Assembly (NCBI RefSeq): GCF_964355755.1
Contig: NC_092674.1
Span: 31,732,001-31,796,000, forward strand
Source: Antedon mediterranea
Lineage: Eukaryota; Echinodermata; Crinoidea; Comatulida; Antedonidae
Direction of reading: 5' to 3'
DNA length: 64,000 bases
Shown: positions 1-64,000 of the stretch, piece by piece
How the letters are laid out: each line of letters begins with the position of its first letter
Position numbering within the stretch: the stretch's first letter is position 1
Notes under the pieces: generated by a model
Told to the model about the DNA's origin: nothing
The model's database searches: none
The model's input: the letters and a program-made list of their open reading frames with translations, nothing else
Made by a program: the position numbers and the translations under genes

Positions 1-59
1 GTGAAATAAAATAAATCTGTGAAGTGCATTTACTAAATAATGATAAGATAGTTGGTTAC

Positions 60-2705
60 CTGACTTCAATCATTTGCCATTGTCCGTATGCATCACTTGC
101 AGCTTTCCTTTTCTCTCCTTTAACTGTTTCATCTTCAGTTGTACCATCCATTGTTGTAGTCTATCATGAATAAAGTAATGAACATGTTAAAAACAATCAT
201 CAATTATCTATCCTATCAATATTATTAAAACCATTGAAATGTTCCGATTGTCATTTTCATTATAAGCTCAATAGCGCATTTTTCAATAACGCATTTTTCT
301 GCAATTATTATTGCTTATGTTATCCAAAACATTTTATTACTATATATTGCTATATAGTGTTGTCTAAATTTTAAACAGTATAATTTCAAACCAGTCTTCA
401 GTATACATCACGAAGAAGCCTACTATCTAATTACAAAATGCAAGAACTTTATTAACAATAAAAACAATATAACACACTGGTTACTTGGTAAATGATTCTT
501 GTATCTATCAAAAATCCAGTTAACTAATTTACAAGATAACAATTTTTATTTTAGCTGTATATTTTTCAGACACACATTTAATGGCATTCTAGTTAACAAA
601 ATAAATTAAATGTACTACATTTGTAATGTAGATTAATTATTTAGTTTGTTTACACCAAATGGATTTATATTTACAATATGTGTAAATAAGTAAATAATAT
701 CAACTCAATCGATTCATTGTATCATAATAAAATTTAAAATGTCAAAAAATACTAATAGTTAATTCCTAATGTTTTTACTTGAATATAATTATAATAAGTG
801 GTAAAATAGCTTGCTAGAAGATATTTAAATAATATCTAAATTTTTGAAACAAAGTTTCTGATAGTTGTAACACTTATCAAAGACACTAGAACTGACCACT
901 GCATTCTCTTCTTTGTCTTGTTGTTCTGCCAAAGAAACAAAGCTTCCTGGCACTTCCCAGGTTGTTTCTGTAAATAAACAAAACAATGATAATAGGAAAA
1001 AAGACGATGTACTCAGAAAAACCAAAAATGTCTTTACAATAACCTTCTATATAATCTTCTAAAAAATTGCACATTAATTTCCCTAACATATAAAGTTATA
1101 GATTATATATAACATAAATTGCACTACTTGTATATATGTATTTTTTGTCTTTTTAACCGGATGATAATATGGTTAAAAACACTTATTTTGGTAATATCAT
1201 TTTGATTTAAAAAAAAAACCATATCATGTATAATATGATCTGAAACTACACCACAATAAAAGCAACTATTGAGTCTCTACGCTGAATACTAATTTAGGAA
1301 AATACTATGCAACTAATTAACAAAATGTTTGTTATAACTTACTAGAGGTAATTGTGTTCCAATAATATGTGTACCCCTCTTCACTAGTTGCTTCCATCCA
1401 TGTCCCAATACTTTCATTGTCTTTTACTAATGTTTCTTTTTCCTTTGCTATTCTCTGTCGGTCTTTTTCATCCTTTTTAGCTTGATCTTATACAGTAATG
1501 TAAATTAGATTTTAAACGACTTTATTTTGTGACAAACCTTACGTTGATCATAGATAATAGTTCCCTATACCTGTAATATCTCTATGTTTTGATCCATGGA
1601 GCCCAGAATAAAAAGTGGGGTTTCAACTCTGACCGTTCATATAGTGGTCAAGTCACTGAAAGTGATTTTTAGGCAAATGTTTACCTTGGTGTTCACATAC
1701 ATGAACCAAATAGGCTGTAACATTTGAATATTTGCTGGCATAATGAATACTAACCACTTGTGAAATATGTAAATAAACAACGTGAATCAAATACTGTACC
1801 TTCAAGCTGCTTCTGTTTAAATTCTGCAGAAGCAGAAACACCATACTGACTGGCTAATGATGGGTCATTCTTTAGATCTTGTTCAAATGCTTTAAGAGCT
1901 GCCTTTAAAAAAAGAAGATAGAGATGTTTAAAAGTAAAATCTATAGTAGTATATGTTTAGTATTCAGTTGATTGTAATTATCATTCATTAATTTATTATA
2001 TACCTTTTATATGTTTAGTATTCAGTTGATTGTAATTATCATTCATTAATTTATTATATACCTTTTATATGTTTAGTATTCAGTTGATTGTAATTATCAT
2101 TCATTCATTTATTATATACCTTTTATATGTTTAGTATTCAGTTGATTGTAATTATCATTCATTCATTTATTATATACCTTTTATATGTTTAGTATTCAGT
2201 TGATTGTAATTATCATTCATTCATTTATTATATACCTTTTATATGTTTAGTATTCAGTTGATTGTAATTATCATTCATTCATTTATTATATACCTTTTCA
2301 ATTGCAGCCATAGACTTTTTTGCAGCCTGTTCATCCTTGTGTTTCTGTAAACCACTTTTCCTGAGTTCATTGATTCGTTTTTCAACATTTTCTTTGTGCT
2401 TTTTTCCTCTTTCATGAAAATCTACACTCTATAAAAACAATTAATGTTATATCCAGTTGGGTATTGTTATATATAATAATAAATATATTATAAAACATAC
2501 AATCACTGCAGCATTCATACTGTAATACAACCTGTGGAAGAGATAAGGCAAAATATTGATTGATTGCAAATCCACTGCAGTGTGAATAAATAATTAGCAG
2601 CATACAGTATACTTGTTACTTAACTGCTTTGTTTTCAGCTATCCAACACTTGCAAAAGTCACAGAATTTTTTTGGCTGAGACTTCCAGTAAGTTGCCCTA
2701 GACAT
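60..2705 (-). CDS. WBP4: WBP4/FBP21-like spliceosome-associated protein, N-terminal part (3' end outside window)
   Basis: Six coding exons on the minus strand: 2625-2705, 2294-2428, 1800-1902, 1343-1486, 897-967, 60-160. All junctions are GT-AG and phases agree, giving 211 codons before the gene leaves the window. The N-terminus carries the U1C-type zinc finger of WBP4 (YWKSQPKKFCDFCKCW, then HERGKKHKENV), followed by a charged helix, then a WW domain (GTWMEATSEEGYTYYW ... TTWEVPGSF), then the conserved DAYGQWQMIEV segment. In vertebrates WBP4 sits in the pre-B/B spliceosome and its WW domains bind proline-rich splicing factors. Vertebrate WBP4 has two WW domains; only one is visible here. 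The start is the first ATG before YWKSQ, matching the family N-terminus. Intron 2 holds a 58-bp tandem array that begins at the exon-2 donor. Confidence 0.9.
1951..2298 (-). repeat. 58-bp tandem array, 6 copies, carrying the WBP4 exon-2 splice donor
   Basis: Six near-identical 58-bp units start at 1951, 2009, 2067, 2125, 2183 and 2241. On the minus strand each unit includes AAAAG followed by GTATATAATAAATG, which is the last five bases of WBP4 exon 2 plus its donor and start of intron. The copy nearest the exon is the real donor (2294/2293); the others lie downstream inside the intron as duplicates. Copies differ by only one or two bases (cattaat versus cattcat), so the expansion looks recent. 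Confidence 0.9.
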
Positions 2706-5700
2706 AAATAAGCAAGAGAGAAAAACATTAACAAATCTCAATATTTCTACAGTACAGTAATACACATTTATAATATTTAAAAGGGACAACTTTTTTTTAT
2801 ATATAAAATATATCTATTTAATAACTTACATGATTCTTTTCTTCCTGTTGGTCTATTTTACATATATGCCTAGGTAACCATTTGGATGATAACAGAACAA
2901 ATTCTACTGACAATATATAAAAACATGTTAAATAAAAAGTAATGACATAATGTACAATAATAATTTTGAGTGTTGAATAGCCCATCAATACAAACAATAA
3001 TAAAATGCAATTATTAATTTATATGGCATGAATGAATAAAAAAAAGTACTAAAATAAAACTAACTAGGCCCTGGCCTAAAATTATAAGGTTTGGTGGAAC
3101 GATTTGGCAAACTTTTGAAGATCAAACGTTTCATTTTTTATGAGGCTAGGCCTAGCCTAGTCCTACTCTTTTAGCTAGGGCCTAAGTAGGGTAGGCCGTA
3201 ACGTCCCGTGCCTGAGTCAAAACCTTCCGGGGCGAAATCGTCCCCATCAGTAAGTGGCCTGGGGCGAATCGTCCTGCCAGCTACAATTCGAGGAGTATAC
3301 TACAGTAGCCTAGGATTACGTAATACTATTACTATATATTTAGGCCTAATTTAACACGTGCTTATGCAGTTTTGTACCCACTAAAAATTATTCTAGACCT
3401 TATCTTCGCAATAGTCGCGTCGTCGTTTTTTAAATGGATGCCACAACCACAAAATTAATCTTCGTGTTGTTTTTTCGCATTCATTGATTGGTTGAGAAAT
3501 TTTCATTACTCTCAGCTAGCTCTGGGCACGTATGTTTCCTAGAGAATTTCGCTATTGACGCATGCGCATTAACGCGCCGTTTAAAAACCACGCGCACTTG
3601 TTTATTTTGCGTAACGGTCGATTACATTTTGATCAACAAATGCCCTAGCATTTTTCATAGCCTTTCTATAAATATTTGACCTTAAAACAATTTATTTATT
3701 TTCCTTTATACTTTTTTAATCAAAATATCTAAAAATACAAAGAAAAAACAAAGCGGAATATAGCTATTATTTATCTTACTTTCAGTCTCAATTGTACTAA
3801 AATTTTAAACCAAAAATCGTACAATTTTTAAACTTTTATAAAAAAAATTCCGAAGTTTTTTGTGAGGTCAGGTATTCTCATACATATTCATGAGTAATTG
3901 AGCTAATCATGTGGTTTAAAGGTTTTAGAGCAACAATTGACGGTGTGGAGGTGTGATGGAACAAAAAACGAGGAAATTTCACTATTTTCCCTCTAAAATA
4001 CAGTTTTTATTGAGTATGTTAGCGATCAACCGAACACACTCATGTATGTTAAATGCTACCATGCCAGGTAATGTTCATCACATATCTTAAAATATCCCGA
4101 CTAGGCCTAGATTCGAAGGCCTAGGCCTACATACAAGTTTTAAAAGACTGGAGTTTGGGGATATATCCACCCCATGCGAGGCACATCGTTAGGTGTTTCG
4201 TGGAATGTGTTCCGAATTATACACATTTTCATAATTTAGTGTTTGTTATAGCTTAAATTGTTTAAGAACTAATGTTTTGCAGTATATATTTATAGTTCAG
4301 TAATGTTAATATTGTTTTTATATCGTTTAAATTGTTATCACCTTATTTCAGCTCCTTAATCATCACACTGACCTCCCCATCTTTAATAATAGTATTATCC
4401 ACTTGTTGTATAAGTAACGCTAGGTTTGGGTTATTCCATTTTGGTAACAGGCAACATTTTATTTTAAACATTGTAGGCCTACAGTATTTTTATTTTATAA
4501 TTATGCATAAAATTAATATGTATTATTTGCAATTGTATTACCAATAAATTACACATAACACTGTTTTTATTTTTTATTATATTTTTTTTAAAGGTATGTC
4601 TGGAGTCGGATGAAATGTGTATTAACTATTATTGCATGAGGCAATTTTTCCGAATGATCAGAAAATATGGTACAGTTGACTAGTCCAGCTGTTGAAGAAG
4701 CACTGTCAAGTGGTAAATGGAATAGACCCAATAGCAGAAGATTATACACTATTAATGATGTTATAATATAAAATTTATATTGGAATTGTTATGATGTATC
4801 TCTCATATGATTTTAATTTGTGATGAGAAGAATAGTTAATTAAGATTACTATCAATAAATATTGTCATTGTTTTTAGTAATGAATTTTAATATCTTACAG
4901 TATTAACAATATTAATCTATTAAAATTTATTAAATATATATTATTTATTATAATTATAAAATGGGCAGTATATAACAGGAGGCAATTGTATATTTGATCT
5001 GGTCAAGTATGATTTTTTACTCCACATGTTCTGCATACTGAAATAGGTTTTTTATATGGTTGTCCATTCTGAAATAAACAAAATCATATCATTTATTTTT
5101 ATAAAATTAGTGTAAATGAAACTTTTAAATGCCTACTACAGACCTATAAAATTGAAAACATTTATTACTATACTGTATTTACAATTTATTATTTAAAAGT
5201 GTGAATACATACAAATATTGGAGGTATATTTCTATGTACATAGGGCCAGGTCTTACAGATAAAATAAGAAGTAATAATAGAAATAATATATTGTATGTTT
5301 ATATAATAAACATACATAACTTACTATCTTGCATAATTTCATTATTGAGATGCACAGCCAGGCAATTTAATTAATAAAGTACAGTATTAATATGATGATA
5401 CTGTATGTATTTATTGTATTAGGCCTAGCCGCCAGCGCGCCGCGCGTCTAATAGCCTAGACGCGCCTATTCTTTAACACAGGCATGTCTATTTTGCTGTG
5501 TAAAATAGCCTAAATTCAATCAAATTATACTCCCGTGAAATAATTGTTGCTCTCTCGTGTTAATTACAATTAGATGCAATACTATTTAAACAAGATGATA
5601 TACCACGCTGCATAGTTTGAAAAACTTCGAATTAATTGTAATTTAACATTTTAGATGACTCATTTTACTTCCGAAATTTTTGAAACGAGAATGTTCATTT

Positions 5701-6457
5701 TGCTGGTTTGCATAGCAATGTTTGAAATGTCATAGTACTTAAAATATTATATAAACATTTTTAAAATCTACATATGTTTTAAGAAAATAAGTTTAAGAAT
5801 AAAAGAAGTTTAATGTTTGATATCATTGAGGAGTTTTTTTTACTTATTTTACGTCTTTTATATGTATGGAACGATCGTCTTTCAGCGTCGCGTGTCGAAA
5901 ACATTTTGTGTGAAAACTTTCAATTAACACGCTTCGCTGCTTCGACGCCCTCTAGAGTTTTACCTTGCCAGTAAACATTCCATATTTGCATTACGGCGAA
6001 CATACGTGTGGGGGGGGGGGGGGGGGTGGTGGGTGCCTACTGTATTTTAATAGGTCTAGGATATCGTATCACTGAAATAAATTTTACTTTTAAAAGAAGT
6101 ATATTTATTTCAATTTAATAATCTAAATACTCTGTAAAAAAGCTTGCTTTTAAAATGTAATCAATATGTTTTTTTTTCTTGAAACGGCATGAGCCAATAG
6201 CAATGTTTGTTTTACAGTGTTTAGGTGTACTCTTTGTGGGGACATGCGCACTGTTTCTCTGCGGTGTTGTTGATATTATTTTTTTCGTTATGTTGCGCGA
6301 GATAAATTCTCCCTTCTTTAAAAACTGATGCTGCAACACCCACGATTATGTGTTTTCATCAATTAAAATTAATAAATTGTTAATCAACTTTTCAAATATG
6401 CTTATGATAATAAATGATTTCAATAACTTAAAATTCTAAAGTGACTAAGGAATTAAA
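2706..6457. other. Intergenic spacer between WBP4 (minus) and Sfmbt-like gene (plus)
   Basis: This is the 5' flank of both neighbouring genes, so it holds both promoters and their untranslated leaders, whose limits I cannot place. Around 3085-3345 and 4100-4130 there are clusters of TAGGCCTA/CCTAGGC-type palindromes with several CpGs, a plausible WBP4 promoter. A run of 17 G lies at 6010-6026. AT-rich simple sequence fills most of the rest. Open frames here are short and show no domain or consistent splicing. Confidence 0.5.
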
Positions 6458-9400
6458 ATGGTATGTACGTCGTCTCTGAAACGTCCACGTTTGTTGGACG
6501 TTTTTTCAGTTAGTTAGGCTAGCCTTGCTACTGCTAGCTAGGCTAGCCTCCTACATATCCTAGCTGGCTAGGTAGGCCGGTCTAGCATGGCCTGACATGG
6601 TATGGCTAAGTACTACGTAGCCTAGGTACAGATAAATGCTAACTTATCTAAATCTAGCTTAGAATACGTGTCTACTAGACCTAGGCCTAGGCATCAATTT
6701 TATAATTAGTATGAAAATTATGGCTGGCTAGGCCTACGCATAATAATTGTATAAGATTAATAATATTAAGAAAGATGGCATCATCATGCATGCAGTGCAG
6801 ATAGATACCAGTCATTCATTTTGTACTAACTGACAGTACTCTGGGCCCCTGTGCCTAGCCTAGGCTAGTTTATCATCAAATAATCTAATCTAGGCCTAAT
6901 TAAATATGGTTAAAATAAAAAAATTAAAAATGATGACGTAGAAGAGGGCCAGCAGTATTAACTATTAATTAGGCATTCCGACAATTAAATTCCTACTGTA
7001 CTTTTTGATCCAATTTGTAATCGGTTTTAACAGTATTTTAACATTTGCCTAAAATTAGGGGCAAAAACAGTATTTCAACATTGGCCTATAGGCCTATATA
7101 ATAGTGTTTTTGCAAGATCTTTTCATTCAATTCATTTTTTAAATGGACCATTAACATTTCTTGAATCATTGCTTCTTAATACAAAAATACATTTGATCCG
7201 AATCATTAACAATACAAGATTCAAGATTCAAGATTCAAGAAATTTAATTTGTCCATAAAAATGGAAATTCACTTTGCTTGGTAGATTAAAACAACAATAT
7301 TGCAACAATTTAAAACGTGCAGTATTATAACAGATTAAAAATACAAGATAAAAAGTTAAAAATACTGTTAAAAATGTAAAACTATTTAAAAATTGCATTA
7401 ACGTCTTACATTAGAATTAAAAATATGAATGCTATTTACAACGAAGGATTTTCTAGTTCTACAAAGATTTGCTCTTGGAGGTCGTAGCCTAATGCCTGAT
7501 CTATTTAAGTTATAACAGTAATGTAACGGATGAGTGGGGTCTTTCATAATATTGTTTACTTTTTTTAAAATACTCTTTTCATAGATAAATGAACAAGGCG
7601 TTAGATCAGCTTTAATAATACGTTGTGCAATTTTACGTGGTCTCAATATTTTTCTTATCATTTTCAGTAAAGTTACCATAAAAACATCCAATGCTAAAAG
7701 ATAAAATACTTTGAATAATACTTTAATAATACAAATGTTGTTTCTTTACAGGATACGGAACTGAATACAGGTAACTTAATATAGACTATGTCAGGGGCGG
7801 ATCTAGGATTTTGATAAAGAGGGGGCGTTTTGGCCAGTTGATTCTTGTCATATAATTATTTGAATATAGTGGGTTTTATAGACCATATTTAATAGCCTAT
7901 ACGGAACTGTTTTCCCATTTCCCACACATTTTTTACGCGATCGTTTCTTAGTTCTTTCGACGTTGCTGGGACACATGGATGTGAAGTTTTGCAAAGCCAA
8001 GGCCGGTCACGCGCATTAAATTAAATTGTTTTTATATTAAAATTTAGTTTTACTTACACTTGTTATTTTGAAATATCAGACTTTAAAAGAGTACAAAAAA
8101 CATCGTCACGTTGTAAAAAATCACAAATTGTCAGCGCGTACGTATTTTTTCACAAACAATGATGACGTAATTTATGAACTATTTGATTGGTCAGTCATTT
8201 TTTTTTCGGACTTGAAAACTTGGTTCAACTTTTAAAAAAATTAAAGATTTTAACGATTTTTAATGTTGATTTGTACCCCCTTTTCCTGTAAACTTGTTCA
8301 TAAAATCGTATGTAAATGGGTGCATAATATATATATATCTTACTAAATCCGCCCCTGCATGTTAATTTAGTTCAATTACCCGATACATAATACATTTAAA
8401 GAGAAGCTATATTTATATGATTGCAAAAAAAACTATTCTCATGTAGTGACCAACAATTTAACTAACCGTATGTTTTGGTTAGAATAAATAAAAAAGAATG
8501 TATTATTATTATACTTAGTAAATACTGAAAGTTTGCATTGTTTCTATAGAGTGGGACGACGTTAATCTTGAGCGAGAGGGAATGAAGGGTGGAGCTGATC
8601 CTCTTCTTAGCCAAGAGCCAGCCAGTGTGCTGCCCTCTTACAAGAGCCTTATGAATTCTGACTTGGTAATTTTTTTCACTTTATGTCATTCCAGTTTGTA
8701 AATAAGTAGATCTACTAGTCATGTTTAAAATCTTTGGCATTTTTTGTTAAATTAATTATTATATATTAAATACCATAATGCAAATTTTGCAACCGAGAGA
8801 CAATTATGTTTTAGTATATATTAGTAGAAAGTATAAGTATACAGTACAGTATCCAAAAGCAAATTACTGAAAAAATCAGTGGCTGAATCGCAATGGAGAT
8901 ACAAACTTAAAAATGTATTTCATTGTAAACAGTTCTAATTGTTGTGTAACCTTAAACATCAAGCTTAATGATGATGATGAAAAGAATTAATCATGGTAAT
9001 TGTAGACATATATATCAATAATATTTTTACATGACACCAATTTTATGTTAATGTGGCCTCAAAATATTTGCACTATAATAAGTATCAAGTGTGGAATATG
9101 TGGTAGTTATCTTGATATATTGGCATAAGGCAATCAATTAAATCTTGTTGTGCAAAAATCTTTTATTTTAAATTTGGCTTATGAATCTAGATTGTACTGT
9201 GAGGTTATAGATGCTTTGTATTTATTTTAGGGTCATGATTTCAGTGATGATAAACTTTTAAAATCAGGACGCTTGTACAGCTTATATTTACTGAATTCAG
9301 AACATAGCAATGAGATAGATAAAAAGACAACAAAGGAACAATGCAGTGAAACAGCTGGAAATGACGAAGCCCTATATGAAGGAATGCCATTTTATGAGAT

Positions 9401-12400
9401 GAAAGGAAAGGATTTTGGTTAGTACACAATTTATAGTTCTGGGATTTTGTATTTTCATTGATTTGAATATGTTGTGGAAACTATAAGTTTGTGCAGAGGC
9501 TGTAATTTCACTTTTAATTAGGGAAGCATTGATGATAAATAACTGTTTCTTTATATTAATTGTCTAGGTCCCTGTGCCTATTGTAATATGTGGAAAAGTG
9601 TACATTTCATGTCGTACTGTAGGCGCTACCCATTCTGCAGTGTGTCTTGTACAAAGAAGTTTGCAGTTTGTAAAAAGGAAAAAGGTGAATTGCAGGAGAA
9701 ATCACCAGACCACTCTCCATATGCTAAGAATCTTCAGGTATTGGTTTAAACTTTACTTAGACACACACACTCAATATGCTAAGAATCTTCAGGTATTGGT
9801 TTATACTTATAACCACTTTCTATATTCTAAGAATCTTCAGGTATTGGTTTATACTTATAACCACTTTCTATATTCTAAGAATCTTCAGGTATTGGTTTAT
9901 ACTTTACTTAGACACACACACTCAATATGCTAAAAATCTTGAGGTATTGGTTTATACTTATAACCACTTTCTATATTCTAAGAATCTTGAGGTATTGGTT
10001 TAAACTTTACTTAGACACACACACTCAATATGCTAAGAATCTTGAGGTATTGGTTTATACTTATAACCACTTTCTATATTCTAAGAATCTTGAGGTATTG
10101 GTTTATACTTTAATTATTTATTCTCTGTACTAAGTGCAAAAGACAGTATTTGCATCAGCATGATAATTTTAAGTAACATAATAATTAAAAAATTTGTCTA
10201 TAGGTACCAACATTGTTCCCTCAAGACCGTGCCAAACCGCTGTTCCCTGCTCATGAGGGTGGAAGTAAAGTGGCGGCCATTTGTAGCCAGAATGGTCTTC
10301 AAACGTTCAGTTGGACAAGGTACCTTGAATCTGAATGCTCTGAAGCTGCTCCCATTAAATGCTTCCATCATGTAAGTATACTTATGTGTAACGAAATATT
10401 AAGAAGGTTATTTTAATGTGTTATAACAATATACTACTGATCATCTACTGTACTATATATATAAAGATATTGTACATTATCAAATGGAATCTAATTAAAA
10501 AAACAGAAACAACCTATATTTATAATATGGTTTTGACTATACTGTAGGCACCAATGTTTAAGGAGTGGAAATCCTCAATGTTGAGTGCATTAATTGAAGT
10601 TAACAACAGAGATGGTGGAGAAGATAAAGATTATTTTTGGATTGCTAGGATAGTACAGGTTGCTGGTAAGGTTTTTATGAAAACTCATTCTTTTGAATAT
10701 TATAATCTATATTTATTTTGTGTATACTGTAATACTTAACCTGGATAAAATAATTATTGTGGGTCAATCCTGCTACTGGTCCTCACCATCTCATCTATCT
10801 AAATAATTATTGTGGGTCAATCCTGCTACTGGTCCTCATTATCTCATCTATTTAAATAATTATTGTGGGTCAATCCTGCTACTGGTCCTCATTATCTCAT
10901 CTATTTAAATAATTATTGTGGGTCAATCCTGCTACTGGTCCTCACCATCTCATCTACTTATATAATTATTGTGGCTCAATCCTGCTACTGGTCCTCACCA
11001 TCTCATCTATTTAAATAATTATTGTGGGTCAATCCTGCTACTGGTCCTCACCATCTCATCTATTTAAATAATTATTGTGGGTCAATCTTGCTACTGGTCC
11101 TCACCATCTCATCTATCTAAATAATTATTGTGTGTCAATCCTGCTACTGGTCCTCACCATCTCATCTATTTAAATAATTATTGTGGGTCAATCCTGCTAC
11201 TGGTCCTCACCATCTCATCTATTTAAATAATTATTGTGGGTCAATCCTGCTACTGGTCCTCACCATCTCATCTATTTAAATAATTATTGTGGGTCAATCC
11301 TGCTACTGGTCCTCACTATCTCATCTATTTAAATAATTATTGTGGGTCAATCCTGCTACTGGTCCTCACCATCTCATCTATTTAAATAATTATTGTGGGT
11401 CAATCCTGCTACTGGTCCTCACCATCTCATCTATTTAAATAATTATTGTGGGTCAATCCTGCTACTGGTCCTCACCATCTCATCTATCTAAATAATTATT
11501 GTGGGTCAATCCTGCTACTGGTCCTCACCATCTCATCTATCTAAATAATTATTGTGGGTCAATCCTGCTACTGGTCCTCACCATCTCATCTATTTAAATA
11601 ATTATTGTGGGTCAATCCTGCTACTGGTCCTCACCATCTCATCTATTTAAATAATTATTGTGGGTCAATCCTGCTACTGGTCCTCACCATCTCATCTATT
11701 TAAATAATTATTTATTGTGGGTCAATCCTGCTACTGGTCCTCACCATCTCATCTATTTAAATAATTATTTATTGTGGGTCAATCCTGCTACTGGTCCTCA
11801 TTATCTCTTCTATTTTATTAATTATTGTGGGTCAATCCTGCTACTGGTCCTCACCATCTCATCTATTTAAATAATTATTGTGGGTCAATCCTGCTACTGG
11901 TCCTCACCATCTCATCTATTTAAATAATTATTGTGGGTCAATCCTGCTACTGGTCCTCACCATCTCATCTATTTAAATAATTATTGTGGGTCAATCCTGC
12001 TACTGGTCCTCATTATCTCATCTATTTAAATAATTATTGTGGGTCAATCCTGCTACTGGTCCTCACCATCTCATCTATTTAATTAGTTAGTTAGTGTCAG
12101 GCGTTATAAGTACTTGTTCTGCCAAGCTGGGATAAAAGATTAAAATCAAATTTTTTTGTATAAATATTTGTTTTTGTTTATTTTTTTTCTTTTTACTTAG
12201 GTTATAAAGCTTTACTTCGGTTTGAAGGGTATGGTATTGACAGTTCCAAAGACTTTTGGGTTCATCTATGCAAGATTGAATGCTACCCAGTAAATGGAGC
12301 AGAAAAAGTAGGCAGGAAGCTCAGACCCCCTAAAGGTACATGATTATTAATATTAACACTTAAATCAAGTATATTGAGTATAGTGAGTGGCCGAGCGGTT

Positions 12401-15400
12401 AAGACAGTGGAACCGTAATCACGTAGCCATAACATCGGCAGGGGTTCGAGGCTCACTCACTCCATGGTTCTGGTGGTAGAACAAGTCTTCTCGGATAAGG
12501 ACTATAAACCGTAGGCCCAGTGTACACATCTAGCTCGTGTGCACTTTAAAGAACCTAGTACATCTTTCGAGACGAGTAGGGGGTTACCCCGGTGTATTAG
12601 TACATCACAGCCACTGATCACCAACTGGGCCCTCTGGGAGACCAGTCTTTGACTGAAGAGGTTACCCAGTATAAATATATATTTCAATCAATCAATTATT
12701 AACTTACCTTTGCGTCATCATCCCCTGTCATATGTAGCTGTCTACGTATCTTCCATTCCTTACAATTATGTTCTGTTCTAGTCCTGTATAAGATATGATA
12801 TCGTCCCTCCATCTGCGTTTCTGTCTTCCCTTTTTTTTTTTCTGATTCTCAGCTGTCATTCTTTGTTGTATGCCATTTTGCTTCTTTTACTTTATTCCTT
12901 ATGACTTTGTTGAATTGTTTTATCATATTGTTTATAATTCAAATGTATTATTATAATTGAAGTAAATTATTATCCTTCTTATCTTGAGATATATTGAGAT
13001 ACATAATAATAATAAGCAATAATTTCATATTTTCAGACCTTATGGAGAAGATAGGTTCAAACTGGTTGGAGTTTGTTAACAGAGTTGCTCACCAAGGTGC
13101 ACCTACAATTCAGATATCAAAAGAATTGGTAAGAAATTTTTATTTCCACTTTTTGTGATTTACACTGTGAATTTGTCTGCCAGATTGGATACCTAACTAT
13201 AGATAATATTTATGTAAAAACTTGCAGATTGAACAAGAACTAAGATGCCCATTTCAACCTGACATGCAGTTAGAAGCTGTGTACAAGAGAATGATTTCCA
13301 GTACATGTTCAGCCACTATCCAAGCGGTAGTATCTAATAGGTTACAAGTGCAATATGATACTATACATGATCCAAACAGAGACTTTTGGTATAATTCATC
13401 ATCACCGTTGATTCACCCCATAGGCTGGTCAAGGAAAGTAGGACATCCACTCATTGACACATCTTGTAAGTTTTGAACTTAATGATAATCTTCTTTCCTT
13501 CCTACCACAACTTTAATTATTTATCTTTATTTTTTGTGTATGTATGTTTGTAATTTTACCTTTATACAGTATAATATACATTACAATACAAGCATTGGAT
13601 TTTTGAAAAGATTAAGAATGATTAAGCTTTATTATTGAAGTTTCTGATTATTATAATAATTTGTCATTCATTAAAAAGTACTGTACATGACTTTTTAATT
13701 TTTTGTTAGCATACAAGAACGAAGCTTTAGACAGGGGTAGGCACACCTATGATGCACCAAGTCATTTGTTTAAGGATGTAAGCATAATCTTTTTTTCTTG
13801 TCTTTGAAAGAGACTATTGCATATTGATGATGATGTTAGAATCATTAAGATAAATTATTTGATCTTGTTTCAAGCCTCCGCTTGTTGGAGAAAAGCACAA
13901 TTTTCACAATGGCATGAAGTTAGAAGCTGTTGACCCTCTGAAACTTGGTAATATATGCGTAGCAACAATATGCTGTGTGTTAAGAGATGGTTACCTGATG
14001 GTGGAGATAGATTCAATGGGTGATGCACCTAAGAAGGAACCATTCTGCTACCATCGCAGTTCAGCTTCTATACTACCAGTTGGCTTTTGTGACTACCATA
14101 AGATCGAACTGGTTCCACCACAGGGTAGGTTGGCTTTGTTTATCTTTTACAGACCAAATATTATCTCGTACTAAACTGGTAAATATATATTGTTCATACG
14201 AATATATAAATATATATTTGCAAATAGGCCAAAAGAAATCAGCTCTCACTGTTAACCATGACATGCATTGAATCACTGTCTAGATGTTTTGTTCAATGAT
14301 TTCTTAGGTTACACAAACATATTTGACTGGGATGACTATTTGCGTAGAACTAACTCTCTTGCAGCCCCTGTTGAACTCTTTCAACAGGTAAGTACACATT
14401 ATGATTGGGTAAGATGTGATTCTGCTGTAATTACTAACATTTGCCATTGTCAAGTTTAATTTTATGCTGTGTTATGGATATTTTAAACTAAAAGTACTGT
14501 AATAATATTAATAGAAGATTTGTTTATAGGATGTTACTAATCCAGGATGGAAAATAGGGCACAAAGTGGAGGCAGTGGACCTGATTGAATCTTCATTTAT
14601 TTGTGTTGGTACCATAACAAAGATTGCTGGCCCTCTTATCCAAGTACATTTTGATGGCTGGGACTCTTCTTATGATCAATGGGTTGAAATGCACAGTCGT
14701 GATTTGTACCCTGTTGGTTGGTGTGAGATGACATCATATCCTTTACAACCACCTAAAATATCAGGTAATATTTAATAGTACAGTACTAAGAAACTTTTCA
14801 TTGTAAGTTATAATTTTTGGTTTAAACTGTTTTTTTAAAAAAAATTTTTCACTAAATATAAGTGTATACTGTTTTTCTTTCTTTTAAATTAGAAAAAATG
14901 GAATATTCTCCACCCGTCCCAGTGCTTCCACCATCAGTGGCCAAGAAAAAGAAATCCACATCATCATGTGCTTCAAGGAGTAAGTTTGCAATTAATAATA
15001 TTTGATCATTATTATTTTTAACCTTGTTAATGTTCCTGGCTCTTTTACGTTATCGTTGATAGCTTTCTGCTTAAATTTTATTTTGTATCTCCATTGAGAT
15101 CCAGCCACTGATACCCACAGAATTGTAATTTTTTGAGGAATTTTTTTAATTAGCATGGTTTTATGTTTCATATTTTGTGTTATCTGGGTATTTTATGAAA
15201 TACTACTTGTATTTTCAACAGAGAGGAAAAACAGTGAGTGCAATCCAAGTAAACAGAGGATTTCTGTGGATTCTGTTAATGCTGATGCTATTTATAGATT
15301 TTCTGATGAAGAAGACCTCTGCTTTCCCTTGCCTAAAACAAAACCCAGTATAGAGAAAAAGAAGAAACCATCTGAAAAGAAAACTCCTAATGAGAAGAAA

Positions 15401-17506
15401 TGTGACAAGAAACCAGCCAGTAAAAAGGTGTCTGAAAAGAAAAAAGAACAATCTGAGGGGAAGAGGAAAGTTGAGAAAATTTCGAAAAAGCTTGAAAAGA
15501 AAAGCCAGAAGAATTTAAAGTTAAATATAGATAAAGCAACAGGAAAACAATGTAATTTGATTTCACCAGATGTGCTAGATATCTTGTCAAGACTGAAGAA
15601 GGAAGTTAAACAGTCTGATGAAAAAAATGGAGCAGTAGTTGATGGCAGTGTTTTAACAGTTAATGGTAAAAAAACAGAGTCTCTGTTATCGCCTAAATCC
15701 GATGATTTGTCATATTCAACAGCTGTAACTAATGTAGCTGCAACAACTCTGAAAACATCACAGCTCAAGCAAAAGACAGATCCTCCTTCATATCCTACCA
15801 ACACTGTAATCAAGAATGAACCAGAATCTATACCAACAAAAAGGTTAATACCAAATATCAATAACATCCCACATCTTGACTTAAACAGCACTTCACAAGG
15901 GGCATTATTACGACAAATTGCATTATCGTCCAACAAATCAAAAGCAACAAAAACAAAACAGAAGACTCGTAATTGTCCTGCACAAGTACCAAAGAAGACA
16001 ATAGCTAAAACCAAGGCTGAAAAACCAATGTCGGTTCCCAACTCACCAATTGCTAGAACTAGCCATCTAGCTACTCTACTCAACCTACCTGGTCAGATTG
16101 ATCTGATAAGATTGGAACCTCATATTTACAATGGATTTGTAGAACCCAGATCAAAACTAAAAAAAAATGATTCAATATCTTTAGGTGACAATCTAGGCAG
16201 ATATGCTGGGCAGTCATCAGATGTTGTTAAAGCCTTTGCCTTGAATAATCCAAATGTTTGTTCATTACAACAAGTCACGTCACCAGTAACTTCACCTCAA
16301 ACACATGAATCTGTATTAAGTCAAACACACTCCGTCCAACCTGTAGGAATGCATCCACATAATAAATTGTTAGGAAAGGGATGTCCGACACAGGAAAGCA
16401 TTTCTGATCATGAGAAGAGTCCTCCACAACATTTTATTCCAATGACTCCTCCTCTTCCATCGCCAGTTCAAAATGTTTTAAGACCTGAATTGCCGCCATT
16501 TGCCAGTCTTACCCAACATTGGAGAGGTCCTTCCGAGCCACTTGCTATGTGGGCTACTTCCTCAATTGCAAAAACTATTTCTTCAAATACTAAACTAATA
16601 GGTGATCCTATGACACCAGCAGCTAGCCCTACATCATCAACTTCTAATTTGTCGCTGCAAACACAGTACACAAACACTCCAATCAACTTCTCAACCACCC
16701 AGCCACCCAGTCCTTACATGCTGATACCAGCTGGACATGATGGTAAACAATTTGCTATGAAAGCTATCAGTGTGACTTCAAAACCACTACAGATGATTGA
16801 TCAACCAAACTTACAGTCAATTCATAATCTTGCAAGTTCACCAAATGCTAGCCCTCAACACTCAATGCCCAACACAGGCAGACAAAATCTGTTGAGTGTT
16901 CCACCAGAGCAAATAATGCAAATACCAAGGCTTATAAACTCTAGTGTGAAAGTGTCCCCTTTGAATCCATTGAATAGCTTTTCAGTTCAGTATGCAAGGC
17001 TAGCGCACAATTCAACAGCAGCTCTGCAAGTACAGAAGCAGAACGTTGAAAAGAGAGAAGAAGAAAAGGAAGAGATTCAAGTGAGAAGCCCCAACTTTGA
17101 CCCCTGGAAGTGGAGTGTGTCAGCAGTTGTTCAGTTCCTGATTGATGCTGGTGAGGGTTCTTGTGCAGATACCTTTAGAAGACAGGTTAGTTGTCTTGTT
17201 TTTTATTGTTATCACACACCTACCGTTGTAAAAAACTGTATTAGCTAAAATGTATTAATTTACCATTATTAATTATTACTGGGAAGTTTATAATTTCTTC
17301 AGTTTATAATTTGTTCCTGTGCCTGTTCACTTATATTTATATATAATTATATATTTTTTCTTCAGAAAATTGATGGTCTTAAATTTATGTCTCTAACTAA
17401 AGACCAGATAGCTAAACTGACTGGCATGAAGGTGGCGCCCTCTCTCAAGATTTACCATCAAATTGAGCTTCTCAGATCTCATTACCCATCACCAACAGTA
17501 ACATAG
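6458..17506 (+). CDS. Sfmbt: Sfmbt-type Polycomb-group protein: FCS zinc finger, four MBT repeats, SAM
   Basis: Seventeen coding exons: 6458-6460, 7752-7770, 8550-8665, 9231-9417, 9568-9737, 10204-10371, 10548-10665, 12201-12335, 13037-13128, 13228-13465, 13710-13777, 13875-14124, 14308-14387, 14530-14764, 14893-14979, 15222-17185, 17366-17506. All phases agree and give 1356 aa. Domains: FCS zinc finger (CAYC ... FCSVSC, about 110-150), MBT1 about 190-305, MBT2 310-415, MBT3 430-523, MBT4 524-627 (aromatic cage segment FDGW...YDQW), a long Lys/Ser/Pro-rich linker in one 1.96-kb exon, and a C-terminal SAM (WKWSVSAVVQFLIDAG ... KIYHQIELL). MBT repeats bind mono-/dimethyl-lysine on histones and SAM mediates Polycomb assembly. 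The order matches Drosophila Sfmbt; vertebrate MBTD1 and L3MBTL2 have the finger and MBTs but lack SAM. The first two exons (ATG exactly at an exon end, then a 19-nt microexon) are the least certain part. Confidence 0.85.
7215..7700 (-). mobile_element. 5'-truncated CR1-like LINE, 3' end
   Basis: The minus strand at 7398-7691 encodes the C-terminal tail common to CR1-like non-LTR retrotransposons (MKDPTHPLHYCYNLNRSG, then a basic stretch and SFVVNSIHIFN). It is followed by a short 3' UTR with a GGACAAAT motif and a terminal run of about three ATTCTTGA-type 7-8-mers at 7215-7240, the simple-repeat tail typical of CR1/L2 elements. The reverse transcriptase is missing, as expected for a 5'-truncated insertion. 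It lies in intron 1 of the Sfmbt-like gene, antisense to it. Confidence 0.75.
7792..8357. mobile_element. hAT-like non-autonomous element (MITE)
   Basis: The ends are inverted: CAGGGGCGGATCTAGGATTT at 7792 and TAAATCCGCCCCTG ending at 8357. The CAGGGGCGGAT terminus is characteristic of hAT-superfamily transposons. Length is 566 bp with no transposase frame. The flanks do not show an exact 8-bp target duplication (tatgt versus catgt), so the insertion is old or the boundary has decayed. It sits in intron 2 of the Sfmbt-like gene. Confidence 0.7.
9722..10112 (+). repeat. Tandem array carrying the donor of the Sfmbt zinc-finger exon, about 8 copies
   Basis: Mixed units of about 48-57 bp each contain CTAAGAATCTTCAG or CTTGAG followed by GTATTGGTTTA. 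The first copy is the true end of the zinc-finger exon (AATCTTCAG/GTATTGG at 9737/9738); later copies lie downstream in the intron. Two spacer types alternate, one with TTATAACCACTTTCTATATT and one with TTAGACACACACACTCAATA. Reading through the true donor meets a stop at once (GTA TTG GTT TAA). Confidence 0.9.
10750..12083 (+). repeat. 53-bp minisatellite, about 25 copies, in a Sfmbt intron
   Basis: The repeated unit reads AATAATTATTGTGGGTCAAT, then CCTGCTACTGGTCCTCACCA, then TCTCATCTATTTA. It begins about 85 bp after the MBT1 exon donor. Most copies differ by single substitutions (ACC/ATT, TTTA/TCTA); two central copies have a 4-bp insertion (ATTTATTG). The unit does not include exon sequence. 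Short open frames through it are by-products of the repeat. Confidence 0.95.
12380..12702 (+). mobile_element. tRNA-derived SINE (Leu-like head)
   Basis: The head has an RNA polymerase III A box (GTGGCCGAGCGGTTAAGAC at about 12388) and a B box (GGTTCGAGGCT at about 12443), spaced as in a class II tRNA such as tRNA-Leu. A roughly 200-bp tRNA-unrelated body follows, with GGGAGACCAGTCTTTGACTG, ending in a short ATTTCAATCAATCAATT tail. The tRNA cloverleaf is not completed with a matching acceptor stem, so it is not a tRNA gene. It lies in the Sfmbt intron after the 12201-12335 exon. Confidence 0.8.
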
Positions 17507-19563
17507 GCTTGCTCCCATTCCAAGTCTAATCTACAGTATAAGAATTTTCATTGATTTATGGTGTTTTATAAGAGAAATTGTTTATATTTATATGTGATGA
17601 ATAGCCATTATGTACAATATTGTTATTGATACATTTTTTACAGCTGAATGCATACATACATCTGTATTGAGTATTGCTTGAACAAGTACCCTGTAATACG
17701 TTATTGATTCGTTTTATATTTGTAAATCTGTGAATTAAGTTCAATATTGATGATTTATCTTTCAGTATATACATACAGTATAAGATTTAAAAATGTTGAC
17801 ATAAATAGTCAAGTTCAAATAGATTAATCTGTGTGGGCAGGGTGTAACAAATGATGATGTAATTGCTCGGAATGAGTTAAACAGGAGATGTGGGGTGTGG
17901 TCAAGGTGTAACGAATAAAATAACTATTTATAGTTAAAGAAGATGTATTATTAAATACGTATAATTCTAGGGAGAAAATAAATACAAGAAGAAATAAATC
18001 AAGATAATTAAAACATTTTGGAAAATGAAAAAATTATAATAAGAAAAGTAATTTCGGTTATATTTTTGTACGCTTTATTTTGATATGTATTAGCAATTTA
18101 AATTATTTATTAAATAAATTAAGTTCTACTAACAAATTATTAATTTAAGAAAGTTAAATAATATTAAACACCTTAATTCAACAGATAGACCTTGCAACAT
18201 GTTGATTATTATTGTTATTATTGACCATATCAAACGGCTATGCTAAATTATTGCCCCTGTATCCGGCAACATGCGACATGTTTCCGTCGGCCAACAAAAT
18301 CGCAAATTCGTGTGTTATGCCTCGTCAGTACTCGACATTATCAGTGTGTTATTTAAAATGGACATTCAAATTATTTCGTATAAGGACTGAACAGGGAGTA
18401 GTTTGTTAGTTGGTATTCAGTATTATGTTTAGCAAATTAATACTATCGTTCTTTCAATATTATCGACATCTTCTCAAAATGAAATGGCGTATATTTTTAT
18501 TTTACGATTTCATTGATAATGTTCAAAGAATTGAAAGTTTCATTTAGAAATAAAAAATCGCTAAAGACGTTTATGTTACTATAGATTGAATATTGGTATA
18601 TTAAAAATACATTGTATTACTTTACTGTGGCGTTATTTATACCATTTTAACATAAGATAATTCTGTTTTCATGAACACAATTATAGGCAAACATGCAATT
18701 TTGTTTAATTAGTTTGGTTAGGTTCTGTCTATTTTATAAGATTTGTTACATTATTCATGCAGAGAGTATACTTAGAGGTTGTAAATAATATTATGTATAT
18801 ACGAGTAGGATGAGGAGAAGGTATAGACTATACCTAACTCAATGCTTTAAGTAAGAATGCAATAACGTGCCTAACTGCACCAGCTGAATGCTATTATAGA
18901 ACAACGTGTACAGTAAATATTCTTTAGTTATACGGATTTTTTTTTATTTTAATAAAAGTTTATATAATTATTTGCCAAAAAAAATTGAATTGAGGTATGC
19001 ATGCATAAAGTAATCTATTTTGATTATGATTAAATGTTATTAGGTTGTGATTAAGTAACGTCACGATACCTAAACAGTTTCCTTATAACAAATAATGTAT
19101 TTATTTTCGAGGTTCTCATGAGCGTATTGATACGCTATCCTATGTTGTACTGTTAATTTGTATACTATGATGGTACAACGTTTGATTAAATAACGAAATA
19201 GATGTCAAATATTAATTTGGTCATGCGTCTCTCTTCAAAATAAAATTGCTTGAATGTATTTGATACCACAACATATTCTATTTTTGTTTGTTCGACGGTA
19301 AAATATAAAAATGTGTATAGTGAACATGAAAATAATACGAAATTACCATTGAGCGAGAACAGCATGGTCGCGTGATGGTGATATTCCGCAATAACTTATT
19401 AATTGATATTCGAAGTTTAAACTTATCTGGTATATGAAATAAACAGTATTGCCTATAATCAACAGCTGAATCAGAATACTAGTTCTCATCCCATCATCAG
19501 CAAAATATGATAAAAAGAAAAAATCGTCGATATCCGTGGCAGCAATTGGGTGTGGTAGGGTGG
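17507..19563. other. Sfmbt 3' flank and intergenic spacer
   Basis: The sequence after the Sfmbt stop contains its 3' UTR; a candidate AATAAA lies at about 17914. The rest is AT-rich with no recognisable exon, repeat or RNA gene. From about 19410 it becomes the upstream part of the carboxypeptidase duplication unit, which is repeated at about 22650. Confidence 0.5.
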
Positions 19564-19570
19564 TATAACG
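19564..19570 (+). promoter_or_regulatory. Candidate TATA box of carboxypeptidase copy 1
   Basis: TATAACG lies 40 bp before the ATG, inside a block (TATAACGTGTTATTCGGTGG) that is unchanged in the second copy while flanking sequence differs. The spacing would put transcription start about 10 nt before the ATG. Assignment is inference. Confidence 0.35.
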
Positions 19571-19603
19571 TGTTATTCGGTGGAACTCTGCACGTATTTA
19601 ATC

Positions 19604-22178
19604 ATGTGGAAGTTTGTTTTCTTAAGTTTATTTGTTTCTACTACTTTGGGGTCTCACCAAAGATATGACAAGTAAGTGATTGTTGAAGAAAAAAAAATAA
19701 CGATGTTGGTTTATTTTGATGTATTGTTCGATACAATATTGTGCACGTTTATAGCTTTCAGGTATGGCGTATCCGATGTGAAGACGAGACTGATGTTAAA
19801 TGGGTAAAAACAGCAGCATCGATGTATGAAGACAAGGTAGGCCTAATTTCAATTTACTCAATATTATTGGAAAGTACATCTACGAGTTTTTAGAGTAAAT
19901 TAAACATTACATTATCAATCTGTTGGAACACCTTAGATTGATAGCTTCGCTGCCAATCACCAGACCAACTCTGTTGACCTGATGGTTTCTCCGTGGTTTA
20001 TTGATACCTTTCGGAACCTTCTCACAAATCGTGGTTTACAATTTACAGTAATCATTGAGAACGTACAGGAACTGATAGACAATGAGCGAGATACAATACG
20101 GACTAGGGCAGTTGGTGCCGACTTTGATTATACCGTGTATCATACATACGATGAGGTAAAATGCCTTATTAATCTATTTTAAAGTACCATCCTCTTGTCA
20201 CTTCAAAGCATCTTTCATTTACCATAATTTTATGTAGGTTTTTGAAACATTGTCAATAATTGTTTTTATAAGATTCAAGATTGGGTCAAGACATTTTCAC
20301 AAGATAACAGCAACATTGTTGAATCGTTTCTCCTGACAACTTCATATGAAAAACGACCAATTAATGGCTTAAAGGTAATAGTAGTTTATTTATTTAAAGT
20401 AAATTTTATCCTTGTTAAAATTAAGTAAACATTTTGTATTGTTTAATGAAATCTGAAAATTAACATGATGTTCTAAAAATAGCACATTAAATTATACAAA
20501 TCGATTGACGTTAGAAGTGTATCATTCATTATTATTATTATTAGAGATTACATTTAGAATACTACTATAATTATGGAAATTTTGACCATTAATATTTTTA
20601 ATGTTTAGATCTCTGGTGATTTACCATCAACTGGCAAACCAGCCATTTACTTTCAAGGTGGTATCCACTCTCGTGAGTGGATCTCTCCGGCTACTGTTAT
20701 GTACTTCACCAATAAAGTAAGACTAAGTCATTAAACAATAAAAAAAAACCACTGTACTGTGTGCCGTCATGAATAGCATGCAATACTGAGGACTATATAA
20801 CATTAATTAATGCATATCCAATACTATACTTACGTATCAAGATTTTGACGTAAATCAATTCCATGTTTACTGATGTAGCCGATAGTTAATGAAACAATTG
20901 AATGGATGAGAAAATTGACACATGTATACATACTAATACAATTTCGTATATCTTATGTTAGTTTGTAGAAGATTACGGAAGAGATAGCGAAGTGACTCGC
21001 ATGTTAGACGAGATAGATTGGTACATTGTCCCATCTCTTAATGCTGACGGCTACGTGTACACCTGGGAATATGTAAGACATCTTTCGCTTATGATATCCA
21101 CAAAAATGAGTTTTTTTTCCTGTTATGGCTGCAAACTATTCCGTAAAAATAATTGGTTTACAATGAACTTTTGCAACGATAATACAATGTGGCTACTACA
21201 TCATTTACGACTTTAGTAATACTAACAAACACTTCCTTAATTGCTAATATATTTGTTTAGGATCGTCTTTGGAGAAAAACACGTCAAAGATTCAAAGGAA
21301 ACCTGTGCGTTGGAACCGATCCGAACAGGAACTATGATTATAAATGGGGAGGTAGGCATGTGCAATTAAATGAACTCATCACATCATTTATTTTCTATAT
21401 AACTGTAAAAATATAGGCCTATATACCGGTGTTTCTGTCGATCGTTATTGTAGTCATTTTATCATTAAGGTGAAGGAGCTAGTAATAACTCATGTTCGTT
21501 GACCTACGCTGGTCCACATGCCTTCTCTGAACCTGAGATCAAAGGAAGTACAGGTTTTCTATTGGAGAAGGCTAAAACCCAACCCTTTAAAGTATTCATT
21601 GATTGGCATAGCTACTCGCAGCTGATGTTAGCGCCATGGTCCTGGACCGACAAGGAACTTCCACCAGATGCAGCTGCACAAGACGACTTTGCAAGAGAGA
21701 CGACTCAAGCTATCGAGTCTGTTTATGGGACGAAGTATGTCTATGGACCTGGCTCTAAAGTTCTTTGTGAGTTTGTTTTCAAACAAAATATGTATTTTAC
21801 TAAATTCAGAATATATTAAACCCGAGGATAAACAAAATCTTTTACGATCGGATTAAAATACTCACATGGAACATTTTAGTTGCAAAGAGTGAGTTGCATT
21901 ATTAACAATTCTAAACACATATAATAATTATTCATAAATTGATGTTAGTAGGCCTATTTAAATGTTTTTTTTTTTTAATTTTAGATGTTTCATCTGGTGC
22001 GAGCAAGGACTGGGGCTATGTCGGACTAGGTGCTACGTATTCATACACCGTCGAACTACGTGATACTGGAACATACGGGTTCCTTCTGCCAGAACAGCAA
22101 ATACGGTCGTCAGGCATTGAGACTTACGAAGGAGTGAAGGCTATGGGGCGCTTCATCCTAAATGAAATAAATAATTAA
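19604..22178 (+). CDS. Secreted M14A metallocarboxypeptidase, copy 1 (predicted acidic-residue specificity)
   Basis: Nine exons: 19604-19671, 19755-19836, 19937-20155, 20273-20374, 20609-20716, 20962-21072, 21261-21351, 21470-21766, 21985-22178; 423 aa. A signal peptide ([16 protein letters not shown]) is followed by the M14 propeptide ([16 protein letters not shown]) and a likely tryptic activation site at [11 protein letters not shown]. Catalytic set: zinc ligands His177 and Glu180 (GIHSREW) and His307 (DWHSYSQ), Arg235 (WRKTR), Asn252-Arg253 (DPNRNY), Tyr360 and catalytic Glu383 ([11 protein letters not shown]). The residue at bovine position 255, which sets the preferred C-terminal residue, is Lys367 (SGASKDWGY), unlike Ile (A type) or Asp (B type). 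A positive residue there is known in carboxypeptidase O and in an insect glutamate carboxypeptidase. Zymogen of a secreted, probably digestive, exopeptidase. Confidence 0.95.
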
Positions 22179-22791
22179 ATACAAACAAACAATACAACAA
22201 ATGAATTTAATAATGACGGTGTTTTTAATGTATTTAAGGCATTGAAAATATCTCTATTGCTAAGTGATACTAATTCGATTAATTAGGCAGATTATATAAA
22301 CAAAATGATTATTTTATCCCCCAACTCAAATCACCCATTAATTACTCTATGGGTTCTTGCTAATATCTGACGTTTTATTCTCAATTTACTCAATCAAGAA
22401 ATTAAATAAAATCTTTTAATTAAAACCAATAGGCCTAATTTGTTTATTCGTCATTGTTTTAACGATTGGATGTAATTAAATATTTAGCACTTTAAGGACC
22501 CGGTACTGTGAGTATAATGCTGTAAAGTTGAAGAGATAATAATTAAAAGTCATCTGATTATACATTGATCGTTGTTTTGGAAACACTCTGGACTCGTCTA
22601 TTAATTGTTGCTAAATTTGTTTTGTTATAATTTTAATGAAAACGCAGTAAAGTTTAAACTAATCTGGTATATAAACAATAATGCCTATAATCAACAGCTG
22701 CATCAGAATACTAGTTCTCATCCCCGTAAAATCGAACCACATAATGATAAGAAGTCGTCGATGATATGTGACAGCAATTGAGTGCAAGTAG
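22179..22791. other. Spacer between the two carboxypeptidase genes
   Basis: Contains the 3' UTR of copy 1 (candidate AATAAA near 22406) and, from about 22650, the duplicated upstream region of copy 2. No further gene seen. Confidence 0.6.
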
Positions 22792-22798
22792 TATAACG
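22792..22798 (+). promoter_or_regulatory. Candidate TATA box of carboxypeptidase copy 2
   Basis: Same TATAACG at the same 40-bp distance from the ATG as in copy 1, in the conserved block ending CTCTGCACGTATT. Conservation between duplicates is weak evidence by itself because the duplication is young. Confidence 0.35.
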
Positions 22799-22831
22799 TG
22801 TTATTCGGTGGAACTCTGCACGTATTGAACA

Positions 22832-25800
22832 ATGTTGAAGTTTGTTTTCTTAAGTTTAGTTGTTTCTACTACTTTGGGGTCTCAACAAAGATATGACAAG
22901 TAAGTGTTTTTTGAAGAAAACAAAATAACGATGTTGATTTATTTTGATGTATTGTTCGATACAATATTGTGCACGTTTATAGCTTTCAGGTATGGCGTAT
23001 CCGATGTGAAGACGAGACTGATGTTAAATGGGTAAACACAGCAGCGTCAATGTATGAAGACAAGGTAGGCCTAATTTCAATTTACTTAAATTATTGGAAA
23101 GTACATCTAGGAGTTTTTAGAGTAAATTAAACATTACATTATCAATCTGTTGGAACACTTTAGATTGATAGCTGGGCTGCCAATCACCAGACCAACTATG
23201 TTGACCTGATGGTTTCTCCGTGGTTTATTGATACCTTTCGGAACCTTCTCACAAATCGTGGTTTACAATTTACAGTAATCATTGAGAACGTACAGGAACT
23301 GATAGACAATGAGCGAGATACAATACGGACTAGGGCAGTTGGTGCCGACTTCGATTATACCGTGTACCATACATACGATGAGGTAAAATGCCTTATTAAT
23401 CTATTTTACCATCCTCTTGTCACTTCAAAGCATCTTTTGTACATTTACCATTATATATGATCATAATTTTATATTGGCCTTTAAAACATTGTCAATAATT
23501 GTTTTTATAAGATTCAAGATTGGGTCAAGACATTTTCACACGATAACAGCAACATTGTTGAATCGTTTCTCCTGACGACTTCATATGAAAAACGACCAAT
23601 TAATGGCTTAAAGGTAATAGTAGTTTATTTATTTAAAGTAAATTTTATCCTTGTTAAAATTAAGTAAACATTTTGTATTGTTTAATGACATCTAAAAATT
23701 AACATGATGTTCTAAAAATAGCACATTAAATTATACAAATCGATTGACGTTCGAATTGTGTATCATTATTATTATTATTATTATAGATTACATTTAGAAT
23801 ATAGGCCTACTAAGGTACTATTATGTAAATTCTGACCATTGTTATTTTTAATGTTTAGATCTCTGGTGACTTATCATCAACTGGCAAACCAGCCATTTAC
23901 TTCCAAGGTGGTATCCACGCCCGTGAGTGGATCTCACCAGCTACTGTTATGTACTTCACCAATAAAGTAAGACTAAGTCATTAAACAATAAAAAAAACCA
24001 CTGTACTGTGTGCCGTCATGAATAGCATGCAATACTGAGGACTATATAACATTAATTAATGCATATCCAATACTATACTTACGTATCAAGATTTTGACGT
24101 AGATCAATTCCATGTTTACTGATGTAGCCGATAGTTAATGAAACAATTGAATGGATGAGAAAATTGACACATGTATACTAATACAATTTCGTATATCTTA
24201 TGTTAGTTTGTAGAAGATTACGGAAGAGATAGCGAAGTGACTCGCATGTTAGACGAGATAGATTGGTACATTGTCCCATCTCTTAATGTTGACGGCTACG
24301 CGTACACCTGGGTATATGTAAGAAATCTTTCGCTTATGATTATATCCACAAATGAGTTTTTTTTTATAATATTTTTGTTATGGCTGCATAACTATCCGTA
24401 AAAAAAAATTAACAAAATTGTTTTACAATAAACTTTTGCAACGATGAATACACAGTGTGACTACAACATCATTGACGACATCATTAAACTGTGTGCGTTT
24501 ACTTTTGATCAAACACTGCCTTAATTGCTATATATATTTTTTTAGGATCGTCTTTGGAGAAAAACACGTCAACGATTCAAAGGAAACCCGTGCGTTGGAA
24601 CTGATCCGAACAGGAACTACGGTTATAAATGGGGAGGTAGGCATGTGCAATTAAATGAACACATCATCACATCATTTATTTTCTTTATAACTGTAAAAAT
24701 ATACTGTAAAACCTCGAAAAGAAGCCCATGGGCTTAAACCTCGAAAAGAAGCCCATCTCGAAAAGAAGCCCCCCTCTACAGTTTGCAAAAGTACTCTCGA
24801 AAAGAAGCCCATCTCGAAATGAAGCCCCCTGGGCTTCTTTTCAAAATAGTATGGGCTTCTTTTCGAGATAGACTACTATACTGTATTAAGAATGTAGGTT
24901 TATCAACTGAACGTCAAAGGAACAGAAATAAACAATACAAACACGTGATTAAGAGTTACGGTAGTAGGATAATTTAATGCCAGATACTTGTGATGCAGAC
25001 TGATGATAATAATTAATATGTATGATCGAGTTTATCATACATTTATTTTATAGTTTATTGTCGTCCAAATGGTGCTTTGATCGATCTTGTATCTTTTTCT
25101 TGTCTGCTTCGTTGGCAAATATGGAAAATCGGCAGGGAATTTCCACAAATGATTGTATTTGACGGTGAATCATAGGACTGTTTTTTTTTTGCTTTTTATA
25201 TTGTTTTTAATTGGTATATTTAACATAATTTCATGATTGAAAAAATGTCTCAAAAGTCATATTATTGTAGTAGAAATTCACCAAATTTACAGCAGGCATT
25301 TCGAAAAGAAGCCCCCCTCTACAGTTTGCAAAAGTACTCTCGAAAAGAAGCCCATCTCGAAAAGAAGCCCACCCAAGAGCACTCAAAAAGAAGAAGCCCA
25401 TGGGCTTCTTTTCGAGGTTTTACGGTAGGCCTATATACCGGTGTTTCTGTCGATCGTTATCATAGTCATTTTATCATTAAGGTGAAGGAGCTAGTAATAA
25501 TTCATGTTCGTTGACCTACGCTGGTCCACATGCCTTCTCTGAACCTGAGATCAAGGGAAGTACAGATTTTCTACTGGAGAAGGCTAAAACCCAACCATTT
25601 AAAGTATTCCTTGATTGGCATAGCTACCGTCAGATGATGTTAGCGCCGTGGTCCTGGACCGACAAGGAACTTCCACCAGATGCAGCTGCACAAGACGACT
25701 TTGCAAGAGAGACGACTCAAGCTTTCGAGTCTGTTTATGGGACGAAGTATGTCTATGGACCTGGCTCTAAAGTTCTTTGTGAGTTTGTTTTCAAACAAAA

Positions 25801-26196
25801 TATGTATTTTACTAAATTCAGAATATATTAAAACCGAGGATAAAAAAAATCTTTTACGATCGGATTAAAATACTCACATGGAACATTTTAGTTGCAAAGA
25901 GTGAGTTGCATTATTAATAATTCTAAACACATATAATAATTATTCATAAATTGATGTTAGTAGGCCTATTTAAATGTTTTTTTTTAATTTTAGATGTTTC
26001 ATCTGGTGCGAGCAAGGACTGGGGCTATGTCGAACTAGGTGCTACGTATTCATACACCGTCGAACTACGTGATACTGGAACTTACGGGTTCCTTCTACCA
26101 GAACACCAAATACAGCCGTCAGGCATTGAGACTTACGAAGGAGTGAAGGCTATGGGGCGCTTCATTCTGAATGAAATAAACAAGCTTAACAATTAA
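22832..26196 (+). CDS. Secreted M14A metallocarboxypeptidase, copy 2 (predicted acidic-residue specificity)
   Basis: Nine exons: 22832-22899, 22983-23064, 23164-23382, 23512-23613, 23859-23966, 24207-24317, 24546-24636, 25482-25778, 25994-26196; 426 aa. Exon sizes equal copy 1 except the last, which adds Lys-Leu-Asn before the stop. All catalytic residues are kept, and the specificity Lys (GASKDW) is also kept. Differences from copy 1: GIHAREW (the usual family form) for GIHSREW, NVDGY for NADGY, DWHSYRQ for DWHSYSQ, GYVEL for GYVGL. The HSYRQ change places Arg at bovine position 199, in the substrate-binding strand next to the zinc ligand His196, so activity may differ. No stop or frameshift is present, so both genes look functional. 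Confidence 0.95.
24704..25425. mobile_element. TA-flanked inverted-repeat element (Tc1/mariner-type MITE) in copy 2 intron 7
   Basis: The 722-bp element is absent from the same intron of copy 1. Copy 1 reads AAAATATAGGCCTATATACC; in copy 2 the TA is duplicated around the element (24702-24703 and 25426-25427). Ends are inverted repeats: CTGTAAAACCTCGAAAAG at left and CTTTTCGAGGTTTTACGG at right, continuing into AAGCCCATGGGCTT. Inside are further copies of the CTCGAAAAGAAGCCC motif on both strands (24736-24870, 25300-25410). No transposase is encoded. TA duplication points to the Tc1/mariner/pogo group. Confidence 0.88.
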
Positions 26197-26916
26197 CACA
26201 ACACAATTTTATTTTACGGTGTTTCTTTTGTAAAGTGATACTAATTCGATTAATTAGGCAGACTATTATTAAAGTGATTATTTTATCCCCCAACTCAAAT
26301 CACCCCTACTTCAGTTGTTCAATCAATATTGTTTTAACGATTGGATTAAATATTTAGCACTAATTAAGGACTGTAAGTATTTAATGCTGTAAACTTGAAG
26401 AGATAATAATTAAAAGTCATGTGATTATACATTGATCGTTGTTTTGGAAACACTTTGGACTCGTCTATTAATTGTTGCTAAATTTGTTTTGTTATTATTT
26501 TAATTAAAACGTAGTAAATTTTATTTGAATTAAATAAATTATTTTAAAATAATAGTGAGGTAGTATATAAGTATTTTACATTCTTATTGTTACCTATTTT
26601 ATGAATTTATTTAAATACAGTTGTTGCTCATAAAACGATTATTACCCCACCAATACATAGTGTAGCTGACCGTGTTCATTAATGCGTGACACAACACAAC
26701 CTGTCTCAGCTGAAGGATCGATGAGGTCCGTCCGACGTCTGTTGTGTTTAAATGTAATTCTTATGTTGTTTTTTACAGTCTCTAGTTACCATTTTTTCAA
26801 ATACATATGCGATGTGAATCCATAAATGAGGTATGTAAATATAAATGACCAATAGGCAATATCATCGTTCCTCTAGCCTGACACAGGTTGGTCTAGGCCT
26901 GGCCCTAGCGAATACA
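26197..26916. other. Carboxypeptidase copy 2 3' flank
   Basis: The first ~320 bp match the 3' flank of copy 1, marking the end of the duplication near 26520. The rest is unique AT-rich sequence with a small CTAGGCC cluster at about 26889. No gene seen. Confidence 0.5.
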
Positions 26917-27861
26917 GATCACTCCGGCCGCGCTTCACTCCGGCCGCGCTTCAATCCGGCCGCGATTCATTCCGGCCGCGATTCATTCCGGCCGCAGCTA
27001 TGGAGCGCCCAATGAGTCTTTTACAACCGAGACACGTTTTTTGTAGAGAATCAAAATAAACATTTGTAATCATACAGTATATTTTTTCTCTTTCAGGATC
27101 ACAACAACATCGCAAGTGTTTTAAATTAGGTCTAATGCTAGAACAAAATAATGTATGTGTTTTATCCAATGTAATAGGCTAGTATATTAATTGTAATGTG
27201 ATTAATTATGTAATTTATTGCAATGTACCCTATATGTCATTTTATTTTTATCATATATAAATTAAAATATAAAATCATTGTAAATTGGACTGTACAAAAA
27301 TGATATATTAATTCTTGATACAATTCCAGGTAACATTAATTAGACGGATATTTGATTATTTGAAATAAATAAATTAATATTGTAAATATTGTTATTAACT
27401 ATAATTAGTAAGTATGGGTACTGGCAAGATAAAGTGTTATAAAAATAAGGGTTTTAACTAATTTTTAATGTTAATAAATGTAAAGCTATAAAAATAAATG
27501 TACATAGAAAGAAATTAAATATTGTTATTCAAGCATTAATTAAACGGGTATTTGATTATTATTTTATTATTGAATTTAATTAAGTTAAGTTTAGTTTGAA
27601 AGAAAAAGCAGTTCCAACTTCTTTGAATGTTATTGTTAATGAAACAAGTAAAATTGTTGCTAATAAATATTCAACTAGTTCCATTTAAATTCACCAAGAA
27701 TTTGTTATAACACTGAACAGTATAGAAAACGTAGATATGGGCGCTCCATACTAACGGCCCCTTTGCACAGGAAGTCAAATTGAATAGCGGCCGGAGTGCA
27801 TAACATCGCGCTAAACTGATACGGCGGCCGGAGTGAAGCGCGGCCGGAGTGATCGGCTACC
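26917..27861. mobile_element. Inverted-repeat element with CpG-rich, tandemly repeated ends
   Basis: The left end has five ~16-bp units of the form ACTCCGGCCGCGCTTC (26920-26998) followed by CTATGGAGCGCCC. The right end has GGGCGCTCCATA (about 27738) and then GGCCGGAGTGAAGCGCGGCCGGAGTGATC ending about 27861, so termini and the subterminal block are inverted copies. The ~700-bp AT-rich middle has no transposase. GATCACTCC/GGAGTGATC are the outer ends; a target duplication is not clear. The arrangement is like foldback or hAT/Mutator-type MITEs with subterminal repeats; family not identified. Confidence 0.7.
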
Positions 27862-28395
27862 GCCCTAGCTAGGAGGTAGGAGGAGGCCTAGCCTACGTCA
27901 CTAAATAAAAGAGTAGGCCCTAGCTAGACAGGTCTACCACCACATCAGCAGTAGCAGTATGCTAATCTATGGAACGCCATCGCTGCCTCCGGCAGCAAAC
28001 TTTAGTTATATTCTGCTCTTTTTAGCATTACGTTCGGCTCTTCTTTAGCATTCGGCGCATTTCTATTCGGCCCATTTACCATTACGTTCGGCTCTTTCAG
28101 CATTCGGCTCTTTTTTATTCAACTCATTTACCATCATAACAGTACGTACATTTCTTTGCGAGAAAATCTATTCTAGGCTAGGCCTATATAAGAATAAAAT
28201 CTTTAACACTTCAAACTCGTTCAATTTGTTGCATTTTATGGATTGATTGATTGGAATAATACGTAAAAGCAACAAAAAGAGAGGTTTAAGACTGATTTAA
28301 GACTCCTTCGAGTAGGCTTTAATTTTAGACCGCTGACAGGTTAGACCGCAGTATAGCAATGGTCTGTAAATAAAGACTACTTGCTACGTCACGAA

Positions 28396-29115
28396 TTACT
28401 GAATACTAAATACTGAATACTGAAATGCTTTATTTGTCCATCATCATAAAATAACATCAGAAATTCTTCTTGAAGATTGACAATTATTAATACAATAATA
28501 AATAGATATACAATATAATATACACACACACACAATTGCACAAAAAATATAAGTTATGAAACACGGTGTAAAAATGACTAGGTATAAAAATTGAGAAGGA
28601 TTTAGGAGATTAAAATAGTTTAAAACAGCTTTAAGAGGATTAAAACAGCTTTAAAAGGATTCAAACCATTAGAATGTTCCTAAAACCTTTACAATTTATA
28701 AATTGCTAAAATTTCAAATAGGCTAAAAATGTTTAAAATGTTTAAAAATATTAAAAATATAAAAACATTTATAAATTGAACAAAATTTACGTTTTAAAAG
28801 TTTCATTGTTTACATAGTCTTGTATTACATAACATTTTATCGATGGTGATGTGAATTATTTATATGAATAGCATTTGCAACAAAGGCATATCTCGATCTG
28901 TTTGTCTTAGTTATTGGAACATGTATTCTACCATTGCGTTTGATAATAAAGTATTTGCTAAGGGGATGATCAACATCCTTAATTATTTTATGAGCTGCCT
29001 TCACTATCCAATCTATGTATATTTCATCTAACTGCACCAACGGATCTTTAACAATATATTCAGCTTTCCTTGTAATGCGATTCAATTTCTTTTTATCTTT
29101 TTTATTAATATTTTC
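28396..29115 (-). mobile_element. 5'-truncated CR1-like LINE, 3' end
   Basis: The minus strand at 28837-29085 encodes the same LINE C-terminal signature as the fragment at 7215-7700 (IIKDVDHPLSKYFIIKRNG ... FVANAIHINNS), with a 3' UTR containing GGACAAATAAAG and a terminal ATTCAGTA-type heptamer run at 28399-28424. It is a different subfamily from the 7.2-kb copy because the heptamer tail differs. It ends about 200 bp upstream of the start of the IQ-motif gene. Confidence 0.75.
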
Positions 29116-29186
29116 ATAATTGAAATTGAAGCGCTAAGACCGTTTATAGACCGCTTATAGCAATCCGCCCCAGGTGCCAAAACAAC

Positions 29187-29224
29187 ATTGCACTCTTAAT
29201 TGATGATGTCATTAAGAGTGCAAT
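29187..29224. promoter_or_regulatory. Perfect 14-bp inverted repeat near the IQ-gene start
   Basis: ATTGCACTCTTAAT and ATTAAGAGTGCAAT are perfect reverse complements around a 10-nt loop (TGATGATGTC). It lies 100 bp before the predicted ATG at 29324. The loop plus next base gives TGATGTCA, a CRE/ATF-like site. Function is inference. Confidence 0.4.
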
Positions 29225-29323
29225 AGAAGAGTTAATATCATGTGACCCAAAAACTTCCAATCATTATGAGAATGATCAAAATGAAATCTAAATATTTATC
29301 CCCATAGTATCCAGGTTGCAGAT

Positions 29324-32300
29324 ATGGCAAAGTTAGATTTGAACATTCGTGGGTCGCAAGTTGGAATGGCCGGGTTTGAACAGCATCTGAAACAACTCAA
29401 AGAATCTCAGGTATACCTAATTGAAACTTTCTTCATATTATTTAATTTTATTTACTTTTCTATAACATCAAATATTAAATTGCTTTATGTGCTGAATTAT
29501 AATTAAAATTAATATTGATTTTGTTTATCATTTTTTATTAATTTTTGTCTATAGCTGATGAAATCTTCCGAGTTTATAGACATGTTTAAAACTGCAGAGA
29601 AATTTCACCACGATATGAAACTATCTTACTTAACTTGCCGAAATAAAAGTTCCTTAAACCAGCAAGCTGAGGACAGTCAATTTTATAATATTTTGTTAAA
29701 TATGATGAGAGAAATAGCTAGGTAAATAACATTGTTTTTAATCTTAAAGCTTGTGAAATATATTTGTTTTAATCACAACTTCCCTTTTCTTTTATATACT
29801 ATGATATCTTTTGTAGGGTTCTAAGATACTTTTTCTATTTTTAGACTATAAGTATAATTGCCATTTCTATATAAAACCCACAATATTTGCTATACTTGGC
29901 TCAAGTCTGTAGTTATTGTCTTTTTTATGTTATTCCACCAGTAGGCATTTCGATTTTTGTCTGAATTGTGAGCTCAAGTATTATACGTATGAAACACCAT
30001 TATGTGCCAAAATATTTATCCTTTAACTAATTTTGGTCTAGAACCTAGACTATATTTGCTACTGCCACATTGTCACCTTTTTTTCAAGTTAAGTTACTTA
30101 CTTACTGACTGTGTGGACATTGCCTGTCCAATATCAATGTTTGCTGAATACCACAGATCAATAAAAGACACAATGTAGTACAGTACCTCTCATTGTGTTT
30201 ACTACTTTCAATTCATCATTGTACAATTAACAATATAACCACAGTCTTGTCACTTTCCCTAGCATTAATGGAATAAAGCAAAGAGAAGAAGTGAAGAAAC
30301 TCTATCGTTGGTTTAAAACAAATCAGGGAGTTTTAAATTCAAGTTCAGTAAGTAGGACAAAGCACTTTCTTGACCTACCAATTGCACTGTATACTTTGTT
30401 TACAAACTATTGAACCTATTTGGTCATTTGTATTAAAACCTTTTATTAGTTTGATCATACAGTACTTTACATATCCAGTTTTGTTTAATAAAGACTCTCC
30501 TTATAACTGACTTTTAAATACATTCATTCACCTCTATTCTCTTTGCTTATTTAGCATTTTAATAGCTCAAAGCAAGGTGTCTACAAGCAACCACTGCTAA
30601 ACTTTTCTGACGATGCTATTAAGTTCTATTCAGTACCCCTGGATAAACGAAACAAGAGTGGCAATAAAGTGACCTTTTTGGACAATGGTAGGGCCTCGAG
30701 ACAGTCTTCAACCAAGGGAAGTTTGCTAGAAAGTAACAAGCGTATCACTAAGAAACCTGAGGGAGCTAACAGACCTTACACTGCTCCTGCTCAAAGACTA
30801 CACAGGCCTAAGGTAGTATAGTTATTAGTACAATTCTATTTTTGATGATCCATGATGATAATTTTTAATAAAATGTACTTAAAATTTGTATTTTTAGATT
30901 GGAAATAACCTTTCATCGTCTTCATCAAATCCACAAGTATTTGATTCCCCTAGCTTAACTGCACAGAATGTGTCCACACACCAACCTAAGCAGTATTCAT
31001 ATAATAGACCTGCAACTGCTATTGGAATTATGAGTCATAACGCTAGCTCTGTTGATGAGGTAAGCATTACATATAGTATTCAATCACAGTGATATTGTTC
31101 ATTATTATTAATGAAATGCTTAAACAAGACTACATTATATGCTGAAATGGTTAATTGATCTTAAAGTTGATTAATTACAGACGATTGCTTGTACTTCATC
31201 ACTTCCTTCAACTGATAATGGTGTCTCAAAACCCATATCAGACAACAAGTGTACAGATTGTGTTGAGGATGACGCTATTGCACAAGAAGAAAACAATCAG
31301 TTTCCAATGCCTCATCTTGTGAATCCTGTGGCCCAACATCAATTTGTGGAGAATCATGATGATTGTCTGCCTTCAAATAAAGTTGTCTCAATACATGTAG
31401 TTGTCCCAGGTAAAGAATGTAATGTTCTATTTTATTTTTACTGAAATCAGAGTCATATTGTTTCTATAGAGATAATGGCAGGTTTTGTATATAAATTAAT
31501 ATTAGTACTACATGATATGTCACTTGCTTTCTGTAGATAATGGATCACCTCAGACAGTTCGTGAGCAGGAGACGCCTTTGGAAAAATGGACGCAATACCA
31601 CAATGCCCAGATTTATGGTGAAGATATAATTGGGACACATCAGTTATTTGGCAGGAGTGGTTCCCCTGCTGGTATCAGGTACACAGCTCATGATGGAGGT
31701 GAAAATCCTGAACTTTATACCAGACAAGTCATTTCTAACTATGCATTGGAAAATGAATCATCAACAGGTATACTTAAAATAATGTGATTATTCTGCCACC
31801 ATTATCAAACTGCTTGTAATGTGTTCAATGTCATAATGCGCACATTGGTTTTTCATTTACAGTAGATTGTGGAAAACAGGAGGCCCTGGTCTACCAGTCA
31901 CTTGAAGATTTCTATAAAAGTATAGAAGAGTATAAACCTGGAAAAACAAAGTCAACAAGTCACTCAAAGTCAGCCAAACACATAAGAGGTCATACATCCG
32001 ATGACATTGAAGATGGCATTTCAAAGAGGTATTTTATTTGTTTTAGATCATATTTTACTTTAATAAAAATCAAATTAATTAATTAATGATGTATTGAAAA
32101 CAAATTATGTTTATTTATTAACTCATTTTTACAGGGAGTTGCCAGGCAATGGCAAATACACTAAGGTACATTTTGAATCTATTGTTAAACTCTCTGGAGA
32201 CATTGGGGAAAAGATGAGCAACTCAAAAGAAAAGGTATCATACTTTATAATTAATTCACAATTTAAGATTTTATCATCAGTACATACAATATAAAAACTG

Positions 32301-35300
32301 TATTGAACATTGTGTGTACCAATACTCATCATGCTGTTTATCATCAGTACATGCAATATAAAAACTGTATGGAACATTGTGTGTACCAATATACTCATCA
32401 TGCTGTTTATCATCAGTACATGCAATATAAAAACTGTATGGAACATTGTGTGTACCAATACTCATCATGCTGTTTATCATCAGTACATGCAATATAAAAA
32501 CTGTATGGAACATTGTGTGTACCAATATACTCATCATGCTGTTTATCATCAGTACATGCAATATAAAAACTGTATGGAACATTGTGTGTACCAATATACT
32601 CATCATGCTGTTTATCATCAGTACATGCAATATAAAAACTGTATGGAACATTGTGTGTACCAATATACTCATCATGCTGTTTATCATCAGTACATGCAAT
32701 ATAAAAACTGTATGGAACATTGTGTGTACCAATATACTCATCATGCTGTTTATCATCAGTACATTGTGTGTACCAACATACTCATCATGCTGTTTATCAT
32801 CAGTACATTGTATGTACCAATATACTCATCATGCTGTTTATCATCAGTACATTGTGTGTAACAATATACTCATCATGCTGTTTATCATCAGTACATTGTG
32901 TGTACCAACATTGTGTGTACCAATATACTCATCATGCTGTTTATCATCAGTACATTGTGTGTACCAATATACTCATCATGCTGTTTATCATCAGTACATT
33001 GTATGTACCAATATACTCATCATGCTGTTTATCATCAGTACATTGTGTACACCAATATACTCATCATGCTGTTTATCATCAGTACATTGTGTGTACCAAT
33101 ATACTCATCATGCTGTTTATCATCAGTACATTGTGTACACCAATATACTCATCATGCTGTTTATCATCAGTACATTGTGTGTACCAATATACTCATCATG
33201 CTGTTTCCAGTGGAATTGAAATGAATGTGTACTTAATACAGTAGTACAATAAAATAAACAATACAATATTTATAAATTCTTTGTATAACATTTATTTCCT
33301 GCTTGTTGTTTTGTTATTAGCTCTCTCCGGATCCAAAAGCAGGCTTTCGGAAACCATCAGTGACTATTAATGGTCGACCTCACACAGCGCCACCACAAAG
33401 TGGTAGGATTAAGCTGTACAATAGCTCACCTGTGCCACCTCCAAACAGTTACAGACCTGCATCCACATGGTAAGTATGCCTATTTAATAGCTCACATGTG
33501 TCTCCTCCAAACAGTTATAGACCTGCGTCCACATGGTAAGTATGCCTATTTAATAGCTCACATGTGTCTCCTCCAAACAGTTATAGACCTGCATCCACTT
33601 GGTAAGTATGCCTATTTAATAGCTCACATGTGTCTCCTCCAAACAGTTATAGACCTGCATCCACTTGCTAAGTATGCCTATTTAATAGCTCACATGTGTC
33701 TCCTCCAAACAGTTTTAGACCTGCATCCACATGGTAAGTATGCCTATTTAATAGCTCACCTGTGCCACCTCCAAACAGTTATAGACCTGCGTCCACATTG
33801 TAAGTATGCCTATTTAATAGCTCACCTGTGCCACTTCCAAACAATTACAGACCCTCATCCACATGGTAAGTATGCCTATTTAATAGCTCACATGTGTCTC
33901 CTCCAAACAGTTATAGACCTGCATCCACATGGTAAGTATGCCTATTTAATAGCTCACCTGTGCCACCTCCAAACAGTTATAGACCTGCGTCCACATGGTA
34001 AGTATGCCTATTTAATCGCTCACCTGTGCCACCTCCAAACAATTACAGACCCTCGTCCACATGGTAAGTATGCCTATTTAATAGCTCACATGTGTCTCCT
34101 CCAAACAGTTATAGACCTGCATCCACATGGTAAGTATGCCTATTTAATAGCTCACCTGTGCCTCCTCCAAACAGTTACAGTCCACACGGTAACTACAGTA
34201 TCTCTGTCAATAGCACACCGTCCACATAGTATGCTTTTTTTAATAACAGCCAAAGACAATTTTTTTTGGCACACATTAGAGAAATATTGTTATTAATGTT
34301 ATTTTATTTCAGATTGAGTAATAATATTGTTTCTTGTCATTATTATTTTAATTCTAATTTGTTTTAATTTTTCAGTTCACAATCCTCCATTGATTATACC
34401 CCAAGAAACAAGAGAGGTGAACCTATTATTATGCTACCAGAGAAATCAGAATATACTGTGCACATGAGGCCTGATGAAAGAAATCATGCAGTTGCACCAG
34501 TTTGTAATGGCAACTTAGCTCCAGAGATGCAACATTACAGGCAAGTCTTTTTAAAATATTCTTGCTCTACACAACTTTTACCATGAAAGAACAAACTGTT
34601 TGCTTTCAGTTTGCTATATTTTTTAAACATTTTCCCAACAGATGGCAAAATACTGGATTGGGAAATGTAACATGTTATAACAGGTAAAATGGTGTCACCC
34701 AACATGAGCACATCAACAAATTAATGTATTCAATGCTTTTGACTTACTAAAAACTAAATTTATATTATGTTATCTATTGAAATGTCTCTCTAAAATATTA
34801 ATTTATGTATTTATACAATGTAAGACTACTTTAAAATACTACTTCTCAATCAAGCTTATAACATTCTTTAAAACATTAATTTATCTAACAAAACTTGTCA
34901 CATACACACACACAAAATACAGTTTTATATGTATAAGTATCCGGTGCTTTTCCTTTCTATTCTTTAAACAAAAATTCTTTACTTTAATTATTAATACTTT
35001 TTAAATCTTATATTTGTGTAGTTTGAAGTCTTGATACTGCTGTATATGTACTGAATTTGCTTCTCTATTTATTTGTGTAGTTTGAAGTCTTGATACTGCT
35101 GTATATGTACTGAATTTGCTTCTCTATTTATTTGTGTAGTTTGTAGTCTTGATACTGCTGTATATGTACTGAATTTGCTTCTCTATTTATTTGTGTAGTT
35201 TGATGTCTTGATACTGCTGTATATGTACTGAATTTGCTTCTCTATTTATTTGTGTAGTTTGAAGTCTTGATACTGCTGTATATGTACTGAATTTGCTTCT

Positions 35301-38300
35301 CTATTTATTTGTGTAGTTTGTAGTCTTGATACTGCTGTATATGTACTGAATTTGCTTCTCTATTTATTTGTGTAGTTTGAAGTCTTGATACTGCTGTATA
35401 TGTACTGAATTTGCTTCTCTATTTATTTGTGTAGTTTGAAGTCTTGATACTGCTGTATATGTACTGAATTTGCTTCTCTATTTATTTGTGTAGTTTGAAG
35501 TCTTGATACTGCTGTATATGTACTGAATTTGCTTCTCTATTTATTTGTGTAGTTTGTAGTCTTGATACTGCTGTATATGTACTGAATTTGCTTCTCTATT
35601 TATTTGTGTAGTTTGTAGTCTTGATACTGCTGTATATGTACTGAATTTGCTTCTCTATTTATTTGTGTAGTTTAAAGTCTTGATACTGCTGTATATGTAC
35701 TGAATTTGCTTCTCTATATATTTGTGTAGTTTAAAGTCTTGATACTGCTGTATATGTACTGAATTTGCTTCTCTATTTATTTGTGTAGTTTGTAGTCTTG
35801 ATACTGCTGTATATGTACTGAATTTGCTTCTCTATTTATTTGTGTAGTTTGTAGTCTTGATACTGCTGTATATGTACTGAATTTGCTTCTCTATTTATTT
35901 GTGTAGTTTGTAGTCTTGATACTGCTGTATATGTACTGAATTGCTTCTCTATTTATTTGTGTAGTTTGAAGTCTTGATACTGCTGTATATGTACTGAATT
36001 TGCTTCTCTATTTATTTGTGTAGTTTGAAGTCTTGATACTGCTGTATATGTACTGAATTTGCTTCTCTATTTATTTGTGTAGTTTGTAGTCTTGATACTG
36101 CTGTATATGTACTGAATTTGCTTCTCTATTTATTTGTGTAGTTTGAAGTCTTGATACTGCTGTATATGTACTGAATTTGCTTCTCTATTTATTTGTGTAG
36201 TTTGTAGTCTTGATACTGCTGTATATGTACTGAATTTGCTTCTCTATTTATTTGTGTAGTTTGAAGTCTTGATACTGCTGTATATGTACTGAATTTGCTT
36301 CTCTATTTATTTGTGTAGTTTGAAGTCTTGATACTGCTGTATATGTACTGAATTTGCTTCTCTATTTATTTGTGTAGTTTGTAGTCTTGATACTGCTGTA
36401 TATGTACTGAATTTGCTTCTCTATTTATTTGTGCAGTTTGAAGTCTTGATACTGCTGTATATGTACTGAATTTGCTTCTCTATTTATTTGTGTAGTTTGT
36501 AGTCTTGATACTGCTGTATATGTACTGAATTTGCTTCTCTATTTATTTGTGTAGTTTGAAGTCTTGATACTGCTGTATATATACTGAATTTGCTTCTCTA
36601 TTTATTTGTGTAGTTTGAAGTCTTGATACTGCTGTATATGTAATGAATTTGCTTCTCTATTTATTTGTGTAGTTTGTAGTCTTGATACTGCTGTATATGT
36701 ACTGAATTTGCTTCTCTATTTATTTGTGTAGTTTGTAGTCTTGATACTGCTGTATATGTACTGAATTTGCTTCTCTATTTATTTGTGTAGTTTGTAGTCT
36801 TGATACTGCTGTATATGTACTGAATTTGCTTCTCTATTTATTTGTGCAGTTTGTAGTCTTGATACTGCTGTATATGTAATGAATTTGCTTCTCTATTTAT
36901 TTGTGCAGTTTGTAGTCTTGATACTGCTGTATATGTACTGAATTGCTTCTCTATTTATTTGTGTAGTTTGTAGTCTTGATACTGCTGTATATGTACTGAA
37001 TTTGCTTCTCTATTTATTTGTGTAGTTTGAAGTCTTGATACTGCTGTATATGTACTAAATTTGCTTCTCTATTTATTTGTGTAGTTTGATGTCTTGATAC
37101 TGCTGTATATATACTGAATTTGCTTCTCTATTTATTTGTGTAGTTTGAAGTCTTGATACTGCTGTATATGTACTGAATTTGCTTCTCTATTTATTTGTGT
37201 AGTTTGATGTCTTGATACTGCTGTATATATACTGAATTTGCTTCTCTATTTATTTGTGTAGTTTGAAGTCTTGATACTGCTGTATATATACTGAATTTGC
37301 TTCTCTATTTATTTGTGTAGTTTGATGTCTTGATACTGCTGTATATGTACTGAATTTGCTTCTCTATTTATTTGCGTAGTTTGTAGTCTTGATACTGCTG
37401 TATATGTACTGAATTTGCTTCTCTATTTATTTGTGTAGTTTGTAGTCTTGATACTGCTGTATATGTACTGAATTTGCTTCTCTATTTATTTGTGTAGTTT
37501 GTAGTCTTGATACTGCTGTATATGTACTGAATTTTCTTCTCTATTTATTTGTGTAGTTTGAAGTCTTGATACTGCTGTATATGTACTGAATTTGCTTCTC
37601 TATTTATTTGTGTAGTTTGTAGTCTTGATACTGCTGTATATGTACTGAATTTGCTTCTCTATTTATTTGTGTAGTTTGTAGTTTGTAGTCTTGATACTGC
37701 TGTATATGTACTCAATTTGCTTCTCTATTTATTTGTGTAGTTTGTAGTCTTGATACTGCTGTATATGTACTGAATTTGCTTCTCTATTTATTTGTGTAGT
37801 TTGAAGTCTTGATACTGCTGTATATGTACTCAATTTGCTTCTCTATTTATTTGTGTAGTTTGAAGTCTTGATACTGCTGTATATGTACTCAATTTGCTTC
37901 TCTATTTATTTGTGTAGTTTGTAGTCTTGATACTGCTGTATATGTACTGAATTTGCTTCTCTATTTATTTGTGTAGTTTGAAGTCTTGATACTGCTGTAT
38001 ATGTACTGAATTTGCTTCTCTATTTATTTGTGTAGTTTGTAGTCTTGATACTGCTGTATATGTACTCAATTTGCTTCTCTATTTATTTGTGTAGTTTGTA
38101 GTCTTGATACTGCTGTATATGTACTGAATTTGCTTCTCTATTTATTTGTGTAGTTTGAAGTCTTGATACTGCTGTATATGTACTGAATTTGCTTCTCTAT
38201 TTATTTGTGTAGTTTGAAGTCTTGATACTGCTGTATATGTACTGAATTGCTTCTCTATTTATTTGTGTAGTTTGAAGTCTTGATACTGCTGTATATGTAC

Positions 38301-41300
38301 TGAATTTGCTTCTCTACTTATTTGTGTAGTTTGATGTCTTGATACTGCTGTATATATACTGAATTTGCTTCTCTATTTATTTGTGTAGTTTGAAGTCTTG
38401 ATACTGCTGTATATATACTGAATTTGCTTCTCTATTTATTTGTGTAGTTTGATGTCTTGATACTGCTGTATATGTACTGAATTTGCTTCTCTATTTATTT
38501 GTGTAGTTTGAAGTCTTGATACTGCTGTATATGTACTGAATTTGCTTCTCTATTTATTTGTGTAGTTTGTAGTCTTGATACTGCTGTATATGTACTGAAT
38601 TTGCTTCTCTATTTATTTGTGTAGTTTGTAGTTTGTAGTCTTGATACTGCTGTATATGTACTCAATTTGCTTCTCTATTTATTTGTGTAGTTTGTAGTCT
38701 TGATACTGCTGTATATGTACTGAATTTGCTTCTCTATTTATTTGTGTAGTTTGAAGTCTTGATACTGCTGTATATGTACTGAATTTGCTTCTCTATTTAT
38801 TTGTGTAGTTTGAAGTCTTGATACTGCTGTATATGTACTCAATTTGCTTCTCTATTTATTTGTGTAGTTTGTAGTCTTGATACTGCTGTATATGTACTGA
38901 ATTTGCTTCTCTATTTATTTGTGTAGTTTGAAGTCTTGATACTGCTGTATATGTACTCAATTTGCTTCTCTATTTATTTGTGTAGTTTGTAGTCTTGATA
39001 CTGCTGTATATGTACTGAATTTGCTTCTCTATTTATTTGTGTAGTTTGTAGTCTTGATACTGCTGTATATGTACTCAATTTGCTTCTCTATTTATTTGTG
39101 TAGTTTGTAGTCTTGATACTGCTGTATATGTACTGAATTTGCTTCTCTATTTATTTGTGTAGTTTGAAGTCTTGATACTGCTGTATATGTACTGAATTTG
39201 CTTCTCTATTTATTTGTGTAGTTTGAAGTCTTGATACTGCTGTATATGTACTGAATTGCTTCTCTATTTATTTGTGTAGTTTGAAGTCTTGATACTGCTG
39301 TATATGTACTGAATTTGCTTCTCTACTTATTTGTGTAGTTTGATGTCTTGATACTGCTGTATATATACTGAATTTGCTTCTCTATTTATTTGTGTAGTTT
39401 GAAGTCTTGATACTGCTGTATATATACTGAATTTGCTTCTCTATTTATTTGTGTAGTTTGATGTCTTGATACTGCTGTATATGTACTGAATTTGCTTCTC
39501 TATTTATTTGTGTAGTTTGTAGTCTTGATACTGCTGTATATGTACTGAATTTGCTTCTCTATTTATTTGTGTAGTTTGTAGTCTTGATACTGCTGTATAT
39601 GTACTGAATTTGCTTCTCTATTTATTTGTGTAGTTTGAAGTCTTGATACTGCTGTATATGTACTGAATTTGCTTCTCTATTTATTTGTGTAGTTTGTAGT
39701 CTTGATACTGCTGTATATGTACTGAATTTGCTTCTCTATTTATTTGTGTAGTTTGTAGTTTGTAGTCTTGATACTGCTGTATATGTACTCAATTTGCTTC
39801 TCTATTTATTTGTGTAGTTTGTAGTCTTGATACTGCTGTATATGTACTGAATTTGCTTCTCTATTTATTTGTGTAGTTTGAAGTCTTGATACTGCTGTAT
39901 ATGTACTCAATTTGCTTCTCTATTTATTTGTGTAGTTTGAAGTCTTGATACTGCTGTATATGTACTCAATTTGCTTCTCTATTTATTTGTGTAGTTTGTA
40001 GTCTTGATACTGCTGTATATGTACTGAATTTGCTTCTCTATTTATTTGTGTAGTTTGAAGTCTTGATACTGCTGTATATGTACTGAATTTGCTTCTCTAT
40101 TTATTTGTGTAGTTTGTAGTCTTGATACTGCTGTATATGTACTCAATTTGCTTCTCTATTTATTTGTGTAGTTTGTAGTCTTGATACTGCTGTATATGTA
40201 CTGAATTTGCTTCTCTATTTATTTGTGTAGTTTGAAGTCTTGATACTGCTGTATATGTACTGAATTTGCTTCTCTATTTATTTGTGTAGTTTGAAGTCTT
40301 GATACTGCTGTATATGTACTGAATTGCTTCTCTATTTATTTGTGTAGTTTGAAGTCTTGATACTGCTGTATATGTACTGAATTTGCTTCTCTACTTATTT
40401 GTGTAGTTTGATGTCTTGATACTGCTGTATATATACTGAATTTGCTTCTCTATTTATTTGTGTAGTTTGAAGTCTTGATACTGCTGTATATATACTGAAT
40501 TTGCTTCTCTATTTATTTGTGTAGTTTGATGTCTTGATACTGCTGTATATGTACTGAATTTGCTTCTCTATTTATTTGTGTAGTTTGAAGTCTTGATACT
40601 GCTGTATATGTACTGAATTTGCTTCTCTATTTATTTGTGTAGTTTGTAGTCTTGATACTGCTGTATATGTACTGAATTTGCTTCTCTATTTATTTGTGTA
40701 GTTTGTAGTTTGTAGTCTTGATACTGCTGTATATGTACTCAATTTGCTTCTCTATTTATTTGTGTAGTTTGTAGTCTTGATACTGCTGTATATGTACTGA
40801 ATTTGCTTCTCTATTTATTTGTGTAGTTTGAAGTCTTGATACTGCTGTATATGTACTGAATTTGCTTCTCTATTTATTTGTGTAGTTTGAAGTCTTGATA
40901 CTGCTGTATATGTACTCAATTTGCTTCTCTATTTATTTGTGTAGTTTGTAGTCTTGATACTGCTGTATATGTACTGAATTTGCTTCTCTATTTATTTGTG
41001 TAGTTTGAAGTCTTGATACTGCTGTATATGTACTCAATTTGCTTCTCTATTTATTTGTGTAGTTTGTAGTCTTGATACTGCTGTATATGTACTGAATTTG
41101 CTTCTCTATTTATTTGTGTAGTTTGTAGTCTTGATACTGCTGTATATGTACTCAATTTGCTTCTCTATTTATTTGTGTAGTTTGTAGTCTTGATACTGCT
41201 GTATATGTACTGAATTTGCTTCTCTATTTATTTGTGTAGTTTGAAGTCTTGATACTGCTGTATATGTACTGAATTTGCTTCTCTATTTATTTGTGTAGTT

Positions 41301-44300
41301 TGAAGTCTTGATACTGCTGTATATGTACTGAATTGCTTCTCTATTTATTTGTGTAGTTTGAAGTCTTGATACTGCTGTATATGTACTGAATTTGCTTCTC
41401 TACTTATTTGTGTAGTTTGATGTCTTGATACTGCTGTATATATACTGAATTTGCTTCTCTATTTATTTGTGTAGTTTGAAGTCTTGATACTGCTGTATAT
41501 ATACTGAATTTGCTTCTCTATTTATTTGTGTAGTTTGATGTCTTGATACTGCTGTATATGTACTGAATTTGCTTCTCTATTTATTTGTGTAGTTTGTAGT
41601 CTTGATACTGCTGTATATGTACTGAATTTGCTTCTCTATTTATTTGTGTAGTTTGTAGTCTTGATACTGCTGTATATGTACTGAATTTGCTTCTCTATTT
41701 ATTTGTGTAGTTTGAAGTCTTGATACTGCTGTATATGTACTCAATTTGCTTCTCTATTTATTTGTGTAGTTTGTAGTCTTGATACTGCTGTATATGTACT
41801 GAATTTGCTTCTCTATTTATTTGTGTAGTTTGTAGTCTTGATACTGCTGTATATGTACTGAATTTGCTTCTCTATTTATTTGTGTAGTTTGAAGTCTTGA
41901 TACTGCTGTATATGTACTGAATTTGCTTCTCTATTTATTTGTGTAGTTTGTAGTCTTGATACTGCTGTATATGTACTGAATTTGCTTCTCTATTTATTTG
42001 TGTAGTTTGTAGTCTTGATACTGCTGTATATGTACTCAATTTGCTTCTCTATTTATTTGTGTAGTTTGTAGTCTTGATACTGCTGTATATGTACTGAATT
42101 TGCTTCTCTATTTATTTGTGTAGTTTGAAGTCTTGATACTGCTGTATATGTACTGAATTTGCTTCTCTATTTATTTGTGCACCTTTTGTAGTGTCACACA
42201 TCTTTTTATGTGGGAAATATATTTCAGCTATTTGTTATATTTTATTTCTTTTTTTTGTTTCTTTGTTGCAGTGTTGGATCATGTGAAACATCTCTTAGAT
42301 CTGCTGGTGGTTCGTGGTCTGTTAGAAGACCAAAGACACCTGATACATCAATGAAAACATCCCCTAGATCTGCTGGTGGGCCGTGGTCTATTAGAAGATC
42401 AAAGACCCCTGAAGCATCAATAAAGAAAAAATGGAACACAGCTAAGGTAAACAAACAATCCAATGATTTCTTGAATATGTATAATTTCTACATCTATTAC
42501 ATGTTTCAGATGGTAGATTGATTAAATCCAATAATTTTATTTTTAGCCCAGTGATCATAATCAACGTGTTCCGCAAGCAGCTAGTCATGTGACCACAATG
42601 ATCCACCCACAGACAATAGCTTCAATGGTAGTTGTCAATCATCTTGGAACTGGGAAACGTCGACTAAGATCTCGAATGGGGAATATTAATGGCATGTTCT
42701 TGGACGATGTGAGTAACATTGTATGTATAGATACACATTAAAATTTGAATTTCTAAAATGTTTACTACAATTTTAACAATAACTACAGTATTATGAAATC
42801 AAGTTTTCCAATTCAATTTCTTTTTTTTAAGGAGGTTTCTGATATTGCTGGGAGCATGGAGTTTGTTCCCATCATTAACCCTGCTCCTATTCAAGGTACT
42901 TTTTAGTAATTAATTTTAAAACATTATGCTGGTTAACTAATGATATAATTATGTTGATAATTATAGTTTATGAGCACCGTTAAATTTGTTGGTTTTCTGT
43001 TTCAGGTCGGGCACAGAACAACACTGGCAGGTAATTGTATTGTATTATTACTACTGTTCATTTATTCATTTCTATAATTTTTTGAAAATGTTCGAAAACC
43101 AATTCTGTTCTTTGATATAGGGAAAACCATGATGTAGATCAAAATGATAATTCAGAGAATGGTGAGGGTGGTGACTCTGTAATTGATGACATTGATAGTA
43201 GCAGGATAAGTACAGCGCCCTCACTAACATCGGAGATTGGTCATTTGGATGAAACAAATGAACTTGATTATCACATAAATGGAGAGCATGCATCTCCCGC
43301 AGACAAAGTAGTTGAAACAGAAAAACAATATTCTGTATCAGTTAATACACCCTCACAATTAACAGAAGGAATCTATTGTAAAAACATGTCAGAAACAGAC
43401 TCCAAGAATATCAGGGAACAATTTTTAGAGAATTTATGCCATCAAGAGGATTTGTTTGTTGTAAATGATGGATTGAGAGAGGAGAAAGACGAAACAAGTA
43501 GCTATTGGAGTACAAATGAGGTTGAAGGTACAAGTAGCTATTGGAGTACAAATGAGGTTGAAGGTACAAGTAGCTATTGGAGTACAAATGAGGTTGAAGG
43601 TACAAGTAGCTATTGGAGTACAAATGAGGTTGAAGGTAGTGAAAAATAGAAGCGGGCTCATAAATGCACTGATACACTAATTTGTTATGCTTCAGTTATT
43701 TATTTTGTTATTTTTGTTACATTATTATTATTATGTTTTTTAATAACATTTAATGATTTCATTTGTTTTGCATTTGCATCATTGCACCATGTCATTCACT
43801 TTTGCTTTGAGACCATCTCACACAAAGAATGTAAGAAGCTGATTTATTTGCTCATTACCCTGCAGTCAATCATGCTACATGTTTTGTGTGTATTGTCAGG
43901 AATTTTATATTATAACTTGATAATGTTAACATAATTTATCCATCAAAATATCATGAACCAATTGCTTTTAAATATCATTTCAAGATAAAATATAGGCAAT
44001 GTTTAATGCTTAATGAAAAAATGAAAACCATCTAGTTGACAGAGGCATTAATATATTATGTTTAAACCAGGTACAGTATGAACATTAACATTTTTTTGAA
44101 TTATTGGATGGTTATCAGCTATTAAACTTGCATGCTTTAATTTGTTTGTTTTTAAGTTTAGTTATGTGTTTTATGCCGGACATTTGGTATCATACTCACT
44201 AAGTTAGCTAGTAATGGTTACTTGACCATACGTTTATGGAGTACTGACAGTTGATGGATTTTATCTGTCGCTTTAAACGTCAAACACTTATTTGTAAATA

Positions 44301-47300
44301 ATTGATTTTTTTAGCACTTTATTCAATATTTCATTATTTAAACATTATAATAATTGCTTTGTAACTATATTCATATCATGTTGTGTTACTTGTATAGCAT
44401 TTTGCACCAAATTCTCTTAAAGACCAGGTGCAGGCCTTTGATCATAGTACTGTATCACTTAGGTTTGGGGATAGATAACCCAGTAAATAATTCCTATTCA
44501 TATGTACATACACATTGTAACAGTGTGTGAAAAAACAGATGACTATACTGTTCTGCGCTAAGTATAGCTAGTAAACATGTCATAACTAAATATATTTTAT
44601 AAACATAATTGAAGAAGTAATACCAATTGCAGTTTTAATGATTGTACAGTAAAAACGTTAAATGTGTCTGTAAAGCAGTAAATAATCCCTTTTAAGTAGA
44701 AAATGGACACTCAAAACTGCAGCAGTCTGTTGGATCACAATTGTTTTATATGGAAGAACCTAAGCTGCCGAGCAGAACATTGACGTGTGGACAAAAAAGA
44801 GAAGTAAAACTGCAAACAGATCATGACAAAAGTGAAATGAGATTTCATGGTGAAGGATTTATACCATCAGGTAAGTACTGTTTATACTGTTATTAAATTG
44901 TTAAATGATTGGAAGTTGTATGAAGGAAAGTATGTTTTTAGTTGTAGTGGACAGTTTAGTATCACTACAGTATATCCAGGAGTTTGTAGTGTAGGAAGCA
45001 TTTATAAGGTAAGGCCAAGTAAGATGAGGAATAATCTTTTACTGTACATTGTTTTATAATTATTATTTTAGTGTATATAGGACTGACAGATGAACACAGA
45101 ACAGCATTGATGACACATCCAACAGGGGTTGCTAAGTCTATGCTTAAGTTTGATGTCATGATGCCTCATGTACAAAAGATGCCCCTGACACCAAGGAAGA
45201 GTTCACAAACAACAAGTCCAGTTAGCAATAATTCATCTAGCCATCAATATTTACCTACTTCAAGTGGAAAATCTAGCCTTCATTCATCACCAAATTCAAA
45301 TGAAAATGTTTGTTGTCAATCATTACTGATGCAGGTCCCCAGCCCTGAGCAAACCAGTAGGGTTGTTTCTTCATCACCCTCAGGTTTTGATCATCTTTAT
45401 CTAGAAGAATATTCAACTAAAAAACAACAATTCAAACTAAAAGATAATCAAAAAATGCCTCCACAGATTCTTATCAAACGACCGTCTTCTGCCCCTGTTT
45501 TTAATAATTCTGAGCCTGATGCAATGAATATGTTTAGACCTGTTTCACCAGATAATCAGTCCACCCGTGGAAGAAGGTTGAATTCCCCTCATTTAGCTGT
45601 GTCATCACCTGTTGCTGTACGACCTACATCTGCAAGAGCTAAGCTTAGAGGAAAGGAATGGAATGGTCGACCTTTACCTATTTTTGGAGCTTCAAAAGTA
45701 ATTTTATAATGCATAACATACAATAATAAATATATAATATACTGTATGAGGTACAGCAGATATTGCTAAATGTTAAAAGGAACACATTCTTCATGATCTA
45801 GTGCGGTATGAAACTCAACTTAGTCTCACGACGATCTTATTGTTTTCTACTAGGTTAGAGATGATTTGGCTGTACAAAGAAGTAAACAAGCCAGGGAGTC
45901 TGTGAACATCCGACACCTGTTTTCAAATAAGGCAAGTAGGCAGTACTTGAAGGAGAAGGAACGTCATGAACGATTGAAATGGGAGAAAATGCAACGCAAG
46001 AATGAGGACGATTTTAGGTAAAACATAACACATGGCCACTATGTGTGCAAAACTCCAGTTTACACTAGTGTCATAATTATACACAATGTATTAAATAGTC
46101 AGTAGTTGTTTTAAATCTACTATTCTGTTGTAGAATAAACCAAGAGGAATTGTGGAATAGGAATTTAGCACTTATGAATCGTGGGGACATAGCATACCGT
46201 AATTGGGAGAAAGAATATATGGCAGATAAAGCACAACGTGAAAAGATGAGACTTCAAAAGATGAATGTTCTGTTGCACAAGTAGGTATCAATATCGTAGA
46301 CTTTTCAATCTTATATTTTAAATAATAGTTAATATCTGCATTTACTTAAATTTATATTAAATATACTGTATGTACTGTATACTGTATATCATAATATATT
46401 TTCAGGCAAGCTCTTCAGAATAGGAAGGCACTTGCATACCTAAAGCGCATTGGACCCCATGTTGATGTCTGGGAGTAAGTATTCCTTGAAATTAAATTGT
46501 ATGTTGATATTACATTAATATTTAGTTTCATTAGTATTAGTATTTAAATGAGTAGTTTTTGACTGAAGTGTTTTACTTGTTGGTAGGTTGTTTCATGGAG
46601 AGAAACGAGGAATCAGTAAAGTACAAATGAAATGTGCTGCTATAACACTGCAGAAGTAAGTTTTTGTACACATACAAAGATTACAGAATTTTTGAAACAT
46701 ACATTCAAATATTTAAAGAAACATATTTAAGAGTACCATGATCACAATATTATGTTGCAAAAATAATTCATTAGAAAAAATGTATTCAATTTATCGCAAC
46801 AAATCAAAATAACTGAACATTGTGATCGCTACCAATCCCCTTTGATTCGTGACATTCACATTATCCTATATGTAAACATTGTGATCAATACCAATTCCCC
46901 TTTGATTTGTGACATTCACATTGTCTTATATGTAAACATTGTGATCGCTACCAATCCCCTTTGATTTGTGACATTCACATTGTCTTATATGTAAACATTG
47001 TGATCGCTACCAATCCCCTTTGATTTGTGACATTCATATTATCTTATATGTAAACATTCTGATCAATACCAATCCCCTTTGATTTGTGACATTCACATTG
47101 TCTTATATGTAAACATTGTGATCGCTACCAATCCCCTTTGATTTGTGACATTCACATTATCTTATATGTAAACATTGTGATCAATACCAATCCCATTTGA
47201 TTTGTGACATTCACATTATCTTATATATAAACATTGTGATCAATACCAATCCCCTTTGATTTGTGACATTCACATTGTCTTATATGTAAACATTGTGATC

Positions 47301-50300
47301 GCTACCAATCTTACCTTTGATTTGTGACATTCACATTATCTTATATGTAAACATTGTGATCGCTACCAATCCCCTTTGATTTGTGACATTCACATTGTCT
47401 TATATGTAAACATTGTGATCAATACCAATCCCCTTTGATTTGTGACATTCACATTGTCTTATATGTAAACATTGTGATCGCTACCAATCCCCTTTGATTT
47501 GTGACATTCACATTATCTTATATGTAAACATTGTAATCGCTACCAATCCCCTTTCATTTGTGACATTCACATTATCTTATATGTAAACATTGTGATCGCT
47601 ACCAATCCCCTTTGATTTGTGACATTCACATTGTCTTATATGTAAACATTGTGATCAATACCAATCCCCTTTGATTTGTGACATTCACATTGTTTTATAT
47701 GTAAACATTGTGATCGCTACCAATCCCCTTTGATTTGTGACATTCACATTATCTTATATGTAAACATTGTGATCGCTACCAATCCCCTATCATTTGTGAC
47801 ATTCACATTATCTTATATGTAAACATTGTGATCGCTACCAATCCCCTTTGATTTGTGACATTCACATTATCTTATATGTAAACATTGTGATCAATACCAA
47901 TCCCCTTTGATTTGTGACATTCACATTATCTTATATATAAACATTGTGATCGCTACCAATCCCCTTTGATTTGTGACATTCACATTATCTTATATGTAAA
48001 CATTCTGATCAATACCAATCCCCTTTGATTTGTGACATTCACATTGTCTTATATGTAAACATTGTGATCGCTACCAATCCCTTTTGATTTGTGACATTCA
48101 CATTGTCTTATATGTAAACATTGTGATCGCTACCAATCCCCTTTGATTTGTGACATTCACATTATCTTTTATGTAAACATTGTGATCAATACCAATCCCA
48201 TTTGATTTGTGACATTCACATTGTCTTATATGTAAACATTGTGATCAATACCAATCCCCTTTGATTTGTGACATTCACATTGTCTTATATGTAAACATTG
48301 TGATCGCTACCAATCCCTTTTGATTTGTGACATTCACATTGTCTTATATGTAAACATTGTGATCAATACCAATCCCCTTTGATTTGTGACATTCACATTA
48401 TCTTATATGTAAACATTGTGATCGCTACCAATCCCCTTTGATTTGTGACATTCACATTATCTTATATGTCAACATTGTGATCGCTACCAATCCCCTTTGA
48501 TTTGTGACATTCACATTGTCTTATATGTAAACATTGTGATCGCTACCAATCCCCTTTGATTTGTGACATTCACATTATCTTTTATGTAAACATTGTGATC
48601 AATACCAATCCCATTTGATTTGTGACATTCACATTGTCTTATATGTAAACATTGTGATCAATACCAATCCCCTTTGATTTGTGACATTCACATTATCTTA
48701 TATGTAAACATTGTGATCGCTACCAATCCCTTTTGATTTGTGACATTCACATTGTCTTATATGTAAACATTGTGATCAATACCAATCCCCTTTGATTTGT
48801 GACATTCACATTATCTTATATGTAAACATTGTGATCGCTACCAATCCCCTTTGATTTGTGACATTCACATTATCTTATATGTCAACATTGTGATCGCTAC
48901 CAATCCCCTTTGATTTGTGACATTCACATTGTCTTATATGTAAACATTGTGATCGCTACCAATCCCCTTTGATTTGTGACATTCACATCATCTTATATGT
49001 AAACATTGTGATCACTACCAATCCCTTTTGAGTTGTGACATTCACATTATCTTATATGTAAACATTGTGATCGCTACCAATCCCCTTTGATTTGTGACAT
49101 TCACATTATCTTATATATAAACATTGTGATTGCTACCAATCCCCTTTGATTTGTGACATTCACATTATCTTATATATAAACATTGTGATCAATACCAATC
49201 CCCTTTGATTTGTGACATTCACATTGTCTTATATGTAAACATTGTGATTGCTACCAATCCCCTTTGATTTGTGACATTCACATTATCTTATATGTAAACA
49301 TTGTGATCGCTACCAATCCCCTTTGATTTGTGACATTCACATTATCTTATATGTAAACATTGTGATCGCTACCAATCCCCTTTGATTTGTGACATTCACA
49401 TTATCTTATATGTAAACATTGTGATCGCTACCAATCTATTCTTACCTTTGATTTGTGACATTCACATTATCTTATATGTAAACATTGTGATCGCTACCAA
49501 TCTTACCTTTGATTTGTGACATTCACATTATCTTATATGTAAACATTGTGATCAATACCAATCCCCTTTGATTTGTGACATTCACATTATCTTATATGTA
49601 AACATTGTGATTGCTACCAATCCCCTTTGATTTGTGACATTCACATTATCTTATATGTAAACATTGTGATCGCTACCAATCCCCTTTGATTTGTGACATT
49701 CACATTGTCTTATACAGTATGTAAACAGTGTGATCGCTACCAATCCCTTTTGATTTGTGACATTCACATTATCTTATATGTAAACATTGTGATCGCTACC
49801 AATCCCCTTTGATTTGTGACATTCACATTGTCTTATATGTAAACATTGTGATCATATCAATACCAATCTTACCTTTGATTTGTGACATTCACATTATCTT
49901 ATATGTAAACATTGTGATCGCTACCAATCCCCTTTGATTTGTGACATTCACATTATCTTATATATAAACATTGTGCTCAATACCAATCCCCTTTGATTTG
50001 TGACATTCACATTGTCTTATATATAAACATTGTGATCGCTACCAATCCCCTTTGATTTGTGACATTCACATTATCTTATATGTAAACATTGTGATCGCTA
50101 CCAATCCCCTTTGATTTATGACATTCACATTGTCTTATATGTAAACATTGTGATCGCTACCAATCCCCTTTGATTTGTGACATTCACATTATCTTATATG
50201 TAAACATTGTGATCGCTACCAATCCCCTTTGATTTGTGACATTCACATTATCTTATATATAAACATTGTGATCGCTACCAATCCCCTTTGATTTGTGACA

Positions 50301-52465
50301 TTCACATTGTCTTATATGTAAACATTGTGATCGCTACCAATCCCCTTTGATTTGTGACATTCACATTATCTTATATGTAAACATTGTGATCATATCAATA
50401 CCAATCTTACCTTTGATTTGTGACATTCACATTATCTTATATGTAAACATTGTGATCGCTACCAATCCCCTTTGATTTGTGACATTCACATTGTCTTATA
50501 TGTAAACATTGTGATCGCTACCAATCTTACCTTTGATTTGTGACATTCACATTGTCTTATAATTATATATAAACATTGTGATCAATACCAATCTTACCTT
50601 TGATTTGTGACATTCACATTATCTTATATGTAAACATTGTGATCAATACCAATCCCCTTTGATTTGTGACATTCACATTGTCTTATATATAAACATTGTG
50701 ATCAATACCAATCCCCTTTGATTTGTGACATTCACATTGTCTTATATGTAAACATTCTGATCGCTACCAATCCCCTTTGATTTGTGACATTCACATTATC
50801 TTATATGTAAACATTGTGATCGCTACCAATCCCCTTTGATTTGTGACATTCACATTGTCTTATATGTAAACATTGTGATCGCTACCAATCTTACCTTTGA
50901 TTTGTGACATTCACATTGTCTTATAATTATATATAAACATTGTGATCAATACCAATCTTCCCTTTGATTTGTGACATTCACATTATTTTATATGTAAACA
51001 TTGTGATCAATACCAATCCCCTTTGATTTGTGACATTCACATTGTCTTATATATAAACATTGTGATCAATACCAATCCCCTTTGATTTGTGACATTCACA
51101 TTATCTTATATGTAAACATTGTGATCGCTACCAATCCCCTTTGATTTTTGACATTCACATTATCTTATATGTAAACATTGTGATCGCTACCAATCCCCTT
51201 TGATTTGTGACATTCACATTATTTTATATGTAAAGTTGACATTTAATCATTTCTGTTAGGTATCTACGAGGCATGATTGTAAGAAGGAAATTTGAGGCAG
51301 TGAGGTTGAAGTCACAAGTGCATGCCAGTACTTTTAAGAAGTTTCTAGATTACTATTGTGCAATGATGAAACGTATTGCTCGTCGCTATCTTGTCAATAA
51401 ACCACGCATCCATTTTGATCTGTGGCAATTGGATGATTTCATGGAAAGAAAAAGACGTAATTTACATTTTTCAAAATTCTATTTCAAATTAACAAAAAAG
51501 ACTTGCAAATGTTGAAGAATGTTGTATAAACGCAAATTACCTTACAGTTTTATTTTATTATTATTATTAGACTATGAATATGTGTTTGCAAAGCAAGCTC
51601 ATCCTGGTGATGAATTAGAAGTTAAAGATTTAGAGGTCTACTTCAAAGAATGTGACCATTATCCATCCATCACAGAAATGCATGATGCCATCAAGCATGT
51701 CACCAAAAGTAAGTTGTTTTGCTATCAATGAAATTCACAATTTACTGAAACTTTACAAACAATTCTCATATAACAAGAATGAAATTGCGTATAATTAGTA
51801 CACATTGTACCTTGCACAATAATGAAAAATGCCGCACTCTTTATGTCACATGGTTTCTATAGAGTATTTATTGAATATCATAACTCACAATCCTTTAATC
51901 AAATTTTATAAAAATATAGCAATTTATGGTGAAATGCATAATTATGACAATATTTCGTTAAATTATTAGAAGATGCACAGAAACCAGGATTAAAGTTAAA
52001 AGAAGCAGAAGTCGTTGAAATATCCTTCCAAATATATGTACCACCTGGCTGTGGCTTAACTACAGATAAAACTCGCAAATCAACATGGCTAAACCCACTT
52101 GTTAAAGGTGTGGAAGCTAGAAGGCTTATGGGTAAGATAACAAACCGCAGATTACATTTTTATTTAAATAATATTCTGACTTTTTATTGGTTGAGGTCTT
52201 GTAACGGTATTGTATTGTACATCCATAGTATTCCTACTGTTGTAACACCAAAGTAGAGACCCAAATAATGAAGCTACCAATAATGTTTAAAATAAGTACA
52301 CTCAATTTATTAAAATATACATTGTTAACCCCTTTATAAATGTACAAACAAAATCTTACAGGAAGCAGTGAGGTTGAAGAGGCTCAGTTAAGAAGGTCAA
52401 TGGCACTGGTGTTTAGTACTTTCAGAGAAAGAAAAGATAAAGAAGCAATGGAAATAAAACAGTAA
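29324..52465 (+). CDS. Large IQ-motif protein, unrecognised family, 27 coding exons
   Basis: Exons: 29324-29410, 29555-29721, 30263-30347, 30555-30812, 30898-31059, 31181-31409, 31537-31767, 31863-32028, 32135-32234, 33321-33469, 34376-34540, 34642-34683, 42272-42446, 42547-42708, 42832-42895, 43006-43030, 43121-43635, 44700-44870, 45072-45697, 45854-46017, 46134-46280, 46406-46474, 46587-46655, 51260-51456, 51571-51708, 51970-52131, 52362-52465. All phases agree; about 1542 aa. The N-terminal two thirds is low-complexity, Ser/Pro/Asn-rich, with PASTW-type and KTP repeats. The C-terminal third is helical and conserved-looking: a basic coiled-coil (YLKEKERHERLKWEKMQRKN), WELFHGEKRGISKVQ, an IQ-like calmodulin-binding motif (ITLQKYLRGMIVRRKF), then an acidic segment (FKECDHYPSITEMHDAIKHV). 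Intron 11 uses a GC donor (34541). I do not recognise the family; a ciliary or cytoskeletal role is only a guess. AATAAA lies at 52474, just after the stop. Confidence 0.8.
32262..33207 (+). repeat. Two-form minisatellite (about 69-bp, then about 44-bp units) in IQ-gene intron 9
   Basis: The left half is units of about 68-70 bp joining ATTGTGTGTACCAATATACT, CATCATGCTGTTTATCATCA and GTACATGCAATATAAAAACT-GTATGGAAC. From about 32760 the units lose the last 25 bases and continue as 44-bp copies. So the short form arose by an internal deletion that then spread. Long open frames on both strands across this stretch follow from the repeat and are not genes. Confidence 0.95.
33420..34190 (+). repeat. 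66-bp tandem array duplicating the end of IQ-gene exon 10 with its donor, 12 copies
   Basis: The true exon 10 ends AGCTCACCTGTGCCACCTCC-AAACAGTTACAGACCTGCAT-CCACATG/GTAAGT at 33469/33470. Eleven further copies follow every 66 bp (GCCTATTTAAT at 33478, 33544 and so on to 34138). Each has a TATTTAATAG acceptor-like site, a 45-nt copy of the exon end and, in most copies, an intact donor (lost at 33668). The 45-nt segments are a multiple of three and match the reading phase. The 308-codon open frame across the array is in a different frame from the exon. Confidence 0.93.
35010..42180 (+). repeat. 7.2-kb minisatellite of 59-bp units (about 121 copies) with higher-order structure
   Basis: Unit: TTTGAAGTCTTGATACTGCT, GTATATGTACTGAATTTGCT, TCTCTATTTATTTGTGTAG. 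Variants (GAAG/GTAG/GATG; TGAA/TCAA; one-base deletions) recur in blocks. A marker copy with an 8-bp duplication (GTTTGTAGTTTGTAG) occurs at 37671, 38621, 39748 and 40698, spaced 950, 1127 and 950 bp, showing 16- and 19-unit higher-order repeats. It lies wholly within intron 12 of the IQ gene and ends about 90 bp before the next exon. Confidence 0.97.
42272..42446 (+). repeat. 69-bp coding duplication within one IQ-gene exon
   Basis: The exon encodes two consecutive 23-residue copies, TSLRSAGGSWSVRRPKTP and TSPRSAGGPWSIRRSKTP, each ended by DTSMK or EASIK. The basic Arg-Arg-x-Lys-Thr-Pro core could be a phosphorylation site. The duplication is older than the nearby minisatellites because the copies differ at several codons. 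Confidence 0.85.
43491..43636 (+). repeat. 36-bp coding tandem repeat (4 copies) at the end of an IQ-gene exon
   Basis: Four identical 12-residue units (TSSYWSTNEVEG) end the 43121-43635 exon. Each unit contains GAAG/GTACAAGT, and the last GAAG/GTAGTG is the predicted donor. All have the same phase, so choice among donors would remove whole units in frame. If no donor is used the frame stops four codons later at 43649. Copies are identical at DNA level, so the array is recent or homogenised. Confidence 0.9.
43650..44699. other. Intron 17 of the IQ gene (about 1 kb, no other feature)
   Basis: AT-rich sequence without repeat array, transposon or coding signal. It could also serve as 3' UTR of a short isoform that uses the stop at 43649; weak AATAAA-like sites are present but none stands out. 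Confidence 0.4.
46795..51233 (+). repeat. 4.4-kb minisatellite of 59-bp units (about 75 copies) in the intron splitting the IQ motif
   Basis: Unit: ATTGTGATCGCTACCAATCC, CCTTTGATTTGTGACATTCA, CATTATCTTATATGTAAAC. Two main variant positions (CGCT/CAAT and TTATC/TTGTC) are mixed along the array. A LATTACC variant (CAATCTTACCTTTG) recurs from 47310 on and longer-range blocks repeat around 48160-48950. It starts about 140 bp after the exon ending ITLQK and ends about 25 bp before the exon starting YLRGMIV, so the IQ motif depends on splicing across it. Confidence 0.97.
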
Positions 52466-53197
52466 TATAGGAAAATAAATATTACATTTTCACTCTCTAA
52501 TATTTAATAACCATGAACAAAATGCAGGTAAACATTCCATAAACACCTTTATCTCTAAATTGAGACAGTCAGTCCATATTAATTAGAAGTAATACTAATG
52601 TGGATACGCTATTTCTTTTTTTTTTTCCGAAATCTTATATTATTTGTATATACTATAAAAGAATATTATTGTAAATCACAAAATTTATAAATTTTATAAG
52701 GGAATTACTGACTCATTGAGTCATAGTGGCTTAGGTCGCTTTTGCTTTTCCTGACCTAATTTTTTTTTATAATAAATAAATTAATTAAATGCCTTAACGG
52801 ACTATTATTGTCATTTTCATCATATGTTGTAGTCATTGCCAACTTGTTTATACTTTGTACTATACTTATATTAACAGACACAGGTAAAAAAAGTAAATGG
52901 GTGTGAGGTTTTTTTTGGTAACTGAAATTGTTTTCTACAACTTTTTTATATAATTATTATTTCAATATTTGCTATTCATAATTAACGGTACTGTGATTTA
53001 AAATGAGCAATAGAATTAATAAAGATGAATTTCATTATATTGTGAAATGTTGTATGCCTTGTGACATTTAAACCACACTGATATTACTTTTAATTGACCA
53101 GCACATCTATTCAAAACATGACGCATGTGAACAATTACATATTTATTTACAAAATGTCGGGTTTATAATAGTGAATTATCCATTTAGTAGTCCTGCC
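52466..53197. other. Convergent 3' ends of the IQ gene and FAM47-like gene
   Basis: About 730 bp separates two converging stop codons. AATAAA at 52474 (plus) may serve the IQ gene, and AATAAA on the minus strand at 53142-53147 lies about 50 nt past the FAM47-like stop. No other feature seen. Confidence 0.55.
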
Positions 53198-56100
53198 TCA
53201 TGTGGCTGAAACTGTTCTTTCAGTACGAATACTACGAGGATTATCTCGGCCTGCATCCGCCTTGGCTGCAGCCTCTGCTTCTGCAGCAGCAGCTTGGGCT
53301 TGAAACTCTGAAACTCTTTCTAAAAACTGAAATGATAACCAAAACATTTTTTTTAATATTGCTTAAAAACAATATATTATTTTGTGAGGTAGCCCAAAAT
53401 ATTTCAGTTACACAAAAATCCTACCTCTGGCATTCTTGTGTTTTTCTTCTCAATAAACTGTTTGAATGATTTGGAGCCATGCAGTGGAGCCAGTTGTTCA
53501 TCCATTCCTAAACTCTTTTTTTTGGACTCGGACATTTCTTTATCCTTTAATGCTCTAGGGTCTTCAAGAGGCTATTGGAAAGATTGAAATATATGTGATA
53601 CTTTAATATTTTGGGCCTATCAGATTACATTAAACCTGAGAAAATGTTATGTATACCAACTTTCAACAGATGAAACAATTTTGATCGGATGTATTTATAG
53701 AAGTCCAAATAGTACACCGGCCAATAATGAGTTGCTGGAAGATTTATTAGGAAAGGTAGAAAATTTCAATTCAGATCACATTTTAGTAGTTGGAGATTTC
53801 AATTATAAATCGATAGATTGGACATCGTTAGAAATTCCTGGTGAAAGACTTTCAAGAAATTTTTTTGAGTGTATTGAAGATTTGTTTTTGGTACAGCATT
53901 GTACACTACCTACAAGAGTTCGGGCAGGTGAAGAACCAAGTGTTCTTGACTTAATTTTTTCTAGAGATGATTTCTTAATTAAGAATTTATGTTATAAACC
54001 GCCTCTTGGTCTTAGTGACCATGTTGTTTTGACTTTCAATATTGATTGTTCTATAGAATCCACTGAAGTACCATTGATGAGAAATTATTACAAAGGAGAT
54101 TATAACGGCATGAGAAAGTATTTAGAGGATCTGAACCTTGAGCAAGCTGCTTTAGATTTATCTGCTAATGATTTGGCTACATTGATTGAATGTTCCCTTC
54201 AGGATGGAATTTCAAAATTTATTCCTCTTAATAGAAAAGGTAGTGGAAAAAGAAAACAATGGATGAATAGAGACGTGGAAGAAGCGATTAAATTAAAACA
54301 TAAAGCGTGGAACGTTTACCAAAACAAAAAAAATGAGTTGTCTTGGAATGAGTTTGTAAAAGCAAGAAATAGGACTACTGCGAAAAGAAAATTAGCTGAG
54401 GAAGTCAAAATTAATACTAAAGTAAAGCATTTTGGACGTACATAAAAAGCAATTCCAAATCTAAACAAGGTATTCCTGACTTGAAAGATAAAAATGGAGT
54501 TATTGTGTCTTCTAATTCAATGAAAGCAGAAGTTTTTAATACTGCCTTTGTTCAGGTTTTTACTGAGGAAGATTTAACCGAACCTCCCAATTTTGATGAA
54601 GTAAAGACGGATGCTTTGATCGATTCAGTTATGTTTGAAGTAGACGAAGTTATTGAATATTTCAAGAGCTTAGATGTAAATAAATCTCCTGGTCCAGATA
54701 TGATTAATTCTCGTGTATTGAAAGAAACTGCAGAAACAATTGGTGGAGTAGTTACTTTACTTTTTAATAAATTGATGTTTGAAGGAGTAGTTCCAGACTC
54801 ATGGAAAAGAGCCGATGTTGTCCCTTTATATAAAAAAGGTGATAAGTCTGAACCTCTCAATTTTAGACCAGTTAGCTTAACTTCTGTAATGTGTAAGTCA
54901 ATGGAAAAACTTGTTAAAGATAAAATATACAAACATCTAGAATCACATCATTTAATTTCTGACCAACAACATGGTTTTTGCTCTGGCAAGTCGTGTACAA
55001 CTCAGTTAATTGAGGTCATTGATTTGTGGTCGGTATGGTTGGATAAAGGTTTTTCTTTTGATTGTATTTATTTCGACTTTCAGAAGGCCTTTGATAAAGT
55101 GCCTCATGGTAGATTGTTATCTAAACTCAGGTCTTATGGTATTTCTAGCAACTTGTTAAGGTGGATCGAGTCCTTTTTGAGTGATCGAAAACAAAGAGTT
55201 GTGGTAAATGGGAAGAAGTCGGTGTGGCGAGATGTTATTAGCGGAGTGCCTCAGGGCAGTGTCCTGGGGCCATTATTACTTGTCATTTTTATAAATGATC
55301 TACCAGACGCTATTTCCCAATCTGTCATTAAGCTCTTTGCAGATGATACAAAGTTGTTCAGAATAATTCAATCCGATTCAGATACTAAAAATGTAATGTA
55401 GACTGACATAGATGCAATGTGCAAATGGTCTCATGATTGGCAGCGGCTACCGTTTAATTTGACCAAGTGTTTAAATCATTCATTTTGGGTCAAAGAATTT
55501 GATGTATGAATACTTTATTGGCCTTGGTGACAACAAAGTTGGTATTGATAGCGTTTCTCAAGAAACAGATTTAGGAATACTGATTGATCATAAACTAGAC
55601 TTCTCTGCCCATACTTCCAAGGTTGTTAAATCTGCAAACAGGATACTCGGTATGGTGACTAGATCCTTCAAGTATCTTGATAGTAAGAGTTATATGTATC
55701 TGTACAAATCTATGATCAGACCTATATTGGAATATGGTGGTAGTTCATGGACACCTCTGTATCAGAAAGATTACAATTGTTTAGAAAAAGTCCAACAGAG
55801 ATCCACATGGTTAGTGTCTGAATTGAGGAGTAAGCCATATGCAGAGAGATTGAAGTTATTGGATTTGCCTACCTTAGCCTTTAGAAAGAAAAGAATGGAT
55901 TTAATTCAAACTTTTAAAATCTTTCATAAATTTGATAATATCGAGGCGGGAAAATTATTTCAAAGATCTAACTACCAGCAAACCAGGGGGAATGTTTTTA
56001 AGGTATCGAAATCCAAATATAATAAAAACATTAGAAAAAGAGCATATGCAGTTAGAGTTATAAATGATTGGAACTCGCTACCAAACCATAATTGTGACGG

Positions 56101-59100
56101 AACCAACGATTAACAAGTTCAAAACCGGCATAGCAAAGTTATGGCCTGACCACCATCTCAAGTTTCGCCCATATGTTACCGAGGAGTTCTCATTGATGAC
56201 ATTGGAGGGACAAATGAGCTAAGTTCTCAAAGTCCTACGGTTCAAGGTATATTCAAGGTAACATTTTTGTATATGTATGTACAATACAGAACAAATGTTA
56301 TAAATTTTAGTAAACATACTTCATTAGCTCTTCGTCTTCTCCAGTCTTTAGGATCCAAGTACCATTCACCATACTTCATTTTGACCCAGCTTGGACTGTA
56401 ACCAGTTTGACCATACTGCAAATAAAATAATATTTGTTCTAAAATTGAATTAAATGAAACAACAAGTAAACCTGTATTTATGCCCCAATCACAAACAAAA
56501 CTCAATGTTGAACTTTCTATAACGCTCAGTTAACCCTATAAATCCTAATTTTTGTAAAAAATAACTAACCAATTGTTTTTGAGTTTTTTCAACATCTTCT
56601 AATGTTTGAGTTTGTGTTTCTTCCTGAGATATTGTTGCTGTCATTCTCAGTTCTGGTGGAACATTTGTCAACTCCACAACATGAATTGGAACTGAGAGGG
56701 CAGGCTTTGTTTCATAGCCACTAGCAAATAAGCTGTGAATTGTTGATTCCTCAATGTTGTGGCTCTCGCCTCCAACACCAGCTACCCATTCACAGAACTC
56801 TTTCGTAACAACTTTGATGTGTTCTCCTTGACTAGGAGAATCACTTTGTTTTTTTGTGCTTTTTTTCTCATCTCTCTGCTCATCCTCTTTCTTAGGTAAC
56901 CACCGGTAGGGATTCCTTGTTGCTTCTTCCTCTGTTCTATTATAAAAATAAATATATCATTAAATGTAACATTTATTCATAAAATTAAGTGGAAAAATAA
57001 GAGTTTATCAAACATTGTTAACAAAGGAAACCGTAACATCTGACTGTTTTGATGAAATATGAGTGTGATATGCTATTATGCTAAAAGGACTTAAAACTGT
57101 GATAATTGTAAACAGACAAATGAATGCTGCAGCTAAAAGACATGAATAGACCATTGGAGAGATGAAAGTTGTTGGCTGTGTTCTCCACACATATGCACAA
57201 TTCAAGTGACTAAGCTGTTGTACATCAATTTATTTTACTCTACCCGCTGCAATTATGGTTTCATAGGATGAAAATCGTGAGTACTAAAGAAAATGGAAAC
57301 TTTGAAATCTAACATGAAGTTTAATGTGACTCATACTTGCTTGATACATTTGACTGTCTTTCATTTTGATGGGTATATGATATACTTTCTGTTGTCAAAT
57401 CATCTGCAAACTGGTCTTCTTCCTCATCAATTTCACTTGCTAGATTCATCTCTGGATCTAAGACATCAACTACATCTTCAAATACCTTTACTCAAAGAAA
57501 TGATACAATGTTAGTGCATTATGTTTGAATGTATACATTTTAAAAGAAAGCAAATCTTTCAGAAAAATGTTCTTTCTCGAGTTTTATAATGAATATACCA
57601 AATAAATGTCCAGTTATGAGCCAATACAGAGTCTTGAAATACTCTTAGTATAATAAAATTATTGTAATATTCTTACTACTATTTTTTTGTTAATGTCTTT
57701 GTAATAACACTCTAGCATTTGGCAACATTTTGTATCTTTTTATGCATGAATTAAACAAGAATGTACTTTCTAAAAACAAAAGGATAAATATTGCAACTTA
57801 CATCAGGAGGCATAGATTCTTCAAGATGTGGAAACAATGCTAAGGGGTGTTGCAATAGTCCATACTCCATGTCATTAATGTGATCCCTCCGTTGCTGTTG
57901 TAAAGGTGTAGTCTTCTGAAAAGCAACTTCATCTTTTGTGAAGCGCCCTCCATTCACTGATTGCACATTTGGAAATTTGGTTTTACTGTCACCATGTATA
58001 TTTGGCTCCAAAGATTTTGATCCCTATCAGACAAAAGAATGATTTGTACAATGGTTCAATATCTGCATGGTTATATGAAAGATAAAAAACTTTTAATTTA
58101 CTCATCTATTGAGTACAAGGGTTAAGCTGGCTTTACTTTACTTATCATCATCTTTATTTACCATTTCCTAAACAGATATTTTTTTATAATTTGCCTGATA
58201 CTGTACACTGTGACTGTGAAACTTATCTGAATACTGATCATTTTGATTCTGATGAGTTTGTCACCCGGTAATACTACTGAATTGGGTTTACACATACACT
58301 TACTTTGACAATTGGGTTTATTGCTTCCAACCTGGGGGGTAAACCATCACGGAAATCATCTAAACCATTCTGCATAAATGTCCACTTAGAACCTATTAAA
58401 GTCTTTGATATATCATTTGGTTTCTTGCCCTTAATGAATCTTGTTTTTAGTCTTTCCTTATACCTTCAGAAGAAAAGTTTATTATTAAACACCTTAATAT
58501 ATTTATTCAATACATTATTATGGAGTATGGTCACGTCGGCCACATACCACATCGGCTACATACAATATCTATGGAACGCCAAAACTGCCACACAATAAAT
58601 GTACTAATTAGTATTTGACACAGTAACACAAACACACACTGAATCTATTTCTTTTAGTATTATTATCATTATATATCTCACACTTTTCTTGTTCTTTTTT
58701 CATACTAGATACCGTTATTGCGGCATACAGACGTGATTGATTTCAGACTTATTGGTGATGTTGACGTATTAATATAGCCTACGTTATTTGTGTTTTTATA
58801 TTAACGTTTACGTGATTTTTCCATATTCATTTTATTATTGATAGGCCTGAAATAAATAAATTTACGATATTTTTTATATAATAGTATTAAACTGTATCGC
58901 GGCATACAGACATGGTTGATTTTCGACTTATTGGTGATGTTGCCGTATTAATTATATACCGTACGTTATCTGTGTTTTTAAATTAACGTTTGCGTGATTT
59001 TTTCATATTTTTATTATGCAATAAATAAATTTACAATAAATTTCATACTTCGTATTATACATTGATCAAAAGCCTACTAGCCTAGGCCAGGCCTATTTAG

Positions 59101-59547
59101 TATTATATTTTTTCCATTCATAAAAAAACTTAATGTAGGCCTAGGCTAGCCTATAGGCCTAGGCTAGCCTATAGGCCTAGGGCCTAGGCTAGGCCTAATA
59201 AGTAAGTTTAGCTTTTTAGAGGCCTAGGCCCTACCTAGAGGTCCTAGGCTAGTGTTTTAGATTTGTGTATTATTTTTGCTAGGCATAGCCTAGTGTTATG
59301 CAATGCTTGGGTACTACTAGCTAGGCTAGGCCTGCTTCATTAGTCACACTCTAACCTTCTGCCGGCCGGTCAAGTTGACTGCCTGCAGCGGTGCTGGCTT
59401 TCTTTTTGTCTTTAAAAGGTTAATAGTAATGTATGATGATCGAAAAAAGAAAGAGCAGTCCAGTAAAAATACTCACCATGGTTGCTCTCTTACTTTCTTT
59501 TCGGTTACTGTATTCACAAGAGCTAAGTCATACTTCCATTCAGCCAT
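53198..59547 (-). CDS. FAM47-family protein (FAM47E-like), complete
   Basis: Eight exons on the minus strand: 59477-59547, 58304-58463, 57802-58023, 57337-57485, 56570-56936, 56320-56415, 53425-53571, 53198-53326; phases agree and give 446 aa. Family hallmarks: [11 protein letters not shown] near the N-terminus, [33 protein letters not shown] followed by [10 protein letters not shown], then [32 protein letters not shown], and [20 protein letters not shown], ending in an Ala/Glu-rich helix. The exon-1 donor (CCATG/GTGAGT) splits the Trp codon of PWYKERL. FAM47 proteins are poorly characterised; vertebrate members are mostly testis-expressed or linked to chromatin/PRMT5, so no function is assigned. 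The intron between 56320 and 53571 is filled by an antisense CR1-like LINE. It shares an 845-bp divergent promoter interval with KIF3A. Confidence 0.88.
53610..56265 (+). mobile_element. CR1-like non-LTR retrotransposon, 5'-truncated and inactive
   Basis: In order: the C-terminal part of an AP-type endonuclease ([30 protein letters not shown]; 53681-54445), reverse transcriptase ([45 protein letters not shown], catalytic FADDTKLF; 54481-55401), and the CR1 C-terminal region ([33 protein letters not shown]; 55499-56113). It is broken by a frameshift near 54420, a TAG at 55399, a frameshift near 55480 and another near 56085. It ends with a TTCAAGGTA-type tandem tail (about 56240-56260). The left end inside the endonuclease shows 5' truncation. 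It is antisense within the FAM47-like intron. The catalytic YADD is FADD here, common in this clade. Confidence 0.92.
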
Positions 59548-60392
59548 CTTCTACATACAAAATAGAGTTACCACCATTATTTTTAATTTGTATTTTGCAC
59601 CTTAGAATTGATTCTTTAATTGCCAAAGCACACCATCCATGCCATGCAATACCATACAATACTGTTTTTGTTTACATTTGTCGTCATGAAAACCGACCCA
59701 GTGCGAGTGTTGTGTGACGCGTATGTGTTTTTAATGATATTTTGACGTTGGCGGCGCGCTGCTGTTGAGACATTTTTGTCAAATAATTTAATAAAAATTA
59801 TTTCTTTCATTCATGTTAGTACAATTTAGCTCTGTAATAAACTGAATAGGCTTAGATTTAGCCTATATTACTATTAGTTAACTAATATAATAATGGAAAG
59901 GTAGGCCTATGCCTAGCCTAGAATCGTAAGCCTAGCTAGGCCTAGGCCCTAGGCCTAAATAGGAGGCTAGGCCAAACTAGACTCTCTACTAATTAAGTAG
60001 CCTAGTAGGCTAGTCTAGACTAGTACTAGTAAGGCCTCCGAGGAGGCCGCCTAGGCTAGCCTTCTGTTTTGGTCTTTTTAGAGTATCTAGGCCTAGGCTA
60101 GGTAGGCTAGTATTAGAGGCTTGAAGGAGGCTGGTAATAACATGTACTTGATATCATTTTATATATTTTGCAGTTTTGTTTATATTTTAGAGTTTTAGTA
60201 CGGCAATGCAATGTACTGTATATATTGTAGTAGTAGGCCTAGTTGTAGTAGTAGGCCTATACATCTTTCTTATTCTTATTTTCTTTGTAGGTGCATTAAT
60301 GGATAAACCACAGTAGGCCTACTAATCAATTTGTTCTTATGTTTTCTATATCATCATAATCATCATCCTCAGTTTCCTTCTTAGACAGAGAC
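59548..60392. promoter_or_regulatory. Divergent promoter interval of the FAM47-like gene and KIF3A
   Basis: 845 bp separates two head-to-head start codons. It contains CpGs near 59730-59760 (GACGTTGGCGGCGCGCTGCTG) and a dense CTAGGCCTAGG palindrome field (59880-60110), with more TAGGCCTA copies at 60235, 60250 and 60315. A TTTCCTTCTTAG acceptor at 60384 implies an upstream non-coding KIF3A exon. Core promoter elements are not identifiable with certainty. Confidence 0.5.
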
Positions 60393-63300
60393 ATGACAGT
60401 AAGTATTAATGTCAATCAGAGACGATTCAGCCCACTTTTGGCCTAACGTCCCATTTTATTTTTAGTGTGCTGAAAGTGTAATCCCCGGTGTAATCAAATT
60501 GATATAAGAGTAAATAAAAATGTTATGAAAAGTCCATCAAGTTACTGCATACAATTGACTGGAAACCTTGAGTTCTTTTAAAAATGTTTGTTTCATGTGC
60601 ATATGGTATTTATGTTATTATTTTTAATAAAAATGAGAATAATAAAGGTATAAATACACAAGATACCTAAAAAAAGAGAACCCTAAAAATAACCCTAACC
60701 CAATTATTTTGTTGACACTAGAGATTGTTATTATAAAAAAAAAGTTCTATTTACTTTGTGAATGAACTTAAATTTATTATTATTTAACACAGATTAGTTT
60801 AAAAAAAAAGAAACTTAAATTAATTTTATTTATTCATTACTAGAACAAAGACAAGGATACTGTTCAAGTGGTGGTTCGCTGCCGTCCACTCAATGAAAAG
60901 GAAAAAGCAAAAGGTTTTAAAATGGCAGTGAAAGTTGATGAGGCGCTTGGACAAATTCAGGTGACAAATCCCAATGCCCCTGCGGGAGAACCCGCTAAAA
61001 CCTTTACATTTGATACTGTGTTTTCTCCAACCTCAAAACAAGTGGATGTTTATAACCAAACTGCCAGGCGCATTGTTAATGCTGTACTTGAGGGTTACAA
61101 TGGTAAAGACAATTATATAATTTAATAAAGATGATGTGTTTACTATACTAAGCTAAGAATGTTTACACTGGTTGCAATATGTATAATTCATTCTCTATGT
61201 TTATTCTTCATTATTTTTAGGTACAATTTTTGCATATGGGCAAACAGGGACTGGAAAGACATTCACAATGGAGGGTGTACGCTCACAGCCAGAGCTAAGA
61301 GGAATTATTCCAAACTCGTTTGCACATATATTTGGACATATTGCAAAGGCAGAAGAGAAAACACGTTTTCTAGTTAGAGTTTCTTATTTAGAAATCTACA
61401 ATGAGGAGATACGAGATTTGCTGAGCAAGAATCAGTCATCTAGGCTTGAGGTAAAATATATTTTATTGTTTACTTGTGAATAAATAAATATATTAATCAT
61501 TTGATATTTGTTTTACCTAAATTTGTACAGTAGAATTGAGTGTGTTTGACAAATACTTAAGCTATTCTTTATTTAAAGGTTAAAGAAAGACCTGATGTTG
61601 GTGTCTATGTGAAGGACTTGTCTGCATTTGTTGTCAATAATGCTGATGATATGGATAGGATCAATACAATTGGAAATAAAAATCGTTAGTATTTGTATTT
61701 GGTAGACTTGACTTGATTGTCTTAATACAACACCCATATACAGTTTGAAGATAGTAGGATTGACTCCACATACAATACATAGTCCATCATTCAGTATAAT
61801 GTAACTTGATTGCATTAGATTGTTGATTTTATTTAAGGATCTGTGGGGTCTACAAACATGAATGAACAAAGTTCAAGATCACATGCCATCTTCACCATAA
61901 CAGTGGAAAGAAGTGATGAAGGACTTGATAAAGAGCAGCATGTCAGGGTTGGAAAGTTGAACCTTGTAGATTTAGCTGTGAGTTAATTCATTGCAACAGT
62001 TCCTTTTATTATTCATATATTGCCATTTTAATTTATTATTTGTAGAGTTTTGAGAGGCAGTCAAATTATTGTTGGCTTTATTATTGATAATTTATTATGT
62101 GTAGAGTTCTGAGAGGCAGTCAAATTATTGTTGGCTTTATTATTGATATTGCTGTTGTAATTTATTATGTGTAGAGTTCTGAGAGGCAGTCAAATTATTG
62201 TTGGCTTTATTATTGATATTGCTGTTGTAATTTATTATGTGTAGAGTTCTAAGAGGCAGTCAAATTATTGTTGGCTTTATTATTGATATTGCTGTTGTAA
62301 TTTATTATGTGTAGAGTTCTGAGAGGCTGTCAAATTATTGTTGGCTTTATTATTCATATTGCTGTTGTAATTTATTATGTGTAGAGTTCTAAGAGGCAGT
62401 CAAATTATTGTTGGCTTTATTATTGATATTGCTGTTGTAATTTATTATGTGTAGAGTTCTAAGAGGCAGTCAAATTATTGTTGGCTTTATTATTGATATT
62501 GCTGTTGTAATTTATTATGTGTAGAGTTCTGAGAGGCAGTCAAATTATTGTTGGCTTTATTATTGATATTGCTGTTGTAATTTATTATGTGTAGAGTTCT
62601 AAGAGGCAGTCAAATTATTTTTGGCTTTATTATTCATATTGCTGTTGTAATTTATTATGTGTAGAGTTCTAAGAGGCAGTCAAATTATTGTTGGCTTTAT
62701 TATTGATATTGCTGTTGTAATTTATTATGTGTAGAGTTCTAAGAGGCAGTCAAATTATTGTTGGCTTTATTATTCATATTGCTGTTGTAATTTATTATGT
62801 GTAGAGTTCTAAGAGGCAGTCAAATTATTGTTGGCTTTATTATTGATATTGCTGTTGTAATTTATTATGTGTAGAGTTCTGAGAGGCAGTCAAATTATTG
62901 TTGGCTTTATTATTCATATTGCTGTTGTAATTTATTATGTGTAGAGTTCTAAGAGGCAGTCAAATTATTGTTGACTTTATTATTGATATTGCTGTTGTAA
63001 TTTATTATGTGTAGAGTTCTGAGAGGCAGTCAAATTATTGTTGGCTTTATTATTCATATTGCTGTTGTAATTTATTATGTGTAGAGTTCTGAGAGGCAGT
63101 CAAATTATTGTTGGCTTTATTATTCATATTGCTGTTGTAATTTATTATGTGTAGAGTTCTGAGAGGCAGTCAAATTATTGTTGGCTTTATTATTCATATT
63201 GCTGTTGTAATTTATTATGTGTAGAGTTCTAAGAGGCAGTCAAATTATTATTGGCTTTATTATTGATATTGCTGTTGTAATTTATTATGTGTAGAGTTCT

Positions 63301-64000
63301 GAGAGGCAGTCAAATTATTGTTGGCTTTATTATTCATATTGCTGTTGTAATTTATTATGTGTAGAGTTCTGAGAGGCTGTCAAATTATTGTTGGCTTTAT
63401 TATTGATATTGCTTTTGTAATTTATTATATGTAGAGTTCTAAGAGGCAGTCAAATTGTTGTTGCCTTTTTCATTCATATTGCCATTATATGATTATTTGT
63501 AGGGTTCTGAGAGGCAGTCAAAAACTGGTGCATCTGGGCAGCGTTTGGTGGAAGCTACAAAAATCAACTTGTCTTTATCAACATTAGGAAATGTAATCTC
63601 ATCATTGGTAGATGGTAAAAGTACACACATTCCATACAGAAATTCAAAACTTACCAGACTACTGCAAGACTCTCTTGGAGGGAATGCTAAAACTGTTATG
63701 GTAAGTTTTACAAGAATTCCATTACATTTGTTATTAATTATACTTATTAACTTGCCAATGTATACTTTGATTTGTTCAAAAAGGATAGTTTGTAGCAAGA
63801 TTCTTGTATTTCATTTGTTTGCAGTGTGCAAACCTAGGGCCAGCGGAGTACAACTATGATGAAACAATAAGTACATTGAGGTATGCTAATCGGGCAAAGA
63901 ACATAAAAAACAAAGCCAAGATTAATGAAGATCCAAAAGATGCTCTACTCAGACAGTTCCAAAAGGAAATTGATGATCTTAAGAAGAAACTTCAGGATGG
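60393..64000 (+). CDS. KIF3A: KIF3A, kinesin-2 motor subunit (motor domain; 3' end outside window)
   Basis: Exons: 60393-60398, 60844-61102, 61221-61450, 61579-61684, 61838-61977, 63503-63700, 63825-64000 (continues). Phases agree. The frame covers the whole motor: [14 protein letters not shown]-loop [13 protein letters not shown], the KIF3A-type [20 protein letters not shown], switch [14 protein letters not shown], switch [54 protein letters not shown], and the start of the neck coiled coil ([15 protein letters not shown]). Kinesin-2 (KIF3A/KIF3B/KAP) moves intraflagellar-transport trains to the ciliary tip. All nucleotide-binding residues are present. The first exon (only Met-Thr before the donor) is inferred from phase and from an acceptor just upstream. 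The intron that splits DLA/GSER carries a 70-bp array copying the acceptor. Confidence 0.95.
62036..63480 (+). repeat. 70-bp tandem array duplicating a KIF3A 3' splice site and exon start, about 21 copies
   Basis: Unit: TGCTGTTGTAATTTATTATG, TGTAGAGTTCTGAGAGGCAG, TCAAATTATTGTTGGCTTTA, TTATTGATAT. Each copy contains TTATTATGTGTAG/AGTTCTGAGAGGCAGTCAAA, matching the real acceptor and first 19 bases of the GSERQSK exon (TTATTTGTAG/GGTTCTGAGAGGCAGTCAAA at 63503) except for G to A at the first base. The array runs from 60 bp after the previous donor up to the real exon. Splicing to a repeat copy would read [13 protein letters not shown] and stop. Confidence 0.95.

Follow-up and report, generated by a model that had tools for sequence, protein, structure and literature searches.

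Minisatellites consist of head-to-tail units of about 10-100 bp in variable number, and some are known at splice sites. In the human gene IFI6 (6-16/G1P3) a minisatellite provides multiple splice donor sites (Turri, Cuin & Porter 1995, NAR 23:1854, as summarised in PMC4526556 and PMC2572611). In human segmental-duplication genes, internal tandem repeats lie at exon-intron boundaries and have been reported, with RNA support, to form novel introns (De Grassi & Ciccarelli 2009, PMC2812944). A further system is intron gain through tandem genomic duplication of AGGT segments (Hellsten 2011; Gao & Lynch 2009; reviewed in PMC3443670; for potato see PMC4974935).

The arrays described here, from the crinoid Antedon mediterranea, add to the known splice-site minisatellites and boundary repeats. 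Their units are mostly 36-90 bp long and present in 2-121 copies, with 1 to 8 among the myosins discussed below. As in IFI6, a minisatellite at the end of an exon carries a plausible donor in each unit, and exon 17 of the IQ gene is the nearest match, since its donors are all in frame. However, the IFI6 donors are, according to those summaries, proven to be used in mRNA, while most of the extra Antedon donors would lead to stops. Further, many genes are affected here.

In the myosins of contig C3 the copy number of boundary arrays varies among recent paralogues, as in the segmental duplications. The arrays do not make a novel intron, however: the single-copy myosins already have the donor and the start of the intron, and internal acceptor-like sites are weak. 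With AGGT intron gain the arrays share a tandemly duplicated stretch with a splice-site-like junction, but what is copied is an existing junction and what is lengthened an existing intron, and the copies are donors or acceptors instead of a new bounding pair. The array sits inside the intron with the opposite splice site outside the unit, so the duplicates do not bound a new intron between them. This form of intron gain does not apply, since paralogues with a single copy have these introns already.

The window is the whole stretch of 64,000 nucleotides that was analysed, C5:31732001-31796000 in a genome of 354 Mb and 18 contigs. Gene models were built manually with GT-AG boundaries (one GC donor), and a single open frame was demanded through all exons. 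Frames are unbroken across the junctions of 15 exons in SFMBT, 27 in the IQ gene, nine in a carboxypeptidase, six in a kinesin-2 and three in part of WBP4. We take the kinesin-2 to be KIF3A, as did an earlier reading of this DNA (the original prediction). Its alignment to the solved KIF3B (3b6u) is gapless over the array-bearing junction, 'LNLVDLAGSERQ'. Pfam finds zf-U1 in WBP4 and an MBT repeat in SFMBT, further on than the array-bearing exon; in the IQ gene the IQ motif scores slightly below the cut-off. Exon 11 of the IQ gene (34376-34540) is followed by an apparent GC-AG intron, CAG/GCAAGT, with which the frame agrees.

Table 1. Tandem arrays of the window and the exons whose splice sites they copy. 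A slash in a motif marks the exon-intron border; the intact column gives copies with the splice dinucleotide.
Feature	Position	Strand	Exonic part	Intact	Basis
WBP4 array, 58-bp x 6, most of an intron; donor AAAAG/GTATAT in each copy, exon-attached copy at 2294	1950..2298	-	5 bp (2294-2298)	6/6	TRF, frame
WBP4 exon with copied donor (zf-U1 protein)	2294..2426	-			Frame continuity, Pfam zf-U1
SFMBT array, 48/55-bp x 8, part of exon 3 and donor	~9709..10116	+	~28 bp	8/8	TRF, copy scoring
SFMBT zinc-finger-like exon, donor at 9737	9568..9737	+			Frame
IQ-gene exon-10 array, 66-bp x 11-12, exon and donor	33420..34190	+	50 bp	10/11	TRF; GT in aligned copies
IQ-gene exon 10	33321..33469	+			Frame
IQ-gene exon-17 array, 36-bp x 4 coding repeat (GTSSYWSTNEVE), ends at exon-17 donor; donors GAAG/GTA	43494..43638	+	Nearly all	4/4	TRF, frame, copy scoring
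IQ-gene exon 17	43121..43635	+			Frame
KIF3A array, 70-bp x ~21, acceptor and exon in each copy; AGs counted with the real one	~62036..63522	+	~20 bp	22/22	TRF, copy scoring
Kinesin-2 (KIF3A-like) exon GSERQSKTG..., real acceptor preceding 63503	63503..63700	+			Frame, KIF3B alignment
Comparison: 53-bp x 25 array, intronic only	10748..12089	+			TRF
Comparison: 69/44-bp array, intronic only	32270..33206	+			TRF
Comparison: 59-bp x 121 array, intronic only	35011..42179	+			TRF
Comparison: 59-bp x 74 array, intronic only, end ~26 bp short of exon	46816..51234	+			TRF, gene model
Comparison: 69-bp x 2 repeat, entirely within IQ-gene exon 13, in frame	42286..42421	+			TRF, gene model

Tandem Repeats Finder (TRF), covering periods up to 500 bp, finds about 11 arrays in the window whose units measure 36 bp or more (Table 1). 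Five of them touch a splice junction, the junctions being fixed by continuous reading frames. The original prediction described five arrays whose repeat unit contains the junction. Five arrays at five junctions are indeed present, and in SFMBT, IQ exon 10 and KIF3A the unit joins intron to 20-50 bp of exon; the WBP4 array, however, takes in hardly any exon, and the exon-17 array, a coding repeat of 12 residues, has only 3 bp of intron. Among the extents first proposed, that at IQ exon 10 stands, while the other four are revised in Table 1. The three arrays said to be free of exon sequence are intronic, but one further intronic array (32270-33206) and the exonic, in-frame repeat in exon 13 had been left off that list, which changes the denominator of any test against chance.

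The two intronic arrays of 59-bp units lie in one gene; they have equal unit length and unrelated sequence. A dispersed or transposon-derived unit was ruled out: the SFMBT array is found at a single place in the genome, and for the other units all of the matches listed fall in the window.

By position-weight score, the extra copies in the five junction arrays are mostly close to the exon-attached site. All six WBP4 donors score 7.5, and the three upstream donors of IQ exon 17 score 5.4 versus 6.5. In WBP4, SFMBT and IQ exon 10 a message that reads on through the first donor would run into a stop after 1-12 nt, so that a full-length protein would come only from the exon-attached donor. Only IQ exon 17, among the four donor arrays of the window, keeps the frame at every donor, and splicing there could change the number of 12-residue repeats. 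Judged by the reading frame, the copy in use is presumably the exon-attached one. This agrees with the original prediction, which made one terminal copy the functional site in every array, but an end copy adjoins the exon by geometry anyway. Mini-exons formed from an internal acceptor-like site and a copied donor, in frame at 21, 39 and 42 nt in IQ exon 10 and CCT7, were considered and ruled out, as the internal acceptors score at most 5.5 against a median of 9.1 for real ones.

How many junction arrays should be expected by chance? Collapsing each array to one unit leaves 47 kb of the window with about 178 exon ends, and a unit placed at random overlaps a junction about 19% of the time. This gives an expectation of 2.1-2.2 junction arrays among 11, where five are seen (P(>=5)=0.042, uncorrected for the window having been chosen because of these arrays). 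The claim that five junction arrays would rarely arise by chance was therefore wrong in degree. As the window was picked for its junction arrays, a separate sample was drawn for the test.

The independent sample comprises loci around kinesin, myosin-head and CCT exons, three gene families located with Pfam profiles, and amounts to 62 merged loci and 235 kb. Its junctions are predicted, not RNA-supported; they were called with a small gene finder that had learned from the gene models of the window and that, in a leave-one-gene-out test, recovered 71 of 82 true junctions. On inspection, the gene-finder hits inside the arrays of L045, L006, L052, L059 and L051 and of the L088-L070 locus were rejected as spurious. 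There are 39 distinct arrays, assigned to classes by eye, with the class of one exonic array (28 bp x 2, L034) uncertain.

In this sample there is no excess of arrays on junctions: nine are found against 7.2 expected under random placement (P=0.29), and the expectation ranges from 7.3 to 10.7 over four gene-finder stringencies. The overlap above random that the original prediction looked for is thus absent from these 235 kb. In contrast, arrays in exon interiors are clearly depleted, with one against 7.3 expected (P=0.003), and 29 arrays lie elsewhere against 24.5 expected. Introns are short and splice junctions closely spaced, at 3-5 per kb, and these gene regions carry roughly one array every 5 kb.

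The donor arrays of the sample are found in CCT7 (three arrays), another CCT gene (L086), a kinesin (L002), a myosin (L035) and the C3 myosin cluster, and the acceptor arrays in two further myosins (L044 and L033). The GT is intact in 13 of 13 copies in L035 and eight of eight in the myosin L056, both with scores near those of real sites, but in only two of seven in L086. No multiple-of-three rule was found in the unit lengths of junction-spanning arrays, which fits extra copies that are removed by splicing and not translated; both coding arrays (36 and 69 bp) have a unit length that is a multiple of three.

The most informative comparison is among the myosins. At C3:19.6-25.2 Mb (L047-L053, L055, L056, L058-L061), 19 or more myosin heavy-chain genes, almost identical to one another, are spread over 5.5 Mb, and the copies differ in minisatellites with units of 49, 83 and 42 bp. 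A genome-wide search finds the donor motif at 19 paralogues, of which 14 have one donor, three have two, one has three and one has eight. Seven of the sampled genes have one donor followed by a plain, unduplicated intron; in L048, L051 and L058 part of the exon end recurs behind the single donor, making about 1.3 copies, and the remaining ones have 2, 3 or 8 full units of 82-83 bp. From the sequences, introns with about 1.3 copies appear to be an intermediate in the copy-number series. At the breakpoint, which lies away from the junction, intron '...attcca' runs into exon 'CTGACAATAAA...' with a microhomology of about 2 bp. The event is a local tandem duplication taking in about 64 bp of exon and 19 bp of intron, after which the array presumably grew.

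CCT7 (eta subunit; L082, C4:29705175-29708369) has three separate arrays within 3.2 kb, with units of 87, 85 and 90 bp. They are independent, each copying the donor of a different exon.

In our reading, the arrays are probably minisatellites in which the initial tandem duplication often took in a splice border and was tolerated. The process would start with tandem duplication of a 36-150 bp stretch, which would often include an exon-intron border because introns are short and junctions dense. Once two copies are present, the array may grow or shrink by unequal exchange or slippage. A junction-spanning duplication would survive because one complete exon keeps its splice site, while the remaining copies turn intronic; the gene models do show the whole exon joined to a single copy of the site. 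Duplications in exon interiors would be purged by selection unless in frame. Survival at junctions together with purging in exons would leave junction coverage about random and exon interiors far rarer. The two counts of the sample match this, and the idea in the original prediction that duplication at junctions is tolerated holds up. Rather than a special system, the junction arrays thus appear to be accidents that a genome rich in repeats tolerates.

Some observations count against such a neutral origin. The window excess is one; the near-perfect splice-site scores of the extra copies in most arrays are another, but these are equally explained by recent origin and homogenisation. Further, the arrays of WBP4, L002 and IQ exon 17 have their start or end no more than 5 bp from the junction, and the array of L086 also has only few exon bases in common, which is slightly more often than uniform breakpoints would give.

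A position-blind model does not predict the ratio of donors to acceptors either, which is 11 to 3 over window and sample (two-sided P=0.057), and this points to a possible bias in tolerance, where duplications over donors outlast those over acceptors. Donor choice favours the exon-proximal site, and acceptor choice favours the first AG after the branch point. A duplicated donor would then still give the normal mRNA from its exon-proximal copy, while an upstream duplicate acceptor would meet the scanning spliceosome first and add intron sequence with stops; the donor excess would follow from these two rules. A decoy acceptor in KIF3A would indeed add an in-frame stop within about 15 codons (reading from 62105 onward). 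However, KIF3A holds all its intact acceptors side by side, and in the independent sample alone the ratio has P=0.18, so the bias is suggestive only. Such tolerance is a serious candidate, if short of the probable one. Its strict form, an asymmetric filter in which donor-spanning duplications are about neutral and pile up as intact-donor arrays, acceptor-spanning ones are purged and introns lengthen from their 5' ends as units of exon end and donor are copied, we consider doubtful.

The original prediction also proposed a mechanism by which tandem duplication starts at junctions. Such a mechanism would be mutational, triggered for instance by damage at 5' splice sites, by R-loops there or by AGGT microhomology. 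The window excess and the few breakpoints close to junctions speak for it, but most units reach 20-64 bp into the exon, and the myosin breakpoint lies elsewhere and has only about 2 bp of microhomology. We dropped it as the leading reading because the independent sample has no excess, and regard it as very unlikely.

Selection for redundant or alternative sites, also suggested originally, would mean that extra copies make isoforms or bind U1 snRNP. The copies retain intact sites, and IQ exon 17, whose four in-frame donors would vary the number of 12-residue repeats, recalls human IFI6. Outside that exon, however, read-through or use of a decoy would mostly lead to premature stops, the internal acceptor-like sites needed for mini-exons score poorly, and most myosin paralogues do with a single donor, which makes such selection highly improbable. 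An assembly artefact, with repeats collapsed or invented, is hardly credible, since the array copies bear distinct variants, like arrays occur in many unlinked genes and copy number is graded over paralogues.

Seen as tolerated duplications, the arrays gauge how often splice sites are copied by plain tandem duplication where genes are dense and repeats abundant. They suggest that the spliceosome may tolerate many intact extra donors next to the real site, essential genes such as CCT7 included. Among the myosin paralogues there is a ready series, with 1, 2, 3 and 8 donors at one junction, for studying donor choice among identical neighbours. Repeats at exon ends should not be taken as selected without a null model of junction density.

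The window also contains a tandem pair of carboxypeptidase-like genes (19604-22178 and about 22834-26196), almost identical in both exons and introns and both free of junction arrays. An element inserted in an intron of the second gene, at 24700-25420, carries the motif TCTCGAAAAGAAGCCCA as inverted repeats. A remnant of a non-LTR retrotransposon, with endonuclease- and reverse-transcriptase-like frames and an internal stop, is found at about 53650-56220 between exons of a minus-strand gene.
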